Shown here one piece after another: positions 1-64,000 of a stretch of 64,000 bases of DNA. A model generated the notes under the pieces. That model saw only the letters and a program-made list of their open reading frames with translations. It did not search any database and was not told the origin of the DNA. Position numbers and translations under genes: made by a program. How positions within the stretch are numbered: position 1 is the first letter of the stretch; every line of letters begins with the position of its first letter. The stretch is from Myxococcales bacterium (GTDB lineage: Bacteria > Myxococcota_A > Polyangia > Haliangiales > Haliangiaceae), in NCBI GenBank assembly GCA_028287135.1, contig JAQBQE010000008.1:67155-131154 (forward strand), in the 5' to 3' direction.

Positions 1-448
1 AAGGTTCGAATCTCGAGTGTTCGTCAGGCGAGCGTGCGCCGGCGCGCGGCCATGGAGACTGCGGCCGGAACTTGAACGTGACGACGAGGGCGCGAGGCGT
101 CGTACTCCGCAGGTTCAGGTGCCACAGCCGGTTGCGAAGGAGCTTGCACGCGACGACGTGCTGCAAGCTCGCGGATCGCTCGGTGAGTCCTCGGACACCT
201 CCGCGTGCGTACGTCTTCACACGAAACGTCTTGGTGCCGCGAGGCGGCGAGGTCCACAGCGACTCATGGCGCTCGAGCTCGCGGGCGACTGCTTCGAAGA
301 GCAGACGGTCGTGCGGTGTCGCATCCTTGATCTCGACCTCGATCGTCCCGCGGACTGGAGCGGCACGGGCGCGCGACGCGCCGAGTAAGAGCGCAGTGGC
401 GGCAAGCGCGGTGACGCGAACCGCAAGATGATCACGATGCCAGGACAC
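1..448 (-). CDS. Exported protein of unknown function, C-terminus off the left edge
   Basis: An open frame runs without a stop to the left edge of the window, with codon use typical of this genome. The proposed GTG start gives a short basic N-region, a hydrophobic stretch at about residues 9-28 (Ala/Leu-rich, ending ASRARAAP) and then a mature domain rich in beta-prone sequence (VRGTIEVEI, TKTFRVKTY, RALVVTFKF). This looks like a Sec signal peptide and a periplasmic or secreted domain. No known family was recognised. The start is uncertain because a TTG lies upstream in the same frame. The 3-prime end is missing, so total length is unknown. Confidence 0.5.
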   Translation of the reverse strand, partial: MSWHRDHLAVRVTALAATALLLGASRARAAPVRGTIEVEIKDATPHDRLLFEAVARELERHESLWTSPPRGTKTFRVKTYARGGVRGLTERSASLQHVVACKLLRNRLWHLNLRSTTPRALVVTFKFRPQSPWPRAGARSPDEHSRFEP

Positions 449-647
449 GCGCGGCGCGCCGGGGTTGCGTGCAATGCGGCCCTGCCGTCCGTCGCTAACC
501 GGCGACGACGAATACGAGCTCCTGCCCTATGCGCTCCACACCGCGCGCGGCTAGGCGGTTTGGCGCGCTTTGTCGTTGCGAGGAGGCCTTCCTCTGGATT
601 CCGTACCGTGGCAGAGGATTGGCAGAGAGCGGATCGCGTCTGCTCCG

Positions 648-1466
648 CTACCTCGAGCCATGAGCTGCCTCGAGTAGCATTCCGGCAGTTCGCGGTTTCC
701 GCTGTGCCGATCGTGCGATCGGGCGCTGGTCACTGTGGAACTTCTGGCGCACCTCGGAAGCTGCTGCGGGATCATCGTTGACGATCCTCGCGAGGAGCGC
801 GTCTTTCGTCGGAGCGGGAAGCTGCTTCACCCATTTCGTAACCGCCCTCCGCGACGGCGCCGGTGGCAACGGGGCACTTTTTCGCGAGGCGACGGCCACA
901 AGACTCTCGTCGATGCGAAGGAACTCGACCAGCGCGGCGAGCGTCGCGCTCAGCTGACGGAGCCCCGCCGGCACCTCGGGTTCGAGCTCGTCCTCGTCGA
1001 CGACCTCGTTCTGGACGCCTGCAAGCCAGCCCAAGTACAACGCACGGCGGTCGCCTCGAAGGAGCTCGTGACGGATGGATACGAGCGATGACAGCGAAGA
1101 CTGCTCCTCGTTTGAATCCACTGTCTCGTCGTCCGACGCGAACGTGACGATCACGTTGCCGCGCTTCTTGCGAGCGTCCAGCACATTGTCTGCCGCGTAG
1201 GCCTGGACCTCGGAGAGCGGCAACTGCTCCGCCGGCAACCGGAGCTTCAGGACGTTCGTGCCCCAGTTGGCCGTGTACATGAACGCATCGAAATACCGAT
1301 CCATCCACTCGTCCTCGTCGCCCTTGAAGCTTCCGTACTCGTAGTGATTGACGAAGCTCGTGGGCGTGATCGTCGCGCGCGTCGAACAGGAACGCAGGAT
1401 CGCGATCTCCTTCGTCGTCAACGCTCGGTCGATCGCCTGGAACTCGTAGTACTGGTACTCGCTCAT
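648..1466 (-). CDS. Conserved hypothetical protein (MSEYQYYEF family)
   Basis: A 272-residue protein beginning MSEYQYYEFQAIDRALT. This start was preferred over an in-frame upstream extension because a GAGG ribosome site precedes it. The N-terminal 60 residues (ITPTSFVNHYEYGSFKG, then a WMDRYFDAFMY segment) match, from memory, a widespread bacterial family of unknown function often met beside SWIM-domain or other conserved unknown genes. The C-terminus ends shortly after RTAGMLLEAA. I recall longer family members, so this copy may be shortened, but I cannot verify that. It lies 49 bases downstream of the CcbP-like gene on the same strand, so the two are probably co-transcribed. Confidence 0.7.
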   Translation of the reverse strand: MSEYQYYEFQAIDRALTTKEIAILRSCSTRATITPTSFVNHYEYGSFKGDEDEWMDRYFDAFMYTANWGTNVLKLRLPAEQLPLSEVQAYAADNVLDARKKRGNVIVTFASDDETVDSNEEQSSLSSLVSIRHELLRGDRRALYLGWLAGVQNEVVDEDELEPEVPAGLRQLSATLAALVEFLRIDESLVAVASRKSAPLPPAPSRRAVTKWVKQLPAPTKDALLARIVNDDPAAASEVRQKFHSDQRPIARSAQRKPRTAGMLLEAAHGSR

Positions 1467-1515
1467 GGTTGCCCTCGTGTCGAGGCGTGCGCGTGATGCT
1501 GCTTGCTGGCCCGCA

Positions 1516-1866
1516 TTACCAGCCCCGTCGCCAGTGCCGATACGCTTCGATCCATTCCGCACCCGCCGGTCTTGGAGATGGCAACGGAAGTTCTCGAATC
1601 TCGATCGCCTGCCGCCTCCGCCCCTGTTTGCAGATCGCGACGATGTGATCATCGAGGCGGAGGTCGATTCTTTCGACGATCACCGTGGCACGCAGCACCG
1701 TGGTCTCGAACGGCACCGCGAGGTGCTGTGCCAACATGCAATGCCAACCGGTGACCTGTTCGGACTCACCGTACGCGTCGACGGTCGCCTGCTCGGCCAT
1801 CTGCTTGAATCGCTCGATCTCGGCGGCCTTGGTCTTGCGTCCGGAATTCGCTCTTCTTGTCGCCAT
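1516..1866 (-). CDS. CcbP-like (calcium-binding protein family) small protein
   Basis: A 116-residue soluble protein. The sequence (FKQMAEQATVDAYGESEQV, LAVPFETTVL, VERIDLRLDDHIVAIC, AEWIEAYRHWRRG) resembles the family annotated as calcium-binding protein CcbP, first described in Anabaena. There is no signal peptide or membrane segment, so it is probably cytoplasmic. It is followed on the same strand by the MSEYQYYEF-family gene, which suggests a two-gene unit. The family assignment rests on remembered similarity, and calcium binding by this copy is inference. Confidence 0.6.
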   Translation of the reverse strand: MATRRANSGRKTKAAEIERFKQMAEQATVDAYGESEQVTGWHCMLAQHLAVPFETTVLRATVIVERIDLRLDDHIVAICKQGRRRQAIEIRELPLPSPRPAGAEWIEAYRHWRRGW

Positions 1867-1888
1867 GGTTACTCACTCGCAATCAACG

Positions 1889-2386
1889 TCACGGCTCGCG
1901 CGAGCGCCGTGGGGCTGTGAGTAGTTGCTCGCGGGCCTGCTCGAGATGTTCCACCAGGAGCTTCTCGCTCGGGAGGACTGTACGGTACTCGGCTGCCATC
2001 ACCGTGCTGGGAAGGTCGTCGAGCGCGTACTCGGCGACTGCAGCATCCTTCGATGCACAGAGAATGAGCCCGACCGGCGGATTCTCGCCCTCGATCGTCC
2101 AGTGCTTACGCGCGTAGTGAACGTACATGTGCATTTGCCCAGCGTCAGCGTGGGTGAGCTTCCCGAGCTTGAGGTCGATCACGACGAGGCAGCGAAGGCG
2201 GCGATGGAAGAACAGCAGGTCGATCCGGAACCATTGGTCGCCGAGCGCGGATCCCGAGCCAAGGTTAAGTGGCCGGTTTCTACGAAGCAGCTTGTAAACG
2301 CCGTCGTTGACTCGTCGCCGGCAGGTGATAGTTTTGCCGCGATGCGCGACCGACGTCTGTAATCGTGATGTGTTTGGTAGCGCCAT
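1889..2386 (-). pseudogene. Truncated DUF1016 (YhcG-type PD-(D/E)XK nuclease) C-terminal remnant
   Basis: The frame encodes the C-terminal nuclease half of the DUF1016/YhcG family: FRIDLLFFHRRLRCLVVIDL, then LKLGK, GQMHMYVHYA, NPPVGLILCASKD and AVAEYALDD. The PD-(D/E)XK core is visible as the Asp of RIDLLF followed by IDLKLG; the usual ELK is DLK here. Family members are normally about 330-380 residues with an N-terminal DUF1016 domain. Here only about 140 homologous residues remain. The first 25-30 residues have no family resemblance and run into the 5-prime end of the oppositely oriented lipoprotein gene. It is most likely a dead remnant of a horizontally acquired gene. Confidence 0.65.
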
Positions 2387-3318
2387 CGTTGGCGTGCGGC
2401 GGGCGCGAGACGGAGCTCAGCCGCGCGCCCATCCAGGGCGAGAGCAGTGCGAAGGGCCAGCATAGCGCGGAGGAGCTCGCGCTCGCCGGCGAGCCCGCGG
2501 AAGCGGTGGTCCAGGCGTTTCAGGACGAGCAAAAACGCGCGGCCACGGCGGCCGAGAAGAAGTGGAATGACGCGCAGCTCGCGCGCCTGCACGAAGTCTA
2601 CGGCGCGAAGCCCGCGCAGATGGGTTTTCTGGTCGATGACATTCAGCTCGGCGCGAAGGGTGACTGGTCCCGCGAGCGCGGCTCCGTGTACCAGCAGATC
2701 GCACCGCGCCTTGGCGATGGCCTACTGGATGTTTCGTTCGACGATCGCGAAGGCACGCTCACCGAAGTGACAATCGTACTTCCGGGCGAATTCAATGAGG
2801 AGGTTTTGGAGAAGCTCGAACAGGATCTGACGTCCGCATGGGGGCGCTCGCCGACGAAGATCTGGTACGACCCGACCACGCGGCAGCGCGCCAACCTGGC
2901 TTCGAAGCTGAACACGCTGACGTTCACGCACTACCGCGACCCGATCGACTGGGTCAACGAGTTGCCGCTGGCGATGATCGGCACGCCCGTCGAGAAGGTG
3001 ATCGCAACGAAGGGCGCACACCGGAGCGAAGACGGGCTCGTGTGGAACGGCCTCGGTTTGCCGACGGGAACCGGTGACACCGAGTTCGTCGCCTATACCG
3101 GTGCCAAGAAGGTAATCGCGATCAGCGTCCACGTGCGCGGCGACTCCGAGACGGTGCGCGACGCACTGACCGCGAGGCTTCGCGCAAAGCCCACGATGAA
3201 GAGCGACGGAGGGCAGACCGAGTGGGTATGGCTCGATCGAGTGCCGGTCGCGCTCACGCAGCACGGCAGCGATGAGTTCAGCATGCTGATCGGGTCGGCA
3301 TGGCGCTCAGCACCATGA
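2365..3318 (+). CDS. Putative lipoprotein of unknown function, possibly 5-prime truncated
   Basis: Reads 317 residues from GTG (an ATG follows directly). The N-terminus is unusually short for a lipoprotein: only about ten residues (MCLVAPSLA) precede the Cys, with no positive N-region, and the frame is closed upstream by TGA TAG near 2326-2331. Residues 25-80 are Ala/Glu/Lys-rich and probably helical (EKKWNDAQLARLHEVYG). The rest is mixed alpha/beta without a recognised domain. The 5-prime end abuts the truncated DUF1016 remnant on the other strand, so both genes may have been cut by one rearrangement. Codon bias and length support a real, or recently real, gene. Confidence 0.6.
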   Translation: MMCLVAPSLACGGRETELSRAPIQGESSAKGQHSAEELALAGEPAEAVVQAFQDEQKRAATAAEKKWNDAQLARLHEVYGAKPAQMGFLVDDIQLGAKGDWSRERGSVYQQIAPRLGDGLLDVSFDDREGTLTEVTIVLPGEFNEEVLEKLEQDLTSAWGRSPTKIWYDPTTRQRANLASKLNTLTFTHYRDPIDWVNELPLAMIGTPVEKVIATKGAHRSEDGLVWNGLGLPTGTGDTEFVAYTGAKKVIAISVHVRGDSETVRDALTARLRAKPTMKSDGGQTEWVWLDRVPVALTQHGSDEFSMLIGSAWRSAP

Positions 3319-3444
3319 ACGCGTGCTTCACGAAGTGGAACTGTTCGGCGAAGCAGGCGAGCCACGCGGCCTGCCCTGCATCTCGAGACAAGCCGGCCAG
3401 TTCTCGCTACCGTTGGTGACGGGCTCCGGAGGAGGGCTCGAACC

Positions 3445-4920
3445 CTACGCCGGCGTGAGCTGCGCGCGCAGGACCGATTTCTGGACCTTGCCCATCGCGT
3501 TGCGCGGCAACGCGTCGACGATCCGCACATCGCGGGGCCGCTTGTGCGGCGACAGCCGCGACGCGACGTGAGCCTCGATCGCGGCCGGCTCGACGGCGGA
3601 GCGCACGACGACGAATGCGACGATGCGTTCGCCGAGATCCTCGTCGGCGACGCCGATCACGGCGGCCTCGGCGACCTCCGGATGCTCGAGCAGCGCGGAC
3701 TCCACCTCCCCCGCTCCGACCTTGAACCCGCCGCACTTGATCAGGTCGGTCGAGCGCCGGCCGACGATCCGGATCTGACCATCGGCCGAGCGCGTCGCGA
3801 GATCGCCCGTGTAGAACCAGCCATCGCGGTCGAGGACGGCGCGGGTGGCGTCCTCCCGGTTCAAGTAGCCCGCGAACACGTGCGGTCCGCGCACCGCGAC
3901 CTCGCCGATCGTCGTGTCATCGAACGGATCGAGCGGCCGCCGATCGTCGTCGACGAGGCGGAGCTCCACGCCATCGAGCGCGGTTCCGACCGATCCGGGC
4001 CGGCGATCGCCGTCATGGCGGGTCGAGCAGTTGATCAGCGTCTCGGTCAGCCCGTAGCGCTCGATCACGCGATGCCCGGTGAGCTGCTCGAGCCGGTGGT
4101 GCTCGCGCAATGGAAGCGGCGCCGACCCACTGACCAGCACGCGCGCCTCGCGCAACGCGCTCGCGATGGCAGGAGTGTCCTGCGCGGCGTCGCACAGCCG
4201 GTGATACATCGTCGGGACCGCGAACATCATCGCGTGCCCGCCCGCGCTGTGATCGCGAAGCGCGGTGACCAGATCGTCGAGCACGAACCGCGGCACCCAG
4301 CGCAGTGCACCGCCCCGCCGCATGCTGCCGAACAGGCCGAGCACGAGCCCGTGGACGTGGAACACCGGCAGCGCGTGGACGATGATGTCGTCGTCGGTCC
4401 ACGCCCAGGCACGAGCGAGCATGTCGAGGTTGCTCGCGATGTTGCGGTCGGTGATCAGCGCTCCCTTCGGTGCGCCCGTGGTGCCCGACGTGTAGAGGAC
4501 GAGCGCCGGTGCGCCGGAGATCGGTGACGGCGTCATCGGCGGGGCCGTCCTGGTGTCGAGCGTGATCGCGACCGTCTCGATCGGTCCGGCCCGGCGTGCC
4601 ACGGCGTCCACGTCGGCAGCGACGCACAACCGAGGCGCCGCGTCCCCGAGGACGTGCGCGAGCTCGCCATCGCCGAGCTTGGGATCGACGGGCACCGAGA
4701 CGTAGCCCGCCGCGGCGTGAGCGACGAGCGCGACCAGCGTCTCGAGTGCCGGTTGCGTCCACACGCCGACGCGCTCGCCGGCACCGATGCCGCGCGCGGT
4801 CAGCATCGCGATGTGGTGAGCGCACGCGGCGGCAAGCTCGCGCTGGCTGACGGTCCGATCGCCGACGCGGAGCGCGAGCCGATCGCCGGGTGAATGCACC
4901 CAGGGGAACAGCGTGTCCAC
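3445..4920 (-). CDS. AMP-forming acyl-CoA ligase, malonyl-CoA synthetase (MatB)-like
   Basis: A 491-residue ANL-superfamily adenylating enzyme that should activate a carboxylate with ATP and form the CoA thioester. The P-loop-like YTSGTTGAPKG is at about 143-153, the HALPVFHVHG segment at about 182-191, the RYGLTET motif at about 288-294 and GWFYTGD at about 367-373. The hinge and C-domain follow (GRRSTDLIKCGGFKVG), and the catalytic Lys lies in NAMGKVQK near the end. FHVHG, SGSAPLP and the GKVQK ending resemble malonyl-CoA synthetases, so a short dicarboxylate substrate is plausible but unproven. The GTG start lies one base after the stop of the zinc-ribbon gene, which indicates translational coupling. 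Confidence 0.85.
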   Translation of the reverse strand: MDTLFPWVHSPGDRLALRVGDRTVSQRELAAACAHHIAMLTARGIGAGERVGVWTQPALETLVALVAHAAAGYVSVPVDPKLGDGELAHVLGDAAPRLCVAADVDAVARRAGPIETVAITLDTRTAPPMTPSPISGAPALVLYTSGTTGAPKGALITDRNIASNLDMLARAWAWTDDDIIVHALPVFHVHGLVLGLFGSMRRGGALRWVPRFVLDDLVTALRDHSAGGHAMMFAVPTMYHRLCDAAQDTPAIASALREARVLVSGSAPLPLREHHRLEQLTGHRVIERYGLTETLINCSTRHDGDRRPGSVGTALDGVELRLVDDDRRPLDPFDDTTIGEVAVRGPHVFAGYLNREDATRAVLDRDGWFYTGDLATRSADGQIRIVGRRSTDLIKCGGFKVGAGEVESALLEHPEVAEAAVIGVADEDLGERIVAFVVVRSAVEPAAIEAHVASRLSPHKRPRDVRIVDALPRNAMGKVQKSVLRAQLTPA

Positions 4921-4921
4921 G

Positions 4922-5413
4922 TCAGGCCACCGGCAGTTGGATCAGCATGCGACAGCGATCGCAGCCCCACGCGTGAGACTCGGGAATCCAGCGACCAGGC
5001 CCGCGACACGTCGGGCAGACCGGCCCCTGCGGCGCGACGGGCGCCGGGGCACCGTACGAGTGGATCACGGCGACCGGCAGCGGCATCGCCGGCGGCTGCA
5101 CGGTCGGCGGCTGCACGCCCGGAGCTGCCATCTGCACCGGCAGGTTGCAGCGATCGCAGTGCCACGGTCCGTTCGGCACCGTCCACTTCGCGATCATGCC
5201 GCACGAGCAGGTCGGGCCGCCGGGCATCGCGACCGTGCCGCGCGTCTGCTTGCCACCCGATCCGCCGCGGACCGCATACACGATCAGGAGGATCACGACG
5301 GAGATCACGAGGACGCCGAGCGATCCCGCCAGCTCCTCCGGGATGTCGATGTGAGCAGCGAGCACACGGGCGAGGCGGTCCATGGATCCCATCCACCGAG
5401 GAGCTTCGCACAC
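4922..5413 (-). CDS. Single-pass membrane protein with two C-terminal zinc ribbons
   Basis: Up to 163 residues. A hydrophobic segment at about residues 30-48 (GSLGVLVISVVILLIVYAV) forms one transmembrane helix. Two CxxC pairs follow (TCSCGM with HCDRCN), then a Pro-rich linker and two more pairs (VCPTCRG with GCDRCRM). Each set of four cysteines looks like a small zinc ribbon. Its GTG directly follows the TGA of the HNH gene and its stop is one base before the ligase, so the three genes form one compact operon. Starts at the Met codons at 5392 or 5383 are also possible. No family was recognised; the function may be structural or regulatory. Confidence 0.65.
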   Translation of the reverse strand: MCEAPRWMGSMDRLARVLAAHIDIPEELAGSLGVLVISVVILLIVYAVRGGSGGKQTRGTVAMPGGPTCSCGMIAKWTVPNGPWHCDRCNLPVQMAAPGVQPPTVQPPAMPLPVAVIHSYGAPAPVAPQGPVCPTCRGPGRWIPESHAWGCDRCRMLIQLPVA

Positions 5414-5821
5414 TCAGTCGTCGGTCGCTGGCTCCCCGGGTGCCATCACGGAGCGCAGCCGCACCGCCATTCCGACCTCGCTCGGATCGCGCCAGCGCTC
5501 GAGCCGGCGCGCTCGCAAGAAGGCGACGACATCCTGCAGACGCGCGCCGCCGTTCGGATCGTGGCGCTTTCCCTTCTCGCGATTGCAGCGTGCGCACGCG
5601 ACCGCCAGGTTCGAGAGCTCGTCGGTGCCACCCTGCGTCTGCGGCCACAGGTGCTCGAGCGTCGCTTCGCCGCGTGCGCGGCCATCGTCACCGACCACGA
5701 GCTTACTCCCGCAGTGGATGCACTTGCCTACCCACATGGGGTGGCCGACGAGCTGCGTACGTACAAACGTCGAGTCCGTGACGGCCGCCGCGAGCAGCAA
5801 CAGGTGGCGGCGACCTGACAT
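5414..5821 (-). CDS. HNH endonuclease family protein
   Basis: A 135-residue HNH-fold protein. A zinc-binding pair CIHC is at residues 34-37, the catalytic-type EH pair at 56-57 (ATLEHLWPQTQGG), the Asn at 71 (ELSNLAVAC) and the second zinc pair CARC at 76-79 followed by NREKGK. This CxxC...EH...N...CxxC arrangement is a complete HNH motif, so nuclease activity is likely. The ATG is preceded by TAAGCT with a six-base gap and no Shine-Dalgarno sequence. It heads the three-gene operon with the zinc-ribbon membrane protein and the acyl-CoA ligase and is divergent from the glutathione transferase. Its link to the other two genes is unexplained. Confidence 0.8.
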   Translation of the reverse strand: MSGRRHLLLLAAAVTDSTFVRTQLVGHPMWVGKCIHCGSKLVVGDDGRARGEATLEHLWPQTQGGTDELSNLAVACARCNREKGKRHDPNGGARLQDVVAFLRARRLERWRDPSEVGMAVRLRSVMAPGEPATDD

Positions 5822-5827
5822 CCGAGC

Positions 5828-5833
5828 AGCTTA
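5828..5833 (-). promoter_or_regulatory. Predicted -10 element of HNH operon (TAAGCT)
   Basis: On the minus strand TAAGCT ends six bases before the ATG at 5821. No ribosome site fits between them, so transcription probably begins at or within a base or two of the ATG. Confidence 0.5.
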
Positions 5834-5849
5834 CGGTCCCGTTCACCGG

Positions 5850-5855
5850 TAGGCT
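5850..5855 (+). promoter_or_regulatory. Predicted -10 element of glutathione transferase gene (TAGGCT)
   Basis: TAGGCT is followed by seven bases and the ATG at 5863. It lies back to back with the HNH promoter inside a 41-base divergent spacer. Confidence 0.45.
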
Positions 5856-5862
5856 CGTCGCC

Positions 5863-6480
5863 ATGACGACCAAGCCGAGGCTGACGTACTTCGATCTCTC
5901 AGGGAGCCGCGGCGAGGAATGCCGCCTCGCGCTGCACCTCGCGGGGATCGACTTCGAGGATCACCGCTTGTCGCGAGCCGAGTGGGCAGCGCTCAAGCCG
6001 ACCACCCCGTTTGGCTCGGTCCCCGTCCTCGAGCTTCCGGGCAAGCCGCCGCTCGCGCAGTCGAATGCCATCCTCGTGCTGATCGGCCGGCGCCACGGAC
6101 TGCATCCCGCCGATGACTTCGAGGCGGCGCGCCACGAGGCGCTGATGGCGCACGTCGAGGATCTCCGTCACATGCTCTCGCCGACGCTGCGGATCAAGGA
6201 CGAAGATCAGAAGCGCGCGGTCCGCCAGGAGCTCGCGTCGGGGTATCTCCCGGCGTGGGCGGCCGCGACCGAGAACCAGCTCGGCGAGGGCCCGTTCGTG
6301 GCCGGCTCCACCCTGCAGGTCGTCGACCTCAAGCTCTACATGGTCGTGCGCTGGATCGCGACGGGGACGATCGATCACATCCCGGCGTCGGTGTTCGATG
6401 CGTACCCGAAGCTTCAGCGCCTGTACCAGGCCGTGCCCGCTCACGAGGGCGTGCGCGCGTGGAACGCTCGCGCCACCTGA
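5863..6480 (+). CDS. Glutathione S-transferase family protein
   Basis: A 205-residue two-domain GST. The N-terminal thioredoxin-like domain starts LTYFDLSGSRGEECRLALH, where the early Tyr and the SRGE region fit sigma/alpha-like GSTs. The cis-Pro and glutathione-binding segment is FGSVPVLEL, then LAQSNAILVLIGRRHG. The helical C-domain contains the usual N-capping/hydrophobic-staple region around STLQVVDLKLYMVVRW. It probably conjugates glutathione or a similar thiol to electrophiles in the cytoplasm. It stops three bases before the convergent DJ-1/PfpI gene. The substrate cannot be predicted. Confidence 0.85.
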   Translation: MTTKPRLTYFDLSGSRGEECRLALHLAGIDFEDHRLSRAEWAALKPTTPFGSVPVLELPGKPPLAQSNAILVLIGRRHGLHPADDFEAARHEALMAHVEDLRHMLSPTLRIKDEDQKRAVRQELASGYLPAWAAATENQLGEGPFVAGSTLQVVDLKLYMVVRWIATGTIDHIPASVFDAYPKLQRLYQAVPAHEGVRAWNARAT

Positions 6481-6483
6481 ACG

Positions 6484-7047
6484 TCAGTGCCGGGGCGACG
6501 GCTGCGGACGGTTGTTGCCGCTCGACGCCTCGGCCTGCACACCGAGCTGCTGCTCGATCGCGCGCGTGAACGCGGGCAGATCATCGGGCTTACGCGACGT
6601 GATCAACCGGCCATCGCGCGCGACCTCCTGATCGACCCAGCGTGCGCCGGCGTTGATCAGATCGGTCTTCACCGACGGCCATGACGTCAACGTCTTGCCG
6701 CGCACGACGTTGGCCTCGATCAGGAGCTGCGGTCCGTGACAGACCGCCGCGATCACCTTGCCGCCCCTGACCATCTCGCCGACGAACGAGACCATGTCCG
6801 CGTCCATCCGCAGGTGGTCGGGAGAATAGCCGCCCGGGATCACGAGCGCGTCGTACGAGCGATCGTCGACGTCGTCGACCGCCTTCTCGATCTTCACCTT
6901 CTCCTTGCCCTTCTTGCCGGCGACGATCTTGCCGGCCTCGATGCCAATGATGTCGATCTGGTGCCCGGCCGCCTTCAGGCCGTCATACGGGATGCGGAAT
7001 TCGCTGTCTTCGAAGTCGTCACCGAGGACGAATGCGATGCGTGACAT
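6484..7047 (-). CDS. DJ-1/PfpI family protein (protease/deglycase-like)
   Basis: A 187-residue cytoplasmic protein. The start MSRIAFVLGDDFEDSEF was chosen because an excellent AAGGAG ribosome site lies just upstream; a long in-frame extension into the neighbouring gene is spurious. Key features are the acidic residue in DDFEDSEF (about 11-17), the strand LVIPGGYSPDHLR and the nucleophile elbow AAVCHGPQLL, with Cys about 103 followed by His. This matches the PfpI/YhbO branch (stress-induced protease or protein/nucleotide deglycase). It lies downstream of the VWA lipoprotein on the same strand, with an 89-base gap. Confidence 0.85.
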   Translation of the reverse strand: MSRIAFVLGDDFEDSEFRIPYDGLKAAGHQIDIIGIEAGKIVAGKKGKEKVKIEKAVDDVDDRSYDALVIPGGYSPDHLRMDADMVSFVGEMVRGGKVIAAVCHGPQLLIEANVVRGKTLTSWPSVKTDLINAGARWVDQEVARDGRLITSRKPDDLPAFTRAIEQQLGVQAEASSGNNRPQPSPRH

Positions 7048-7136
7048 GGGAAATCTCCTTGGTGTCTCGAGGTGTTTGTGCCTCGATACCGTGCAGAGAC
7101 CGTGCCCAGATCGCGTAGGTCGATGGCTGACGGGGC

Positions 7137-8057
7137 CTACAGGATCGGCGGCGAGCAGTAGCTCTCGAGCACGACCGTGTTGATCGTCGCCGACAGCGAC
7201 AGCGAACCGTTCTTGACCTGATCGAGATCGTAGTTGCCGCCATCCGTCTGCGTCGGGATCGGCGGCTGTGCACCGTACGGCGTGGTCCAGCCGTCGGTGA
7301 TGTCCGTCCACGGCAGCCGGCGCCCCGTGCCGCAGCGAGCGAGGAAGCTCGGCTGCGTGATCCGCGAGAACGAGAACACGCGGATCCGCCCGGTCTTGAG
7401 CGCATCGACGGTCTCGACCAGCGTGTGCGCGGCGGGATAATTCCCCTCGCGCGGGAAGTCGGTCTTGTTGGTCAGGCCGTCGTGATCGCGATCGCCGTAG
7501 TTGTCGGGCCGCTCGAGGAAGGTGTCGTCGGTCACCAGGATCACCACCCGGGTCGCATTCGCCCGCCACGGAAAGCTCTCGGCCGCTGCATACAGCGCGT
7601 CGAGCGAGTTCTCCTCGCAGATCGGATTCTGCGTCGTCGGTCCGCTGACGCCATCACCAGGATTGCGATCCGCGTTGGTGAAGTTCATCCGGTAGTTGCG
7701 GAACGCACTCTGCAGGCTGGTCGCGCTCGTGTGCACGACGCCACCGTCGAGCGGTCCCGTGTTGTCGATGAAGTGATTGTCCTGGAACACGATCAGGCCG
7801 AAGTGCGCGTTCGGCGCGAGGGTGTTGCTCGCGCTGACGACCTGCGCGATCTGACTCTCGAGCTGCGACAGGACGAAGCCCATCGAGCTCGAGGTATCGA
7901 GCACGAACACCACATCGACGACGTCCTCGCAGACACCGGCATCGAACGTGGTGCCACCGTCGGCGCCGGGGTTCGAATTCGCATCGGCGCCGGACCTCGA
8001 CGCCGGGCCACAGCCGCCGATCACGGTCAATGCGAGGGCGAGGTGCGGGAGCTGCAT
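7137..8057 (-). CDS. VWA-domain lipoprotein
   Basis: A lipoprotein of 306 residues from MQLPHLALAL, with lipobox VIGGC, then an Asp/Gly/Asn-rich tether and a von Willebrand A domain. The MIDAS start FVLDTSSSM follows within about 60 residues, and RVVILVTDDT carries a later acidic metal-site residue. The domain is extended by a DRDHDGLTNKTDF acidic loop that could bind calcium. It is probably surface- or periplasm-anchored and ligand-binding. The start at 8057 was chosen because CATACT lies seven bases upstream; an upstream ATG at 8087 would put ten more residues before the signal peptide. It is third in a run of minus-strand lipoprotein genes. Confidence 0.75.
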   Translation of the reverse strand: MQLPHLALALTVIGGCGPASRSGADANSNPGADGGTTFDAGVCEDVVDVVFVLDTSSSMGFVLSQLESQIAQVVSASNTLAPNAHFGLIVFQDNHFIDNTGPLDGGVVHTSATSLQSAFRNYRMNFTNADRNPGDGVSGPTTQNPICEENSLDALYAAAESFPWRANATRVVILVTDDTFLERPDNYGDRDHDGLTNKTDFPREGNYPAAHTLVETVDALKTGRIRVFSFSRITQPSFLARCGTGRRLPWTDITDGWTTPYGAQPPIPTQTDGGNYDLDQVKNGSLSLSATINTVVLESYCSPPIL

Positions 8058-8124
8058 CGCGCGGAGTATGCCGAGGTGCCGGCCCATGCGGCCAGTCCCT
8101 CGATGACAGCTCCTGACGCGCGGC

Positions 8125-8547
8125 TCAGAGGTTGAAGCCGAGCTGCACGGTCGGCACCGTTCCCGACGCGGGCACGGTCAGCGCCTGGGCCGGGACCGAC
8201 GCCAGGGTCTGCTGGTTCTGTCCGTCGCGCAGCGTGGCGGTGATCGCCCACCGCCCCGGCGCGAGCCCGAGCGTGCCGGGATTGAGGATGCACTGGAACG
8301 TGTGGTTGGTCGGGAGGCCATTCTCCGCCGTCGCAACCACGTCGATCTCGGTCGCGCCGACGGCCGCGCACGTTGTGGTCGCGCCCTGACGACGGATCGT
8401 CCAGTTGAACGTCGTCGTCTGCCCGCCACCGCTCGGTGCATCGGGGATGGCGATGCCGCCATCGTCTTCACCGCCGCACGCCGCGAGCATCGCGACGAGG
8501 ACGAACGGGCTGACGAAACGAAGGTGCGCGTGATTCTTGGTGCTCAT
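8125..8547 (-). CDS. Small exported lipoprotein of unknown function
   Basis: A 140-residue lipoprotein starting MSTKNHAHLRF after a GGAG ribosome site. The signal peptide (FVLVAMLAAC) gives a clear lipobox LAAC followed by a Gly/Glu/Asp-rich tether. The mature part is beta-rich (TTTFNWTIRR, WAITATLRDG, TVPTVQLGFNL) and has two further Cys residues (TTCAAVG and FQCILN) that may form a disulphide. It lies 11 bases after the propeller-like lipoprotein, so they are probably co-transcribed. No family was recognised. Confidence 0.7.
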   Translation of the reverse strand: MSTKNHAHLRFVSPFVLVAMLAACGGEDDGGIAIPDAPSGGGQTTTFNWTIRRQGATTTCAAVGATEIDVVATAENGLPTNHTFQCILNPGTLGLAPGRWAITATLRDGQNQQTLASVPAQALTVPASGTVPTVQLGFNL

Positions 8548-8557
8548 CTCGATCTCC

Positions 8558-9940
8558 TCACGGGTGATAGCGCAGCAGCAGGCCGAGGTCACCACCGGCC
8601 CAGACATCCCCGGTGCTGGTGGCCCACAGGGCGTTGATCGTTCGCGTCGTGCCGCTGACCTCGGGCGTCCATGCGCCGGCGCCGACCTTCTTGAGGATCG
8701 TGCCGCCGGTGCCCGCTGCCCACAGCGTCGAGCCGGAGCCCGTGATCGCGAGCAGCTGCTGGGTCACGCCGCTCGGCGAGATCGTCCAGTCGGTCCCGTT
8801 GTAGTGGAGGATCGTGCCGCCATCGCCGACCGCCCACACGTCGTTCGCCGCGACAGCGTGCACCGCGCGCAGATAGTTCTGCGTCGGGAACGTACGATTC
8901 ACCGTCCAGCTGATCCCGTTGTACGAGGCGACCAGCGGACCGGCGGGAAGATCGGTCACGCTGCCGTTGCCGACCGCCGCGCCGACGGCCCACACGGAAT
9001 TCGACGCGGCCGCCGAGACGCCGAGCAGGTGCCAGCCGAGATCGAACGTCCCGCCGAAGCTGAGGTCCGTCCACGCGCCGCCGTCCCAGTGACTCGCGCT
9101 TGCTCGCGCCCCGCTGCCCGAGCCGAACTGACCGACCACCCAGATGTCCGTCGAGGAGATCGCGTGCATCGAGGTCCAGGTCCGGCTCGACATCGTCGGC
9201 ACGACGAACGAGCTGCCACTTGGCTTGAGCAGCGCGCCACTCGAGGCCGCGAGCCACATCGACGCCCCCGAACCGGCACCGCCGCGAAGTGCGTAGGCTC
9301 CGGCGGCAACGGACTTCCAGCTCGTGCCGTCGAACCGCAGGAGCTTGCCCTCGGTGTTGCTCGCCGCGGCCGCCAGCACCTCGGTGCCAGTGCCCCACAG
9401 ATCACGCACCATCAGATCGTCAGCGAGCGTGCCGCCGACCGCCCGGCACCAGCCCGACGAGCTGCACAGGATCTCGTCGCACAGCCCGTAGCTATGTGCA
9501 CCGCACACGCCCGCGCTACAGGTTCCACAATCCGGGTTGCGGGTGATGCCGCACGAATCGACGACGGTGGTCGTGCCGCACTCGGTGAGCGCGGCCTGCG
9601 CGCACAGCGCCGCGTCGGTCTCCGGGACGCACTCCGCGGGGGCCGCGCATCGATTCGGGATCCCGGCGCCCTCGCAGATCGCCGGCAACGTGCAGCTACA
9701 GTCGATCGTGCCGCCGCAGTCATCGTCAAGCGTGCCGCACTGGTTCGCGCCGCACGTCTTCGGCACGCATGCGGGTGCGTCCGGCCCGACGGTGACCTCG
9801 CAGATTCCGCCCGCGTTGCACAGGTAGCCGTCGAGGCAATCCGCCTGGACCGCGCACTGATTCTTGGTCGAGCCCTTGTCGAGTCCACATCCGATCGCGA
9901 CCAGGCTCACGACCCACAGGCAAAGCTTCGCGTTCATCAT
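8558..9940 (-). CDS. Lipoprotein with Cys-rich N-terminus and propeller-like repeats
   Basis: A 460-residue lipoprotein with signal VVSLVAIGC. Residues 25-165 are Cys-rich (NQCAVQADC, YLCNAGGICE, DDDCGGTIDCSC), resembling the disulphide-stabilised tethers common in myxobacterial lipoproteins. The remainder has repeated motifs of the type DVWAVGDGGTILHYNGTDW and STLWAAGTGGTILKK, at least five copies, typical of surface beta-propeller folds. It ends STGDVWAGGDLGLLLRY. A GGAGG-like site precedes the double ATG. It probably binds ligands or displays on the cell surface; no catalytic motif is seen. Confidence 0.75.
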   Translation of the reverse strand: MMNAKLCLWVVSLVAIGCGLDKGSTKNQCAVQADCLDGYLCNAGGICEVTVGPDAPACVPKTCGANQCGTLDDDCGGTIDCSCTLPAICEGAGIPNRCAAPAECVPETDAALCAQAALTECGTTTVVDSCGITRNPDCGTCSAGVCGAHSYGLCDEILCSSSGWCRAVGGTLADDLMVRDLWGTGTEVLAAAASNTEGKLLRFDGTSWKSVAAGAYALRGGAGSGASMWLAASSGALLKPSGSSFVVPTMSSRTWTSMHAISSTDIWVVGQFGSGSGARASASHWDGGAWTDLSFGGTFDLGWHLLGVSAAASNSVWAVGAAVGNGSVTDLPAGPLVASYNGISWTVNRTFPTQNYLRAVHAVAANDVWAVGDGGTILHYNGTDWTISPSGVTQQLLAITGSGSTLWAAGTGGTILKKVGAGAWTPEVSGTTRTINALWATSTGDVWAGGDLGLLLRYHP

Positions 9941-9992
9941 CTCGTCCTCCGACAGCTCCTACGGTCGTGCTGCGATGTTCGGCCGCACAAAG

Positions 9993-11603
9993 TCACCACC
10001 GCGCTCCGAGCGACAGCGAATACATGCCGCCACCGTCGGCCTCGACGCGCGGGACCACCTGCACCGTCGACCGTGGCCACAGCCACCACGCTGCCGCGCC
10101 CGCGACGATCGCCACCGCGCCCGACGTGAGCGCGATCGGGAGATAGCGGTCGTAGCGCACCTGCGCATCGTGGGCCGGCCTCTGCAGCGTCGTCGCGGTG
10201 AAGTCGCTGTGGGCCTGATACGCGAGGAAGCCGGTGGTCAGCGCGGTCGCCGCTCCGACCCCACCGATCACGCCGGTACCGATCGCGATCCGCTTGCGGA
10301 TCCGGCGGTGGTCGGTCCGGACGAGCGCGCTCGAGCTGCGCTCCGGAAACCGAACGCCCACCGCGCCGATGCTGTCGACGAAGCCCTGGTAGTACGCCCG
10401 GCCATAGCCCGACGAGAACAGCGCGGTCTGGTACGCGACCTCGATGCTGCCGCGGCTCGCGATCTGGCGATCTCGCAACGTCAGCTTGTCGAGGCTGACC
10501 GCGCCTCGCGCCGGCAACACCGCCTCGTGCGCGGCGGTGCGCAGGAACACGGTGGTCGCTTCGGGCACCGCGAGCACGATCGAGGCTCCCTCGTCGAGGT
10601 GGGCGTCGAGGTAGCGCTGACCGTTCTCGAGCTCGAGATAGAAGTGGCCGAGCGCCGCCGCCTTGCCGCGGATCATCCGCATGCCGGCGATCCCCGACAG
10701 TGTCAGCAGGGGCGCGTTCTGGTTCGATGCGGGCGGCCGTGCAATCACCTGCGGGATCGCGCGCGGATCCTTGATGTCGCGATTCGCCGCGGCGACGAAC
10801 GCCTGGATCTCGGTGTACTCGACGACGAGGTCCCCGTTGACGTCGGCGGCGCCCTGGAGTCCCGACAGCAGCTCGTGCGTGAATACGCCCGATTCGATCG
10901 TCGACCACTCGTGGGCTTCCTGGCCGAGCGTGGTCGCGAGGATCACGCCGATCTGCGGATACCGCGCGAGCGGGGTCGCCTGCAGGATCGGCTCGACCTC
11001 GGCGGAGATCGTCGGCGTGGACGTCGCATCCGCCTCGCGTGCGAAGAAGCCGCCGCCGCGCACGCCGACCACGCCACCCGCGTGACACGCGTCGACGATC
11101 AGGTGAGTGAACGTCGTCGGCATCCGCGCGAGCACGTCCTCGTACAGCGTGGTCTGGGTCAGCGCTCCATCGAGCAAGGCAAGGAACGCATGCCCGCGAT
11201 CGTCGCGCGCACCGTGACCGCTGAACACGAAGTACAGCACCGGACGATCGCCGCGCTGGCGATCGCGCGTCATCTTGGCCCGCAGATCCTCGACGACGCG
11301 GTGCAGGTTATCGACCGTCGGCGGCTGCGCGTGGGCGGCGAGCCCCGGATAGCGGCGCTGCGTCTGGGTATCGAGAACGACGAGCAGGTGGGTCTCGGCG
11401 ATCCGCGAGAACAGCTGGTGATAGCGCACCGCATCGTCGTCGGCGTAGCGCAGCGGTCGCAGCGTCTCCGACGTGCCCGCGCGAGGCGGCTCGTTGTTGC
11501 CGATCACGATCGCGTACGCGACCTGCTTGCCGTCCGCGGCGGCCGGGCGAGCGCCGAGCATCATCAGGCAGACGACGACGATGACGTTGCGCGGCAGTCT
11601 CAT
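9993..11603 (-). CDS. Exported caspase-family (peptidase C14) protein with C-terminal membrane segments
   Basis: A 536-residue protein with an N-terminal signal or anchor (residues 6-23) and a caspase-like domain. VAYAIVIGNNEP is the typical first strand, the catalytic His lies in YFVFSGHGARDD (about 130) and the Cys in LIVDACHAGG (about 173). Later regions hold NGDLVVEYTEIQAFV, an EF-hand-like acidic loop, and two hydrophobic segments near 435-460 and 490-513 that could be membrane helices. The ATG overlaps the stop of the preceding one-TM gene (ATGA). Together with the ECF sigma factor this looks like a regulated proteolysis module. Arg/Lys cleavage specificity, typical of metacaspase-like proteins, is a guess. 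Confidence 0.8.
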   Translation of the reverse strand: MRLPRNVIVVVCLMMLGARPAAADGKQVAYAIVIGNNEPPRAGTSETLRPLRYADDDAVRYHQLFSRIAETHLLVVLDTQTQRRYPGLAAHAQPPTVDNLHRVVEDLRAKMTRDRQRGDRPVLYFVFSGHGARDDRGHAFLALLDGALTQTTLYEDVLARMPTTFTHLIVDACHAGGVVGVRGGGFFAREADATSTPTISAEVEPILQATPLARYPQIGVILATTLGQEAHEWSTIESGVFTHELLSGLQGAADVNGDLVVEYTEIQAFVAAANRDIKDPRAIPQVIARPPASNQNAPLLTLSGIAGMRMIRGKAAALGHFYLELENGQRYLDAHLDEGASIVLAVPEATTVFLRTAAHEAVLPARGAVSLDKLTLRDRQIASRGSIEVAYQTALFSSGYGRAYYQGFVDSIGAVGVRFPERSSSALVRTDHRRIRKRIAIGTGVIGGVGAATALTTGFLAYQAHSDFTATTLQRPAHDAQVRYDRYLPIALTSGAVAIVAGAAAWWLWPRSTVQVVPRVEADGGGMYSLSLGARW

Positions 11604-12205
11604 CGGACCACCAGCTCGTGCACGACGACCTGGGTCCCGGGCCCCACCGACAGCGTGGTCTCGTCGAACGCTGCCCGGATCATCTCGCGCGTCAGCGGCT
11701 CGCGCGAGAACACGCCATGCACGCGATAGACACCCGCCGGGTGGTCCGCTCCGAGGACGATGCTGCGATCGAGCACGCCGTCCTGCGGCTGTGTGACGAG
11801 GTCCACGCTCGCGTCCTGGCCCTGGTCCGGGAAGTACCAGAGCACGGTGCCATCGGGTCGCTTGCTGAACGCCGCGAAGTAGCGATAGCCCGACGTCCCG
11901 TGGAGATCGAACAGGATCTTGTGACCGCGCTCGCAGCCGCCCGCGCAGGACGGCTGGAACACGGCGAACGGCTGACCACCTCCGCGCGCGGCAAGCTCGG
12001 AGGTCGGCGCGGTCGAACGCCACGGCGCGAGCACCACGATCGCGATCGTCAGCGCCACCGCCGGGACGAATCCCATCCACCAGCGCACACGGCTCCTCGG
12101 TGGCGACACCCCGGCGAGCACCGACGCCAGGATGTCGTCCTTCTCCACCTGCGAGAGACGATCTCGGCCGGCCAGCAGCCGTGGGATCACAGGGTCGACA
12201 CTCAC
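11600..12205 (-). CDS. Single-pass membrane protein, candidate anti-sigma or sensor partner
   Basis: 201 residues from a GTG start. The cytoplasmic N-terminus is about 42 residues (PRLLAGRDRLSQVEKDDILASVL), followed by one hydrophobic helix (WMGFVPAVALTIAIVVLAPW, about 43-62) and an extracytoplasmic beta-rich domain with a CAGGC pair near 103-107. This topology and the position between an ECF sigma gene and the caspase gene resemble anti-sigma factors or the DUF4384-like partners seen in myxobacteria. However, there is no HxxxCxxC zinc motif in the N-terminus. The stop overlaps the caspase start (ATGA). The anti-sigma role is inference. Confidence 0.65.
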   Translation of the reverse strand: MSVDPVIPRLLAGRDRLSQVEKDDILASVLAGVSPPRSRVRWWMGFVPAVALTIAIVVLAPWRSTAPTSELAARGGGQPFAVFQPSCAGGCERGHKILFDLHGTSGYRYFAAFSKRPDGTVLWYFPDQGQDASVDLVTQPQDGVLDRSIVLGADHPAGVYRVHGVFSREPLTREMIRAAFDETTLSVGPGTQVVVHELVVR

Positions 12206-12353
12206 GAGACGGCCCCCGCGTATCCCGCGCTGAACAGGCGATCAAGCGTGAAGTTCCGGCAGCCCATGACTGCTCCTACGGGGCGGGGCCCGATCTCGGC
12301 CGCTCGATCGGAGGCGCCGGAGATCTGTCGTCATCTCAGTCACTTGCGAGGCA

Positions 12354-12378
12354 GAAAATGGGGTCAGACCCCATTTTC
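12354..12378. repeat. Perfect 25-base palindrome between sigma and partner genes
   Basis: Two 12-base arms (GAAAATGGGGTC and GACCCCATTTTC) flank one central A. It sits 17 bases past the stop of the ECF sigma gene and about 150 bases before the next start, so it may be a terminator or attenuator hairpin or a binding site. There is no strong T-run after it. No second copy was seen in this window. Confidence 0.75.
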
Positions 12379-12394
12379 CGGCAGCGACGCGCGA

Positions 12395-13027
12395 TCAGTC
12401 GAGCAGACCGCGCTGCTTCAGCCACGACCGCAGGCTGTGCTGCACGCGATCCTCGACGGTGCGCACGCGCCGCCGGCTGCACGCCATCTTCACCGCGACG
12501 TCGTCCTGTGACAGCGCGTCCTCGAACCGGAGGGTCACGAGCTGCCGGCTCTCGGCATCGAGCGTGGCCACGTACTCCTTCGCGGCGGCGAGCAAGGTCG
12601 TCCAGTGCAGATCGGGCGTCTCCTCGCGCTGGAGAAATTCCGCGTTCCCAGCGAGGATCTCCTCGAGATCGCCGACGCCGACGTCATCGAGCTCGACGCC
12701 GCGCGCCGCCCGTTGCTCGAGCCGGTAGCGATCGATCATCAAGTTCTTGGTGATCCGCAGCAGGTACGGTCGATACGGTTGCAGGCCGTCGTACGCCGTG
12801 CGCGCCTTCTCGGAGAACGCCTTGGCGAACGTCTCCTGGACGAGCTCGCGCTCGCCATCGCGACCAGCGCCGCGCACGTAGACGTGTCCGCTGCTCTCCA
12901 TCGTGAATCCGCGGCGCGCGAGGGTCGCGACCTCGTCGACGTAGCGGGTGTAGACCGCCGCCAGCGCCTCGCGATCGCCGCGCCGGAAGCGGTCGAGCAG
13001 CGCGCGGTCGTTCGCGAACATCGGCAT
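12395..13027 (-). CDS. RNA polymerase sigma-70 family (ECF-type) sigma factor
   Basis: A 210-residue protein with both ECF regions. Region 2 includes ALLDRFRRGDREALAAVY, ELVQETFAKAF, then YLLRITKNLMIDRYR, the canonical region 2.4-like segment. Region 4 includes DAESRQLVTLRF, then EDALSQDDVAVKMACSRRRV, a helix-turn-helix for -35 recognition. A Gly-rich insert (SSGHVYVRGAGRDGERE) lies inside region 2 and is unusual. The ATG is three bases after the stop of the M16 peptidase gene, so both are probably on one transcript. It is followed by a one-TM protein and a caspase-family protein, which suggests that the module responds to an envelope signal. Confidence 0.85.
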   Translation of the reverse strand: MPMFANDRALLDRFRRGDREALAAVYTRYVDEVATLARRGFTMESSGHVYVRGAGRDGERELVQETFAKAFSEKARTAYDGLQPYRPYLLRITKNLMIDRYRLEQRAARGVELDDVGVGDLEEILAGNAEFLQREETPDLHWTTLLAAAKEYVATLDAESRQLVTLRFEDALSQDDVAVKMACSRRRVRTVEDRVQHSLRSWLKQRGLLD

Positions 13028-13029
13028 CC

Positions 13030-16000
13030 TTACATACGGTACCCGAGACCCAGCGTGAGCGACGCATACGACTCATCCGCGAGAGGCTGTCCCTCGAGCC
13101 GGAGGTAGATCGCGAGCCGATGCTGGTCGAACGCGGCGAGGTCGACCGCGCCCTCGAGCCCCAGGGTGAAGGCTCGCCGCCAGACCGCTGTCCCGTCGTC
13201 GGTCACCCGGTCGTAGTGAACACCGAGAAGCACCGCGCCGTGGAGTCGGTCATACCCGCTCGCCTGCAAGAACCCAGCAATGCTGACGGGCATCACCTCG
13301 AGGGGAGCCGGGTCAAAGACATATTCGCCAAGCCGCCCCCTGTTATAGGTGCCGCTGACCTTCCCGATCGAGAGCTGCAGTCCGAGTGACGAGGTCCGCT
13401 GCAAGCGGTAACCGACATGGCCAGCGAGGTCGAACCCGGTCACGCCTCGTTCGCCGAGCGATGCGTACGAGTACCCCGGCGTGAGCTGCAGCGTCAGGCG
13501 CGACGGCGGTCCTTGCTCGGTCAGGCTGTCCTCGAGGTCCGACGTGTAGAGCGGCGCAGCCGGCGAGCTGTCGTCGGTGAGCGCGGCCGCGGTCTCCTTG
13601 CGATCGTTCTCGCTGGGATCCGCCTTGACGTAGGTAGGTGTCCGGCCGAGCACCGCGAACGCATGGTCGATCTCGGTGAGCGGCCCCCGCATCAGCACCA
13701 CCGCCCGCGACAGGTCGAGCTCCGCGAGCGTAGGCGTCATGTGCTCGATGGTGAGGCGTTGAACCGCCGCAGCGGTCTCGAGCGCTGACATCGGAGGCCG
13801 CCCCAGCTCGATGTCACGAGCCACCTGCGCGGCGATCTCGGCAGCACTTCCCGAGATCGAAGCGAGATGAAGCAGTACCTGCTTTCGTGCGGACACGAAC
13901 GAACGTGCCGCTGCGTCCTTGTCGGTGCGCAAGCGCTCGAGCCGCGTGCGAAGCAGCGCGACCGCATCGTGGGCGCGCGCTGCGTCCACGGCGCCTCCGA
14001 TCAGGTAGTTCGTGGCCAGCCGTTGCTCCGCCAGCTGCGCGCTCAGCCCATAGCTCGCACCGAGCTCGTGACGCACGTCGTCGACGATCCGCTGGAGCAT
14101 GGCGGCTGCGACGAGCTGCTCGGCACGACGGTCCTCCGTTGCGGGAACTGCGATCTGCAGGTGGACCTGCGTCCTCGGCTCCACCAGGGCGAGCGAAGCC
14201 GGCTGGAACGACGCACGTTGCGAGCTCCGTGGTTCCGCATGCCCCGTCCAATCCGAGAACAGGTAGTCGATCCAGCGATCGGCGAGTGCGGCGTCGAAGC
14301 CACCCGCGATCACCAGCGTGGCGTTATCGGGCGCGTAATGCGCCGCGCGGAACCTGCGAGCGTCCTCGGAGCTCAAGGTCTCGCTCGCGTGGCGAACGAG
14401 GCCCGCGTGCACGTAGGGGTGAGCGCCGAACAGCGCGGCTCGCCACGCGTCGGTCAGCGCGCCTTCGTCCGTCGACTTCTTGGACTCCTGTCGTAACGCC
14501 ATCACGGCAGCGGCGGCACCGCCGTCGTACCGGCCCTCGCGGATCCAGCGGCGGAGACCGGCGAGCAGATAATCGAGGTGCATGTCGAGGCCATGCGCAG
14601 CAAACGCCGTGTGGTCGGTGCCGACGTCGACAAGGCTCGTGCCACCGGCCGCTGCGAATCCCAGCAGGTCATTCAAGAACCTGAGATCCCACGCGAGCGC
14701 ATGCGCCGCGACGAGCGCGACACCTCGTTTGGCCGCAGGCTCGTCGGCGGTACCGGTGCCGAACACCAGCCGCATGTCGACGGTGGGAACACTGGTCAAC
14801 GGCAGCAGCACGACCTTGAGCCCGTTCGGCAGGACGCGGGTCCGCATCAAGCCCGAGCCAGGCGTGGCGAGCGTGGTCGTCAACGGACGGAGCGCTTCGT
14901 CGGGATCCGGCGAATCGCGACGCTGGCCGAGATCGTGGATCGCGGCCTGGAGCCGCACGGCCGTACCGGACTTCTTGCGCTCGCGGGGCTCGAGCACCAC
15001 CACGGTCGCACGATCGTTGCCGAGGACCTCGCGTGCGATCTGGGCGGCCTCGGATGCTGTCATCTCGCGCAGTGCGGCGATCTCGGCTCCGACCGCGACA
15101 CTCGGGTCCCGTCCCGCGAGCACGTAGGCAGCGAGCCGCGTGTCGCGATCTCCACCCTCCTCGAGGGTCGCGAACAGATCATAGATCGCCGTCTGCTGGA
15201 TCTGGTCGAACAGGATCTTGCCCATCGGCGAGCGGTCACGGAACGCGTTCGGAACACTCCCGATGCCACGCGTGGCTGCTTCACGGACGCTGTCGAGGGT
15301 CTCGTCGGTGCTCGGCAGTACGAGCACGCCGATCATCGCGGCGCGACCCTCGCCGAGCTCGATCGGCAGCACGCGGCCGAGCACCTCCCCGTCGATCGCG
15401 GCACGCGTCTGCGCCGCGATCGCGCGCACCTTGGCCCGGAGCTCCGGATCGGGCGGCAGCGGCCACGCGATCAGCAGCGCCTCGTCGTCCATCGGCACGG
15501 ATGCCTCGAGCTGCCGTGCCTTGGCCTCGACGGCCGGTGCAGGCGATGGAGGCGTCACGGCGCGCTTCGCCACCCGAGCGATGAACCGAGCCAGAGCGCC
15601 CTCCGCGCGTTGCGCAGTGAGAGCGCCGGAGATCACGAGCACCGCATTTCGCGGCCCGTAGTGAGCATCCGCGAACGCGCACGCCTGGTCGCGGCTGATC
15701 CCGCCGACGGTCGTCACGTCTCCGGCGATGTATCGCTGATACGGATGCCCGGCGGGGTACAGGCCCTTGTAGATCGCGGACAGGATCTCGGTCGCGCCGT
15801 CGCGCTGCCTCAGCTCGTTGATCACGACCTCCCGCTCGCGGACGAACACCGAGTCCGTGATCGTCGTGCAGCGGAATCCGAGGCGTACAGCTTCGATCGA
15901 GAGCACTTCCTCGAGATGCGAGACGTCCGTTCGTTGCACGTAGGTCGTCGCGTCGAACGTCGTGCTCGCATTGAAGTGCGTTGCGATGCCCTCGAGGCGG

Positions 16001-16302
16001 GCAAACAGGGACTGGTTACCCAGCACCTGCTGGAACATCAGGTGCTCGACGAGGTGCGCGACTCCCTCCTGTCCCGCCGGGTCATCGATCGAGCCAACCT
16101 GGTACCGCATCGTGACCTGGACCTCGGAGGCCCGCGGATCCTGGACGAGAACGACGCGCAGACCATTGGCGAGCTCCACGCTGGAGATCGCGAGCTTCAC
16201 GTTGGTCGTTCGCGGTGGCGCCGGTGGCGGGTGCGAACCGAGCGCGCAGGCACAGAGCGCCACCATGCACAGCACCGACCAGGCACAGACCTTGGACTTC
16301 AC
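13030..16302 (-). CDS. M16 (pitrilysin-type) zinc metallopeptidase with C-terminal beta-rich domain
   Basis: A 1090-residue exported protein whose Cys-rich signal (MVALCACAL) may be lipid-modified. The first M16 domain has the inverted zinc motif HLVEH at about 83-87 and the third ligand Glu at about 163 (VVINELRQR), 76 residues later, as expected. A second M16-like half starts near residue 490 (RTRVLPNGLKVVLLPL) and lacks HxxEH, as in normal two-half enzymes. After about residue 960 the sequence alternates aromatic and Gly residues (GYSYASLGERGVTGFDLAG, GYRLQRTSSLGLQL), suggesting an added beta-barrel-like domain. GTG start, with TAGAGT six bases upstream. It is probably first in the unit with the sigma gene. 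Confidence 0.85.
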   Translation of the reverse strand: MKSKVCAWSVLCMVALCACALGSHPPPAPPRTTNVKLAISSVELANGLRVVLVQDPRASEVQVTMRYQVGSIDDPAGQEGVAHLVEHLMFQQVLGNQSLFARLEGIATHFNASTTFDATTYVQRTDVSHLEEVLSIEAVRLGFRCTTITDSVFVREREVVINELRQRDGATEILSAIYKGLYPAGHPYQRYIAGDVTTVGGISRDQACAFADAHYGPRNAVLVISGALTAQRAEGALARFIARVAKRAVTPPSPAPAVEAKARQLEASVPMDDEALLIAWPLPPDPELRAKVRAIAAQTRAAIDGEVLGRVLPIELGEGRAAMIGVLVLPSTDETLDSVREAATRGIGSVPNAFRDRSPMGKILFDQIQQTAIYDLFATLEEGGDRDTRLAAYVLAGRDPSVAVGAEIAALREMTASEAAQIAREVLGNDRATVVVLEPRERKKSGTAVRLQAAIHDLGQRRDSPDPDEALRPLTTTLATPGSGLMRTRVLPNGLKVVLLPLTSVPTVDMRLVFGTGTADEPAAKRGVALVAAHALAWDLRFLNDLLGFAAAGGTSLVDVGTDHTAFAAHGLDMHLDYLLAGLRRWIREGRYDGGAAAAVMALRQESKKSTDEGALTDAWRAALFGAHPYVHAGLVRHASETLSSEDARRFRAAHYAPDNATLVIAGGFDAALADRWIDYLFSDWTGHAEPRSSQRASFQPASLALVEPRTQVHLQIAVPATEDRRAEQLVAAAMLQRIVDDVRHELGASYGLSAQLAEQRLATNYLIGGAVDAARAHDAVALLRTRLERLRTDKDAAARSFVSARKQVLLHLASISGSAAEIAAQVARDIELGRPPMSALETAAAVQRLTIEHMTPTLAELDLSRAVVLMRGPLTEIDHAFAVLGRTPTYVKADPSENDRKETAAALTDDSSPAAPLYTSDLEDSLTEQGPPSRLTLQLTPGYSYASLGERGVTGFDLAGHVGYRLQRTSSLGLQLSIGKVSGTYNRGRLGEYVFDPAPLEVMPVSIAGFLQASGYDRLHGAVLLGVHYDRVTDDGTAVWRRAFTLGLEGAVDLAAFDQHRLAIYLRLEGQPLADESYASLTLGLGYRM

Positions 16303-16308
16303 CGCGCC

Positions 16309-16314
16309 ACTCTA
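16309..16314 (-). promoter_or_regulatory. Predicted -10 element of M16-sigma unit (TAGAGT)
   Basis: On the minus strand TAGAGT ends six bases before the GTG at 16302, with no Shine-Dalgarno sequence. This points to a leaderless transcript. Confidence 0.45.
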
Positions 16315-16401
16315 TCTCGCCGCACGGCGCCGACACGATCACGGTCGCGTCCGATCCGAACGCTCGCGCTCCACCTGGCGCTTTTTGCGCCAGGGATCCT
16401 G

Positions 16402-16407
16402 TACACC
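16402..16407 (+). promoter_or_regulatory. Predicted -10 element (TACACC) before 16414 gene
   Basis: TACACC is followed by six bases and the ATG at 16414. It lies in the 111-base divergent spacer shared with the M16 gene. Confidence 0.35.
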
Positions 16408-16413
16408 GTCGCG

Positions 16414-18477
16414 ATGCGAAGCCCCGGTCTCCTGGCAGGTCTTGGGATCCTCGTCGTGGCAGTGGCGCCGGTGCGTGCGGCGCCCAAGGTCAAACCGCCC
16501 CGCGCTGCCGCGTGGGTCTCGCCGTCGCTCCGCGATGACCAGCCCGCGCCGTACATCGGAACGCGGGTCCTCGCCGTCGGTCAGCACGCGGCGATCGGCG
16601 TGCTCGAGCTCTACCCGCCGAACCGCGCAAAGCGAGCGACTCGTAGCAAGGTCGTTCCCAGGGTGGTCATGCACCTCGCCTACGATCCGGGGACCGGCGT
16701 GCGCGGGCCGCTGAAGATCCCGAAGGGAGCGACCTGGGTCGGCCTCGGCGCCGACGACGTGGTCCTCGCCGCGACGGCGAACGGAACGCTGTGGTCCGCG
16801 GAGTCGATCGACGCGGCGATCGCAGGCCGCTTCGTCCAGCAAGGCCGGGTGGCCGGAGCGCAGCGCTGGGACGCCCATCCCACGGCGAAGATCGTACTCG
16901 CCACCGCGGGCCGCTCGATCGCGATCTCTGCCGATGGCGGCAGGAGCTTCACGCGCGTGATTCGACCCCGCCCGCTCGAGGCCGCGTTCGTTCGCGCGGA
17001 CGGCATCATCGTCGCGGATCCGAAAGGTGCGCCCCCCGAGGTCAGCCGCGATCGCGGCGTGACGTGGACGTCCGCACCGGCCGAGGTTGGCTCGCTCGTG
17101 CTCGCGCGCAATGGCAACTGGATCGGAGAGCGTGACAGCGATGGTGCGGTGACCTGTCGATCGGGTGCGCTCGCCGACGACGGCGCGACGTGGGTGTCGT
17201 GGGAGTACTGGCACGAGGAGCCGGGTGGAGTGTTCCAGCAGGTGGCGTCGATCGATGGACTCCACGGCCGGTGGAACCAGCGACTGCTCGACCACCCGGA
17301 CTACCGCGACAACGATGTGGCGCCCGCGACCAACAGCCAGACCGACCCGATGCCGAAGGCTGTCGCCGGTGATCTCGCCGCGTTTCATGCGCGCTGCAAG
17401 CCTGACCCCGACGGTGGTTCGATGGGAGATCTGCTCGGCATGCTGAGCGGCTTCGGCGAGCCGGAATGTCAGGGCGCCGACTGCGTGTCGACGGAGGTCC
17501 AGCAGGTTTACCGGACGCAGCTGATCCAGACCCGGGTGTTCCACGATGGATCGTTACCGGCGCGGAGCGCGAGCGCGGTGATCGTCGACCTGCGCTCGGG
17601 CCGGAGCGCGCTGCTGGTTCCGCCGGCTGGATGCATCAGCGTTCTGTTCGGAGATCTGGGTGGAGCTGCGGTGCTCGAATGTCGCGCCGGTGATGGTGCC
17701 GACCTCCACCTCGCGGGTCTCGACGGCGTCTGGCACCCGGCTGGCCACATCGCCGGCGTTCTGCCCACCCGCGCGCACCGCGCGACCGACGGCACGATCG
17801 TACTCACGCCACGCTGTCGAACGACTTCACGGGACTGTGGTGCGTGGGTCCGCAGACCAGCGCCGCTCGACGACGCCGCCGTGTTCGAGCGCGTCCAGGT
17901 GCCTGGTGCTCGGGCGTTCGGCGCACTGCCCGGTGGCAAGGTCCTCGTCGCAGCGGTCGCGCCGGCCACGGGCGACGACCGGTCGAGGATCTATCTCAAC
18001 GGAGGCGCCCTGATCGTCGACGATCCCAAGCACCCCGCTCCTGCTCGGCCGGCGGCACTCACCGAGAAGCTGCGCAAGGTCGCGGACTGTTTCCACGCGC
18101 TCGGCGCGGGACGTCAGTCCGGCGAAGTCGCGCTGCACTGGACCAGGCGAGGTACGGTCATCGATAGCGGCCCACCGGAGCTCCGCTCATGCACCGCCCG
18201 CGTGATCGGCACGCTGCCGTCGACGATCGCTGACGGCAACAACGTCCTCTACTTCCGCGTGATCAAGCAGGCGATCGATCTGCTCGAGGTCGCACCCGGT
18301 CGGCCGGCCGTTCCGATCGCGCGTGACCTCGCATTCGATGGCGCGCTCACCAACATCGCGCTCGATGCGCGCGGCGAGATCACGTTCAGCGCCGACCGCG
18401 CGCGTCCCTACGTGTCGACTACCTACCGGGTCGATCGCGCCAGCGGAACGGCAAAGCCGCTGCCCGCGAAGAACTGA
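16414..18477 (+). CDS. Large exported protein with BNR/propeller-like features
   Basis: A 687-residue protein with a signal peptide (GLLAGLGILVVAVAPVRAA) cleaved after about residue 24. A very long in-frame upstream extension antisense to the M16 gene is not credible. The mature part contains GRSIAISADGGRSFTRV and PEVSRDRGVTWTS, which are Asp-box/BNR-like motifs (S.DGG..W) of sialidase-type propellers. Later segments are beta-rich, with scattered Cys pairs (ECQGADC, RCRTTSRDCGAW). It is likely a periplasmic or secreted propeller protein of unknown ligand. No catalytic sialidase residues were identified. A short lipoprotein gene follows 19 bases later. Confidence 0.75.
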   Translation: MRSPGLLAGLGILVVAVAPVRAAPKVKPPRAAAWVSPSLRDDQPAPYIGTRVLAVGQHAAIGVLELYPPNRAKRATRSKVVPRVVMHLAYDPGTGVRGPLKIPKGATWVGLGADDVVLAATANGTLWSAESIDAAIAGRFVQQGRVAGAQRWDAHPTAKIVLATAGRSIAISADGGRSFTRVIRPRPLEAAFVRADGIIVADPKGAPPEVSRDRGVTWTSAPAEVGSLVLARNGNWIGERDSDGAVTCRSGALADDGATWVSWEYWHEEPGGVFQQVASIDGLHGRWNQRLLDHPDYRDNDVAPATNSQTDPMPKAVAGDLAAFHARCKPDPDGGSMGDLLGMLSGFGEPECQGADCVSTEVQQVYRTQLIQTRVFHDGSLPARSASAVIVDLRSGRSALLVPPAGCISVLFGDLGGAAVLECRAGDGADLHLAGLDGVWHPAGHIAGVLPTRAHRATDGTIVLTPRCRTTSRDCGAWVRRPAPLDDAAVFERVQVPGARAFGALPGGKVLVAAVAPATGDDRSRIYLNGGALIVDDPKHPAPARPAALTEKLRKVADCFHALGAGRQSGEVALHWTRRGTVIDSGPPELRSCTARVIGTLPSTIADGNNVLYFRVIKQAIDLLEVAPGRPAVPIARDLAFDGALTNIALDARGEITFSADRARPYVSTTYRVDRASGTAKPLPAKN

Positions 18478-18484
18478 TCCCAGC

Positions 18485-18490
18485 TACGGT
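18485..18490 (+). promoter_or_regulatory. Predicted -10 element (TACGGT) of small Cys-rich lipoprotein
   Basis: TACGGT is followed by six bases and the ATG at 18497. It lies in the 19-base gap after the propeller gene. Confidence 0.4.
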
Positions 18491-18496
18491 CGACGG

Positions 18497-18751
18497 ATGA
18501 TCAAGCTCGCGGTCACTGTCGTCGTGCTGCTCGTGTCGTGCGGACCGCGATCGTCGCGGCCCGCCCAGGACCAGCCAGGAACAGGAGACGTCGGCGCCGT
18601 GTGCGGATGTGGCGGGCGGGAGGGCCAGGAGGCGTGCGTCGAGGTCGCCTGCAAGCCCGACCTCGTGTGCGGTTATCCGTGCGGGGTCGACGGATGTGAC
18701 TCCGTCTGCATGACCAAGGCGACGCACGACGAATCGAAAAACCTCCCGTGA
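18497..18751 (+). CDS. Small Cys-rich lipoprotein (VACKPDLVCGY paralogue, intact copy)
   Basis: An 84-residue lipoprotein: short signal with lipobox LVSC, a 20-residue tether, then a compact domain with eight Cys (VCGCGG, ACVEVACKPDLVCGYPCG, GCDSVCMTK). The pattern suggests a disulphide-rich knot rather than metal binding. A second copy of the family lies at 35873-36160, sharing GTGDVGA/GSGDVGA, VACKPDLVCGY and GCDSxCMT, but with an in-frame amber codon. No known family was recognised. The final residues (DESKNLP) are hydrophilic. Confidence 0.7.
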   Translation: MIKLAVTVVVLLVSCGPRSSRPAQDQPGTGDVGAVCGCGGREGQEACVEVACKPDLVCGYPCGVDGCDSVCMTKATHDESKNLP

Positions 18752-18757
18752 TCGGGA

Positions 18758-19174
18758 TCAGTTCTTCGGATCAGGCTTCACGGCCGCGAGCACGCACGTC
18801 ACGAGGGCAACGATGCCACCGACGACGACCAGCTTGGCGCCGATATCGCCCTCGCTGAAGATCTTGAGGAAGCCCATCGGCGCGAACTTGCCGTGGAACA
18901 CGGCGCCATTCAGGAACACGACGATGATCGCGGCGAACAGCGCACCGACGATGCCCTGCCAGCGCGCGACGCGCTTCGAGAGTCCGGCCGACAGCCCGCC
19001 GAGCGCGAGCAGGAGCAGGAACGGCACGAGGAACATGAACATGCTCGGCTTGTTGTAGCCGGGTCCCGACGACAGCTTGGACAGGGACATCCCTGCGACG
19101 AACGGCAGGAAGCAGCCGATCGTGCCGAGGAGAGCGGAGGTGGAGAGAGCGATGGTCTTGGGCGTCATCTTCAT
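18758..19174 (-). CDS. Four-helix integral membrane protein of unknown function
   Basis: 138 residues from MKMTPKTIAL, with a GAGGG site upstream. Four hydrophobic helices are visible (STSALLGTIGCFLPFVAGM, FMFLVPFLLLLALGGLSAGL, WQGIVGALFAAIIVVFL, LVVVGGIVALVTCVLAAV), so it is an inner-membrane protein. There is no catalytic motif. It stops six bases from the convergent small lipoprotein gene. The family was not recognised. Confidence 0.65.
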   Translation of the reverse strand: MKMTPKTIALSTSALLGTIGCFLPFVAGMSLSKLSSGPGYNKPSMFMFLVPFLLLLALGGLSAGLSKRVARWQGIVGALFAAIIVVFLNGAVFHGKFAPMGFLKIFSEGDIGAKLVVVGGIVALVTCVLAAVKPDPKN

Positions 19175-19306
19175 GCGGAGACCCTCGAGCAAGCCTCGCG
19201 CCGCAGCTCGGAAGTCCAGAGCTCAGGTAGTTAGCGCCTCGCCAACCGCCGATCGCCCCTCCGGCGGACCCACCTCCTCCTCCGCCGTGGGTCCTTGCCG
19301 ACCCGC

Positions 19307-20518
19307 TCAGGCCTCGTAGTGGATCTTGAGCGTCTCGACGACGGTGCGGATCATCTCCTTCACCTTCTCGGTGCTCTCGTGCCGGACGACCACGTAGCCG
19401 TCGCCTTCGTAGCTCGGGTTCTTCGATGCACCGATCGTCGGCAGCCTGGCCTCGACGAGCCACGGTCCGAGCGCTTCGCTGACCTCGCGCACGCCGCGAA
19501 TCCCGGCGACGCGACCGCGGCCGGTGCCGCGCACGTAGGCGCAGCCGGCGGCGAACGTGCGCTCCCACGGCACGTCGAGCACCCCGTCGATCACCGCCCG
19601 TGCCCACGCGCGATAGATGTCGATGTCGTGGACGAGGCCGGTCATCTGGAGGAGCTGAGGTCCCGGCGGCCGCGCGGCGATCTCCCCGATCGCGAGCGAC
19701 CCGTCGCTGCGCTCGAACCACTCCATGTGGGTCATCCCGTCCTCGAGCCCGAGCGCGCGGATCGCAGCGAACCCGACCTCGCGCGCCTTCGCATACGCGG
19801 TGGTGTCGATCTCGCGCGGCAGGATGCACGCCCACTGGATCCACGGGTTCTCGAGGACCTCGAGGCAGCCGGGATGGTAGTTGGCGAACGACCACACCCG
19901 CGGCTCGCCACCGACGGTGATCGTCTCGAAGCTGTGCTCCGTGCCCTGCAGCATCTCCTCGACGAGCACCGGCGCCGTCGGCGCTGCGTTGACGAGGGCG
20001 GCGCGCAGCTCGTTGGGTGAGCGCACACGCGACGTGGCGATCGCGCCCATACCGGCGGGCGGCTTGACGACGAGCGGGTAGCCGACCTCGTCCGCGAACG
20101 CGCGGGCCTCCTCCGCGGACGTCACGAGGCGGTGGCGGGCGACCGGCAGGCCCGCGGCGCGCAGTGCGTCCTTCATCTCCGCCTTCTCGCGGAACAGGGT
20201 CGCGGTCTTCACCGACGTGCCCGCGATCCCGAAGTGCTCACGCGCCTGCGCGAGCACCACCATCATCGCCTCGAGGATCCCGATCACCCGGTACGGCTCG
20301 CCGTGGCGGCGCCGCAGCACCTCGATACCCTCGATCAGGTCGGCGAGGTTCGTCGGCTGCGTGACGCGCACGATGTCTGCGTAGAGGTGCTCTTCGCCCG
20401 CGGGCGGCGTGTGCACGATCCCGAGGAGCCGCACGTCGTCGACCTTGGCTGCCGCACGAACGAACCGCATCGTGACGTCGGTCGGAAACGGAGCAATGAA
20501 GATGATGTTGCGCGGCAC
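19307..20518 (-). CDS. ATP-grasp domain carboxylate-amine ligase-like enzyme
   Basis: A 403-residue ATP-grasp enzyme of the carbamoyl-phosphate-synthetase/biotin-carboxylase-like branch. After an N-terminal Rossmann-like pre-grasp domain it shows the ATP-binding Lys in YPLVVKPPAGMGAIATSRV (about 150-170), EEMLQGTEHSFETI, then the Mg-binding Glu region MTHMEWFERSDGSLAIGEIA with RPPGPQ. Such enzymes ligate a carboxylate to an amine or thiol via acyl phosphate. The substrate is unknown, and no biosynthetic neighbour is evident. GTG start; divergent from the GNAT gene with a 93-base spacer. Confidence 0.8.
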   Translation of the reverse strand: MPRNIIFIAPFPTDVTMRFVRAAAKVDDVRLLGIVHTPPAGEEHLYADIVRVTQPTNLADLIEGIEVLRRRHGEPYRVIGILEAMMVVLAQAREHFGIAGTSVKTATLFREKAEMKDALRAAGLPVARHRLVTSAEEARAFADEVGYPLVVKPPAGMGAIATSRVRSPNELRAALVNAAPTAPVLVEEMLQGTEHSFETITVGGEPRVWSFANYHPGCLEVLENPWIQWACILPREIDTTAYAKAREVGFAAIRALGLEDGMTHMEWFERSDGSLAIGEIAARPPGPQLLQMTGLVHDIDIYRAWARAVIDGVLDVPWERTFAAGCAYVRGTGRGRVAGIRGVREVSEALGPWLVEARLPTIGASKNPSYEGDGYVVVRHESTEKVKEMIRTVVETLKIHYEA

Positions 20519-20599
20519 AGGCGCGCAGGCTCGCCGCGTTTGCCTCGAGCGTCAATGCCACCGCGGCGTTCGTGCACCGAGGAGTACATCCAGCCGGCG

Positions 20600-20605
20600 T
20601 AGAAT
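20600..20605 (+). promoter_or_regulatory. Predicted -10 element (TAGAAT) of GNAT gene
   Basis: TAGAAT is followed by exactly six bases and the ATG at 20612. This is one of the clearest examples of the leaderless start pattern in this window; no -35 element is obvious. Confidence 0.55.
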
Positions 20606-20611
20606 GCCGGC

Positions 20612-21481
20612 ATGCTCGAGGTCGACATTGTCGAGGACGCCCCGACCTTCGACGCCCTGGTCCGTGGCCTCCTCGAGAAGCACGAGCCCGAGAACAACCT
20701 GTTCCTCGGAAGCCTCGATGCCCTTCGCAAGGATCCCCCCGCATCGCCGCCGCTGATGGTTCGTGCGAGCGACCACGGCCGGACGGTGTTCGCTGCGATC
20801 CGTCGCGAGCCTCACCTGCTGGTGACTCGCGGGACCGAGGAGGCGATCGCTGCGACCGCCGCGAAGCTCGCCGAGCACGGAGCGCAGATCGGCGCGGTGA
20901 CCGGGCCGATGCCAGCCGCCGGAACGTTCGCGACCGCCTGGGCGCAGCTCCACCGCCGCCGCGCGATCGTCACCGAGGACGAGCGGCTGTATCAGCTCAC
21001 CGAGGTGTCGTGGCCAGCACCCGTGCCCGGCGCGATGCGTCTGATCGGTCTCGGCGATCTCGAGCTCGCCACCACATGGGCTCTCGCGTTCGACGCGGAA
21101 GCCCATCTCGTGATGCCGGTCCGGACCTTTGACCAGGTGAGTCAGCTCCTCACGCGACGGATCGGCGCCGGCAACCTGTTCGGATGGGAGCTCGACAACC
21201 AGCTCGTTGCGATGGCGGGCCTCGTGCGATCGACCACCAGGACGATCGCGATCAACTCGGTGTACACGCCGCCGAACCAGCGCGGCCGTGGCTTCGCGAG
21301 CTCGCTCGTCGCCGGTGTCACCCAGGTCGGGCTTCAGCGCGGCAAGGACTGCGTCGTGCTCTATACCGACCTGAGTAACCCGACCTCGAACTCGATCTAT
21401 CAGAAGCTCGGCTATCGACCGGTGTGCGAGTGGAAGAACTATCGCATCGACGGACCGCTCATCGGCTCGCAGCAACGGTGA
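20612..21481 (+). CDS. GNAT family N-acetyltransferase
   Basis: 289 residues. The C-terminal half is a GNAT fold: IAINSVYTPPNQRGRGFAS carries the acetyl-CoA pyrophosphate loop (QRGRGFAS, about 228-235), followed by VVLYTDLSNPTSNSIYQKLGY, the usual motif B with the conserved Asn and Tyr. The N-terminal half is a degenerate, GNAT-like or FR47-like domain (DALVRGLLEKHEPENNLFLG). It probably acetylates an amine on a small molecule or peptide. Its 3-prime end overlaps the convergent lipoprotein gene by 23 bases. Confidence 0.85.
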   Translation: MLEVDIVEDAPTFDALVRGLLEKHEPENNLFLGSLDALRKDPPASPPLMVRASDHGRTVFAAIRREPHLLVTRGTEEAIAATAAKLAEHGAQIGAVTGPMPAAGTFATAWAQLHRRRAIVTEDERLYQLTEVSWPAPVPGAMRLIGLGDLELATTWALAFDAEAHLVMPVRTFDQVSQLLTRRIGAGNLFGWELDNQLVAMAGLVRSTTRTIAINSVYTPPNQRGRGFASSLVAGVTQVGLQRGKDCVVLYTDLSNPTSNSIYQKLGYRPVCEWKNYRIDGPLIGSQQR

Positions 21482-21980
21482 ACGTCACCGGCATCGACCG
21501 GGTCAGGCACACGTCGCTCTTGCAGATGCCGACGTGGAACTGTCCGTTGACGGTGTGCTCGCCCGGCGTCGACGCGATCACGGTGACCGGGATCGAGAGC
21601 TCGGTCTCCGCGAGGATCTCCGCATCGCCGGCGATCCCGTTCCTGCCGCCCTCGAGCCGTGGCTTTGCGACGGTGACGTTCTCCGTGCTCGCGAACGAGA
21701 CCACGAACGGATAGCGCGTGTTGATGTGATAGCCCGCGCCGGGAACCACGCGGATCCGCGCCGTCGTCGCGACCCCGAGCGTCGTCGGGTGGGGCGCCAC
21801 GATCGCGAGCGTTCCTTCGTCCGCGGCGAGGCTGTTGTCGGGAACCGCCGTCGGTGGCGCGGCTGCGATCGCTCGGCCGGTCGGAACGCTGATCACCTCG
21901 CCCGCGACCGCGTGGTCAGCCGGCGGTGTGGGCGCGGGGGTCGAGCACGCGAGAGCGAGGATGCCGAGGACGCTGCGCAT
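21459..21980 (-). CDS. Lipoprotein with DsbD alpha-like domain
   Basis: 173 residues from MRSVLGILALAC, with lipobox LALAC. After a Pro/Ala tether the domain (VVPGAGYHINTRYPFVVSF, SIPVTVIASTPGEHTVNGQF, HVGICKSDVCLTRSMPV) resembles the N-terminal disulphide-interchange domain of DsbD. The CKSDVC pair would be the redox-active cysteines. It could pass reductant in the periplasm, but no DsbD membrane domain is nearby. The assignment is by motif and context only. It overlaps the GNAT gene tail to tail. Confidence 0.6.
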   Translation of the reverse strand: MRSVLGILALACSTPAPTPPADHAVAGEVISVPTGRAIAAAPPTAVPDNSLAADEGTLAIVAPHPTTLGVATTARIRVVPGAGYHINTRYPFVVSFASTENVTVAKPRLEGGRNGIAGDAEILAETELSIPVTVIASTPGEHTVNGQFHVGICKSDVCLTRSMPVTFTVAASR

Positions 21981-22019
21981 GCGACGACAACCCACGGCGC
22001 GCGCCGGAACTTCCCGGGC

Positions 22020-22301
22020 TCACTTGTCGGGACGGCCCTTGCCGTGACCGGGGCGCTCGCGGTCCGGAGGCGACTCCGGCGATGGGTCGGGAGTCGGCGC
22101 TGGAGCGGAGGCCGGATCACGGGCCGGCGTGGATCTGGCCGGTGCTGCGGCGGGTGAGCTCGCTCGATGGGAGTAGCTCAACCACGCCATCACGGCCCCG
22201 AAGCTCCCGAACAGGATCGTGATGGCGATGCCGATCATCCACCGCCGCTGCGCCGCAGCGTCGGTGCGGGCGATGGCCGTGTCCTCGGGCGTGCTGGTCA
22301 T
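22020..22301 (-). CDS. Small single-pass membrane protein with Pro-rich tail
   Basis: 93 residues: a short N-terminus (MTSTPEDTAIARTDAAAQRR), one transmembrane helix (WMIGIAITILFGSFGAVMAWL, about 21-41) and a low-complexity Ala/Pro/Ser tail ending in a basic-acidic segment (DRERPGHGKGRPDK). A GAGAAG site precedes the ATG. It lies 39 bases upstream of the DsbD-alpha-like lipoprotein on the same strand, so it may be the first gene of that unit. Function unknown. Confidence 0.55.
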   Translation of the reverse strand: MTSTPEDTAIARTDAAAQRRWMIGIAITILFGSFGAVMAWLSYSHRASSPAAAPARSTPARDPASAPAPTPDPSPESPPDRERPGHGKGRPDK

Positions 22302-22363
22302 TCGCTTCTCGTCGATGAGACCGCAAGTCCGAAACTATTGCACCGCGAGCGGCCAGACTTCGC

Positions 22364-22369
22364 TACATC
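22364..22369 (+). promoter_or_regulatory. Predicted -10 element (TACATC) of 22376 lipoprotein
   Basis: TACATC is followed by six bases and the ATG at 22376. No Shine-Dalgarno sequence is present. Confidence 0.4.
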
Positions 22370-22375
22370 TCCCGC

Positions 22376-22960
22376 ATGCGCCTTCGCTTCGCCACCGCCG
22401 CCGTCGTCCTCGCCGCGTGTGGCACCTCCGACCCGGGTGGCTCCGAGCCTGACGGCACCGATGCGGGCACCGACGGCCGCGGCGCGAACGTCGATGCTCC
22501 AGGTGGCACTCCAGTCGATGCGCCGCCGGCGAGCAACCGGATCGCTTCGACGCTGACCTCCTCGTGCGCGACGTTGCAGGGCCGCGCGATCGTCAACCAC
22601 AACGGCAACCTCGGCATCGCGTTCACCGAGGACGACTCGCCCTACACGTTCCTTGGCTCGGTGCAGTTCGAGCTACCGAGCGGGTTCACCGGCGCGATCC
22701 CGAATCCCGAGGCGTGGAACGGCACGGGCCCGCGCAAAGTGGTCGCGATGACCACGCCGAGCTACCAGCTCCATGGCAATCACTGCTGGATGAACGGCGC
22801 CATGCCCTCGGGCGGCAGCGTCACGATCACCGAGTACCGACCGACCGACGGTGTGGTCAAGGCGACGTTCACTGCCCTGCCCCTGCGCAGCTGCGTCGGC
22901 TCGACGATCTGCACGATCAGCGGATCGATCGAGACCACCGGCGAAGGCGTGTTCGAATGA
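22376..22960 (+). CDS. Lipoprotein of unknown function
   Basis: A 194-residue lipoprotein: signal with lipobox LAAC at residues 12-15, then a Gly/Asp/Ala/Pro tether of about 40 residues (DGTDAGTDGRGANVDAPGG). The mature domain is beta-rich and contains four Cys (SSCATLQG, NHCWMNG, RSCVGSTICTIS), probably paired. A motif around SVQFELPSGFTG could suggest a carbohydrate- or ligand-binding jelly-roll, but no family was recognised. Its stop lies one base from the convergent neighbour. Confidence 0.65.
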   Translation: MRLRFATAAVVLAACGTSDPGGSEPDGTDAGTDGRGANVDAPGGTPVDAPPASNRIASTLTSSCATLQGRAIVNHNGNLGIAFTEDDSPYTFLGSVQFELPSGFTGAIPNPEAWNGTGPRKVVAMTTPSYQLHGNHCWMNGAMPSGGSVTITEYRPTDGVVKATFTALPLRSCVGSTICTISGSIETTGEGVFE

Positions 22961-22961
22961 G

Positions 22962-24182
22962 CTACTTGCACTTCTGGTAGCGCTGGCCACCGAACGTGAA
23001 CGTCATCTCCTTCTGGTACTTGCCGCCGCCGATATAGGTCTTGTGCGCGGTGAAGTCGCGCTGCTGGCACCACTTCGAGGTCTTTGCCTTGAACAGCACC
23101 GTTCCGGTTCGATACTGCTCCGTCGGGATGTCGAGGTTGTTCTTCGCCACGCTCCACTGACCGAACTGCATCCCGGACTTCACGACCTTGGCGCCGTCGA
23201 ACACCTTCGCGACGGCCTTCTTGGCGCCTGCCTCGGCCGCGGCATCGTGCTGCAGCTTGCTCGGGAACTCGTAGGTCGGCGCGAGCCGGTCGACCTCGAC
23301 CCACAGGGCGGTGACCGCCTTCGAGATCGGAACGACCAGGTCGGCGGGAGCCGTCTTGCCGATCGCCTTGAAGTTGGGCTGGTGCTTGGCCAGGACAGCG
23401 GCCAGCGCCTTCTCGGGGTCGAACACCATCTCGCTGATGAACAGCTCCGACAGGAAGCCGTTGGCGGCCTCGAGCCCGGTCCGTGCCTTGTCGAGGTTCT
23501 TGACGCGGGTGGCGACATCGTTCGCGGCGCTACCCTCGACGAGGGTCGTCGCGATCTCGAGCCGACGCGACGCGATCGAGCAGTCGACAGCGGGGTCGAC
23601 GGCGAGCTGGAATGCGAGCTTGTCGTTGGCCTCGAGACCCTTGTACTTGGTCGTGCAGATCTCATCGAGCTTGGTCAGCTGCGAGAGCACCTCGGTGATC
23701 ACCGCTGCGTTGATGCTGTCGAACTGCTGCACCGAGCCGGTCCGCAGCGTGAACACCTGGACGGCCTTCCGGTACGGCTTGCTGTCCTCGCGGAACGCGC
23801 GGTACTTGCCGTCGAGCTCGGCGCCGCCCTTGACCGACGCTTCGAGATTCTTCGCGAGCTTGTCGCGGTACGCGGTCAGGTCTGCCACACGCTTCATCAG
23901 CGCCTTGACGTCGGCGTCCTGCTCCGCGGGCGGCACCCGGCCGAGATCGCCGTTCGCGCGGCGCAGGGCATAGTCGATATCGCGCAGCAGGTTCGTCGCG
24001 GTCTGCCGCTCCTTCTCGGGCACGGCCGTCGCATACGCCTCGACGATCGTGATGTTGTCGAGCGACATCCCGACGTTGCTGATGATCCGATCCGTGTTGG
24101 GCGACGCCTCGGCCCCGGTGGGCGCCCCCCCGAGCACGATGGCGATCATGAACCCGACCCTGGCAGCGCTTACAGGTTGCAT
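22962..24182 (-). CDS. Exported helical protein of unknown function
   Basis: 406 residues from MQPVSAARVGFMIAIVLGG, preceded closely by GGAGG. A signal peptide ending around GAEAS is followed by long, charged, mostly helical sequence (KERQTATNLLRDIDYALRR, VKALMKRVADLTAYRDKLA) and a C-terminal beta-prone end with two Cys (SKWCQQRDFT, YQKCK). It is likely a periplasmic coiled-coil-containing protein. An N-terminal extension of 26 residues is possible but lacks a ribosome site. No family was recognised. Confidence 0.7.
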   Translation of the reverse strand: MQPVSAARVGFMIAIVLGGAPTGAEASPNTDRIISNVGMSLDNITIVEAYATAVPEKERQTATNLLRDIDYALRRANGDLGRVPPAEQDADVKALMKRVADLTAYRDKLAKNLEASVKGGAELDGKYRAFREDSKPYRKAVQVFTLRTGSVQQFDSINAAVITEVLSQLTKLDEICTTKYKGLEANDKLAFQLAVDPAVDCSIASRRLEIATTLVEGSAANDVATRVKNLDKARTGLEAANGFLSELFISEMVFDPEKALAAVLAKHQPNFKAIGKTAPADLVVPISKAVTALWVEVDRLAPTYEFPSKLQHDAAAEAGAKKAVAKVFDGAKVVKSGMQFGQWSVAKNNLDIPTEQYRTGTVLFKAKTSKWCQQRDFTAHKTYIGGGKYQKEMTFTFGGQRYQKCK

Positions 24183-24301
24183 CCCTCCATCTTCCCGCGC
24201 CGGGCGGTGCGGCGTCACCTTACTGACTACCGTTTTCTGACCTGGCGCACGATGCCTCACCCGTCAGAGGTCGCGCAGCGCCGTCCTGGAACGCATGGCG
24301 G

Positions 24302-24556
24302 TCAGTTGCAGGTGAACAGCGTCTCGGCGTGGTTGGGCCCGATCAGGTTGACGCCCATGCGCGTGATCGCGTCGTCGCGATCGACCCGGTGGCTGACCAC
24401 GGCGCCGGGACACGAAGCGAGCGAGCCCGCGGGCGCGCTGACCTCGCCCTGCGAGCTCGGCGGCGAGCAGTTCACGCTGATCGATCCGTCCTCGTACGTC
24501 GTGACGGCGACCTCGCCGGACGTCCCCGCGCGGATCGTCGAGACCTCGAACGTCAT
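24302..24556 (-). CDS. Small hypothetical protein
   Basis: 84 residues (MTFEVSTIRAGTSGEVAVTT at the start, ETLFTCN at the end). It has three Cys and a beta-prone N-terminal half, and no signal peptide. It starts 16 bases after the TrmK-like gene on the same strand. Codon use is typical, but support is limited to the open frame and position. Confidence 0.45.
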   Translation of the reverse strand: MTFEVSTIRAGTSGEVAVTTYEDGSISVNCSPPSSQGEVSAPAGSLASCPGAVVSHRVDRDDAITRMGVNLIGPNHAETLFTCN

Positions 24557-24572
24557 CGACGCGCCAGTTCGC

Positions 24573-25259
24573 TCACGCCATCGCGTCGCACGCGGCCTGC
24601 CAGATCGCGAGCTCGTGCGCGAGCGACGTCACCCCGTCGGCGACCAGCGCGTGCACGCGGTCACGCTGCGCGGTGCACCACCGCAGCGCGATCGGATCCT
24701 TGCGCACGAGCAGCAGCGGTCCGACGGACTCGAGCGGTGCGGTGCTCCAGCCGTCGACCGCATACGCCGGATCAGTGCCGGCGCCCTTCGCGAACGCGCA
24801 TACGATGAAGAACCGGCCGCCCTCCTCGACCATCCGTTCGTCGCGGAGGTGCCAGCCGTGACCCCGCGCCCACGCGCGCACGACGGGCGCATCGTTGTTG
24901 GGTTGGACGACCAGCTGCTCGACGGATGCGAGCACGTGCGGCGCGGCGTCGAAGAGACGAACGATCAGCTGGCCGCTGACGCCGGCGATCGTCACTGCAT
25001 CGACGGCACGACCCTCGAGCGCGCGCAGCCCATCGCCTTGCACGATCGTCACGCGGTCGGCGACCCGCGCGCGGGAGATGTTGTGCCGCGCCAACCGCAG
25101 CGGAGCCTCGCGCAGATCGGCGGCGATCGCATGGGCGGCGATCGTGCGCAGGACCGCCGCGACCGGCACGAGGCCGTGATCCGTACCGACGTCGGCCAGC
25201 GTGCGGCATGGCTGCAGCAGCTGCACGACGGCTTCGAGCCGTGACGAGAGCCGGGACAT
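24573..25259 (-). CDS. trmK: TrmK-family tRNA (adenine22-N1)-methyltransferase-like protein
   Basis: A 228-residue SAM-dependent methyltransferase. The SAM motif I is LADVGTDHGLVPVAAVL (about 21-37), followed by AIAADLREAPLRLARHNI and VTIVQGDGLRAL. DAVTIAGVSGQLIVRLF replaces the IAGMGG motif of TrmK, and LVVQPNNDAPVVRAWARGHG matches the family motif QPN. TrmK methylates A22 of tRNA in Bacillus; the target here is inferred. Its ATG is preceded by TAGCGT with a nine-base gap. The IAGVSG variation from the usual IAGMGG is notable. Confidence 0.75.
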   Translation of the reverse strand: MSRLSSRLEAVVQLLQPCRTLADVGTDHGLVPVAAVLRTIAAHAIAADLREAPLRLARHNISRARVADRVTIVQGDGLRALEGRAVDAVTIAGVSGQLIVRLFDAAPHVLASVEQLVVQPNNDAPVVRAWARGHGWHLRDERMVEEGGRFFIVCAFAKGAGTDPAYAVDGWSTAPLESVGPLLLVRKDPIALRWCTAQRDRVHALVADGVTSLAHELAIWQAACDAMA

Positions 25260-25292
25260 CGCTCACGCACGCTAGCACTGGTTCGCGTCGAC

Positions 25293-25505
25293 TCAGGTGT
25301 AGCGACGCAATGCGCGCAGGAGTCCGGGATGTCCCGGTGCGACATCGAGCCCGCGCTTGAACGCCGCCGTCGCGGCATCGCGATCACCTGCGTCATGGAG
25401 CTTGATCGCGTCCTGATCGTCGCGGAACGAAATCGCGTCAGCGTACCGAAACGCTGGCCAGTCGAGTAGCCGGCGCGAAGCGCGATGACGTGTAACCACC
25501 CGCAT
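25293..25505 (-). CDS. Short TPR-like protein or fragment
   Basis: 70 residues. The C-terminal 40 (DAIKLHDAGDRDAATAAFKR, then GLDVAPGHPGLLRALRRY) read like a single tetratricopeptide repeat. The N-terminus is weakly coding-like. It may be a remnant of a longer TPR protein or a genuine small protein. It lies 33 bases upstream of the TrmK-like gene. Confidence 0.4.
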   Translation of the reverse strand: MRVVTRHRASRRLLDWPAFRYADAISFRDDQDAIKLHDAGDRDAATAAFKRGLDVAPGHPGLLRALRRYT

Positions 25506-25549
25506 CGCCGCAGATCCGGATCGGCATGGCGCGTGCTCGTAGCTGTTCG

Positions 25550-26629
25550 ATGACCCGCCGGGTGGCTGTCAGTCTGGCCGTTGTCGTGGCCTCCGGTTGC
25601 GCCATGGACGCGCAGACCGATCCCGCGATCAATCCGCGGGTCACTGTGCTGCCCCACGTTCCGGGCCCGGACATGACGGTGTCGAGCAACGCGCTCGCCT
25701 TCCCGCGCTCGGGCAATGACACGCTGCTCGACCTCGGCGTCGGAGACATCGTGGTCTCGGGTGCTGGCGAAGGGTTCTTGCGCCGGGTGAGCTCGGTTGA
25801 CGCCGCCCGCGATCACATCCTGATCGCGACGACCGACGCCGATCTCAGCGACGCCTTGCTCGATGGCTCCATCGCCGGTTCGTTCGGTGGGCAGGGCAAG
25901 GCCGACACCCACCAGCTGCCCGCGATCTCGTTCTCGACCTCGAACAACGACCTCGTCCGCGAGGGCAACGTGCTGGTGAAGGTCCTCAACGCGTCGCTGT
26001 CCCTCGACCCCCAGGTCGATCTCGACATCGGTGTTCAGGGAGGCTCGCTCTCGATGTTCGAGCTGGTCCTGCGCGGCAAGCTCAGCGGCGACATCGACCT
26101 CGACATCGACGCGCTCGAGGGCAGCGGCGGCCCGGAGATCACGCTCTGGCAATCACCGCCGACGATCTTCTATCAGCAGGTCGGGATTCTCCCGGTCGTC
26201 GAGACGATCACCACCAGCGTGCGGCTCAAGGTCGAGGCCGTCGCGCGCGGGCGCGGCCGACTCCACATCCACGCCGGCGCGAGCACGACGATCGAAGCGG
26301 GCATCAAGTATGACGCCTCCGGGTGGAGCCCGGTCGCCACCGAGACCCACCACGCCGAAGGCAATGTCCCGGGCAGCAGTGCCACGTTCGACGAGGTCGG
26401 AGCTCGCGCATGGCTGGTCGCACGCGTCGACGTGAAGCTGTACGGCGTCGCGGGCCCGTACGTGCGAGTCGGGCCGCAGATCGAGATCGTGCGCGATCGG
26501 ATCCACGACGACTTCGACGGCTCCGTGGGCGTTCGCGCGGATGTTGGCGGTCAGGTCAAGTTCGGCATGTGGGAGCTTCCGAGCTTGCCGGCCCTCGAGC
26601 TGTTCAACACGCTCACGCCGGCGTTCTGA
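25550..26629 (+). CDS. Lipoprotein of unknown function
   Basis: 359 residues from MTRRVAVSLAVVVASGC, with lipobox VASGC; an alternative start eight codons upstream is less likely. The mature protein is beta-rich (VVSGAGEGFLRRVSSVDAA, LVKVLNASLSLDPQVDLDI, MFELVLRGKLSGDIDLDID) with no further clear motif. It resembles secreted beta-sandwich proteins that myxobacteria carry in numbers. It ends back to back with the next minus-strand lipoprotein, without spacing. Confidence 0.65.
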   Translation: MTRRVAVSLAVVVASGCAMDAQTDPAINPRVTVLPHVPGPDMTVSSNALAFPRSGNDTLLDLGVGDIVVSGAGEGFLRRVSSVDAARDHILIATTDADLSDALLDGSIAGSFGGQGKADTHQLPAISFSTSNNDLVREGNVLVKVLNASLSLDPQVDLDIGVQGGSLSMFELVLRGKLSGDIDLDIDALEGSGGPEITLWQSPPTIFYQQVGILPVVETITTSVRLKVEAVARGRGRLHIHAGASTTIEAGIKYDASGWSPVATETHHAEGNVPGSSATFDEVGARAWLVARVDVKLYGVAGPYVRVGPQIEIVRDRIHDDFDGSVGVRADVGGQVKFGMWELPSLPALELFNTLTPAF

Positions 26630-27631
26630 CTACGGCGCGCGTTCGAGGAGCGGCGCGCACGTCGAGACTCCGGCGCCGACGATCACGTTCGGGAGCTTGT
26701 CGCGAACCAGCTCCTGCTTGCCGTCCTTCATGTGGATCGCGTGCACGGACGAGTCACCGTCGGCCGTCGTGAACACGTAGAACACGCCGCCCCAGTGTGC
26801 GAACGCGTACGCCGACACATGGCGGGCCAGCCCGCGCACGACCCACTTGGTACCGATCGGCTTGGCGGTCGTGCGATCGAGCTCCTGGACGAACCCGCGA
26901 CCCGGTGACGGGAAGTAGGCGAACAGGCGGCCTTCGCCGGTGCCGGTCAGCTCGGGGTGCTGCGCGTTGCGATCGAGCGACGCCACCGGGATCCATGCCG
27001 CGCGCGAGCCCGAGGTGTCGACGGTGCCGAGCTTGTCGACCTTGCCGTCGACACTGCCACCGGCGACGAACAGCTTCTCGGTGGTCGCCTTCGGCCCGTC
27101 GGTGACGAACCCCATGCCGAACGTCGTCGGCGCGCCGCTCGGAGCACCGACCGAGGCCGCGCAGCGCCCATCGATGATCGAGGCGCGATGAACGTTGCCG
27201 TTGTGATAGCCGAGCCACGCGATCCCGAATCGATCGATGGCCATCGAGTTGACCGTGCTGCTCGGATCACAGCTGAGCTGCGCGATCTTGTGGAACGGAT
27301 CGGCGGGCAGCTTCTTGGGATCGAAGCTGAACAGATTCGCATCGTCGTCGATGACGTAGATCAGCTCGACATCCTGCAGCGCGCAGGTGTCGACGCATGC
27401 GCCCTCGCGACACGCGCCCTTGCAGGACTCGATCGTCGCGCCGAGCGAACCGTCTGCCTTGCACTGCACGAGCTCGTGCTGCACGCAGGTGCGCTCGCCT
27501 GGCTGGCACCGCGGTGGCGGTGGGGTGACCGGCTCGGGCAGCGTCTGCTCCCGCGTGATCGGCGGCGGGGGCGGCGCCTCGCTCTGCTTGCACGCCGACA
27601 TCACGGTGAGGAGCGCGAGGACCCATCGCAT
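26630..27631 (-). CDS. Lipoprotein with Cys-rich N-terminal segment
   Basis: 333 residues from MRWVLALLTVMSAC, giving lipobox VMSAC. After a Pro-rich stretch (PEPVTPPPPRCQPGERTC) there are paired Cys (CVQHELVQC, SCKGACREGACVDTCAL) resembling the LCCN/EGF-like Cys motifs of myxobacterial lipoproteins. The rest (DVELIYVIDDDANLFSFDP, SMAIDRFGIAWLGYHNG, GVFYVFTTADGDSSVHAI) is propeller-like. It is probably a surface-anchored ligand-binding protein. It is divergent from the TlpA-like gene. Confidence 0.7.
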   Translation of the reverse strand: MRWVLALLTVMSACKQSEAPPPPPITREQTLPEPVTPPPPRCQPGERTCVQHELVQCKADGSLGATIESCKGACREGACVDTCALQDVELIYVIDDDANLFSFDPKKLPADPFHKIAQLSCDPSSTVNSMAIDRFGIAWLGYHNGNVHRASIIDGRCAASVGAPSGAPTTFGMGFVTDGPKATTEKLFVAGGSVDGKVDKLGTVDTSGSRAAWIPVASLDRNAQHPELTGTGEGRLFAYFPSPGRGFVQELDRTTAKPIGTKWVVRGLARHVSAYAFAHWGGVFYVFTTADGDSSVHAIHMKDGKQELVRDKLPNVIVGAGVSTCAPLLERAP

Positions 27632-27691
27632 GGCTCCGACCATGCCACGCGGGAATCGGGCGCCGTGCGCGATGGTTGGAGAATCACCGGC

Positions 27692-28318
27692 ATGAGGCGC
27701 AAGATGACCCACGTGCGTCCCTGGCTGTTCGCCCTGCTCGCTGCCTGCGGCTCGTCGCAAGCACCTCCGGACGAGACCCCGCCAGCACCGGAGAAGCCAG
27801 CGGCACCGCCGACCGAGCGCCAGATCAACGACAGCCTGGTCGGCGTGATCGATCAGCCAGCGCCCGCCTTCCAGGTCTCGCAGTGGCTCAACGCGGAACC
27901 GCTGTCGGTCGAACAGCTGCGCGGCAAGGTCGTGTTCGTGCGCTGGTTCATGGGCCCGTCGTGCCCGTTCTGCAGTGCGACCGCGCCGACGCTACGCGCC
28001 CTGCACGAGCGCTACGCCGAGAAGGGGCTCGTCGTGATCGGCATGTATCACCACAAGGAGGAGACGCCGCTCGATCCCACGCAGGTCGAGGGCTGGGTGA
28101 AGCAGTTCGGCTACCAGTTCCCGATCGCGATCGACAGGGACTGGCGGACGCTGCGCCGGTGGTGGCTCGATGGTCACGAGCGCTCGTTCACCAGCGTCAG
28201 CTTCCTGCTCGACAAGACCGGCGTCGTTCGCCGCGTCCATCTCGGTGGAACGATCGCGCCCGAGGGCGAGGACATCGAGGCGATCAGGGCCGACGTCGAG
28301 CGCCTGCTCGCGGACTAG
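27692..28318 (+). CDS. TlpA/AhpC-TSA-like thioredoxin-fold lipoprotein
   Basis: 208 residues. Lipobox LLAAC, a Pro/Glu tether, then a redoxin domain with VVFVRWFMGPSCPFCSATAP: the active-site CPFC is at about 93-96. A TPxD-like region (EETPLDPTQVEGWV) and FPIAIDRDWRTLRRWW follow. It probably reduces or senses periplasmic thiols, or delivers electrons for cytochrome or peroxide chemistry. GAGAAT lies seven bases before the ATG. There is no cytochrome c gene nearby, so the partner is unknown. Confidence 0.8.
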   Translation: MRRKMTHVRPWLFALLAACGSSQAPPDETPPAPEKPAAPPTERQINDSLVGVIDQPAPAFQVSQWLNAEPLSVEQLRGKVVFVRWFMGPSCPFCSATAPTLRALHERYAEKGLVVIGMYHHKEETPLDPTQVEGWVKQFGYQFPIAIDRDWRTLRRWWLDGHERSFTSVSFLLDKTGVVRRVHLGGTIAPEGEDIEAIRADVERLLAD

Positions 28319-28382
28319 CGTTTCGCCGTCGCCCGGACTTCCCAGGCGTTTCGACCGCTTACGCGGAGGAGGGCGATGCATG

Positions 28383-28388
28383 TACAAT
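28383..28388 (+). promoter_or_regulatory. Predicted -10 element (TACAAT) of 28397 gene
   Basis: TACAAT is followed by eight bases and a GTG at 28397. It therefore overlaps the first codons of a longer reading frame beginning at 28376 and argues for the GTG start. Confidence 0.45.
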
Positions 28389-28396
28389 CGGCGCCA

Positions 28397-29440
28397 GTGG
28401 CTGGGGGCAACGATCCGCTGAATCCGAAGCTGCCGTCGACCCGGAAGGGTCAGACCGAGCCGCTGGAGCCGCTATCGCCGTTCACCGAGGAGAGCACCGC
28501 GCTTCACTCGACCGAGGATCTCGACGCGATGTTGCGCAAGGCAGAAGCAGCGGCCGCCGCCGAGCCGGCGCGCCAGGCTGCGCCTAGCCCGTTCGCCGAC
28601 GACGAGCACACGATTCTCGGCTCCGCGCAGGAGCTCGAAAACCTCGCGAAGAAGGCCGCGCCCGAGCCCGAGCTGCCGAAGTCCTCGGCCAACACGGTCC
28701 GCCGTCGCACGAACCCGATGGGCGTCGCGCAGGTGACCGGCCAGATGGCGACGGTGCGAGCGTCCGGATCGATGCCCATCCCGACGGCACCCGCGCCGAC
28801 CACGGTACCGCCGCCGGTCCGTGCAGCCGCCCCGGCGACGCCGTCAGACGATGAGCTGTTCGACGCCGCGTTCGCCGACCCGGAGCCGGGCCCCGCTGCC
28901 CCGCCCGCACCGTCCCGAAGCCACGAGCCCACGCCCGCTCCGCCGGTCACGCCGCAACGAGCGCGCGAGCCCACGCCGGCTCCGCCGGTCCGGACGCGCG
29001 AGCCGACGCCCGCACCACCGCCACGGGTCCGCGAGATGCCGCCACCGGCGTTACGTCCGGCATTCCCGAACGCACCGCGGATGGAGGTCGAGGAAGCGCA
29101 ACGCGCGTTCGACGCCGACGCAGTTCGACCCACGGCCCCGACGAATCGGCGTGGGCTCATGATCGCCGTGGGCTCGGCGCTGGTGCTCGCGCTTGCGGGC
29201 GCCGGCCTCGCCTACAGCCGGATCTCCGCTGCCGACGAGCGAACGGCAGCAGCGGAGCGCAAGGTGACGTCGTCGCGCCTCCAGGCCGAGGACGCAGCGG
29301 GCGAGCTCGCGGCTGCCCGGGCCCGGATCGAGGCGCTGAAGTCAGCGAACGAAGCGCTCGAACGCAGGATCGCAGCGCAGGGCCGCGCCGACGCAGAACG
29401 CGTGCCGGTCGTCGACCCGGTCGTCAAGCCGAAGCGCTAG
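28397..29440 (+). CDS. Pro-rich membrane protein with C-terminal coiled coil
   Basis: 347 residues if translation starts at GTG 28397 (354 from the ATG at 28376). The N-terminal half is disordered and Pro/Ala-rich, with repeated REPTPAPPV-type motifs. One transmembrane helix is at about 262-280 (GLMIAVGSALVLALAGAGLAY), followed by a charged coiled coil (ADERTAAAERKVTSSRLQAE). The topology suggests a long cytoplasmic N-terminus and a periplasmic coiled coil. The proline-rich repeats are typical of scaffold or spacer proteins. No enzyme motif was found. Confidence 0.7.
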   Translation: MAGGNDPLNPKLPSTRKGQTEPLEPLSPFTEESTALHSTEDLDAMLRKAEAAAAAEPARQAAPSPFADDEHTILGSAQELENLAKKAAPEPELPKSSANTVRRRTNPMGVAQVTGQMATVRASGSMPIPTAPAPTTVPPPVRAAAPATPSDDELFDAAFADPEPGPAAPPAPSRSHEPTPAPPVTPQRAREPTPAPPVRTREPTPAPPPRVREMPPPALRPAFPNAPRMEVEEAQRAFDADAVRPTAPTNRRGLMIAVGSALVLALAGAGLAYSRISAADERTAAAERKVTSSRLQAEDAAGELAAARARIEALKSANEALERRIAAQGRADAERVPVVDPVVKPKR

Positions 29441-29453
29441 CAGCGGAGCGCGC

Positions 29454-29876
29454 TCAGTTGTGTGGACGGCCGTTCGAGAACCCGACCTTCGCGCCGATCG
29501 CGGCGTACGTGCCGTGAGCAGCCACCTCGGCCCCGAACAGCGGCCACATGCCGAACAGCGTCCTGGTCTGCGGGATCGCGCCGAGGATCGCGAGCGGGCC
29601 CATCGCGATCGCGACCGCGCGCGCGAAGATCCGTGCCGGCTTCTCACTGGTGGCTCGTGACGCGAGCACTCCGGCGACTCCGAACAGGGTCAGCGCGGTC
29701 TTGTTGAACACGTTGAGGGGAAACAGTCCGAGAAACTTCCCGTAACTGGTCTGGACTTTCAACCGAGGGAGCCTCGCCCGCCGCGGCGACGTGGACAGCT
29801 GCGGGATGAACGACGCCAGCCCCATCGCCAGCATCGTGGATCCACCGATCAAGGCAAATTTTTTCGGGCTCTGCAT
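29454..29876 (-). CDS. DUF4383-like membrane protein
   Basis: 140 residues from MQSPKKFALIGGSTML. Hydrophobic segments (ALIGGSTMLAMGLASFI, LTLFGVAGVLASRA, AVAIAMGPLAILGAI, AEVAAHGTYAAIG) and the conserved FLGLFPLNVFNKTALTLFG match DUF4383, a four-helix membrane family of unknown function. It is convergent with the Pro-rich membrane protein. An extension of 26 residues upstream is unlikely because it is basic and lacks a ribosome site. Confidence 0.65.
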   Translation of the reverse strand: MQSPKKFALIGGSTMLAMGLASFIPQLSTSPRRARLPRLKVQTSYGKFLGLFPLNVFNKTALTLFGVAGVLASRATSEKPARIFARAVAIAMGPLAILGAIPQTRTLFGMWPLFGAEVAAHGTYAAIGAKVGFSNGRPHN

Positions 29877-30073
29877 GGATCCTGGATCGTGCAAGGTGAG
29901 ACCCAGCCGTAGGGACGCGAACCTGCGCGCTCGCAGCGCGGCCGCCCTGCGCACCGACGCTCACCTGTGCGCCGAGAGCAACCCGTCCACGTGCGGAAGT
30001 TCGAGGTGAGGCAGTACGATGGACGTCGGTTGTGAGCGACGCGTCGCCGCAAGTTATGGTTGCCTACCCAGCC

Positions 30074-31105
30074 ATGCGCGTCGCCGTCGTCTTCGATACT
30101 CCCTACGAGGGGTGGACTCCGGATCAGCACGCCGTGCAGATGAAGAAGGACCTCGCCAACTGGAAGAAGGCCGAGCCCGACATGGAGTACCAGGTCGCGC
30201 AGGCACTCCAGAAGAACGGTCACGACGTCCTGCTGCTCGGCATCCACGACGACCTTCGCGACATGAGCGCGCGGCTGGCGGACTGGAAGCCGGACCTCGT
30301 GTTCAACGCGACCGAAGCGTTCCTCGATAACCCGAGCCTCGACTACCTGGTCCCTGCCCTGCTCGAGGCCGAGGGCTATCGCTACACCGGTGCTCCCCCG
30401 CTCGCGTTGCTGGTCACCCGCAACAAGGCGATGGCGAAGAAGATCCTCGCGTATCACGGCGTGAACGTGCCCGCGTTCAAGTCGTATCGGGTCGGCGAGC
30501 AGCCGGGCGATACCGTCGAGATGCGGTTCCCGCTGATCGTGAAGCCCCTGGGGAGCGATGCGTCGGAAGGCATCGCGCAGGCGTCGATCGTCCACGACGT
30601 CGGCGCGCTCGGCGAACGGATCAAGTTCGTCCACGATCGATTCGAGCAGCCCGCGCTCGCCGAGGAGTACATCGAGGGTCGCGAGCTCTACGCGACGATC
30701 CTCGGCAACGGGGACAAGACCGAGGTCCTGCCGGTCGTCGAGATGGTGTTCGACGAGGCGGGCTCGCGCCCCGAGGATCGGATCGCGAGCAAGAGCGCGA
30801 AGTGGGACATGGCCTATCGCAAGCGCCGCGGGATCCGGAACGTGTTCGCGCGCCGGATGTCGAAGCTCGCCAAGGAGCGGCTCGCCACCACCTGCTACGC
30901 CTCGTACCGCGCGCTGTGGCTGCGTGACTACGCGCGGATCGACGTGCGGCTCGCCCCCGATGACCAGATCTGGTTCATCGAGGCGAACGCCAATCCGTTC
31001 CTCAGCTACGGCCACGACTCGGCCGAGGCGGCCCACAAGCTCGGGCTCGACTACAACGCGTTCATCCACCGGATCGTCGACGAAGCGATGACGCGCAATC
31101 CCTGA
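30074..31105 (+). CDS. D-Ala-D-Ala ligase-family ATP-grasp enzyme
   Basis: 343 residues from MRVAVVFDTPYEGW. The N-terminal domain starts like D-alanine-D-alanine ligase (RVAVVFDTP, then DLVFNATEAF). Then come the ATP-grasp lysine and loop (PLIVKPLGSDASEGIAQAS), AEEYIEGRELYATILGNG, and the metal-binding end WFIEANANPFLSYGHDSAEA. The core agrees with Ddl-type ligases, but the length and the YDTP/NATEAF variation suggest a specialised substrate, perhaps not D-Ala. The start is uncertain: ATG 30056 and GTG 30032 are in frame. The next gene follows after 28 bases on the same strand. Confidence 0.75.
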   Translation: MRVAVVFDTPYEGWTPDQHAVQMKKDLANWKKAEPDMEYQVAQALQKNGHDVLLLGIHDDLRDMSARLADWKPDLVFNATEAFLDNPSLDYLVPALLEAEGYRYTGAPPLALLVTRNKAMAKKILAYHGVNVPAFKSYRVGEQPGDTVEMRFPLIVKPLGSDASEGIAQASIVHDVGALGERIKFVHDRFEQPALAEEYIEGRELYATILGNGDKTEVLPVVEMVFDEAGSRPEDRIASKSAKWDMAYRKRRGIRNVFARRMSKLAKERLATTCYASYRALWLRDYARIDVRLAPDDQIWFIEANANPFLSYGHDSAEAAHKLGLDYNAFIHRIVDEAMTRNP

Positions 31106-31120
31106 CCTGGAATCCTGGGC

Positions 31121-31126
31121 TATCCT
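31121..31126 (+). promoter_or_regulatory. Predicted -10 element (TATCCT) of cysteine-cluster gene
   Basis: TATCCT is followed by seven bases and the ATG at 31134, with no ribosome site. Confidence 0.45.
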
Positions 31127-31133
31127 CGTCAGG

Positions 31134-31856
31134 ATGGGGGACGACGATCGCTACATCACGCGTCAGGACTTCGAGCGCGCGCTCCGCCATCTCAACATCG
31201 CTGACCTCGACGTGCGCGATCTCGTGCTGAAGCTCGCGGCGGATGTCGTCGCACTGACGAACGAGCTCAAGCGCCGGATGCCGGTCGACGACCAGGAAGC
31301 GCCGCTCGACGTCGCGATCGATCACAACCTCGACCAGGTGCTCCACAAGGTGCTCGCGGGCGACGACGGTTGCTCGCGCGTCGCGCTCGATCCCGACCCC
31401 GACAAGTACACCGTCGAGCCGGTCGCGATTCCGTGTGCCGAGCTGATCCCCCTGTGCGAGGGACGCTGCTGCTCGTACACGTTCTCGCTGTCGACGCAGG
31501 ATCTCGACGAGGGCGTGATCCGGTTCGACTACGGCCAGCCCTACATGATCCGGCAGCGCTCGAGCGACGGCTACTGTGTGCACAACGATCCCGCGACGCG
31601 CGGCTGTACCGCGCACGCCCATCGGCCCAAGGTCTGCCGCACGTACGACTGTCGCAACGACAAGCGCGTGTGGATCGACTACGAGAACCGGATCCCGGCG
31701 CCTCGTGATCGGCCGTACATCCCCGATCCCGTCAAGCTCGATCGCTACGAGCGCGTGCGGCAACGCGGCCTCGCCATCTATCGCGAGCAGATGGCGATCG
31801 ATGGTGCGTACGCCGACGGTGTGCCGAGGCCACTCAAGAGACCTCTCGATCCCTGA
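31134..31856 (+). CDS. YkgJ-family cysteine cluster protein
   Basis: 240 residues, soluble. An N-terminal helical part (FERALRHLNIADLDVRDLVL) precedes the Cys-cluster: IPCAELIPLCEGRCCSYTFS, then DGYCVHNDP, RGCTAHAHRPKVCRTYDCR. The CxxxxxxCxxxCC...C...C...C...C spacing fits the UPF0153/YkgJ zinc- or iron-chelating family, whose molecular role is unclear. It follows the ligase-like gene and could be co-transcribed, but a -10-like element of its own precedes it. Confidence 0.75.
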   Translation: MGDDDRYITRQDFERALRHLNIADLDVRDLVLKLAADVVALTNELKRRMPVDDQEAPLDVAIDHNLDQVLHKVLAGDDGCSRVALDPDPDKYTVEPVAIPCAELIPLCEGRCCSYTFSLSTQDLDEGVIRFDYGQPYMIRQRSSDGYCVHNDPATRGCTAHAHRPKVCRTYDCRNDKRVWIDYENRIPAPRDRPYIPDPVKLDRYERVRQRGLAIYREQMAIDGAYADGVPRPLKRPLDP

Positions 31857-32045
31857 GAGGCAGCGCGTAGATCGCCGCCGATTGTCGATCGGGCGCGCGC
31901 TGCGAGCTGGACGCACGGCCACCGCGAGCACACCGACGGCGTCGTCGCCTCCGCGGTGATGGAGATTCGCGGAGCTTCGCGTGCATTCGATCGGAGTGCG
32001 CGGTGGTCCATCGCGTGCACTGGTCGCGAGGCTCGTGAGGTGATC

Positions 32046-33596
32046 ATGCGAGCCGGATCCGCTTGTTCAGCAGCGCTCATCGTCGCCAGCCTGTCCGCGT
32101 GCGAGTCACCCACCGATCCTGGCCTCGCCGCGTGCGAGTCACCGGAGGTCAGTCACCGGCGCCCGCGGCCGACCGGTCCCGTGATCATTCACTTCGCGCG
32201 CGAGGTCGATCTACCGGCGCGCGCTGCGATCGGTCGACGAGGACGGAGCGCGCTGACCACCGCACTCCGTGGCGATGCGCTGCGTGCCCAGGACCGTGTC
32301 GTCGCGTTGATGCGCCAGCACGGGATCGAGCCGACCGCGCGGCTGTGGATGATCAACGCCGTCGCGGCCACCGTCCCCGATGCGCTGCTCGACAATATCG
32401 CGAAGCTGCCCGAGGTCGTTCGCATCGAGCCCGATCTCGCGATCTCGGTCCCGGTCACGATCATGACCCCTGACACCACCGCGCCGGACGCGTGGAATCT
32501 GTCGGCGATCCGAGCTCCCGAGCTGTGGGCGACCGGCCAGCGTGGCGCCGGGACGGTCGTCGCCATGGTGGACACCGGCGTCGACGTCGCACATCCCGAT
32601 CTCGCCTCCGCGTGGCGCAGCACGGCGGGCTGGCATGATCCGTACGGTGAGCACGCGACGCCGTATGACGGCAACGGACACGGCACGCAGGTCGCAGGTC
32701 TCGTCGTCGGCGGCGCGACCAGCGGCGTCCCGATCGGCGTGGCTCCCGGTGCGCAGTGGATCAGCACCCGGATCCTCGACGACTCGGGCCGCGGCACGGT
32801 CAGTGGCCTCCACGGCGCGCTGCAGTGGATCCTCGACCCCGACGGGGACGCAATGACCGACGACGCCGCGGACATCGTCGTCGTGTCCTGGGGCTACAGC
32901 TACCTGATCAACAACTGTTACCTCGAGCTCGAAGGCGCGATCGCGACGCTCCGCGCCGCGCAGGTCGCGATCGTGGTCGCCGCCGGCAACGCCGGTCCGT
33001 TCGCGAGCTCGAGCATCAGCCCGGCGAACAATCCCTCGGCGTTTGCCGCCGGGGCCGTCGACGAGCTCCTCACCGTCCTCAGCACCAGCAGCCGTGGTCC
33101 TGACGCCTGCACCCAGTCGATCTTCCCCGAGCTGGTCGCACCGGGCGCCAACGTGCGGACGACCGATCTGACGTTCCGTGGTCAGGTCCCGGCCTCGTAC
33201 ACGATCGGAAACGGGACCTCGTTCGCGGCACCGCACATCGCCGGTGCGATGGCGCTGCTGCGCGGCGCTCACCCGTCGGCGACCGTGACCCAGCTCGAGG
33301 ACGCACTGACCACGACCGCCGTCGACCTGAGCGCCGCGGGCGCCGACAACGACACCGGGTACGGTCTTCCCGACGTCGTCGCCGCCGAGGCCCGGCTCGC
33401 CCAGCTCGTCGCGGCGGAGAGCTGCACGGACGCGGACCGTGACGGCTACATGCGCGAGCTCGGGTGCAATACCGCGCTCGACTGCAACGACCACAACGCC
33501 GACATCCATCCGGGCGCCTGCGATGTCCCGTTCGATGTCATGGATCAGGATTGCGATGGTGCGGACCGCGTCACCGGGACGTGCTGCCCTTCGTGA
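32046..33596 (+). CDS. Subtilase (peptidase S8) lipoprotein with C-terminal calcium-type motif
   Basis: 516 residues from MRAGSACSAALIVASLSAC; a GAGGTG ribosome-like site precedes the ATG. An I9-like propeptide region (ARLWMINAVAATVPDALLD, about 95-120) precedes the catalytic domain. The Asp lies in VVAMVDTGVDVAHPDL, the His in GNGHGTQVAG, the Asn-containing AIVVAAGNAGPF follows, and the Ser lies in NGTSFAAPHIAG, so all four S8 signatures are present. The C-terminal 50 residues carry DADRDGYMRELGCNTALDC and DCNDHNADIHPGA, a DxDxDG-type metal-binding motif with Cys pairs. It is probably an outer-surface endoprotease. Confidence 0.85.
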   Translation: MRAGSACSAALIVASLSACESPTDPGLAACESPEVSHRRPRPTGPVIIHFAREVDLPARAAIGRRGRSALTTALRGDALRAQDRVVALMRQHGIEPTARLWMINAVAATVPDALLDNIAKLPEVVRIEPDLAISVPVTIMTPDTTAPDAWNLSAIRAPELWATGQRGAGTVVAMVDTGVDVAHPDLASAWRSTAGWHDPYGEHATPYDGNGHGTQVAGLVVGGATSGVPIGVAPGAQWISTRILDDSGRGTVSGLHGALQWILDPDGDAMTDDAADIVVVSWGYSYLINNCYLELEGAIATLRAAQVAIVVAAGNAGPFASSSISPANNPSAFAAGAVDELLTVLSTSSRGPDACTQSIFPELVAPGANVRTTDLTFRGQVPASYTIGNGTSFAAPHIAGAMALLRGAHPSATVTQLEDALTTTAVDLSAAGADNDTGYGLPDVVAAEARLAQLVAAESCTDADRDGYMRELGCNTALDCNDHNADIHPGACDVPFDVMDQDCDGADRVTGTCCPS

Positions 33597-33747
33597 GCTC
33601 GGTCATCCGCGCTTGCGAGTCCGCCAGCGTGGAGGACGCGAACATCGCCGAGGGCGAACGGTCGTCCGCACGTCGTTCAGGTCGATGATCTTCGCCCGCG
33701 AGCGACCACCTACCGGTCGTCGCCGAGCTCGCCGCGCAGCCGTAGAC
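33597..33747. other. Convergent intergenic gap without recognised feature
   Basis: 151 bases between the subtilase and the minus-strand HExxH lipoprotein. The minus strand has about 24 codons of typical codon use (MFASSTLADSQARMTELTKG) ending in a stop, which could be a remnant, but it is too short to call. No hairpin terminator was recognised. Confidence 0.4.
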
Positions 33748-35166
33748 TCACTTGATCTTGGAGCCGCGCGCGAGCTGATCGAGGGGCTTCGCGTCATCGG
33801 CGCCGTCGATGATGAACACGTGCGAGCCCTGGAGCTTCACGAACACCTTGCCGCGATCCTTGCGTGCGATGCCGGCGGCCGGCTTGGTCGTGTCCGCCTC
33901 GGGGAACCGTGCCTTGAGGCTCGCGACGTACGCGTCGTGGAATTCCTTGGCGTCTTTCGGCGAGTCCCACGTGGTCGCGAGATAGCCGGTCAGCGTGCCA
34001 CTGTCGCTGCGCATCACCGCATAGCGATCGCCGCCCCAGCCCGGCGCCGCGTCGGCAAGCTCGATCCCCCACTGCTTGAAGTAGATCGACCACTGCAGCT
34101 CGCCGATCACGTTCTGGATCAGCTCGGTCCCGGTCAGCTTGGGCAGCGTGACCTGCTTGGGACGCTCGCGCTTCGGGAACAGCTTCGTCGACGGGTGCAG
34201 CACCTGCTCGGTGGAGTCAGGCGGCGACGTATATAGCGAGTCGACCGTCTTCCAGCCGCCGTTCTCGTACGCGGTCATCGCGAGCACGGCGCCCTTCATG
34301 TACGACGCGATCAGCGGGCCGATGATCACCGGCGGCAGCTCGCCCATGGTCTCCATCGACGCCTTCATCTGATCGTCCATGCCGCCGAACGCAGCGGCCT
34401 GCGTCTTCATCTGATCGGCGTACTCGGTCACGCCCATGCCCGCCATCGTCTCGATCTGCGGACGCATCAGCTTGACCATCGACGGCAGCTTGTCGGCGCC
34501 AGCCTTGTCCATCATCAGGTACGCGATCATCGAGAACGTCGCATCGCCCTCCACGACGAACTTGCGCGCGAAGCCCGCGTCCTCGTCGAGCGTGATCGGC
34601 AAGTACTTCACGAGATCGAAGTGCTTGTCCTGCAGCGCGTGCGTCAGCTCGTGCGCGGAGATCGTGTCGAACATCATGTCGTTGTCGGGTGCCATCACGA
34701 CGAAGAACTTCTTCGCCGCGGGGTCGTAGTAGGCAGCCGCCTGCGACGTCATCGTCTGCTCGAGCGTCTTCACCAGATCGATCGGCTTGGTGTAGAGCCC
34801 GATGTGCAGCAGCGCTGCCTGCAGCTGCTCGGCCTTCGCTGCCGGCAGCTCCTTCGCGAGCTCGCGCTGGACGAACGAGCGGAACTCGTCGGCGGTCTGG
34901 TGCTGGGCCGGCACCGGCGTGTCCATCGGCAAGCCGCGGAGCGTCGCCAGCTTGGGCAGGATCGTCGGAACGCGCGCGAGCGCCGTCGCGATCTGCTGCT
35001 TGCGTTGATCGGCCGTCGGCGGCTTGGCCTTCTCGGCTTGCCACGGATCCGCGGCCGCGGAGCCACGACTGTCAGCGGTCGGGCCGGTCGCCGCGGTCTG
35101 CTCCGGAGGATTGCTCCCGCCGCGACAGGCGGAGAGGGCGAGAACGAGGGCAAGGCAACTACGCAT
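33748..35166 (-). CDS. Putative HExxH zinc metalloprotease lipoprotein
   Basis: A 472-residue lipoprotein (LVLALSAC lipobox, then a Pro/Ala tether). The HExxH motif is in ISAHELTHALQDKHFDL (about 168-184), and a possible third ligand Glu lies in FVVEGDATFSM about 35 residues later, as in gluzincin-like families. The preceding YYDPAAKKFFVVM and FDTISA segments fit a family of bacterial lipoprotein proteases that I recognise only by this motif. A C-terminal domain (GWGGDRYAVMRSDSGTLTG) ends the protein. TACAAC lies six bases before the ATG. Protease activity is inferred. Confidence 0.7.
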   Translation of the reverse strand: MRSCLALVLALSACRGGSNPPEQTAATGPTADSRGSAAADPWQAEKAKPPTADQRKQQIATALARVPTILPKLATLRGLPMDTPVPAQHQTADEFRSFVQRELAKELPAAKAEQLQAALLHIGLYTKPIDLVKTLEQTMTSQAAAYYDPAAKKFFVVMAPDNDMMFDTISAHELTHALQDKHFDLVKYLPITLDEDAGFARKFVVEGDATFSMIAYLMMDKAGADKLPSMVKLMRPQIETMAGMGVTEYADQMKTQAAAFGGMDDQMKASMETMGELPPVIIGPLIASYMKGAVLAMTAYENGGWKTVDSLYTSPPDSTEQVLHPSTKLFPKRERPKQVTLPKLTGTELIQNVIGELQWSIYFKQWGIELADAAPGWGGDRYAVMRSDSGTLTGYLATTWDSPKDAKEFHDAYVASLKARFPEADTTKPAAGIARKDRGKVFVKLQGSHVFIIDGADDAKPLDQLARGSKIK

Positions 35167-35172
35167 CCGCTG

Positions 35173-35178
35173 GTTGTA
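35173..35178 (-). promoter_or_regulatory. Predicted -10 element (TACAAC) of HExxH lipoprotein
   Basis: On the minus strand TACAAC ends six bases before the ATG at 35166. The divergent GST promoter lies 20 bases away. Confidence 0.45.
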
Positions 35179-35198
35179 CTGCGATCCCGTTCGGCTGG

Positions 35199-35204
35199 TA
35201 TGAA
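35199..35204 (+). promoter_or_regulatory. Predicted -10 element (TATGAA) of second GST gene
   Basis: TATGAA is followed by six bases and the ATG at 35211. Confidence 0.4.
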
Positions 35205-35210
35205 ACGGCC

Positions 35211-35837
35211 ATGTCGATCGTCCTCTATCACCACCCGTTCTCGCGTGCTGCCACAGTGCTCTGGATGCTCGATGAGGTCGGCGTCGAGCACGAGCTCCGG
35301 TTCGTCGACATCATGAAGGGCGAGCAGAAGTCTCCCGCGCTCGTCGCACTCAACCCGATGGGCAAGCTGCCGGTGCTCACCGACGGTGCGACGGTCGTGA
35401 CGGAGGTCGCGGCGATCGGGTTGTATCTCGCAGATCGCTACGCGTCCGGAAAACTGGCGCCCGCCCTCGATGATCCCCGGCGCGGCACCTACCTGCGCTG
35501 GTCGCTGTTTGCGCCCTCGGTGATCGAGCCCGGAGCGATGGCGAAGGCTGGAGGCTGGACCTACAAGTCCGGCGCCGCTGGCTGGGGCGACTACCCGGCG
35601 ATGCTGTCGGCGATGACCTCCGCGATCGGCGACGGCCCGTTTGTCCTCGGCGAGACGTTCTCGATGGCGGACATCATCTTCGGCGGCACGCTGCGCTACA
35701 TGCTGAAGTTCAACATGCTCGAGCCGACGCCGGTGTTCACGAGCTATGTGGACCGCCTCTCGGCCCGGCCGGCGTCCGCGCGTGCCGAAGCGCGCAACGC
35801 GGAGATCGCCGCGGCGCACGGTCTCAAGGTCGGCTGA
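35211..35837 (+). CDS. Glutathione S-transferase family protein (second copy)
   Basis: 208 residues. The thioredoxin-like N-domain begins IVLYHHPFSRAATVLWMLDE, where the Ser in HPFSRA is the likely active-site hydroxyl of beta/theta-type GSTs. The cis-Pro loop is GKLPVLTDG, followed by TEVAAIGLYLADRY. The helical C-domain contains FVLGETFSMADIIFGGTLRY, the conserved Asp-containing N-cap. It is not closely similar to the GST at 5863. It probably detoxifies electrophiles; the substrate is unknown. Confidence 0.85.
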   Translation: MSIVLYHHPFSRAATVLWMLDEVGVEHELRFVDIMKGEQKSPALVALNPMGKLPVLTDGATVVTEVAAIGLYLADRYASGKLAPALDDPRRGTYLRWSLFAPSVIEPGAMAKAGGWTYKSGAAGWGDYPAMLSAMTSAIGDGPFVLGETFSMADIIFGGTLRYMLKFNMLEPTPVFTSYVDRLSARPASARAEARNAEIAAAHGLKVG

Positions 35838-35859
35838 TCGAGACCATGCGGCGATCGAC

Positions 35860-35865
35860 TATGCT
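35860..35865 (+). promoter_or_regulatory. Predicted -10 element (TATGCT) of amber-interrupted lipoprotein
   Basis: TATGCT is followed by seven bases and the ATG at 35873, so the promoter of the broken copy still looks intact. Confidence 0.45.
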
Positions 35866-35872
35866 GCCGCTC

Positions 35873-36160
35873 ATGCGCAGCACTTCGGTCGCGGTCCTCG
35901 TCCTGTTCGCAGCGTGCGGTGGCAGCACGCCCGCACCTGCCACGTAGAACCGCACGCAGTCTGTGCCGGACCAGAGCACGGCCGCCGGCAGCGGCGACGT
36001 CGGTGCCACCTGCCAGTGCGGCACCCAGCACGCTCAGGACGACTGTGTCGCGGTGGCGTGCAAGCCCGATCTCGTGTGCGGCTATCAGTGCGGCATCCCG
36101 GGCTGCGACTCCAGGTGCATGACGCAGGAGTACTATAACAACCTCGGCCCGATTCCCTGA
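35873..36160 (+). pseudogene. Small Cys-rich lipoprotein with in-frame TAG stop
   Basis: ATG 35873 opens a lipoprotein signal (VAVLVLFAACGG). After 24 codons a TAG at 35945-35947 interrupts the frame. The same frame continues without other stops to 36160 and encodes SGDVGATCQCG, VACKPDLVCGYQCG and GCDSRCMTQ, clearly homologous to the intact gene at 18497. With the amber codon read through it would give a 95-residue protein. Because both promoter and downstream frame are preserved, the mutation is recent, a sequencing error, or suppressed. No pyrrolysine machinery is visible here. Confidence 0.75.
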
Positions 36161-36173
36161 ACCGGCGACGCCG

Positions 36174-36560
36174 TCAGCTCGCGGCGCGGATCCGCGCCCG
36201 GTGGGTCTCGACGACGTAATCGCGCAGCATGCTGCGTTCGCGCTGGCAGACGCCTGCGAGCCGGAGCCCGGCGCGGCACCAGAACCGGGGCTGACCGTCG
36301 GCCGTGCGCCCCGACATCGGGGTCAGGATCGCGAAGCTGACCTCGGCGCGGGCCCACAGCACCTCGTCGATGCCCGGGAGCTCGATCTCCAGCTGGACGA
36401 CGGAGCGGGCGGTCTTCGGGTCAAACGGCCGCTCGAGCCGGACCCCGACCTCGGACAGATCGCGCATCGAGGCATGTCCAAGCTGGTCGTTGGCGACCAC
36501 ACCACAGAGGCCTTCGACGGAGATGCGAGGTGCGAGCCGGCGAGGTTCGAATTGCGTCAC
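36174..36560 (-). CDS. PilZ-domain-like protein
   Basis: 128 residues from a GTG start: TQFEPRRLAPRISVEG carries basic residues like the RxxxR of PilZ, and DLSEVGVRLERPF matches the D/NxSxxG motif. Beta strands ARSVVQLEIELPG and VLWARAEVSFAIL follow. It may bind cyclic di-GMP, but the RxxxR spacing is approximate. TACGAT lies seven bases before the GTG, which supports this start over a longer in-frame extension. It probably controls a surface or motility process; no partner gene is evident. Confidence 0.6.
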   Translation of the reverse strand: MTQFEPRRLAPRISVEGLCGVVANDQLGHASMRDLSEVGVRLERPFDPKTARSVVQLEIELPGIDEVLWARAEVSFAILTPMSGRTADGQPRFWCRAGLRLAGVCQRERSMLRDYVVETHRARIRAAS

Positions 36561-36567
36561 GAAAAAG

Positions 36568-36573
36568 ATCGTA
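36568..36573 (-). promoter_or_regulatory. Predicted -10 element (TACGAT) of PilZ-like gene
   Basis: On the minus strand TACGAT ends seven bases before the GTG at 36560. Confidence 0.4.
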
Positions 36574-36613
36574 TGTCTGTCCCCGGCGCCGGGCCAAGAA
36601 CTCGGCGGACCGG

Positions 36614-36961
36614 CTACGGGCAGCTCTCGAACCGAGCTTCGAACCGATGCTTGACGCAGACGTAGAGCGGGATGCCGCAGCGCGTCCCGTACGAGCACGC
36701 GACGCTGTTCTTCTCGCAGTGCGTGTTGACGTTGGGCTCGGCAGCGGGGCACCCGGCCGGGTTGTTGTTCGCCACCGGCACTGGCTCCACGGGCCGCGCT
36801 TCGACCGGCGCTGGCGTCGAGACGGAAGGCTCGGCAGCGGGAACGATCGGGGTCTCGGCTTCCACCGGCGGGGCCGGCGCTGGCGAATCGTGCGCAGGCG
36901 TCCTCGCCCCGCCGCACGCGGTGGCGATCACGGCGGCGACCACGAGGGCCATCGGTCGCAT
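36614..36961 (-). CDS. Small lipoprotein with Pro/Ala tether and Cys-rich C-terminus
   Basis: 115 residues. Signal MALVVAAVIATAC with lipobox, a 60-residue Pro/Ala/Glu tether (APAPPVEAETPIVPAAEPS), then a Cys-containing domain (AGCPAAEPNVNTHCEKNSV, ACSYGTRCGIPLYVC, ESCP). About six Cys probably form disulphides. It is five bases downstream of the phosphoesterase stop, so it is likely co-transcribed with it. Function unknown. Confidence 0.65.
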   Translation of the reverse strand: MRPMALVVAAVIATACGGARTPAHDSPAPAPPVEAETPIVPAAEPSVSTPAPVEARPVEPVPVANNNPAGCPAAEPNVNTHCEKNSVACSYGTRCGIPLYVCVKHRFEARFESCP

Positions 36962-36966
36962 GGAGT

Positions 36967-38679
36967 CTACGCGTACCGGAACTCGAGCACCGGCTGCGCG
37001 CGATACAGCCCGTTGTGGGGCGCGTAGTTGAACGGCGCGTAATCGATCGCCCACGGCGTCGCAGTCGGGGTGCCGTTCCCGTACTGCAGGCTCAGCGCCA
37101 TCGGAGTGACCGCCCGGTACGACGAATCGATCGGGAGGTCGGCGTTGCTGCCGCCACCTGCCGAGAACACGGTGAGCAGCAGTCGATCGCCGAGGTCGTA
37201 GAACACATCGAACCCCCGATCGATCTGCTCGTGGCCGCGGATCATCGTGGTCAATCCCGCGCGCTCCATGAACGCCCGGAACTGGTCGCGGCCGAACGTG
37301 AACCGCGGGTTCATCCGCTGCTGCTCGACCGGCACGCGATCGATGTGTCCCGGATCGCTCCACATCATCTGGAACCGCATCTCGGGATCGTTGAGGCTCG
37401 ACAGATCGCGGTAGCGCGCCTCGAACGTATCCGCGCGCGGGATCCCGGCGTGCACGAGCAGCGTCCGCTCGCACAGCATCGAGGTCGGCATGTGCTCGAA
37501 TAGCTGGCGATACGCCTCGAGCATCTCGACCGGAACGTGGGGCACGATCGACGCGAGCGCCTCGGCCGGATACACGCCGCTGACGATCCGATCGCCCTGC
37601 CACTTCAGCCACTCGTGATTGCCACGCAGCAGGATCACCTGGTCGGGCATCGCCACGAACAGCTGGAGCGCTGCGCGCAACACGCCGTCGAAGCTGAACC
37701 GCCCGCGATCGATGTAGTCACCGAGGAACACCAGCTTGACGTCGGGGTAGCGCTGCGGATCCCACTGATGCGCCCACGCGCGCTCGATGAAGTTCGACTG
37801 CAGCAGCGCGGCCTTCAGACAGGAGTAGCAGCCGTGCAGATCGCCCAGCACGATCAGCTCGACCGGCATGCTCGGCCGCAGCACGTGAACGAAGCCGTCG
37901 AGGAAGCTCGAGCCGACCGGCAGCTGCTCGATGTCCTGGATCCCGAGGAGGCGATTCGCACCGACCCCGCGCTGGAGATGCCACTGCATCATCGCCTGCT
38001 GGATCAGGTGGTAGTCCCAGTCGACCTGCGCCTTGCGCTCGACCGGATGCGGCGAGTAGGTCTGCTCGAGCGGATCGAGCAGTGGATGCGAGACCGTCGC
38101 GAGCTCCCTCCACACCGGCGCGCCGACGATCATCGGCACGGCTCCCGCGCTCGCCCTCGGAGCAGGCTCGTGCACCGGCGCCGCGGACACCGCCGCGAAC
38201 GTGGCCATCAGCTCTTCGTAGAGCGATTGCTCCGCCGGCGAGAAACTGCCGTCGGTGTGGAGCAGGGCGTGGATCAGCTCGAGCGCGGTTGCCTGATCAT
38301 TCCACGACAGGCCGCGAAACAGCGCGACCACGCGCCCGCGCAGCCGATCCGGCGTGCGCCCGTCGAGCGCTTCCTGCGCGAGCACGGCGAGCTCGGCGGT
38401 CAGCTCCTTGTCGAGGTCGGCGAAGTGCGCCTGCCACGACGCGCGCTGGCGGGCCCGCACATCGGGGGTCTCCATCGACGACTGCTCGCGCATCAGCACG
38501 ACGGAGTCGACGTACTGGACGACGAACGCGCGCGACTTCGGATCGTACCAACCGTCGACGTGGCCGACCGACATCAGCAGGTCCACGAGCGAGCTGAACC
38601 GAGCCGTATCGGCATCGGGAATCGAGGGTGCGGGCTCGGGCCGCGCGTGTACGCCGATCGCTACTTCCACTGTCTCCAT
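36967..38679 (-). CDS. PPP-family metallophosphoesterase with N-terminal extension
   Basis: 570 residues from METVEVAIGVHARPE. The C-terminal two-thirds is a PPP phosphatase: IVLGDLHGCYSCL (GDxHG), LVFLGDYIDRG (GDxxDRG) and VILLRGNHEWLK (GNHE), with later His ligands in LLVHAGIP and IRGHEQ. This catalytic set is complete, so Ser/Thr or nucleotide phosphatase activity is likely. The N-terminal 200 residues are helical (HFADLDKELTAELAVLAQEA, ALELIHALLHTDGSFSPAEQ) and resemble a TerB-like domain. The fusion suggests a stress-signalling role. No cognate kinase is in the window. Confidence 0.8.
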   Translation of the reverse strand: METVEVAIGVHARPEPAPSIPDADTARFSSLVDLLMSVGHVDGWYDPKSRAFVVQYVDSVVLMREQSSMETPDVRARQRASWQAHFADLDKELTAELAVLAQEALDGRTPDRLRGRVVALFRGLSWNDQATALELIHALLHTDGSFSPAEQSLYEELMATFAAVSAAPVHEPAPRASAGAVPMIVGAPVWRELATVSHPLLDPLEQTYSPHPVERKAQVDWDYHLIQQAMMQWHLQRGVGANRLLGIQDIEQLPVGSSFLDGFVHVLRPSMPVELIVLGDLHGCYSCLKAALLQSNFIERAWAHQWDPQRYPDVKLVFLGDYIDRGRFSFDGVLRAALQLFVAMPDQVILLRGNHEWLKWQGDRIVSGVYPAEALASIVPHVPVEMLEAYRQLFEHMPTSMLCERTLLVHAGIPRADTFEARYRDLSSLNDPEMRFQMMWSDPGHIDRVPVEQQRMNPRFTFGRDQFRAFMERAGLTTMIRGHEQIDRGFDVFYDLGDRLLLTVFSAGGGSNADLPIDSSYRAVTPMALSLQYGNGTPTATPWAIDYAPFNYAPHNGLYRAQPVLEFRYA

Positions 38680-38792
38680 CAGAACCCGCTCCCCCGACGC
38701 TGCGCAAGCTGCATTGCAGGCGGGTCGACCAGGGCTCCGAAAAACCACCACCGGGAGGTCCGGATGCGAGGCCCCCGAGCGGGGCTAGCAGG

Positions 38793-40058
38793 TCACAGCG
38801 CGGTCTTGAACAGCGACGTGTTGCTCGTGCGCGACGACATGTACGCGGCGTTGTCCTCGATCTCGAGGCTGTCGGTGTTGACCCAGTGGAACGACGTGCT
38901 GTGGAACTGCCGCGTGCAGGTGCCACCGACCAGGCTCGCCACATCGCAGCTCGCGAGCACGCCCTGCAGGCCGACGCCGCAGCCGGGATCCTCGACCGAC
39001 GCGAAGTAGACCCGACCGTTGCGGATCTGGAAGTCGAAGCCGCGCCCCTGCACCGCGACCCCGACCTCGTGGAGGTTCGAGCACGCGGGCAGCGTGCACG
39101 CGTACAACCGGTTGTTCGTTCCGTCGTCGCCCATCGCGATCAGCGTGTTGCCAACGAGCTGGATGCGGCGCATGTACTGGAACGTCTGCGTCGTCACGGC
39201 GAGCTGATTGCCGTCGAGGTCGAGGATGTGGATCTTCTTGTCGTACGGAGCGGTGGAACCGCTGACCGGCGCCGACCAGTACGCGAAGTAGGTGTCGTTG
39301 CCGGTCACCGCCGACGTCGCGAACCGGGGCGTGCGGATCATGGGGAGCGCGGGTGACAGCAGATCGACGGTGGCCGCACGCACGCCGGCATTGGGCCCAC
39401 TGCCGGAGCCCGAGGTCGGCGCCTCGGAGACATCGAAGACCAGCGCGTAGTCCTCGAACACCGCGAACGTCGGGCTGATCCGCGTGTCGTACAGCAGCGA
39501 GTCACCACCGGTGACCAGCGGCGTGATCCCGGTGCCATCCAGGTTGGCGCGCACGACCTGGTTCGGAGGATTCGTCGTGTTGCCGGGTGCGCGTCGAGCC
39601 CAGAACACCTTGTCGGCGAACGCAGCGAGTAGCCCGTCACGCGGGTCGCCACCGATCGCCCCGACCACCGTCGGTGTCGCTGCGCATCCGCTCGCAGGAC
39701 AGCTGATCACCGCAGAATTTGCGATCTGTCCGTTGGGCAACACCGAGGCAAACACCGTGGTTCCGCTCGCCGCGACATCGCGAACGATGCGGAACCCCGT
39801 GGTGCCGGCGAACAGATCCACGGGTGCCGGCGGTAGCGTCGCGGGGACACAGCCGGGCGACGCATCCATGCCCCCGCAGTTGGGGTCCGTGCTGCACAGC
39901 GCCATATCGGCGCACAGCCCGTCCGTCCCGTCGTCGCACAGCGAGGCGTCCGGATCGACCGGATCGATGCCGCCATCGCCGATGCTCGCGTCCGGGCTCG
40001 ACGACGAGCCTCCGCAAGCCGCCAGCAACCACAACCACGCCACGGCATGAGCTTTCAT
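38793..40058 (-). CDS. Large lipoprotein with Cys-rich N-terminal segment
   Basis: 421 residues from MKAHAVAWLWLLAAC. After the lipobox come an Asp-rich tether (DASIGDGGIDPVDPDAS) and a Cys stretch (LCDDGTDGLCADMALCSTDP). The body is repetitive and beta-rich (TTVFASVLPNGQIANSAV, FAVFEDYALVFDVSEAP, GNTLIAMGDDGTNNRLYAC), propeller-like. No catalytic residues were recognised. TACGCT lies six bases before the ATG. It is one of several such surface proteins here. Confidence 0.7.
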   Translation of the reverse strand: MKAHAVAWLWLLAACGGSSSSPDASIGDGGIDPVDPDASLCDDGTDGLCADMALCSTDPNCGGMDASPGCVPATLPPAPVDLFAGTTGFRIVRDVAASGTTVFASVLPNGQIANSAVISCPASGCAATPTVVGAIGGDPRDGLLAAFADKVFWARRAPGNTTNPPNQVVRANLDGTGITPLVTGGDSLLYDTRISPTFAVFEDYALVFDVSEAPTSGSGSGPNAGVRAATVDLLSPALPMIRTPRFATSAVTGNDTYFAYWSAPVSGSTAPYDKKIHILDLDGNQLAVTTQTFQYMRRIQLVGNTLIAMGDDGTNNRLYACTLPACSNLHEVGVAVQGRGFDFQIRNGRVYFASVEDPGCGVGLQGVLASCDVASLVGGTCTRQFHSTSFHWVNTDSLEIEDNAAYMSSRTSNTSLFKTAL

Positions 40059-40064
40059 CACGAC

Positions 40065-40070
40065 AGCGTA
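40065..40070 (-). promoter_or_regulatory. Predicted -10 element (TACGCT) of 40058 lipoprotein
   Basis: On the minus strand TACGCT ends six bases before the ATG at 40058. Confidence 0.45.
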
Positions 40071-40124
40071 TCCGCCCCGGAGGGGACGTATCAACTCCGC
40101 GCCGTCATGATGTCGGCAAAGTGT

Positions 40125-40130
40125 TACGAC
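40125..40130 (+). promoter_or_regulatory. Predicted -10 element (TACGAC) of exported phosphodiesterase-like gene
   Basis: TACGAC is followed by seven bases and the GTG at 40138. Confidence 0.35.
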
Positions 40131-40137
40131 TGAGGCC

Positions 40138-41043
40138 GTGCGGTATCTGCCACTGCTCGGCCTCGCGCTTGTGGCCTGCGATCCGCCCGAGCCCGCGCCG
40201 GATGCGAGCACCGATGCGCGCGTGCGCGTGGCCACGTTCAACGTCCATCGGTTCTTCGACACCGTGTGTGAATCACAGAGCTGCGAGCCGCCCGACGACT
40301 ACGAGGCAGTGCTGACACCGGCGGGGTTCGAGGCGCGCGCCGCCGAGATCGCAGACGCGATCCTCCTGCTCGGCGCCGATGTCGTGGCACTCCAGGAAGT
40401 CGAGACCCAGGCCTGCCTCGATGCGCTCGTGCTCCGGCTCGCCGACGTCATGCCGTATGCGGTGCTCGGCGAGATCCACACCACCGCGTCGGTCGATGTC
40501 GCGGTGTTCTCGAGGACGCCGCTCGACCAGGTGATCGGGCATCGGGCCACCCAGCCGCTCACGCGTCCCGACGGAACCGCGACCACCTTCAGTCGCGAGC
40601 TGCTCGAGGTTCACGTGCGTGCGGCTAACGGAGCCAAGGTCGTCGTGTTCGCGGCGCACTTTCGGTCGAAGTCGACGGACGATCCGGGACGCCGGCTCGC
40701 CGAGGCGCAGGTCTCGAGCGTGGTCGTGAATGCACGCGCGGCGGCGGAGCCCGATGCCCTCGTCGTCCTCGGCGGTGACCTCAACGACACGCCCGGCTCG
40801 CCTCCGATCGATGCGTTGACCGCCGACGGTGGTCTCGTGCGTGTCGCCGATGATCTGCCGCTCGCGTCGCAGGCGACGTATCGCTACTTCGGCAACGGCC
40901 AGATCATTGACCACCTGATGCTCGCGCCGACGCCCGCGGCGACGCGCGTGCCGCGGTCGTCCCGGGTATGGAAGGACGGCAGCGGCTGGGGTGGGAGCGA
41001 CCACTTTGCGCTGACGTCGGACTTCCTGATCGCCGCGCCCTAG
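40138..41043 (+). CDS. Exported endonuclease/exonuclease/phosphatase (EEP) family lipoprotein
   Basis: 301 residues from GTG, with signal and lipobox LALVAC. The DNase I-like fold is evident: VATFNVHRFF, VVALQEVETQ (metal-binding Glu), LVVLGGDLNDTPGS (D-x-N), QIIDHLMLAP and the final GSDHFALTS with the catalytic His. It would cleave phosphodiester or phosphomonoester bonds outside the cytoplasm (DNA, lipid or other). The 3-prime end shares CTAG with the convergent gene: the two stop codons overlap. Confidence 0.85.
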   Translation: MRYLPLLGLALVACDPPEPAPDASTDARVRVATFNVHRFFDTVCESQSCEPPDDYEAVLTPAGFEARAAEIADAILLLGADVVALQEVETQACLDALVLRLADVMPYAVLGEIHTTASVDVAVFSRTPLDQVIGHRATQPLTRPDGTATTFSRELLEVHVRAANGAKVVVFAAHFRSKSTDDPGRRLAEAQVSSVVVNARAAAEPDALVVLGGDLNDTPGSPPIDALTADGGLVRVADDLPLASQATYRYFGNGQIIDHLMLAPTPAATRVPRSSRVWKDGSGWGGSDHFALTSDFLIAAP

Positions 41044-41633
41044 GAGAACGCGCCGAGCTTCTCGAGGCGCACCGCGAACGCATCGGCGAGGTGCGCGAGC
41101 ACCGGATACGCCTCGCGGTTGTCATATTCGTTCGAGTAGATCCGGACGCGCGGCGGCTCCTCCTCGTCGAGGTCGGGCGCGACCAGATCGATCGCCAGCT
41201 CGTAGTGATCGGCGCGGGTGGTGAACCGGTCCTCCGCCTCGGGCGCGAGACTGCGACCGCCCTCGAATCGCGTCACGAAGCCTGCGCGTTCGGCGGCATC
41301 GAAGTCGACGTCGCCGCGCGGTGGCTCGACGCTGCGCGCCAGCTCGTTCCGGTCGATCGCGGGATCGAGGCGCACGGCCATCGCGACTGCATCGTGAACG
41401 GGAACACGAAACACCAGGCTGACCGTCACGTCCGGGGGCAAGACAGCGTCATCGCGCTCGACGCCAAAGCCGGTCAGCGGTTCAACATCGTCGGCCTCGA
41501 CGTCGGCGTCCCAGAGCTGACGCGTGATCTCCGGCGGAGGGAGCCGCGCGATCTTGATCACGTCATCGAGCGCTCGCAGCACGTCACCGCGCGTCGGCCA
41601 CACCGTCAGCTTCCACTCGTCTTCCCAGCTCAT
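41040..41633 (-). CDS. Acidic soluble protein of unknown function
   Basis: 197 residues, strongly acidic (PDVTVSLVFRVPVHDAVAMA, DVDFDAAERAGFV, APDLDEEEPPRVRIYSNEYD), no signal peptide or membrane helix. No family was recognised. The ATG starts six bases after the stop of the upstream membrane protein gene, so they are co-transcribed. The stop overlaps that of the convergent EEP gene in a CTAG. Confidence 0.55.
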   Translation of the reverse strand: MSWEDEWKLTVWPTRGDVLRALDDVIKIARLPPPEITRQLWDADVEADDVEPLTGFGVERDDAVLPPDVTVSLVFRVPVHDAVAMAVRLDPAIDRNELARSVEPPRGDVDFDAAERAGFVTRFEGGRSLAPEAEDRFTTRADHYELAIDLVAPDLDEEEPPRVRIYSNEYDNREAYPVLAHLADAFAVRLEKLGAFS

Positions 41634-41639
41634 AGCGCA

Positions 41640-42326
41640 TCACGCGAGGCGAGCGAACGCCGTCGCCAGCTCGGGGACCTGCGTGCCCTCCTTCTCCTGG
41701 CGGATCAGCGTGTAGGCGACAGCCGAGAGCAACGCACCGAACAAGCCGCTGAGCGCGTTGATGCCGAGACGCACCACCATCATGGCGGTCTCGGAGACAC
41801 TCTGCTTCAGGAGCAGATCCAGGCCCGTGGGGACCAGCAGGACCAGCGTGGTGACGAACAGCTTGCCCTTGTGACCGTTGACGAGCTCGCGACTGCGCCT
41901 GAGTGACGCGCGGATTCCGGGTTTCTCGATGACCGCGACCGGAACCACGACGTAGGTCATCATCGCCACGATCAGGCCAGGCACGACCAGGAGAATAAAT
42001 CCGCCCCACATCGCGAGAGTGGAGAGGAGCATGACAGCGATCACCGGGCCGATCTGCGCCAGGCCGATCGTGACGCACTTCCGGACCGAAGGTCGCGTGC
42101 CATTCAGCTCCATGATCACGCCGTAGGTGACCGCCGCTGCGATCATCGAGCTCAGCAGGAGGCCCAACGGGATCATCAACAGGTTCCAGGTCTCCTCCGA
42201 CGTGACCAGTTGTACGATGAGTGCCGGGAGGTAGAGGACAAGCGCGATGGCGGTGAACGGGACGAAGTTCGTCTTCCAGACATGCATCGACGTCCGCAAC
42301 AGGCCGCCGATGGTGAGCTGGTTCAT
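41640..42326 (-). CDS. Six-helix membrane protein (YciC/UPF0259- or DUF975-like)
   Basis: 228 residues from MNQLTIGGLLRTSM. About six hydrophobic helices (FVPFTAIALVLYLPALIVQL, LLSSMIAAAVTYGVIMEL, IGPVIAVMLLSTLAMWGGFI, LLVVPGLIVAMMTYVVVPVA, KLFVTTLVLLVPTGLDLLL) place it in the inner membrane. The loop IEKPGIRASLRRSRELVNGH, followed by a helix, resembles glycerophosphodiesterase-type membrane-domain or YciC families, but this is only a resemblance. TAGGAT lies seven bases before the ATG, supporting this start over one three codons upstream. Confidence 0.6.
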   Translation of the reverse strand: MNQLTIGGLLRTSMHVWKTNFVPFTAIALVLYLPALIVQLVTSEETWNLLMIPLGLLLSSMIAAAVTYGVIMELNGTRPSVRKCVTIGLAQIGPVIAVMLLSTLAMWGGFILLVVPGLIVAMMTYVVVPVAVIEKPGIRASLRRSRELVNGHKGKLFVTTLVLLVPTGLDLLLKQSVSETAMMVVRLGINALSGLFGALLSAVAYTLIRQEKEGTQVPELATAFARLA

Positions 42327-42333
42327 CCGCGGC

Positions 42334-42339
42334 ATCCTA
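42334..42339 (-). promoter_or_regulatory. Predicted -10 element (TAGGAT) of membrane protein gene
   Basis: On the minus strand TAGGAT ends seven bases before the ATG at 42326. Confidence 0.5.
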
Positions 42340-42444
42340 CCGTCGGACGACCGACGCTGATGATGATTTCGTACGGTGCCGGTGGCGCATTCTGCGTCAG
42401 GGGAGGTCTGGCGACGACGAGCGCGCCCCGTCGGCGCGGCGGCC

Positions 42445-42813
42445 TCAGGGATTCGGTGCCGGAAAGCCCGGCTGACCTGCGCACTCGCGCTTGACGTTGA
42501 TGAACGCGATCTCGGCGTCCGAGATCTTTTCGTCGCGCTCGTCGATCAGGCGCTGGAGCTCGTCCTTCAGGGCCGGGTCTTCCATCGCCGCCTTCATCTT
42601 CGCGTCGGTCTCGGCATGCATGACAAACAGCGGCGCAAGCTTCGAGCCCTTCTCGGCGCAGTCGCCGGTTCTGACCACCTCGGCGACCTTGTTGATGAAG
42701 GTCTCGTAGCGCGCGACCAGGTCCGGCAAATCCGAGGCAGTGGGCGCCGTGTTCTTCTCGCATCCGGTCGCGAGCAGCACGCCGATCGAGAGTCCGAGGA
42801 CAAGCCGTCTCAT
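42445..42813 (-). CDS. Small helical lipoprotein of unknown function
   Basis: 122 residues: signal MRRLVLGLSIGVLLATGC (lipobox ATGC), then charged helical sequence (DLVARYETFINKVAEVV, DAKMKAAMEDPALKDELQRL, IDERDEKISDAEIAFINVKR) and one further Cys pair (GDCAEKG, ECAGQ). It resembles short periplasmic helical lipoproteins of unknown role. TATAAC lies six bases before the ATG. It is divergent from the next gene with only 34 bases between them. Confidence 0.65.
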   Translation of the reverse strand: MRRLVLGLSIGVLLATGCEKNTAPTASDLPDLVARYETFINKVAEVVRTGDCAEKGSKLAPLFVMHAETDAKMKAAMEDPALKDELQRLIDERDEKISDAEIAFINVKRECAGQPGFPAPNP

Positions 42814-42819
42814 GCGGGC

Positions 42820-42838
42820 GTTATAGATCAGATAGGAT
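42820..42838. promoter_or_regulatory. Interleaved divergent -10 elements in a 34-base spacer
   Basis: TATAAC (minus strand, 42820-42825) is six bases from the ATG at 42813. TAGGAT (plus strand, 42833-42838) is nine bases from the ATG at 42848. Any -35 region of each promoter would lie inside the other gene or its promoter, so the two cannot easily fire at the same time. Confidence 0.55.
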
Positions 42839-42847
42839 CGAACGACG

Positions 42848-43543
42848 ATGTCGGGCTCCCGCAAGCTGGCGTTGCTGTGCCTCGCTGGAACGGGGTGTGG
42901 CGCGCCCGACGACGCCTCACCGATCGACGCGGCAGCTCCGGGCTGGGCGACCTACGTGATCGCGACGGGCCGGCACGACGCGACGCTCGTGGAGCGCAGT
43001 CCGCGCAATCCGACCGATGGTGTGAGCAGCGCGATCGGGCGCGACTACGAGCTGATCTTCGATCCGAGTGCGATCTACGAGCTGACCTCGCCGGTCGAGC
43101 CCACCGACCAGCTGGACTGGAACAAGCTGCCGGGCCTCTCCGACTGCAACACGACCGACCTTGCCGCCGAGGGATTGATGTTCGGCTGGCGGTGGCGCCT
43201 CGACCTCCAGCCGCCCGTGCTCGAGGTGACCGCGTACGCCAACAACGCGCGCGTCCACCTCACGCCGCCGGCGCCACTGTTCGTGCTCGATGCTGCGGAT
43301 CTCGAGGCCCGCACGCCGATCCGCTACCGGGTGTGGCGCGAGACCACGAGCTACCAGTTTGCGGTCGAGGGCGAGATCCGAGGCCGCATCATCGACGAGA
43401 CGACGACGCTGCCGCGCCGGTGTACCGAGGTCGAGCTCGACCCGCTCGCGTGGGCGGGCGCGTTCTACTTCGGCGGGACCTCGACCGCACCGCACGAGAT
43501 CACCGCGCAGATCCGAGAGCAGAGCTACTTCACGGCGCGATAG
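42848..43543 (+). CDS. Lipoprotein of unknown function
   Basis: 231 residues from MSGSRKLALLCLAGTGC (lipobox AGTGC), then PDDASPIDAAAP tether. The mature part is beta-rich with two further Cys (LSDCNTTDL, PRRCTEVEL) and aromatic strands (WRWRLDLQPPVLEVTAYAN, IRYRVWRETTSYQFAVE). No known fold was recognised. Confidence 0.65.
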   Translation: MSGSRKLALLCLAGTGCGAPDDASPIDAAAPGWATYVIATGRHDATLVERSPRNPTDGVSSAIGRDYELIFDPSAIYELTSPVEPTDQLDWNKLPGLSDCNTTDLAAEGLMFGWRWRLDLQPPVLEVTAYANNARVHLTPPAPLFVLDAADLEARTPIRYRVWRETTSYQFAVEGEIRGRIIDETTTLPRRCTEVELDPLAWAGAFYFGGTSTAPHEITAQIREQSYFTAR

Positions 43544-43600
43544 CCGAGCGCCGTCGTGCCGATCGAGACGGCACCGCTGCGCGAGGGCGAGTGTTTCCGA

Positions 43601-43606
43601 TAAACT
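43601..43606 (+). promoter_or_regulatory. Predicted -10 element (TAAACT) of HAD-MazF operon
   Basis: TAAACT is followed by seven bases and the ATG at 43614; no ribosome site is present. Confidence 0.5.
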
Positions 43607-43613
43607 GCCTGGA

Positions 43614-44387
43614 ATGCGTCCTGTCGCCGAGCTCGCGTCCTCCGGTCTTCGCGGCGTGTTCTCCGACATCGACGACACGCTGACCCACGGAGGTGTCGTC
43701 GATCTCGAGGCGTACGCTGCCTTGATCCGCGCGCGCGCCGCGGGTCTGCGCGTGGTGCTCGTCACCGGTCGTCCCGCAGGCTGGGCCGAAGTTCTCGCGT
43801 CGCTGTGGCCGGTCGATGCCGCGATCGCCGAGAACGGCGGCATCGCCTACCTCAAGCGCAATGGCCGGCTCGAGCGGATGTACTTCGCAGCGGGTGAGCC
43901 CGCCGATGATGCGCAGCGACTCGCGGCACTCACGGCTGACATCCTGCGGACCTTTCCGTTCGCGCGACGCAGTGACGACAGCGGGCTCCGGATCACCGAT
44001 GCAGCCTTCGACATCGGCGAGACCCAGCATCTCGCGCGCGCCGAGGTCGACGCGATCACCACGCGCATTCGCGAGCTCGGTGCTCGCACCCTCGTCTCGA
44101 GCGTGCATGCGCATGCGTGCTTCCACACCGCCGACAAGGCACTGATGTCCGCGCGCGTTGCCGCCGAGCTGTGGGGCGAGTCGTCGGCCGAGGTCGCCGA
44201 GCACTACGCCTTCGTCGGTGACTCACCCAATGACCAGGCCGCGTTTGCATTCTTCAAGGCCTCGATCGGCGTTGCCAACGTCGCGCGCTACGCGGTGGAT
44301 CTTCGCCCACCGCCGAGCTACGTCACGCCATCGCCGAACGGCCACGGCTTTGCCGAGGCGATCGAAGCGATCCTGAGCCAGCGATGA
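43614..44387 (+). CDS. HAD-superfamily (type IIB) phosphatase
   Basis: 257 residues. HAD motif I is GVFSDIDDTLTHGG (Asp nucleophile and acid at about 18 and 20), motif II is VVLVTGRPAGWAEVL (Thr), and motif III/IV is YAFVGDSPNDQAAFAFF. The large cap insert places it in the IIB (Cof/mannosyl-3-phosphoglycerate phosphatase-like) group. Substrates of the group are sugar phosphates or similar; none is predictable here. Its TGA overlaps the ATG of the MazF-like gene (ATGA), so the two are translated as a coupled pair. Confidence 0.85.
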   Translation: MRPVAELASSGLRGVFSDIDDTLTHGGVVDLEAYAALIRARAAGLRVVLVTGRPAGWAEVLASLWPVDAAIAENGGIAYLKRNGRLERMYFAAGEPADDAQRLAALTADILRTFPFARRSDDSGLRITDAAFDIGETQHLARAEVDAITTRIRELGARTLVSSVHAHACFHTADKALMSARVAAELWGESSAEVAEHYAFVGDSPNDQAAFAFFKASIGVANVARYAVDLRPPPSYVTPSPNGHGFAEAIEAILSQR

Positions 44388-44758
44388 CCGAGCCCGGCGC
44401 CATCACCCTCCATCGCGGTGACCTGTTCTGGATCGCGCCCGATGACTCGCGCGGTCCAGCTCCCACCTACGCGCATCCCCACGTGGTCGTGCAGGACGAC
44501 GTGTTCAACCACTCGCGGATCACGACCGTGATCGTCTGCGCCCTGACATCGAACCTGGCCAAGGCGAGTGAGCCCGGCAACGTCCTGCTCGATCCCGGCG
44601 AGGGCGACCTCCCCGAGCAAAGCGTGGTCGTCGTGTCCCAGATTTCCTCCGTCGAAAAGACCCGCCTCGGCGCCCGGATCGGCTCGCTCTCCGAAACGCG
44701 GGTCGACCAGGTCCTGGATGGCCTGCGGTTCCAGCAGCGCTCCTTCTTCGAGCGGTAG
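44384..44758 (+). CDS. PemK/MazF-family toxin-like endoribonuclease
   Basis: 124 residues. LHRGDLFWIAPDDSRGPAP is the usual MazF first strand, then HPHVVVQDDVFNHSRITTVI, VCALTSNL, GNVLLDPGEGDLPEQSVVVV and SQISSVEKTRLGARIGSLSE, all conserved in the family. RG-containing strand 1 and QISSVEKTRL carry the residues used for RNA cleavage in MazF. No antitoxin-like gene (small DNA-binding MazE) precedes it. Instead the HAD phosphatase overlaps it. The REP region begins just after its stop. It may be a housekeeping MazF relative or use an unknown partner. Confidence 0.8.
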   Translation: MTEPGAITLHRGDLFWIAPDDSRGPAPTYAHPHVVVQDDVFNHSRITTVIVCALTSNLAKASEPGNVLLDPGEGDLPEQSVVVVSQISSVEKTRLGARIGSLSETRVDQVLDGLRFQQRSFFER

Positions 44759-44766
44759 CCACCAGG

Positions 44767-44777
44767 CCCCCCCCCCC
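44767..44777 (+). repeat. Homopolymer C tract
   Basis: Eleven consecutive C at the boundary of the first REP hairpin. The mirror copy on the other side of the transposase ends in eight G. It is prone to slippage and sequencing error. Confidence 0.7.
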
Positions 44778-44797
44778 GGATCCCGCACCGGGGTTGC
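44774..44797 (+). repeat. REP hairpin, left copy 1
   Basis: CCCCGG, loop of eight, CCGGGG, then TTGC. It is a six-base stem hairpin repeated at 44873-44896 and, inverted, at 46124-46147. The copies flank the tyrosine transposase gene. Confidence 0.8.
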
Positions 44798-44816
44798 ATT
44801 TGCCCGGGAGAATGAC

Positions 44817-44972
44817 TTCCTGACGTTTGTCCGATACGCGTCCGGCTCGCGTGCTCCGATCCACGCCACGGTCCCCCGATCCCGCACCGGGGTTGCGGCT
44901 CGCGGCGGCTCGCGCGGCTCGCGATGCACTGACGTCCTAACGTTTGTCCGACACGGGTCCGGCTCGCGGACA
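44817..44972 (+). repeat. Direct repeats of CGTTTGTCC-CGTCCGGCTCGC motif
   Basis: Two copies of a roughly 35-base module, at about 44818-44850 and 44937-44970, share CCTGACGTTTGTCC/CCTAACGTTTGTCC and GTCCGGCTCGCG. Each follows a REP hairpin, making a hairpin-plus-module unit of about 100-115 bases repeated twice. CGTTTGTCCCG also occurs beside the right-hand REP. Confidence 0.7.
44873..44896 (+). repeat. REP hairpin, left copy 2
   Basis: CCCCCGATCCCGCACCGGGG followed by TTGC; five-base stem. Nearly identical to left copy 1. Confidence 0.8.
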
Positions 44973-45061
44973 CAACGTCCGGTGAACGGCCGGACACGCG
45001 AGCCTTCGAGCGTCGATCCAGTCGCTTAGCGCTGGCAAGGATCGTGGTCTAGCTCAGCGCG

Positions 45062-45952
45062 ATGTCTCGTCCCCGCCCTGTCCTGCCCGGTCGCTTCTAC
45101 ATGCTCACTCGCAGCACCACGCAGCGGCTGTTCTTGCTGCGTCCGGACGACGAGACCAACAACAACTATGTCTACTGCTTGGCCGAGGCGGCGCAGCGGT
45201 ACCAGATCGAGGTGATCCTGACCCAGGTGATGTCGAACCACCATCACCCCGTGTTCTACGATCCTCACGGCAAGGTGAACGAGTTCATCGAGCACTTCCA
45301 CAAGATGCTGGCCAAGTGTCAGAACGTCCTGCGGGGGCGGTGGGAGAATCTCTGGTCGAGCGAGCCACCGTGTCTGGTCGAGCTCGTCGATCGCGCCGCC
45401 GTGATCGACAAGCTGGTGTACGTGGCCACCAACCCCGTGAAGGATGGGCTCGTTGAGAAAGTTCATCACTGGCCCGGCGTGGACGCATGGCGAGCCCTGC
45501 GGAAGGATGAGCCACTCCGAGCAAAGCGCCCCCGCTATTTTTTCAGCAAGGACGGCGTCATGCCGGCGGAGGTCGAGCTCAGGCTCGTCGTTCCGTCAGT
45601 CCTCGGAGATCGCGACGAGCTCGTCCGCGAGGTGAGCCAGAGGATCGCGAGCGTCGAGGAAGAGCTCGCACAACAGCGTCTCGAGACCGGTCGCCGCGTC
45701 GTGGGGCGCCGCCACATCCTTCGCCAGTCACCCCGTGACTCCCCGACCTCCGAGAGGCAGCACCGCGGCCTTCGCCCGCGGGTCGCCACTCGCAGCAAGT
45801 GGAATCGGATCGCCGCACTCCAGCGCAACAAGGAGTTCGAGATCGCCTATCGCGAAGCGCGAGCGGCATGGTTGAGCGGCTTACCTGCCAAGTTCCCTCC
45901 TGGCACCTACTGGCTCCGCCGGTTCGCCAACGTTCCGATCGCAACAACCTGA
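45062..45952 (+). CDS. REP-associated tyrosine transposase (IS200/IS605-like Y1, RAYT)
   Basis: 296 residues. GRFYMLTRSTTQRLFLL is the typical RAYT N-terminus. The HUH motif is in VMSNHHHPVFYD (about 57-68; family consensus MPNHxH). YVATNPVKDGLV, a little past residue 120, matches the YxxxNPV motif containing the presumed catalytic Tyr. A C-terminal basic extension (RRVVGRRHILRQSPRDSP, ATRSKWNRIAALQRNKEFEI) is longer than average. The gene lies between two REP hairpins on the left and an inverted one on the right, as expected for a RAYT with its own REP sequences. These elements act in single-copy, domesticated fashion. Confidence 0.85.
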   Translation: MSRPRPVLPGRFYMLTRSTTQRLFLLRPDDETNNNYVYCLAEAAQRYQIEVILTQVMSNHHHPVFYDPHGKVNEFIEHFHKMLAKCQNVLRGRWENLWSSEPPCLVELVDRAAVIDKLVYVATNPVKDGLVEKVHHWPGVDAWRALRKDEPLRAKRPRYFFSKDGVMPAEVELRLVVPSVLGDRDELVREVSQRIASVEEELAQQRLETGRRVVGRRHILRQSPRDSPTSERQHRGLRPRVATRSKWNRIAALQRNKEFEIAYREARAAWLSGLPAKFPPGTYWLRRFANVPIATT

Positions 45953-46123
45953 CCGACCGATTCATCGCACCGCCACCTCGGCGGCCTACACGTGCGCCGT
46001 CACCGCGCGCGTCGTCGCGGCGTGGATCGCATGCGCCGCCAGTGCCCCGCAATCAACGGCACTCCTCGTCCTAGCTGCCGGATCTGCGCGGCAAAGTGCT
46101 TGATTAGCGTTTGTCCCGCCACC

Positions 46124-46147
46124 GCAACCCCGGTGCGGGATCCGGGA
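46124..46147 (-). repeat. REP hairpin, right copy (inverted)
   Basis: GCAACCCCGGTGCGGGATCCGG is the reverse complement of the left REP sequence. It is followed by an extra GATCCGG and eight G, mirroring the C tract on the left. It marks the right edge of the transposase cassette. Confidence 0.8.
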
Positions 46148-46224
46148 TCCGGGGGGGGCCACTGGCGCGTCATGCCGGCGGAATGGCGCCTTCTGTCACT
46201 TCGCGGTCGCTACTCTCTGAGCAT

Positions 46225-46230
46225 TATCAT
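46225..46230 (+). promoter_or_regulatory. Predicted -10 element (TATCAT) of 46237 gene
   Basis: TATCAT is followed by six bases and the ATG at 46237, just right of the transposon cassette. Confidence 0.4.
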
Positions 46231-46236
46231 GCACGC

Positions 46237-46487
46237 ATGCATCGTCGGGCGCCGCGTGGACGCTACGAGGAATGGATGTGGCGGTTCCACTGGCATCATC
46301 ACGCGTCGAACGTGCGGGTGAAGTTCGGGCTGACGAATCCGCTGCTCGATTTCGCGCTCGGGACGGCGGTGGTACCGGCCGACGTCGAGGTGCCGGCGAA
46401 GCTCGCGCCGCAAGGGCTGCACGCTGCGGGCGTTCGGTCGCGGGACTGCGGATCCGCACGGCGGATCGCACGCGCGCGTCGGTCTAG
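46237..46487 (+). pseudogene. Short conserved-looking protein with a probable frameshift
   Basis: ATG 46237 opens a frame with strong coding bias (MHRRAPRGRYEEWMWRFHWH, then SNVRVKFGLTNPLLDFALG). Around 46420-46450 this frame loses its character and would overlap the convergent gene by 175 bases. Another frame continues as LRIRTADRTRASV and stops at TAG 46485-46487, sharing CTAG with the convergent stop as three other gene pairs in the window do. A frameshift or sequencing error inside the gene is therefore likely. Product unknown, about 80 residues. Confidence 0.4.
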
Positions 46488-47077
46488 AACAGCTCGCCCT
46501 GCGCGGGATTGCCGAGCGGTGCGACACAGGCCGGATCATCGTTCGTCGGATCGTCGACGTGCTTGCCAACGGCATCGATGCGCCACGCGGGCTCGACCGG
46601 GACCAGCGCAGGTGCTGCCAGCCATCGCGCATCGACGACGGCCGGGATCTCGGGCGTGATCGCCGCGATCGCGGAGGGCGCCGGCATCATCACGAGCGCG
46701 AAGCTCGCGATGCGATCATCACGATGCTCGGCCATCACCCCGGCGAACGCGACCCGCTGGCCGACGTGGATCCAGTACGGCTGCGATTTCTTGTCGGTCC
46801 GGCGCCACGCGAAGAAGCCGTCGGCGAGCACGAGGCAGCGCTTCTTGTCGCGCGCTGAGCGCAGGTGCGGCAACGCCTCGATGTCCGCCATCGTCGCCGT
46901 GTGGACCGGCGACCTCCGCTTGCCTCCGTGACCCTGCCACGGCGAGAGCACGCCCCAGCGCAACTCGACGAGGCCCGCACGGGTCTCCACCGGGGCGGTC
47001 TGTCCGTGCGCGATGTTGTAGCGCGGCGTGACGCCCACCAGCCCCTCGACGATGGTCAGCGTGTAGCGCGACGTCAC
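46484..47077 (-). CDS. SRAP (YedK/HMCES)-fold protein lacking catalytic residues
   Basis: 197 residues from GTG. The SRAP fold is recognisable (RYTLTIVEG, PRYNIAHGQ, LRWGVLSPWQG, KKRCLVLADGFFAWRR, PYWIHVGQRVAFAGV). In active family members residue 2 is Cys (MCGRYT), an Asn follows in INARAET, a Glu in DGFYEW and a His in IHDRMPV. Here these are Thr (MTSRYT), His (VHTATM), Ala (DGFFAW) and Thr (AITPEIP). All four catalytic positions are gone, so abasic-site crosslinking is unlikely and a pseudoenzyme role is inferred. The GTG overlaps the stop of the MBL gene (GTGA). Confidence 0.7.
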   Translation of the reverse strand: MTSRYTLTIVEGLVGVTPRYNIAHGQTAPVETRAGLVELRWGVLSPWQGHGGKRRSPVHTATMADIEALPHLRSARDKKRCLVLADGFFAWRRTDKKSQPYWIHVGQRVAFAGVMAEHRDDRIASFALVMMPAPSAIAAITPEIPAVVDARWLAAPALVPVEPAWRIDAVGKHVDDPTNDDPACVAPLGNPAQGELF

Positions 47078-47940
47078 ATGGCCCCAGCGAGTCGCACGAT
47101 CTCCGCATGCATCGCTGCCGTCGATGCGGCGTGAAACGCGCGGCCATGCCCCGGCAACACGTGACGGAACGGCACGCTCGACAGCTTCGCCACCGAGCGC
47201 CGCTGCTCGGGCCACGAGTACCAGCAGACATCGCGTCCGACCTCGAGGCCGTCTTCGCCGTCATTCGCCCACACGTGGTCACCCGTGAACAGGATCTCGT
47301 CGTGCAGTAACGCGATGCTGCCACGGGTGTGACCGGGCACCGCGATCACCCGCAGATCTGGCGCGAGCTCCACATCACCGTCGACGATCCGCTCGCAGTC
47401 GCGGGTACCCGCATCGACATCCGCCCGATGAATCACCCGCGTACAGCCAAACCGCTCGTGCCACGCACGATGATCGGCGACGTCATCACGATGCGTCAGC
47501 ACCATGATCTCGACACCGCCGAGCTCTGCCACCCGATCGATCAACGTCGACGCTGCACGCGGCGAATCGACGAGCACGTTGCCCTCGGGTCGCCGGATCA
47601 GGTAGCTCGACGCTCCGTACGAGTCCGCGCTCGCGTAGCCGCAGAACAGGACCCCGGAGATCCCGTCGATCGGAATCGGGAACGCGCGTGCCGCCGCCTT
47701 GGTCTCGAGCTTGCGACGCGTTCCGATCGAGCTGGTCGGGCACGTCACGAGCGCGAGCAGGGCACGATGGCGGTCCACGTCATTGGCAGGCTGGCGCGCG
47801 ACGAACGATTGCGCCTGACGGTCGGTGCGCGCGAACACACCCCTCGCGAGCTGGCGACACAGATCACAGTCGATGCACGACGAATCGACGAAGAAGTCAC
47901 CCTCAACGTTGTCCTCGATCGCCTGATCGGCCCGCGCCAT
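47074..47940 (-). CDS. Ferredoxin-like domain fused to metallo-beta-lactamase-fold hydrolase
   Basis: 288 residues. The N-terminal 70 have SSCIDCDLCRQL (C22, C25, C28) and a later CP (LVTCPTSSIG), a 4Fe-4S ferredoxin-like pattern. The MBL domain follows: LTHRDDVADHRAW (metal motif of this subfamily), VIAVPGHTRGSIAL, LFTGDHVWA and VLPGHGRAFH. This Fd-MBL architecture is known from plastid/cyanobacterial-type proteins. Its role is unclear (possibly redox-linked hydrolase). The ATG lies near AAGGAC and a CATACT hexamer. It is translationally coupled to the SRAP-like gene downstream. Confidence 0.8.
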   Translation of the reverse strand: MARADQAIEDNVEGDFFVDSSCIDCDLCRQLARGVFARTDRQAQSFVARQPANDVDRHRALLALVTCPTSSIGTRRKLETKAAARAFPIPIDGISGVLFCGYASADSYGASSYLIRRPEGNVLVDSPRAASTLIDRVAELGGVEIMVLTHRDDVADHRAWHERFGCTRVIHRADVDAGTRDCERIVDGDVELAPDLRVIAVPGHTRGSIALLHDEILFTGDHVWANDGEDGLEVGRDVCWYSWPEQRRSVAKLSSVPFRHVLPGHGRAFHAASTAAMHAEIVRLAGAM

Positions 47941-47988
47941 GTCCTTCAGTATGGACCGTGTCGGCGCGATGCACAGATAGTCAGCGCG

Positions 47989-48702
47989 TCAGCGCAGCCG
48001 CCAGATCGCACCGTGCGGCTCCGCGTCCTCGGGCGACGCCGCTGCGACGTAGTAGTAGGCGGTCACCGACGCGCGAAAGCGATCCGCCGGGCATGCGAGC
48101 GGTGCAGGATGGCCGTGCCAGTACGTGTCGCCGTGCGCCATCACGATCAGCCGATCGAGCACGGGCGGATAGCTCGCCTCGCACCGCGTGAACGCTTCGT
48201 CCCACAGCTCGAGCGCCCCGCCCCACTCCGGGCTCCAATCCTGATCGAGGTAGTAGATGATCGTGACCTTACGGGTGAGCCGCCGCGTGTGATCGCGGTT
48301 GAAGTCCGCATGCAGCGCGAGGTGACCGCCCGGTAGGGTGAGCGAAAGCCCCGCACCACGGAAGTGCGGATCAGGGATCAGACCCTCGATCCCGGTGAGC
48401 GCCTCGAGGAAATCGAGAAACACCATGCCGTTGAGCTCGGCGAGCAGGTGCCGGAGCCGCTCATCCACACCGGCGAAGTTCGTGCGCTGCAGCTGCCCGA
48501 GCCGGCCGGACTGCTCCTTGTGCTCGCGGCGGATCCAGCCCGGGTGCTCGGGTCGCGGAAAGCGCGACGCAAGGTCGCCCGCAATCGGCTCGCCGAGAAC
48601 TCCGTCGAACACCGCGTGCGGATACGGGTGCGCATCGCGATATCGATCACGCGCCTCCCGTGCACGGGCGACAAGCAAGGTCCGCTCAGGAAGCAGGGTC
48701 AC
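47989..48702 (-). CDS. 2-oxoglutarate/Fe(II)-dependent oxygenase (P4H-like)
   Basis: 237 residues from GTG. The facial triad is seen as LALHADFNRD (HxD, about 130-132) and YWHGHPAPL (distal His), with the 2OG-binding Arg in FRASVTAYYY. RKVTIIYYLDQDW and WGGALELWDE are typical strands of the PHD/P4H group. It would hydroxylate a protein or small molecule; the substrate is unknown. TAGGGT lies nine bases before the start. Confidence 0.8.
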   Translation of the reverse strand: MTLLPERTLLVARAREARDRYRDAHPYPHAVFDGVLGEPIAGDLASRFPRPEHPGWIRREHKEQSGRLGQLQRTNFAGVDERLRHLLAELNGMVFLDFLEALTGIEGLIPDPHFRGAGLSLTLPGGHLALHADFNRDHTRRLTRKVTIIYYLDQDWSPEWGGALELWDEAFTRCEASYPPVLDRLIVMAHGDTYWHGHPAPLACPADRFRASVTAYYYVAAASPEDAEPHGAIWRLR

Positions 48703-48746
48703 GAGACTGCGACCCTAGCAGCCGCGAGGCATACTCGACCACGCAC

Positions 48747-49003
48747 ATGCGAATCCTCGAGCTCACGAAGGTGGTTGCTCAGCAGGGCTTCTCGGTGCTC
48801 CACGGCGTGGTCGCGACAGACGCCGTCGAACGGGCGATGACGTGGCGCTCGTCGACGCTGCCGGAAACCACGACGCCGGGACGGTGACGACCGTCGCCGT
48901 CGAGGATCCAACCGAGGGCAGCACCGGCGCGCGTATGCTCGACGTCGGCACGCGAGGCCCAGGGCCGTTCGCGTCACCGTGCGATGCCGGAAACCCACGC
49001 TGA
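48747..49003 (+). pseudogene. Possible frameshifted small gene
   Basis: ATG 48747 opens MRILELTKVVAQQGFSVLHG, and after about 30 codons the coding character moves to another frame (DDVALVDAAGNHDAGTVTTV, ending GNPR then TGA). Joined, this would be about 85 residues. TACTCG nine bases before the ATG fits the promoter pattern of the window. Evidence is only codon use; it may be a chance frame. The rest of 48703-49109 holds nothing recognisable. Confidence 0.25.
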
Positions 49004-49109
49004 CCCGGCAGCCGTCGTCGCGCTCGCGACCGCCCAATAAACCACAAGACCCGAGCACGCCCACGAAGGTGAGCGCACTCGGGTCCTGCGTTGTCGATGG
49101 TCGCAGTAG

Positions 49110-49409
49110 CTACTTGTTCGCCTTCTGCCGCGCCTCGCCCTCGAGCTCCTTCGCCTTGCCCTCGGCCTGCATCTCATCGTTATCGATGACAGCACCGACG
49201 CGGTTCTTCACCGCTCCCACGATCTCCTGGACCTTGCCCTTGGTGCGCTCGGCCGCCTTCGCGGCCTCCTGCTTGGCTTCGCCCTGCTTCTCCTTCACGA
49301 CACCCTCGGCCTCCATCTGCTCGTTGCCGATGATCTTGCCGAGGCCCTTCTTGAGCTTGCCGCCGAGCTCTTCCGCCGCACCTTCTGCGCGCTTGCTTTC
49401 GTTGCTCAT
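49110..49409 (-). CDS. CsbD-family stress protein (two CsbD units)
   Basis: 99 residues, hydrophilic. Two CsbD-like units are visible: AEGAAEELGGKLKKGLGKII with GNEQMEAEGVVKEKQGEAKQ, and GKVQEIVGAVKNRVGAVI with DNDEMQAEGKAKELEGEARQ. An AAGGAG ribosome site sits eight bases before the ATG. CsbD proteins are general-stress, probably disordered or amphipathic proteins; function is poorly defined. The duplication within one chain is slightly unusual but known. Confidence 0.8.
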   Translation of the reverse strand: MSNESKRAEGAAEELGGKLKKGLGKIIGNEQMEAEGVVKEKQGEAKQEAAKAAERTKGKVQEIVGAVKNRVGAVIDNDEMQAEGKAKELEGEARQKANK

Positions 49410-49669
49410 ATCGAGCTCCTTGCTGAGGTTGATGTACGTAGCAGGAGCAATCGCCAGGCCATCAGCGATCACCCTGCTCCGGCCCTGATAGGGCCCGCTC
49501 GTAGCGCAGCGCGCCACAGCGAGCGCAACCGCACGCGTCCCTGGAGGAGAGGCCGAGCGCAACTCAGCTCGCCCGCACCGAGCGGGCCGGATCCTCGGTG
49601 AGGCCTCGCAAACGGCCGGAGAGATCGACCTCGGGGGCTCATCCGAATGCACGGCCTCGTCGGCTGCGC

Positions 49670-49675
49670 GATACT
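49670..49675 (+). promoter_or_regulatory. Predicted -10 element (GATACT) of 49682 gene
   Basis: GATACT is followed by six bases and a TTG start codon at 49682. Confidence 0.35.
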
Positions 49676-49681
49676 GACGCG

Positions 49682-50504
49682 TTGCGGATCGCTATCGTGA
49701 CGCTGCTCGCCGGTGCGTGCAGTGGAGCTCCGCGCGCGACGCCCACCGACGCGCCGCGATCGCCGGACGCCGGTCCTGTGTCGCTCGGCGACTGTGCCGC
49801 GCCGCTGACCGCACCACCCGCGGAGCTCGGCCTCGATCCGTTCTACGCCAAGTACCTCGACGTCGGCGGTCTGCCGCTGATCAGCTCGAGCAAGGTACGC
49901 GACGCCGCCTTCCCGATCGCGTGCGACGTCCTCGTCCACATGCTCGGCAAGCATCCGGAAATCGTGCCGGCGTTCGCGTTCAACAAGATCCGCATCGGCA
50001 TCGTGGCGGAGACCGAGGTCACCACCGACATGCCCGAGCACAGCGATCTCAACACGGCATTCCCGGAGACCGACTGGGACACACGCGCGCGCGGCCTCGG
50101 CGCAACGATCGAGCGACCACTGACGAGCGTTGGCGAGGAGAACGTGCTCGAGCTGTCGAGCGATCGCTACGTCGGCGAGAACATCCTCGTCCACGAGCTC
50201 GCTCACACGTACTTCGAGCTCGGCGCTGCGCAGCTCACCGACGGCAGTGCGCGGAGCGCGGAGCTCGATGCGCTGTACGCCGCCGCTGTCCAGTCCGGCG
50301 CCTTCAACAACACCTACGCCGGCACCAACGTGAAGGAGTACTGGGCCGAGGCGGTGCAGAGCTTCTACGATGCCAATCTCGAGGCGATTCCGTCCCAACG
50401 GGATCCACAACGCGATCAACACGCGCGCCGAGCTGCGCGCCGCCGACCCGCGACTCGCCGATTTCGTCGAGCTCTACTTCGCGGCCGATGACTACCGTCC
50501 GTAG
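49682..50504 (+). pseudogene. Putative zinc metalloprotease lipoprotein with frameshift
   Basis: TTG start: MRIAIVTLLAGAC gives lipobox LAGAC. The domain contains DVLVHMLGKHPEIVPAFAFN, then ENILVHELAHTYFEL (HExxH, about 170-185) and NVKEYWAEAVQSFYDAN (Glu ligand), a set seen in a group of secreted putative proteases. At about 50389-50392 the reading frame shifts: EAIPSQRD continues as junk, while the alternative frame reads PNGIHNAINTRAELRAADPR, then LADFVELYFAADDYRP and TAG at 50502. One inserted or missing base is the simplest explanation (mutation or sequencing error). Confidence 0.65.
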
Positions 50505-50606
50505 TCGATCGCCGGCGCTCGACCTCGGTGCTGATCGCGACGGCAGGCACACGAAGCTGCCCCAGGGCGGCGTGATGGACGTGTTCCCGACTGGCGGCTG
50601 CCAGGA

Positions 50607-51125
50607 CTAGCTGCGCTGCGCGATCGTCGCCACGAGCGCCGACAGTCCGGTGCGCAGCGAGCGCGGCGGGCCGCTCGTGACGTAGTCGGTCGCGATCTCG
50701 AACGGCGAGACGCGCATCGACCCGAGGCCTTCCGCGTCGAGCGGGATGTCGATCACGTACTGCCCGAACGTCCGCGAGAACGGCACCGCATCCACGTGCC
50801 AGCTCGCTCGAAACCGCCGGATCAGATACTCGGCGATGAAGTAGAGCAGCCGCGTCACGAGGAAGTTGCGGCCGTCCTCGTCGAGCACCACCTGGCCGAC
50901 CATCTCGTCGATCGAATCGATGAAGAGATCGAAGTTGGCGAGATACGATGCCGGATCGACCCTCAGGATCGAACGAATGAAGTCCTCGGCGGCCAGCGGC
51001 GAGTCCGCGACGAACGCCGGAAACGCGTCACAGCGCCGCTTCAGCAGCTCGACCTGCTCGGGCGAGAGCGCACCATCATGACTCGTGATCTCGCCATCGC
51101 CCGCCACGCGGCGGTAGTTCGTCAT
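50607..51125 (-). CDS. Soluble protein of unknown function
   Basis: 172 residues, mostly helical and acidic N-terminally (LSPEQVELLKRRCDAFPAFV, DFIRSILRVDPASYLANF), then IDIPLDAEGLGSMRVSPFEI and a C-terminal helix. No motif or family was recognised. TAAGCT lies six bases before the ATG. It stands alone between the frameshifted protease and the repeat lipoprotein. Confidence 0.55.
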   Translation of the reverse strand: MTNYRRVAGDGEITSHDGALSPEQVELLKRRCDAFPAFVADSPLAAEDFIRSILRVDPASYLANFDLFIDSIDEMVGQVVLDEDGRNFLVTRLLYFIAEYLIRRFRASWHVDAVPFSRTFGQYVIDIPLDAEGLGSMRVSPFEIATDYVTSGPPRSLRTGLSALVATIAQRS

Positions 51126-51131
51126 GGCGCG

Positions 51132-51137
51132 AGCTTA
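51132..51137 (-). promoter_or_regulatory. Predicted -10 element (TAAGCT) of 51125 gene
   Basis: On the minus strand TAAGCT ends six bases before the ATG at 51125. The hexamer is identical to that of the HNH gene. Confidence 0.5.
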
Positions 51138-51145
51138 CGCCAAGC

Positions 51146-51874
51146 TCAGCGCTCGCACGTGCCGTACGTGAAGCTCGACTCGAGATCGGTGCCCGTGACA
51201 TCGAGCGTCCATCGCGTCAGCCGATCGTAGCTGTCGTAGCTGAAGTTCTCGGTGATGTCGTTGGTCGTGCCGCTCGCGTCGTGCGTCCACCGGCTGAGGA
51301 AGCCGCGGCTCGTGTACGAGAAGTCGTCGGTGACGTCATCCGTCGTGCCGCTCGCGTCGTGCGTCCACCGGCTGAGCTTGCCCGCGCTGGTGTACGAGAA
51401 GTCATCGGTCGTGTCGGCGGTCGTTCCGCTCGCGTCGTGCGTCCACCGGCTGAGCCTGCCCGCGCTGGTGTACGAGAAGTCATCGGTCGTGTCGGCGGTC
51501 GTGCCGCTCGCGTCATACGTGCGACGCGAGAGCTTGCCGCTGCTCGTCCACGAGAAGTCGACGGTGAAGTCGTTGGCAGTGCCTGTTGGGTCATAGGTGA
51601 ACCGCGTGATCTTGCCGGCGCTGTTGAACGTCGAGTTGCCGCTGACCGAGAACATCGTCAGCGCCTCCTGCTCGGCGGCCGCCACCGTGTCGTGCCAGAT
51701 GACCTGCGAGTCGGGCAGGTTCGGCGGCGTGTAGTTCGTGCACGCGCTGGTACCCGCATCCGGGGTACCCGAGCCGCTGCCGCCACCGTCGACGCCCGGG
51801 CCGTCGTCGCCTCCGCCGCCTTCACCGCCACCGCCGCATGCCGCCACCAGACACACCAGGATCGCTCTGCGCAT
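51146..51874 (-). CDS. Lipoprotein with six 26-residue YD-like repeats
   Basis: 242 residues from MRRAILVCLVAAC, then a Gly/Asp-rich tether with a Cys (GTPDAGTSACTNYTPP). From about residue 80 onward there are six copies of a 26-residue unit of the type DDFSYTSAGKLSRWTHDASG followed by TTxDxT. The pattern (FSYTSxGxLSRWTxDxxG) resembles YD/RHS repeats and should form a beta structure. It ends SSFTYGTCER with a Cys that could pair with the N-terminal one. GATACC lies seven bases before the ATG. It is probably a surface repeat protein. Confidence 0.7.
   Translation of the reverse strand: MRRAILVCLVAACGGGGEGGGGDDGPGVDGGGSGSGTPDAGTSACTNYTPPNLPDSQVIWHDTVAAAEQEALTMFSVSGNSTFNSAGKITRFTYDPTGTANDFTVDFSWTSSGKLSRRTYDASGTTADTTDDFSYTSAGRLSRWTHDASGTTADTTDDFSYTSAGKLSRWTHDASGTTDDVTDDFSYTSRGFLSRWTHDASGTTNDITENFSYDSYDRLTRWTLDVTGTDLESSFTYGTCER
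51173..51640 (-). repeat. 78-base tandem repeat array (six units) inside lipoprotein gene
   Basis: Units of exactly 78 bases; the 20-base segment CGCTCGCGTCGTGCGTCCAC recurs at 51271, 51349 and 51427, and a diverged copy at 51505. Central units are nearly identical and the end units are diverged, as expected from recent unequal exchange in the middle of the array. Confidence 0.85.
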
Positions 51875-51961
51875 CCCGCCAGGTATCAACGGCCGCCCGC
51901 GGACGCAAGCAACATCTGATGAGGGCCCGGGTCACCGTCGGGCACCCGCGAAACCGCGTGG

Positions 51962-51967
51962 TACCTC
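51962..51967 (+). promoter_or_regulatory. Predicted -10 element (TACCTC) of acyl-CoA dehydrogenase gene
   Basis: TACCTC is followed by seven bases and the GTG at 51975. Confidence 0.35.
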
Positions 51968-51974
51968 ATAGGCT

Positions 51975-53795
51975 GTGCAGCCCACGACGAATCCGCTGGT
52001 CGACGATCGCGATGTCGAGCTGATTCTCGACGAGGTCCTCGATGTGACGCGCCTGTTCCGGCTTCCGTACTTCGCGGAGCACGATCGCGAGACCGTGGCG
52101 ATGTTCATCGGAGCCGCCCGTGATCTCGCGCGCGATGCGCTGTACCCCGCGTACCGGCTGCTCGACCTCGAACCGCCCCAGCTCGTCGACGGCCGCGTCC
52201 AGGTCCACCCGCGACTTCGTCAGCTCTATGCGGGCCTGACCGAGCTCGGCGTGATCGCCGCGCCGCGCCCGCACGCCGTCGGGGGCTCGCAGGTGCCGCT
52301 CAGCGTGATGGCGCTCGCGTGCGCGTACATGATGGCGGGCAACGCCTCCGCCTATGGCTACGTGGGGCTCACGCAAGGCGCAGCGCACCTGCTCGAAGCG
52401 TTCGCCGATGACCATCTGAAGTCGACCTACATGACGCGGATGTACGCCGGCACCTGGACCGGCACGATGGCATTGACCGAGCCCCAGGCCGGCTCGAGCC
52501 TCGCAGACATCACGACCACCGCGACGCCGACCTCGGACGGCCATTACCTGCTGCGCGGTTCGAAGATCTTCATCTCCGGCGGCGATCACGATCTCGCCGA
52601 CAATGTCGTCCACATGACGCTCGCGCGGATCGCGGGCGCGCCTGCCGGGATGAAGGGCGTCTCGCTGTTCTGCGTGCCGAAGCGCCGGCTCGACGGCGAT
52701 CAGCTCGTCGACAACGACGTCGCGGTCACCGGCCTGATCCACAAGATCGGCTGGCGCGGACTGCCAAGCCTTGCCCTCGCGTATGGCGAGCGTGGTGATT
52801 GCCGGGGCTGGCTCGTCGGGGAGCCGCACCAGGGCATCCGCTACATGTTCCAGATGATGAACGAGGCCCGGATCATGGTCGGCCTCAACGGCGTCGCGAC
52901 GGCGTCGGTCGCGTATCACGAGGCCGTTGCCTACGCGCGCGTGCGAACGCAAGGCCGCCCGCTCACCGCCAAGGATCCGGCCACACCGCCGGTCGCGATC
53001 ACGCAGCACGCGGATGTTCGACGGATGCTGCTGCGGCAGAAGGCGATCGTCGAGGGCGCCCTCGTGTTGCTGGTTCGCGCATCCTGGTACGCGGACCTCG
53101 CGAACCACGCCACCGATCCCGGTGAACGCGAGCACGCAGGCCGCTTGCTCGAGCTTCTGACACCGATCTGCAAGTCGTTCCCCGCCGAGAAGGGCTTCGA
53201 GGCCAACGCACTCGCGGTCCAGATCCACGGCGGCTACGGCTACTCGAGCGAGTACCTGCCGGAGGCGTGGCTGCGCGATCAGAAGCTCAACTCGATCCAC
53301 GAGGGCACGACCGGCATCCAGGCCGCCGACCTCCTCGGTCGCCGCGCGATGGCCGGCGGCGGCGCCGGACTCCTCGCGCTCGCGAAGGAGATCGAGATCA
53401 CGTGTGCACGCGCCGAGGCAGCGGGCGTGGATCCACGCTGGGTCGCCGACCTGCGCCGTGCGGTCGCTGTCGTCAGCGCGTTGACAGCGGAGCTCGCACG
53501 CCGCGGGCTCGGCGGTGATGTCGAGGGCATGCTGCTCCACGCGACTGACTATCTCGATCTGCTGTCGACAGTGGTCATCGCGTGGCAGTGGCTCGAGCTC
53601 GCCGCCGTCGCGAAGGCAGCACTCGCGGGGCCTCTGCCACGCGGGAACGCATCGCGCGATGCCGGGTACTACCAGGCCAAGCTCGCCGCCGCGCAGTACT
53701 GGCTGTTCACCGAGCTGCCGCGCATCGACCACCTGGCGACCCTGTGCCGCGACGGCGAGGATTCATACGCGAAGCTCGATCCCGACTGGCTGTGA
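51975..53795 (+). CDS. Acyl-CoA dehydrogenase
   Basis: 606 residues from GTG, the long class with a C-terminal extension. FAD/substrate segments: [35 protein letters not shown] (FAD-binding MxLTEPxxGS), [23 protein letters not shown]-like [10 protein letters not shown]. The catalytic Glu is in [19 protein letters not shown], preceded by [17 protein letters not shown]. It should oxidise acyl-CoA (probably medium or long chain) in fatty-acid degradation. No ETF or thiolase genes are adjacent. The C-terminal 160 residues are helical, as in ACAD variants such as AidB-like or FadE-like enzymes. Confidence 0.9.
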
Positions 53796-53804
53796 GCTTT
53801 CACC

Positions 53805-54620
53805 TCAGGTCGCGCCCGGGCGAACATCCGTGTTCGGCCGCGCGCTTCGTGCGGCACGATCGATCGCGGCGGCGACCTCGGCGGGCCTGGACTCGTAGAC
53901 CGCGTGGCTTGCCGTGATCTCGGTGACCTTGGCCCCAGCGCGCTTGGCCATCTTCTGCTGCGCAGCCGGCGGAACCATTCTGTCCTCCGTGGCGACGACG
54001 TACCAGCTCGGCTTCGTCTTCCACGACGCGTCACTCACGGTTCCACCGAACGCTTCAACGCCCCATGGCACCTGTGAGTCCGCCATGAACTGGGCCCGCT
54101 TCGGATCTAGATCTGCGGCAAAGGCCGTCCTGAACTTCGCCTTGTCCAGGGTCATGAAACCGTCCTGCGGGGGCAAGATGGGCGGAACCGGGGCGCCGGG
54201 CACCGGATCTTTGAGCAGGGTCTGTACGGACTCACCGGCGTCGGCAACAAACGCAGCAATGTAGACGAGCCCCACGACCTTCGGATCGTTGCCGGCCTCG
54301 GAGATCACCGCCCCGCCGTACGAGTGACCCACCAGAAGCGCTGGACCGTCCTGTTCCGCGAGCACTCGCTTGGTCATGGCGACATCTTCTTTCAGAGACG
54401 TCGTCGGGTTCTGCACGACGCTGACGTTGTATCCGTTCTTCTCGAGAATCGAGTACACGGGCTCCCAGCCAGAGCCATCCACGAAGGCGCCGTGAACGAG
54501 CACGATGTTCTTCACGGCCTGGCGATCGTTCTGACCAGCGGACGTCTGAGCGAACGCCGGGAAGAACGAAGCACCCACGAGCGCGAGGGAGGAAAGGACG
54601 CGGGCGAGTAGTTTCGTCAT
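53805..54620 (-). CDS. Secreted alpha/beta hydrolase
   Basis: 271 residues from MTKLLARVLSSLALVGASFF, with a cleavable signal ending AFAQ. Alpha/beta hydrolase motifs: NIVLVHGAFVDGSGWEPVY (oxyanion HGAFVDGS), ALLVGHSYGGAVISEA (nucleophile Ser), WYVVATEDRMVPP (Asp) and ASHAVYESRP (His). The HGAFVDGSGWEPV/GHSYGGAVI signature is common in a salicylate-esterase-like/EstC-like group. The gene is less strongly GC3-biased and more Lys/Asn-rich (SWKTKPSW, NGYNVSVVQNPTTS) than neighbours, which may mark recent acquisition. A weak AAGAAG site precedes the ATG. Confidence 0.8.
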   Translation of the reverse strand: MTKLLARVLSSLALVGASFFPAFAQTSAGQNDRQAVKNIVLVHGAFVDGSGWEPVYSILEKNGYNVSVVQNPTTSLKEDVAMTKRVLAEQDGPALLVGHSYGGAVISEAGNDPKVVGLVYIAAFVADAGESVQTLLKDPVPGAPVPPILPPQDGFMTLDKAKFRTAFAADLDPKRAQFMADSQVPWGVEAFGGTVSDASWKTKPSWYVVATEDRMVPPAAQQKMAKRAGAKVTEITASHAVYESRPAEVAAAIDRAARSARPNTDVRPGAT

Positions 54621-55024
54621 TGGATTTCTTCTTTCTCTCAGCGGTGTCCTGGAAAAGCAGGTGTGCAGCCACCACGCCACCACCTACCCATGCAGAAGGC
54701 GGGTCGATCACGACGCGCACGTGCGCCACGCTTCGCCAGCTGCCCAGGGCGCGCGTGCGCCAATGCAGCGCTACGACGCGAGAAGCTCGATCCGACGGAC
54801 CGTGAGGATTCTGCACACGGCGGTGATTCGCGTCACGGCCGAAGCGTGATGGCGGCTCGTGGTGACGGTTTGTCGTCACCTGGCTCCCGCGGATCGCTAT
54901 CCTCGCCGCGTACCGTCATGAGATCCTACCCTCGCCTGCCGGTTCTCCAATCGACGCTGCTCGCCCTCGTGGGTTGCATCGAAGGCGAAGATGTTCCCGC
55001 CGCCCTGACCAGCTACGCTGCGGT
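54621..55024. other. Intergenic gap, no certain gene
   Basis: About 400 bases between the hydrolase start and the 55025 gene. A short plus frame from ATG 54918 begins with a lipobox-like signal (STLLALVGC) but loses coding character after about 40 codons and overlaps the next gene, so it is not called. No RNA gene or repeat was seen. Confidence 0.4.
55014..55019 (+). promoter_or_regulatory. Predicted -10 element (TACGCT) of 55025 gene
   Basis: TACGCT is followed by five bases and a GTG at 55025; used to choose this start over a longer frame. Confidence 0.4.
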
Positions 55025-55660
55025 GTGCTCGAGCTACGGCGATCCGACATCGGCTTCGGGCGGGTGCGCATCAGCGACCACAGCGTGGAGCGCACCACGC
55101 TGTTCGGTCGGCACGCGCTGACCTGGGACGAGATTCGCGACTACCGCCTGACAATCGAGCTGACGCGCAGGTTGTCGAACGAGCTGGCGTCGACGGTGCA
55201 CCTCCATGAGGTCATCGAGGGATACCGGGGCCGCCACGGGTTGAAGCTCGGGATCGAGCTGATCGGGGACGACGACACGGTGGCGTTCAACTGGCGATTC
55301 CGGGATGTCGCGCTCGCGATCGCTCAGGTTGTGCAGCGCATTCGCGAACGTTTTCTGGCGTCCGCGCAGAGCACGCTCGTCAGCACCGGCGCGGTGACGT
55401 TCGGGCCGCTGGAGCTGAGCGCGACCAGCGTCCGCTGGAACGTCGACGAGCTCGCAGCAGACAAGGTCGAAGCGATCGAGCTGTTCAATAGCTCGCCGGT
55501 CAGCCTTCGCGTGATGGCCCGCGGTCGCGTGTGGCCTCATGGCTCGGTGCCGACCGCGAAGGTTCCCAACCTGCTCGCCGTGCTCGAGGCCCTGGGGTAC
55601 GTGGTCCGCGGTCGAGAGCTCCTCGGGGTGCTCCTGATCGCTGCGCCGGCCGCCCCATGA
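55025..55660 (+). CDS. Soluble protein of unknown function
   Basis: 211 residues from GTG: LELRRSDIGFGRVRISDHSV, then LTWDEIRDYRLTIELTRRLS. Regular alternation of beta strands suggests PH-like or bacterial immunoglobulin-like folds; VAFNWRFRDVALAIAQVVQR contributes a helix. Two similar halves may exist (GRVRISDHSVERTTLFGR against GPLELSATSVRWNVDE), hinting at an internal duplication. The C-terminus is hydrophobic (LLGVLLIAAPAAP). No family was recognised. Confidence 0.6.
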   Translation: MLELRRSDIGFGRVRISDHSVERTTLFGRHALTWDEIRDYRLTIELTRRLSNELASTVHLHEVIEGYRGRHGLKLGIELIGDDDTVAFNWRFRDVALAIAQVVQRIRERFLASAQSTLVSTGAVTFGPLELSATSVRWNVDELAADKVEAIELFNSSPVSLRVMARGRVWPHGSVPTAKVPNLLAVLEALGYVVRGRELLGVLLIAAPAAP

Positions 55661-55665
55661 CCTGC

Positions 55666-55671
55666 TACGCT
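55666..55671 (+). promoter_or_regulatory. Predicted -10 element (TACGCT) of small lipoprotein
   Basis: TACGCT is followed by six bases and the GTG at 55678. Confidence 0.4.
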
Positions 55672-55677
55672 GAAGAC

Positions 55678-55872
55678 GTGCGCTGGTCGTTCTCGATCCT
55701 GATGGTTCTCGGCAGCTGTGGTCCGAGCACGAACAGCAAACCGTCGGGGACCGCGTCCGATCCGGTGCTGACCTGCGAGCGAGTCGCCGACGTGTGCCGC
55801 CTCGACGGCGCGCGGCTCGGTGTGTGCGTGCACGCAAAGGCCGGTGGCTTCGCGTGTCAATCGCAGCACTGA
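55678..55872 (+). CDS. Very small lipoprotein
   Basis: 64 residues from GTG: signal RWSFSILMVLGSC (lipobox LGSC), tether PSTNSKPSGTASDP, then a short Cys-bearing end (LTCERVADVCRLDGARLGVC, then FACQSQ). The four Cys could make two disulphides. Size and composition match small lipoproteins elsewhere in the window. Function unknown. Confidence 0.55.
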   Translation: MRWSFSILMVLGSCGPSTNSKPSGTASDPVLTCERVADVCRLDGARLGVCVHAKAGGFACQSQH

Positions 55873-55885
55873 GCACTCAGCGCGG

Positions 55886-55891
55886 TACAGT
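55886..55891 (+). promoter_or_regulatory. Predicted -10 element (TACAGT) of VOC-family gene
   Basis: TACAGT is followed by six bases and the GTG at 55898. Confidence 0.4.
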
Positions 55892-55897
55892 CGTCCC

Positions 55898-56263
55898 GTG
55901 AAGATCGTCCCGGTGATCAAGTGCAGCGATCTCGCTCGATCGATTGCGTTCTACACCCGGACGCTGGACTTCGAGCTCGCCGACCCGAGCGACACAGGTC
56001 CCGTCATCGAGGTGATCCACGGCGATGCCGAGCTCCAGCTGTCGACCATGAGTGGTGACGGGATGTTCGGATGCGCGGTCAACGTCTGGGTCGACGACGT
56101 CGATGCGCTGTTTCAGAACTACCTCGCGCGCGGCCTCGACACCTCGGACCGGGCCGGCTCGCCCATCCACCAGGGACCCATCAATCAGACGTGGGGCACG
56201 CGCGAATTCTACGTGACCGATCCGGACGGCAATACGCTGCGCTTCCGACAGCCGATCCAGTGA
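55898..56263 (+). CDS. VOC-superfamily (glyoxalase/bleomycin resistance-like) protein
   Basis: 121 residues from GTG. KIVPVIKCSDLARSIAFYTR is the standard first betaalphabeta unit of VOC domains. ELQLSTMSGD, VNVWVDDVDALFQNYLARG and TREFYVTDPDGNTLRFRQP complete the two-module fold, with the usual Glu/His positions changed. It is a bleomycin-resistance-type binding or glyoxalase-like enzyme. Single-domain members dimerise. Substrate unknown. Confidence 0.75.
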   Translation: MKIVPVIKCSDLARSIAFYTRTLDFELADPSDTGPVIEVIHGDAELQLSTMSGDGMFGCAVNVWVDDVDALFQNYLARGLDTSDRAGSPIHQGPINQTWGTREFYVTDPDGNTLRFRQPIQ

Positions 56264-56314
56264 ACCGTCCGGATGCGACTGCCCGCCGACCGGGCCCGTC
56301 CGGATCAGGACACG

Positions 56315-57478
56315 ATGCGCCTCGCCCCGCTCGCGTTGTTGCTGCTGGTGCCCGGGCCCGCCCTCGCGGAATCGCGCCCCGCACTCGATGATTTCTACGA
56401 TCGGACCCGCTCGCGCGACGACGGCTTTGACACCTGCATCGGCTACTGCTCCGAGCACTGGCTCGCTGGCTTTCTGATCGGCGCGCAGACCGCCAATCCG
56501 TCGACCGACGCCGCGCAGCCGCAGGTCGCCACCGGCGCCCGGCTCGGCATCGATCTCGCGATGCGCGGCAGCTACGCCAACATCGCGCGCACCAAGCTGT
56601 GGAGCGATGTGCTGCGCGTCAACAGCACGGGCGACTGGATCACCGATCTCGCGTGGCAGACCACCGCGTTCGCAGCGACCGCCAAGCCGGGCGAGCCGGG
56701 CTTGCACCTCTCGCTCGATACGCTGGTCGCGCAACGCACCGAGCTCGAGCCCTCGGACCTCGCGCAGCTCCAGCGTACGCCGTACCGCGTGTTCGATGCC
56801 GAGGCCGAGGTTGCTCCGACCGCGAACATGGTCGACAAGGATGCGTTTTGGACGTTGCCGATCGGCATCGCGAATCGCCTGCGCTGGTCCGATGACATGC
56901 AGGTCGATCGGCGCACCAGCATCTCCGGCGCGGTCGCGTTCCGCGGCTTCCCGAACGGCCTTCGTCACCACTACCAGCTCGACCTGTTGCGCGTGAAGTA
57001 CACGAACTGGGACGTCGACGGCGGTGGCGCGTCGTCGTGGACGGTGTCTGCAGGGTACCAGCGGCTGTCGCCCGGGATCGAGGAGCTCCAGATCTGGCTG
57101 CTCGCCGGTTACGAGCACGCAGGCGAACGCCATGGCCCGATCGTGCAGCTTGGTGCGGAGATCACGCTCGGCAACTTCGAATTCGGCCCTGCGCTGGAGG
57201 AGCACCTCGAGCTCGATCCGCGCACCGCGGAGCTCACGCGCGTCTATCAGGGGCGGTTCTACGTCCACCACAAGATCGACCGCCTACGCTGGGGCCTCGC
57301 GTACGAGGCGGTGCTCGTCGAGGACAGCTCACGCCTGCACGCGCTGACGCCCGAGCTCGGTGTCCACCTGATGGGTCTCGATCTCGTCGTTCGCTACCGG
57401 CTGACGGCGCTCCGCGATGACCGCATGCCGGGTGCACCGCGCGATCGGTTTCACGTCGCGCTCGATCGTCGGTTCTAG
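56315..57478 (+). CDS. Outer-membrane beta-barrel-like protein (LpxR/DUF2219-like)
   Basis: 387 residues: signal LAPLALLLLVPGPALA, then alternating aromatic/hydrophobic strands (WLAGFLIGAQTANP, IDLAMRGSYANIART, SSWTVSAGYQRLSPG, LQIWLLAGYEHAGERHG, FYVHHKIDRLRWGLAYEAV) and a C-terminal Phe (VALDRRF), typical for outer-membrane insertion. The organisation resembles DUF2219 lipid-A deacylase-like barrels, but catalytic residues were not verified. Its stop shares CTAG with the convergent peroxiredoxin-like gene. Confidence 0.65.
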   Translation: MRLAPLALLLLVPGPALAESRPALDDFYDRTRSRDDGFDTCIGYCSEHWLAGFLIGAQTANPSTDAAQPQVATGARLGIDLAMRGSYANIARTKLWSDVLRVNSTGDWITDLAWQTTAFAATAKPGEPGLHLSLDTLVAQRTELEPSDLAQLQRTPYRVFDAEAEVAPTANMVDKDAFWTLPIGIANRLRWSDDMQVDRRTSISGAVAFRGFPNGLRHHYQLDLLRVKYTNWDVDGGGASSWTVSAGYQRLSPGIEELQIWLLAGYEHAGERHGPIVQLGAEITLGNFEFGPALEEHLELDPRTAELTRVYQGRFYVHHKIDRLRWGLAYEAVLVEDSSRLHALTPELGVHLMGLDLVVRYRLTALRDDRMPGAPRDRFHVALDRRF

Positions 57479-58044
57479 GCCGTGACGGCGTTCGCTTCGA
57501 GCCATTCGATCACCACGCTGGCATTCTGGTCTGGCGGAAACACCGGATAGAACACCTTACGGATCACGCCTCTCACGATCACGAGCGCCAGCCGCTTCAT
57601 CAGGATCTGGTCGGCGACGGTGAACACCGGGAGCTTCAACGCATGGGTGAGCATCAGTGACTCGTCGCTGAGGAGCGGAAACGTCAGGTGCAGGCGAGCC
57701 GCAGCCTCCGCCTGGTACGACGGCGACTGCGTGCTCACGCCATGAACGAGGAACCCACGCGAGCGAATGCGATCCAGCTCGTCGCGAAACCCGCATACCT
57801 GCGGCGTGCAGCCACGAGCACCGGCGATCTGATCCCACTCCGGGACCAAGGGCTGTTTGCCAGGTTGACCGGTACGCGGATACGCGAACAACACCGTCGT
57901 GAGCCCACGCAGGTCAACGGATCGTCCCGTGGTCGACGGAAGGCTCAGATCCGGCATCTGCGTGCCCTCGAGGTGGCGCGCAGTACCGTCGTCCTCGGGC
58001 GCGGGCAGATCCGACGGCAGTACGTTGAGGTCTCGGAGGGTCAT
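57475..58044 (-). CDS. Peroxiredoxin-like (AhpC/TSA family) protein
   Basis: 189 residues from MTLRDLNVLPSDL. The redoxin domain shows MPDLSLPSTTGRSVDLRG, then VLFAYPRTGQPGKQPL and AGARGCTPQVCGFRDELDRI, the active-site CTPQxC of the atypical peroxiredoxin subgroup whose members have YPRTGxPGE...GARGCTPQSCAFRD. GVSTQSPSYQAEAAARLHL follows. It should reduce peroxides or act as a redox sensor. A longer frame starts at 58119 inside the divergent RCC1 gene and is less likely. The C-terminus shares CTAG with the convergent barrel gene. Confidence 0.75.
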   Translation of the reverse strand: MTLRDLNVLPSDLPAPEDDGTARHLEGTQMPDLSLPSTTGRSVDLRGLTTVLFAYPRTGQPGKQPLVPEWDQIAGARGCTPQVCGFRDELDRIRSRGFLVHGVSTQSPSYQAEAAARLHLTFPLLSDESLMLTHALKLPVFTVADQILMKRLALVIVRGVIRKVFYPVFPPDQNASVVIEWLEANAVTA

Positions 58045-58105
58045 GTCAGCGGCGGCGTCAGCTTCGCTTGGCGAACCACGTCTCGCAAGCGCGTCACAGG
58101 TCGCG

Positions 58106-58111
58106 TACAAC
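58106..58111 (+). promoter_or_regulatory. Predicted -10 element (TACAAC) of RCC1 lipoprotein
   Basis: TACAAC is followed by six bases and the ATG at 58118. Confidence 0.45.
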
Positions 58112-58117
58112 TCGTGC

Positions 58118-59194
58118 ATGCAGCTCCGACGGCGGTTCTCCGTTGCTGTGCTTCTGCTTGTCGCGAGCTGCGGCAGCCCACCCATCGGCGGTCCGAGCTC
58201 GACGGCGGTCGCGGAAGCACCGGTGACCGTCACGAAGACGGCACCACCAGCGTCACCTGGTGGCTACCGCGACATCGTCGACACCGACACGGGCGGCTGC
58301 GTCCTCTACACCGATGGCCGTGTCGCGTGCTGGAAGCACGGCCGCGTCTCGCGACCGGCGAGCGCCACGTTCGTTCCCGATCTCTCCGACGCGATCGCGA
58401 TCGAGTCCGTCCCGGGCGCAGTTCGGGTTCTTCGTCGCACGGGCAAGGTCTACAAGCACGGCCTTGCGTTCGGCACCTCCAACGACTGGGTGAGCGCGCC
58501 GGGTCCGGTGGTCGAGCTCGCGGAGCGCTGCCTGCGGCTCAGCGACGGTACCGTCCACTGTGACTGCCACGTCGGCCTGCAAGCGACTCCGTTCAAGCTC
58601 GAGGCGACCGATGTCGCGAGTGGCGGCAATGCGAGATGCGCGGTGACCAAAGCCGGCGATGTCGAGTGCTGGGGCCAGCCGTCGCCGGTCCTCGGCAACA
58701 ACTGGTCGGCCGGCACCACGGAGCACGAAGGCTGGTGCCCGACGGCGCGCGCGTCCCATCGGTTTGGTGATGCAACCGCGATCGTGCTCGGCGACAGCCA
58801 CGGGTGTGTGCAGAGGCGTTCCGGTGCAGTCGCGTGCTGGGGCGAAGATGACCGGGTCGGTGGCAAGCGCGCGCCGGATGCGCCGGATGCGCCCGTGACC
58901 GTGAAGCTCCCCCCGGCTCAATGGCTGCGCGCCGCCCAGGATGCGACCTGCGCGATCACGCGCGACCGCGACGCCTACTGCTGGGGTGACTTCCGTCATC
59001 CAGCGTTTGCGAAGGGCGTCAGGTCCTGGCAGCGCGAGCCGGTGAAGCTGCCGCTCGACCGGGTCACCGCGATCAGCCAGCACGTGTCGAGCGCGATCGT
59101 CGACGACGGCAATCGCGTGGTGAGCTGGAGCTGGCGCGACGACTGCGCGGGCACGCAGTGCGACGTGCCCTACGACATCGCAATGCCTCGCTAG
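58118..59194 (+). CDS. RCC1-repeat lipoprotein
   Basis: 358 residues from MQLRRRFSVAVLLLVASC (lipobox VASC). The mature part has RCC1-like units: GGCVLYTDGRVACWKHG, NARCAVTKAGDVECWGQPSP, SHGCVQRRSGAVACWGEDDR and DATCAITRDRDAYCWGDFRH. Each has the C....DG.V.CWG pattern, predicting a seven-bladed-propeller-type surface protein with a disulphide in each blade. Many myxobacteria have RCC1-like exported proteins. Its stop shares CTAG with the convergent DUF4091 gene. Confidence 0.75.
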   Translation: MQLRRRFSVAVLLLVASCGSPPIGGPSSTAVAEAPVTVTKTAPPASPGGYRDIVDTDTGGCVLYTDGRVACWKHGRVSRPASATFVPDLSDAIAIESVPGAVRVLRRTGKVYKHGLAFGTSNDWVSAPGPVVELAERCLRLSDGTVHCDCHVGLQATPFKLEATDVASGGNARCAVTKAGDVECWGQPSPVLGNNWSAGTTEHEGWCPTARASHRFGDATAIVLGDSHGCVQRRSGAVACWGEDDRVGGKRAPDAPDAPVTVKLPPAQWLRAAQDATCAITRDRDAYCWGDFRHPAFAKGVRSWQREPVKLPLDRVTAISQHVSSAIVDDGNRVVSWSWRDDCAGTQCDVPYDIAMPR

Positions 59195-61056
59195 CGAACA
59201 CCACCAAGTGCGCGTGCGAGCTGGTAGCGCGCCGCCTCGTAGACATCGCCCGTCTGTGCGAACTGCACCGTCGAGCCCGCCTCCGAGAACACCGCCGGGA
59301 CCACGGCTGCGAGTGCCGCTGAGACCTCGGCGTCGAGACCGCGCTGGCGAGCGAGCGAGAGATAGAGGTGGTCCTGGACACCGCGCCGCAAGTTCGCGAG
59401 CTGGATCGAGCCGATCGGGCCGGCGATCCCACGATCCTGATCGGGGTGGAGCACTTCCTCCCCGGGATACAGCACGACGCCGTCGCCGTGGATGAAGCCC
59501 TGACTGTTGACCGGCTTGTTCGGCTGGCCACGATTGTCGAACGTGATCGTGTTGGCCCACACGTTCTGCTTCCGCTCGCCCTGCTTCTGAAAGTTGTGCT
59601 CCCAGTGATCCGCGTGCCAGTAGAAGTAGGTCTCGACGCCGTGCTTGAACGCGGCCCACGCGTTGACCCGCGGATCGGTCGCGGGTGCGTCGATCGTGAG
59701 TGCGCCGGTCTCCGGGCGCGTGCCGTTGTAGAACCAGTACTTCTTGCCCTTCGCGCGTTCGGTCGCGGCGCGTGACGGGTCAAAGCCCGCGGCCGAGCTG
59801 CACCAGATGTCGATCGCGCCATCGAGGCCCGACTCGTACGAGCTGGTCACGAACACCGGCAGCGCGCGGCCAGGGCCCGGGTTGCTGTCGATGTTCTGGC
59901 CGATCGTGTTGATCCGCGGGTACTGCGACGCACCCGGCTCGTCGGGCATGTAGAGGAACGTCCGCGCATTCGGAGCGTTGGTCGCGAGCGCGGCCATCCA
60001 CGCATCCGAGGTCGTCCACGCACTGGCGCGATTGTCGTAGGCGCTGCCCGGTCCGTAGAAGCTCGCGGGTGCGATCGTGTTGCCGACGCCCGCGCCAGGG
60101 CCGTCGTAACCCGCCTCCGCCGTGAAGTGGCTCCCATCGAATCGTCCGCGCGCGGCGCTGAGCGAGCTCGGGCTGTACGCATTCACCAGCTCGATCCGGT
60201 GGCGATGCGCAAACCGGTGATAGCGATCCGTCAGACTACGGCCCTGATAGAGCGAGACCTGCCCGGGCTCGAAATAGATCATCGCCGTCATCGAGCCCTC
60301 GTCCGGAAGCTCGAAGTCGAACACCTCGAGCTCGACGGGCACCCGGCGAAGTCCGCCACTCGCGCGGAGCTCGACCGCGCCGTCGTACATGCCGGGCGCG
60401 AGGCCACGCGGGATGTAGACCTCGATCCAGATGGCCTGATTACGGCGGCCCGCAATATCGATCGGCAGTCCGCCGCGTCCCTGCCGCGCATTCTCGGGCA
60501 CCAGCTGCACCGGCTTCCAGCCGACCGGATCCGCGGGTGCCGCGGCGCTGCCCGGCTGCCACAGCCAGCGCGCCTGGGTCGGCGCCGTCACGTTCATGTA
60601 GTTCTCGGTGAAGATCTGGATCGGGCGCCCGACCGACGCACTCGGATCATCTCCGGGTGGTGCGTAGACGATTGCACCGCCGCCACCGCGCCTGGTGAGG
60701 GACGCGAGGTCGACGTCCATCTGTTCGATGCCGGCCTCGTCGGACTCGATCACGACCTGGAAGGCGACGATCTCGTTGCGACCGCCGAAGATCCGCGCGG
60801 CGCCCTCGCGCCACGCCGTGTTGCCGGAACGCGCGGGATGCTGGAGATCATCGCGCTCGACCTTCTCGCCGTCGTGGACCGCCCACACCGCGGCGAGTCC
60901 GGCGATCGGTCGCTCCTCCTCGGAGACGACCGCGTCGGCGGCGGTTGCGTCCGTGGAAGCTGCGTCGCCGTCGACCGCTGCCGCCTCGGTGCGAGATCCG
61001 CAGTGGATGAATGCCACCGCGCCGAGGGCGACCGCGATGCTCTGGTAGTTGCGCAT
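59191..61056 (-). CDS. DUF4091-domain lipoprotein (glycoside-hydrolase-like)
   Basis: 621 residues from MRNYQSIAVALGAVAFIHC (lipobox FIHC), then an Ala/Asp-rich tether. An N-terminal beta-sandwich (EIVAFQVVIESDEAGIEQMD, YDGAVELRASGGLRRVPVEL) is followed by a TIM-barrel-like region (TDRYHRFAHRHRIELVNAYS, TFLYMPDEPG with acidic residues). The end (ANLRRGVQDHLYLSLARQRG) resembles the DUF4091 C-terminus (usual form GIEDYEYL). It is likely a secreted polysaccharide-acting enzyme; the catalytic Asp/Glu in MPDEPG is a guess. CATGCT lies six bases before the ATG. Confidence 0.7.
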   Translation of the reverse strand: MRNYQSIAVALGAVAFIHCGSRTEAAAVDGDAASTDATAADAVVSEEERPIAGLAAVWAVHDGEKVERDDLQHPARSGNTAWREGAARIFGGRNEIVAFQVVIESDEAGIEQMDVDLASLTRRGGGGAIVYAPPGDDPSASVGRPIQIFTENYMNVTAPTQARWLWQPGSAAAPADPVGWKPVQLVPENARQGRGGLPIDIAGRRNQAIWIEVYIPRGLAPGMYDGAVELRASGGLRRVPVELEVFDFELPDEGSMTAMIYFEPGQVSLYQGRSLTDRYHRFAHRHRIELVNAYSPSSLSAARGRFDGSHFTAEAGYDGPGAGVGNTIAPASFYGPGSAYDNRASAWTTSDAWMAALATNAPNARTFLYMPDEPGASQYPRINTIGQNIDSNPGPGRALPVFVTSSYESGLDGAIDIWCSSAAGFDPSRAATERAKGKKYWFYNGTRPETGALTIDAPATDPRVNAWAAFKHGVETYFYWHADHWEHNFQKQGERKQNVWANTITFDNRGQPNKPVNSQGFIHGDGVVLYPGEEVLHPDQDRGIAGPIGSIQLANLRRGVQDHLYLSLARQRGLDAEVSAALAAVVPAVFSEAGSTVQFAQTGDVYEAARYQLARALGGVR

Positions 61057-61452
61057 CGCGCGAGCATGACAAGGCGATCTCCGATGCGCCCGGAAGTCGA
61101 AGCGCGGTCAGTGCGCGGTCGCGCTGGACGCGGCTTCAAGGGAGTGGAGACGCGCTTTTCTTGCCCGACACGCCGACACGTTGTTTCCGCGGAAGCGTCC
61201 GCGGGTTACCGCGATCAGCCAACCCTATGCCGAGCCCTCAGTGAAGGCAGTCGCGCCGGGGCACTGGTCGGTCTCCCGAGCCCACCATCCGTGACGACGT
61301 GTCGCCCGCGTTGCTTCGTAGACGTGGAGTGTCTCCACGCCTCGCACTGGAGCGATTTGCCTCACAGGTTCATGACGCACCTCCGGCAACGTCTCGCTAC
61401 CGTGACACTGCGTGGGGGCGGCGGAGAGTGCCTGACAACGCGGGGAGAACAC
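61057..61452 (+). promoter_or_regulatory. Upstream region of serine-protease unit
   Basis: Nearly 400 bases without a gene. About 104 bases before the protease ATG is TGGAGCGATTTG (61348-61359), repeated at 62467-62478 before the next gene, 80 bases from its ATG. The ribosome sites of both genes are also similar (GCGGGGAGAACAC and GCGGGGAGGACAT just before ATGGT). This suggests a shared leader or a duplicated regulatory region. The composition is less extreme than the rest of the window. Confidence 0.35.
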
Positions 61453-62367
61453 ATGGTCGAGCAAGGTCGTGGGATGGTGTTGATCTCGATGCTGATGACC
61501 GTGGCGTCCTGCGCACCCCCCATTGCGCGCCACTCCCACTACGGTCAACGTGACGATCATGAGATCGTCGATGAACGAGATCAGATTATTATCCAGCAGA
61601 GCAGACATACCGGACTGGTCGTGACGAATGACGACATCGACATCTCAGCTGCACGCACGCTCACTCTGAGAACTCGCCAGTTATCGGAAAAATTCAAGAC
61701 CTGTCCAAACGTGCGCTACTCGTGGCAGGACGTCGTTGGGCATTGCTCCGCGATCGCTGTCGCTCCCGACCTCGTCCTGACTGCGAAGCATTGCTTGGCG
61801 CTACCGAGCCCCACCAAGATTGCGCCGGACAAGTACTTCGTGGTCTTCGGCTACCGCTACGCACGCGGAGAGTCGCTAGCCAAGCAAGTGGCGCCGGGGC
61901 AGTGGCACAGAATCACCGACGTGGTCGATGTCGCTACTCCCCAGAGCGGAAGCGACTGGATCTTGGTACGCGTTGCTCCACGGATCCAGGACACGAACCT
62001 GGGGGCGCTCGTCATGGGTCCTGAGGCCGTGACTGCGGAGGTTTATTCGCTCGGGCATCCGCTCGGCCTACCGCTGAAGGTGACGGCTGGGCGAGTTCGT
62101 CTCGTCAACAAGGCGTCGATCCTGACGAGCCTTGACACGTACCCCGGGGCTTCAGGCGCTCCGGTGTTCTTGAAGGGGTCGCACCGCTTCGTTGGAATGG
62201 TTGCGGCGGGCGCGGGCGGGTTGGTGCAACGCGGCGAATGCTTCGATGACGTGGAGGGGCCTGAGGACGGGGCACCCGGTACGCGCGTGATTCCCGTCGC
62301 CCATTTCATCAAGGCACTGACGGACCACGCGAAGTGGCCGCCGTTGCCACCAAGAACGGCCCCTTAG
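61453..62367 (+). CDS. Trypsin-like (chymotrypsin-fold) serine protease lipoprotein
   Basis: 304 residues from MVEQGRGMVLISML, with lipobox TVASC. After a His/Asp-rich stretch (HYGQRDDHEIVDERDQIIIQ) comes the protease: WQDVVGHCSAIAVAP and VLTAKHCLALP (His), VATPQSGSDWILVRV (Asp) and DTYPGASGAPVFLKGS (GxSG nucleophile). EVYSLGHPLGLPLKVTAGRV matches Ser46-type or glutamyl-endopeptidase-like S1 relatives. A good GGGGAG site precedes the ATG. Codon bias is softer than average, suggesting transfer. It probably processes surface proteins; the next gene could be its target or partner. Confidence 0.8.
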   Translation: MVEQGRGMVLISMLMTVASCAPPIARHSHYGQRDDHEIVDERDQIIIQQSRHTGLVVTNDDIDISAARTLTLRTRQLSEKFKTCPNVRYSWQDVVGHCSAIAVAPDLVLTAKHCLALPSPTKIAPDKYFVVFGYRYARGESLAKQVAPGQWHRITDVVDVATPQSGSDWILVRVAPRIQDTNLGALVMGPEAVTAEVYSLGHPLGLPLKVTAGRVRLVNKASILTSLDTYPGASGAPVFLKGSHRFVGMVAAGAGGLVQRGECFDDVEGPEDGAPGTRVIPVAHFIKALTDHAKWPPLPPRTAP

Positions 62368-62546
62368 CCGCCGTTAGCTGCGAAGCTGCCGACAGGCACT
62401 CAATACAGCCTTCGACGGAAAGTGGGAGTCCGCGTTTAGACAGCGATAAGACGAATTACGGACTCTGGTGGAGCGATTTGGCGACGCTTCGACTAGTGTG
62501 GTTCGGCGTGGCGCTGGCCGGGGGGCTGGGCGCGCGGGGAGGACAT
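62368..62546 (+). promoter_or_regulatory. Upstream region of 62547 gene
   Basis: 178 bases with the TGGAGCGATTTG copy (62467-62478) and the ribosome-site sequence GCGGGGAGGACAT (62534-62546). No other feature was seen; the first part has no hairpin that I could identify. Confidence 0.35.
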
Positions 62547-64000
62547 ATGGTTGTGCTTGATCGCCTGATTCTGCTGGCGTTGGTGGTTTCGTCGATGGTG
62601 TCGACAGCGTCTGCCGATGTAGAGGTCACCAACGACTTCTGGCTGAGACTGCAGTCAACGTGTCCCGGGGTCACTGGACACGCAGAGCAGCTCGAAAAAG
62701 CTGACGCAAATGTCGACGCTCACGCAGTCTTTCAATACTGCGTATCCGAGGGAACTGGGTCCCGACACGTCCCTTTGTTTGCTCTCGATCTCGACAACCG
62801 CGAAGGGGTGCTGACCGACCTTATCTCGACGTACGGAGCAGCCCAGGGCGTCCCCGGCACAGTCGCTGCGGGTGTGGTCGGGGACAGCCTGACGGATGTC
62901 ATGCTTCGCGGCCTCGCGACCGTGCTCGTAAAACGCGCCAAGGCGGAGCTGCAGCAGCTAGTGACGAATTCGATCCGGGATCAGGTCTGTACCGACAAGC
63001 TCAAGCCCTGGATCACACATACGTGTGAGCTCATCGGTGGCGAATCGAACCTTGGGATGACCATCGGTCCCGCGTTGCGTGCGGCCATCATTCAAGACAT
63101 CACCGAGCTTCCACGCAGAGCAATCACTGCGCTCGACGCGGCTGGGCCCGTCGAGGCATACGTGAGCCGACTGTTTCTCGAGGCGATCCTCGAAGTACCA
63201 AAGCACTACAGTCTGCGCGGTCTCGCGATCGCTTGGGGCCGAGTGGCGTGGCAGTGCGATAAGGCAGAAAAGATCTGCGTCGACGCGGTCAAGACTGTTG
63301 GGCTTGTTGTCACGCTCATGAGGATCGTCGAAGACGTGACGCAAGACGGGTTCAGCGTGCCGAGTCTCGCCTCGGCTCTTTCGAAACGTGCTGCGGCGCT
63401 GGGCCTCAACCTGGACGTGGCAACTGCGTCCCGGCTCGTCGAGTTGCAACGCATCGCTGTCACGACGCTCAAGCAGTTCAAGGCATCGGATGCGAAGAAG
63501 CGTCGTGAGCAGACCGGCCTCCTGATGCACGCACTGCTCGACGTTGCGGATGAGACGATCACCGCTGTTGGTGACGAGGTGACCGCACAGAAGTTCCGGT
63601 TCATCGGAGATGCAGCCGATCTTCTCCAGTTCGCTGCAGATGGGGATGTATCAGCGGTCATCTCGCAGCTCCTGCCTCACCTGAAGAAGGCTGCATTGCC
63701 GGGGGACGTCGTTCGCGTTCTGACGCTTGGAGCAGAACTTTCGGCCGCGAAGACGTCCGAGGAAGTCGAGGCAGCCATCGAGGCAGTTGCCGCCCCGCTC
63801 GGATCGTACCGACGCAAGCAAGCTACCTTTACGTTCTCGATCGGCGCGCTCGTGGGTGCGCAATGGAGCTCGGAAGCCGTCGCCGGTGACGATGGCGTTC
63901 CCACAGGCACGAGTCTTGGACCTACTGGACTCGTCGGGTTTGACGCGGCGGGACCTCTCAACACCCCGTATCTGACTGCGGGTCTGTTCGTGTCGTTGCT
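62547..64000 (+). CDS. Large exported protein of unknown function, 3-prime end off the window
   Basis: An open frame of 484 codons to the right edge with no stop. A signal peptide (DRLILLALVVSSMVSTASAD) is cleaved near residue 24. The mature chain is mostly helical with modest charge (ADVEVTNDFWLRLQSTCPGV, TVLVKRAKAELQQLVTNSIR, DAKKRREQTGLLMHALLDVA, AADLLQFAADGDVSAVISQL). About five Cys lie in the first 270 residues. The last part (FTFSIGALVGAQWSSEAVAG, TPYLTAGLFVSL) becomes strand-like, perhaps the start of a beta-barrel. No family was recognised. It follows the trypsin-like protease by 179 bases and shares its leader. Confidence 0.75.
   Translation, partial: MVVLDRLILLALVVSSMVSTASADVEVTNDFWLRLQSTCPGVTGHAEQLEKADANVDAHAVFQYCVSEGTGSRHVPLFALDLDNREGVLTDLISTYGAAQGVPGTVAAGVVGDSLTDVMLRGLATVLVKRAKAELQQLVTNSIRDQVCTDKLKPWITHTCELIGGESNLGMTIGPALRAAIIQDITELPRRAITALDAAGPVEAYVSRLFLEAILEVPKHYSLRGLAIAWGRVAWQCDKAEKICVDAVKTVGLVVTLMRIVEDVTQDGFSVPSLASALSKRAAALGLNLDVATASRLVELQRIAVTTLKQFKASDAKKRREQTGLLMHALLDVADETITAVGDEVTAQKFRFIGDAADLLQFAADGDVSAVISQLLPHLKKAALPGDVVRVLTLGAELSAAKTSEEVEAAIEAVAAPLGSYRRKQATFTFSIGALVGAQWSSEAVAGDDGVPTGTSLGPTGLVGFDAAGPLNTPYLTAGLFVSL

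Follow-up and report, generated by a model that had tools for sequence, protein, structure and literature searches.

Hexamers before start codons in the window

Many genes on both strands of a 64-kb stretch of DNA from an uncultured Myxococcota MAG (the window, meaning the whole stretch analysed) have a TAnnnT-like hexamer close upstream of the start codon, which raises the question of whether these hexamers are promoters of leaderless mRNAs. An earlier note on this DNA had named twelve hexamer/start pairs, and all twelve are present with a gap of 6 or 7 bases. Its estimate of about 30 box-led genes fits our count as well, since P(-10)>0.5 applies to 31 of the 56 genes that were examined in the window, comprising 18/29 divergent genes, 7/12 far from and 6/15 near an upstream gene on the same strand. 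The sites are listed below; the matrix behind the per-gene P(-10), given as P, and P(SD) values took in the window itself during training.

5828..5833, minus strand: -10 box TAAGCT, gap 6 to ATG 5821 of the HNH endonuclease gene (5414-5821; PF01844, E 1.3e-9); P 0.81
5850..5855, plus strand: -10 box TAGGCT, gap 7 to ATG 5863 of a glutathione S-transferase gene that diverges from the HNH gene; P 0.99
6484..7047, minus strand: contrast gene with start 7047, Shine-Dalgarno (SD) site AGGAGA at gap 6 and no box; P(SD) 0.96
8063..8070, minus strand: possible -10 box, CATACT at gap 7 or TACTCC at gap 5, to ATG 8057 (VWA-type protein); P 0.73
8125..8547, minus strand: contrast gene with start 8547, SD site AGGAGA at gap 5; P(SD) 0.97
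16309..16314, minus strand: -10 box TAGAGT, gap 6 to GTG 16302 (peptidase M16 protein); P 0.97
20600..20605, plus strand: -10 box TAGAAT, gap 6 to ATG 20612 (GNAT acetyltransferase); P 0.92
25269..25274, minus strand: -10 box TAGCGT, gap 9 to ATG 25259 (methyltransferase, TrmK-like); P 0.98
28383..28388, plus strand: -10 box TACAAT, gap 8 to GTG 28397; P 0.95
31121..31126, plus strand: -10 box TATCCT, gap 7 to ATG 31134 (CxxCxxCC protein), merely 28 bases past the upstream gene; P 0.99
35173..35178, minus strand: -10 box TACAAC, gap 6 to ATG 35166; P 0.90
35199..35204, plus strand: -10 box TATGAA, gap 6 to ATG 35211 (glutathione S-transferase, Pfam GST_N match from residue 1); P 0.96
36568..36573, minus strand: -10 box TACGAT, gap 7 to GTG 36560 (PilZ domain); P 0.59
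40065..40070, minus strand: -10 box TACGCT, gap 6 to ATG 40058; P 0.89
40125..40130, plus strand: -10 box TACGAC, gap 7 to GTG 40138 (endonuclease/exonuclease/phosphatase family); P 0.96
42334..42339, minus strand: -10 box TAGGAT, gap 7 to ATG 42326; P 0.92
42820..42825, minus strand: -10 box TATAAC, gap 6 to ATG 42813; P 0.80
42833..42838, plus strand: -10 box TAGGAT, gap 9 to ATG 42848, diverging from the box at 42820; P 0.95
43601..43606, plus strand: -10 box TAAACT, gap 7 to ATG 43614; P 0.93
48712..48717, minus strand: -10 box TAGGGT, gap 9 to GTG 48702 (2OG-Fe(II) oxygenase); P 0.90
49110 (as given in the earlier note): contrast gene, GGAG-type site before 49409, less sure; P(SD) 0.57
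51132..51137, minus strand: -10 box TAAGCT, gap 6 to ATG 51125; P 0.89
51962..51967, plus strand: -10 box TACCTC (not strict TAnnnT), gap 7 to GTG 51975 (acyl-CoA dehydrogenase); P 0.96
55014..55019, plus strand: TACGCT, gap 5 to a proposed GTG 55025 (frame open to 55660); the gene caller prefers a start 60 bases downstream
55666..55671, plus strand: TACGCT, gap 6 to GTG 55678; the ORF has merely 64 codons, the weakest example
55886..55891, plus strand: -10 box TACAGT, gap 6 to GTG 55898 (glyoxalase family); P 0.99
58106..58111, plus strand: TACAAC, gap 6 to ATG 58118 (frame ending 59194); the caller instead took 58223, which has an SD-like site; P(SD) 0.85
61453 and 62547: contrast genes with GGAG-type sites by eye, both absent from the analysis gene table

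The five genes that had been set apart as carrying GGAG sites are thus clear cases at starts 7047 and 8547, visible by eye at 61453 and 62547, and less certain at 49409. Among the four start codons said to be fixed by the box, 28397 and 36560 are upheld, 8057 has only the CATACT/TACTCC alternatives, and 55025 is not favored by the gene caller.

Frequency and position of the box

We counted strict TAnnnT at gaps of 5-9 bases before candidate starts, and repeated the identical hexamer search at displaced distances from the start as a control. In the 758 kb of the MAG that formed the main sample, 98 of 343 first-type genes carry the hexamer, as compared with 24, 26, 23, 34, and 19 at five displaced distances. 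Within the window alone, 13 of the 41 first-type genes carry it, and displaced gaps give 0, 2, 2, 7, 2, and 3, so that the motif is above chance near starts. A matrix trained only on DNA outside the window places a box before ~73% of these 41 genes (90% bootstrap 54-86%; displaced controls 12-26%). Specifically, TAnnnT occurs at gaps 6-9 before 42 of 220 divergent genes with coding-only starts and elsewhere about once per position, and the looser TAnnn[ACG] also exceeds its background of 3.3 at gaps 5-7 (9, 7, and 15). The box share by model is 0.48 of 565 genes; the modelled fraction shifts with the softness of the matrix (0.48, 0.53, and 0.67, the last in training). The displaced-control share varies by class from 0.02 to 0.28, and in-frame starts inside genes, used as a further control, were scored as box in 0.13 and as SD in 0.30.

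Putative promoter context and gene spacing

The surroundings of 141 boxes resemble those of extended -10 promoters, with a G at -2 from the hexamer (TGn) in 62%, a G at -4 in 51%, and no clear -35 element. No -35 peak stands out around these boxes, as 4-of-6 matches to TTGACA number 6, 5, and 7 at spacings 16-18 versus ~3 per spacing, and spacing 13 also gives 7. The spacer between box and start is GC-rich and poor in A/T. When a fit to 249 first-type genes from six other genomes of the genus and family was seeded with TAnnnT alone, it acquired an identical G-T-G upstream, with a modal gap of 6. An RpoD gene is present (L001:1261-3207). This context suggests that the boxes are extended -10 promoters, which should start transcription on or adjoining the start codon. 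The extended -10 G is a feature absent from the earlier note. A C at -1, considered as a sign of an initiator, was dropped, being equally common in genes without a box.

To describe how boxes and SD sites are divided among genes, we used a mixture model, which treats the two as alternatives, so that SD scarcity is shown by class and not gene by gene. The SD component, when left free during motif fitting, drifted into a meaningless matrix, and the SD matrix was therefore fixed afterwards. The shares of -10 and SD are 0.78/0.17 in divergent genes, 0.47/0.27 in same-strand genes at least 80 bases from the upstream gene, 0.81/0.15 in same-strand genes at 10-79 bases, and 0.14/0.77 in genes overlapping or lying <10 bases from the upstream neighbor, where the box is at control level (controls 0.22 and 0.05). 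SD sites are thus scarce in the box-type classes (0.15-0.27) as compared with closely coupled genes (0.77). With all near genes pooled, boxes had at first seemed to be a general feature of operon genes; once split by spacing, it is mainly those with a gap of at least 10 bases that do. The earlier note's rule of GGAG sites at internal operon genes accordingly holds for overlapping or <10-base neighbors, but fails at 10-79 bases, where a box is found in 81% and most genes resemble first genes.

Relatives and control genomes

The box signature is clear in the genus samples and in two of four family samples, and patchy across the order. In samples of three other members of the phylum, namely Sorangium and two genomes from outside the class, the box stays at control level and SD sites are found; E. 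coli, processed identically, shows no excess of the box. We scored orthologues of the acyl-CoA dehydrogenase and M16 genes, leaving out the Exo_endo_phos relatives (L232-L234). Strict TAnnnT lies at gap 5-9 in 6 of the 10 orthologues of the acyl-CoA dehydrogenase gene and in 4 of the 9 of the M16 gene, is absent in the other 9 of the 19, and occurs in 0/19 in each of three displaced windows, while the 45 bases upstream are only 31% and 26% identical, respectively, which is about chance.

Two plasmid samples served as positive controls, both small and weak, and calibrate nothing tightly. In a 50-kb Thermus plasmid, strict TAnnnT precedes 4 of 16 first-type genes versus 4, 1, 2, 1, and 3 at displaced distances, and the MAG matrix scores a box in 0.29 of the 16 (control 0.06). 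In 150 kb of Deinococcus deserti plasmid 1, the same matrix gives 0.28 of 59 first-type genes (control 0.07). Fits on the small or negative samples yielded no clean TAnnnT (59 genes of the D. deserti plasmid, 44 of Sorangium, 199 of the class, and 112 from outside the class), and therefore only the fixed matrix or strict counts were used there. Additionally, a search of the MAG for 16S found none, and 16S-pattern matches in other DNA (L121 and L123), when read, look like chance matches outside rRNA.

Proposed mechanism and alternatives

We propose, with a probability of roughly 0.87, that these hexamers serve as the -10 elements of extended -10 promoters of the housekeeping type (sigma-70/RpoD), which would yield leaderless mRNAs. 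The predicted promoter reads roughly G-T-G-N-TAnnnT, followed by a GC-rich spacer of mostly 6-7 bases and the start codon. The usual -10 to +1 spacing would let RNA polymerase start on or within ~0-4 bases of the A/G of ATG/GTG. The sigma factor would presumably be RpoD, and the mRNA would begin with, or almost with, the start codon, on which the ribosome would probably have to initiate without SD contact. Most genes set apart from the preceding gene appear to be transcribed from roughly their first codon. Genes overlapping or nearly touching the upstream gene mostly lack a box and use SD sites instead.

The same hexamers could instead act in translation, marking a low-structure or S1-type element ahead of the start in transcripts with ordinary leaders. 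S1 binding can give rise to AT-rich bias in front of starts (PMC5397173), and of what is seen here only the location of the hexamer near the start fits this; yet what is observed is TAnnnT with a preceding G.G. and a GC-rich spacer, not diffuse A/T, and overlapping or <10-base genes, which need translation but no promoter, have the box only at control level. We consider a translation signal improbable. Short leaders would also arise if the promoters were real and the true starts lay further downstream behind ribosome sites, and indeed starts in high-GC DNA are hard to call and many genes have alternatives. However, SD-preceded downstream ATG/GTG codons are rarer in frame (6/256) than out of frame (20/284), and in 5 of the 20 proteins scanned the Pfam match starts no later than residue seven. 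Such misplaced starts are likewise improbable.

The least probable account is an artefact of start selection, in which an in-frame TAG or TAA directly upstream of the chosen first start mimics the hexamer. In 231 divergent genes, TA[AG]nnT does peak at the in-frame gaps 6 and 9 (11 and 8 occurrences), but also occurs 6 times at gap 7; some box calls may therefore be stop codons. Against this, TA[CT]nnT, which is never a stop, is enriched at gaps 6, 7, and 8 in the same genes (18 times versus 0.63 per position), TGnnnT shows no enrichment before their starts, and identical processing gave no excess in the two genomes outside the class or in E. coli. Stop codons are thus ruled out as the main cause and may add some false calls. 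Taken together, the enrichment by position, the non-stop variants, the extended -10 G, the displaced and held-out controls, the orthologues, and the lack of an excess of downstream SD starts all agree with the promoter reading and its leaderless transcripts, as far as sequence tests can tell.

Comparison with known leaderless systems

The box stands above chance at a fixed ~6-8 bases before the start, where SD sites are scarce and kept for closely coupled genes, as is characteristic of leaderless genes. We tentatively suggest, at somewhat less than even odds, that, for this family of Myxococcota together with part of the order, leaderless extended -10 promoters at the start codon are the default route of gene expression, with most non-touching genes having their own promoter, a largely monocistronic genome, a level rivalling or exceeding that of Deinococcota, and a state gained or lost within one phylum. 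The data would extend a strong leaderless mode of expression to an uncultured family, while Sorangium and the two outside-class genomes have SD sites and no box above control level, so that the transition between SD-led and leaderless expression could be studied among relatives within the Myxococcota. Gene finders that seek SD sites may place starts wrongly in genomes of this kind, and constructs for expression in these bacteria may require a correctly spaced box instead of a ribosome site. In mycobacteria, leaderless transcripts coexist with SD genes. These transcripts are reported to be many and were mapped by experiment (PMC4633059), whereas the case for the MAG is built from DNA sequence.

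The earlier note knew of no survey in this group, but surveys covering this part of the tree exist. Table 2 of Zheng 2011 (PMC3160421) reports 'TA-led' genes in 8 of 33 genomes of delta-proteobacteria (mean 15.8%, range 5.7-20.6), and Zhong et al. 2025 (PMC12340547) describe a scan of phyla across bacteria, which may include Myxococcota. Like the TA-led genes of Zheng 2011, those of the MAG have a TA-like signal ~10 bases before the start and stand alongside SD-led genes; their modelled share looks higher, but the methods differ. Zhong et al. further describe TAnnnT a few bases before the ORF in Deinococcus-Thermus as a promoter for leaderless mRNA, at ~30% of ORFs on average. The MAG motif is like it in sequence and position, but belongs to a different phylum and has a prominent upstream G.G. 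(extended -10). Because leaderless genes have long been known in bacteria, delta-proteobacteria included (Zheng 2011), the MAG appears to be a strong further case of a known phenomenon, one that looks unusually dominant here.

Hexamers at a fixed distance from start codons

The window (C45:67155-131154) belongs to a MAG of 4.84 Mb in 71 contigs, with completeness estimated at 59.5%. The RpoD of this MAG shares 88% identity with its counterpart in 'Myxococcales bacterium isolate RYN_366', 78% with the one in 'Myxococcales bacterium isolate TH-Jun18-119' and 62% with the one in Sorangium cellulosum So0157-2, which indicates an uncultured member of the Myxococcota as the source. Genes were called by a purpose-written finder, a self-trained 3-periodic Markov model that sets starts by coding score alone; genes without an upstream neighbour in the stretch, with a coding score below 15 or with a start less than 100 bases from an edge were excluded. 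The own-genome sample, i.e. the window and 38 stretches (758 kb), retained 565 of 625 genes. First-type genes have their upstream neighbour on the opposite strand, or on the same strand at least 80 bases off, and all others are termed near.

The earlier note had proposed that a TAnnnT-like -10 hexamer (box) precedes many start codons, and all 12 of its pairs of hexamer and start are present, with a gap of 6 or 7 bases between box and start codon. GGAG-type sites likewise precede all five of its contrast genes (6484, 8125, 49110, 61453 and 62547), one less certainly. For strict counts, several candidate starts close in coding score were allowed per gene, with identical candidates in displaced windows. 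TAnnnT at gaps 5-9 was found in 13 of the 41 first-type genes of the window, while the six displaced distances gave 0, 2, 2, 7, 2 and 3. The corresponding counts in the own sample were 98/343 for first-type genes (displaced 24, 26, 23, 34, 19) and 51/222 for near genes (displaced 11, 10, 6, 12, 9). A peak close to the start is seen in 220 divergent genes with a single start each, chosen by coding score only: TAnnnT occurs 18, 11, 4 and 9 times at gaps 6, 7, 8 and 9, and about once per position further upstream. Additionally, three divergent pairs of the window have start codons only 35-45 bases apart, and each gene has its own box on opposite strands, which puts two putative start-codon promoters back to back within a few dozen bases:
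42813/42848
35166/35211
5821/5863

Probable promoter character of the box

Four lines of evidence argue in favour of the box as a putative promoter. Stop codons as an artefactual source of the hexamers would fit the in-frame peaks of TA[AG]nnT at gaps 6 and 9; however, in 231 divergent genes TA[CT]nnT, which can never be a stop, reaches 18 at gaps 6-8 versus 0.63 per position. Such an artefact is very improbable as the main cause, though it may contribute some false calls. TGnnnT shows no enrichment before the starts of these 231 genes, while TAnnn[ACG] at gaps 5-7 also exceeds background, as expected of imperfect boxes. Of 141 aligned boxes, 62% have a G at the second and 51% a G at the fourth base upstream, and the spacer between box and start is A/T-poor. 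The upstream G's resemble TRTGn, the pattern of extended -10 promoters. No -35 element stands out: 4-of-6 matches to TTGACA number 6, 5 and 7 at spacings 16-18, where the background is about 3 per spacing, and 7 also occur at spacing 13. Expectation-maximisation seeded with TAnnnT alone gained the upstream G-T-G and gaps 6-7 in the own genome, and did the same in six further genomes of the genus and family (249 first-type genes).

A held-out matrix (box model with a fixed Shine-Dalgarno, SD, matrix as alternative), trained on other stretches only, although the window had been part of what the gene model learned from, gave a box share of 0.73 for the window's 41 first-type genes (90% bootstrap 0.54-0.86, 30 resamples). 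Its controls gave 0.12, 0.22, 0.26 and 0.20 in displaced windows and 0.13 at in-frame start codons within genes. The sharper first matrix gave 0.53 for first-type genes of the whole own sample (control 0.05), so that between roughly half and three quarters of first-type genes are taken to carry the box. With weak positive controls weighed in, we assign a probability of roughly 0.87 to extended -10 sigma-70 promoters that start transcription on or next to the start codon.

Among 179 confident genes, 111 have ATG after the box, 67 have GTG and one has TTG. An SD word occurs at 6/256 in-frame downstream starts and 20/284 out-of-frame ones; a putative hidden SD-led start downstream of the called start is not supported. 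Pfam was scanned with 20 window proteins, picked mostly for possessing a box; six have no match, and in five the match starts within the first seven residues, leaving scant room for an alternative start in these proteins:
GST, gene start 35211, match from residue 1
Glyoxalase, gene start 55898, match from residue 2
Methyltransferase, gene start 25259, match from residue 4
GST, gene start 5863, match from residue 6
PilZ, gene start 36560, match from residue 7

Box and SD site by gene spacing

The box predominates in divergent genes of the own sample (n=231; -10 share 0.78, SD share 0.17) and exceeds SD in same-strand genes at least 80 bases away (n=112; 0.47 and 0.27). The earlier note had assigned SD sites to internal operon genes; this holds only for genes overlapping or less than 10 bases away (n=108), with an SD share of 0.77 and a -10 share of 0.14 (displaced box controls 0.22, 0.05), but not for same-strand genes 10-79 bases away (n=114), with 0.81 for -10 and 0.15 for SD (displaced controls 0.17, 0.02). 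SD initiation is therefore still in use, mainly at closely coupled genes, and most genes that lie close to a neighbour without touching it resemble separate transcription units. The 81% of genes 10-79 bases apart that would have their own start-adjacent promoter suggest a largely monocistronic genome.

The box in orthologues and relatives

Two boxed genes were compared with relatives whose N terminus is present: the acyl-CoA dehydrogenase gene 51975 (9 relatives, 63-76% identity) and the M16 gene 16302 (8 relatives, 41-55% identity, one of which, L249, contains an internal stop in its frame); further database matches to both were omitted. Strict TAnnnT lies at gap 5-9 before a start close to the aligned N terminus in 6/10 and 4/9, respectively (window included), versus 0/19 at each of three displaced windows, and is missing in 9/19. 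Including TAnnnC, the counts are 7/10 (displaced 2, 0, 0) and 5/9 (displaced 0, 0, 1). Start codons lie within 18 bases of the window-protein position in an ungapped alignment, which is rough for M16. Identity over the 45 upstream bases is 31% and 26%, respectively, about chance, and it looks as if the arrangement rather than the sequence is conserved. By eye, a same-class acyl-CoA dehydrogenase relative (L241, G031) has TACCAT 10 bases before the start, outside the scored 5-9.

Relatives were sampled at 0.09-0.14 Mb each (E. coli and Thermus 0.05 Mb), with 36-66 first-type genes per relative and 29 in one, and kinship labels are those assigned by the search tool. The fixed matrix derives from the own genome, so it could overlook lineages whose box differs.

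Table. Box share by fixed matrix, and strict TAnnnT counts in first-type genes (five displaced windows in brackets). Displaced matrix controls are 0.02-0.18 from genus to phylum and in Sorangium.
Same genus: 0.57, 0.41; strict 13/50 (0, 3, 3, 3, 0), 12/46 (5, 3, 2, 1, 2)
Same family: 0.70, 0.52, 0.37, 0.23; strict 15/42 (2, 0, 1, 1, 2), 16/36 (6, 7, 8, 6, 6), 8/46 (3, 4, 1, 4, 6), 3/29 (0, 0, 0, 1, 3)
Same order: 0.50, 0.33, 0.13; strict 9/43 (4, 2, 3, 0, 0), 8/41 (3, 3, 2, 1, 1), 7/48 (4, 3, 3, 3, 2)
Same class: 0.28, 0.20, 0.14, 0.12; strict 9/48 (2, 3, 4, 3, 6), 9/56 (1, 5, 3, 8, 7), 7/54 (6, 3, 7, 2, 6), 3/41 (3, 2, 4, 2, 0)
Phylum, outside class: 0.01, 0.02; strict 8/66 (11, 13, 4, 12, 3), 1/46 (0, 0, 5, 1, 5)
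Sorangium: 0.08 (control 0.10); strict 3/44 (0, 0, 3, 2, 1)
E. coli: 0.04 of 21 genes (control 0.28); strict 3/21 (7, 7, 7, 8, 7)
Thermus plasmid: 0.29 of 16 (control 0.06); strict 4/16 (4, 1, 2, 1, 3)
D. deserti plasmid 1: 0.28 of 59 (control 0.07)

Both genus members and two of the family members show a clear box signal; it is weaker in the remaining two family members and moderate in two of the three genomes from the order. Outside the class it is absent at present sensitivity (two phylum genomes, small samples, own-genome matrix). Within what the search tool places in one genus or family, G+C varies widely, yet the box is retained at contents of 74% (G012, L124-L130), 65.5% (G007, L131-L137) and 68% (own genome), and at 50% in a family member (G017, L144-L150).

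Proposed mechanism and comparison with known systems

The RpoD-holoenzyme would recognise the extended -10 box unaided by a strong -35 element, and transcription would begin at or close to the initial purine of the start codon (ATG or GTG), 6-7 bases past the box. The ribosome would then accept the 5-prime start codon, probably either in its 70S form or after preloading with IF2 and initiator tRNA (see PMC9031893 and PMC10783764). The promoter half of this scheme rests on sequence evidence, while the ribosome half is what we infer.

The earlier note knew of no survey in this group; at least one broad survey covered it, reporting leaderless genes in 207 of 953 bacterial genomes, among them 8 of 33 delta-proteobacteria with a mean of 15.8% (5.7-20.6), and mean shares of 19.2% in Actinobacteria and 39.4% in Deinococcus-Thermus (Zheng et al. 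2011, PMC3160421). Lomsadze et al. are cited by the StartLink paper (PMC9581028). Our literature search, with subscription papers mostly outside it, gave no title on leaderless genes in Myxococcota among the matches listed. Features that appear new are how strong the signal is in an uncultured lineage, its extended -10 context, the way box and SD genes divide by spacing, and the uneven spread in the phylum. The leaderless kind itself is already known: according to Zhong et al. (2025, PMC12340547), who also scanned phyla bacteria-wide, the identical arrangement acts as a promoter in Deinococcus by experiment.
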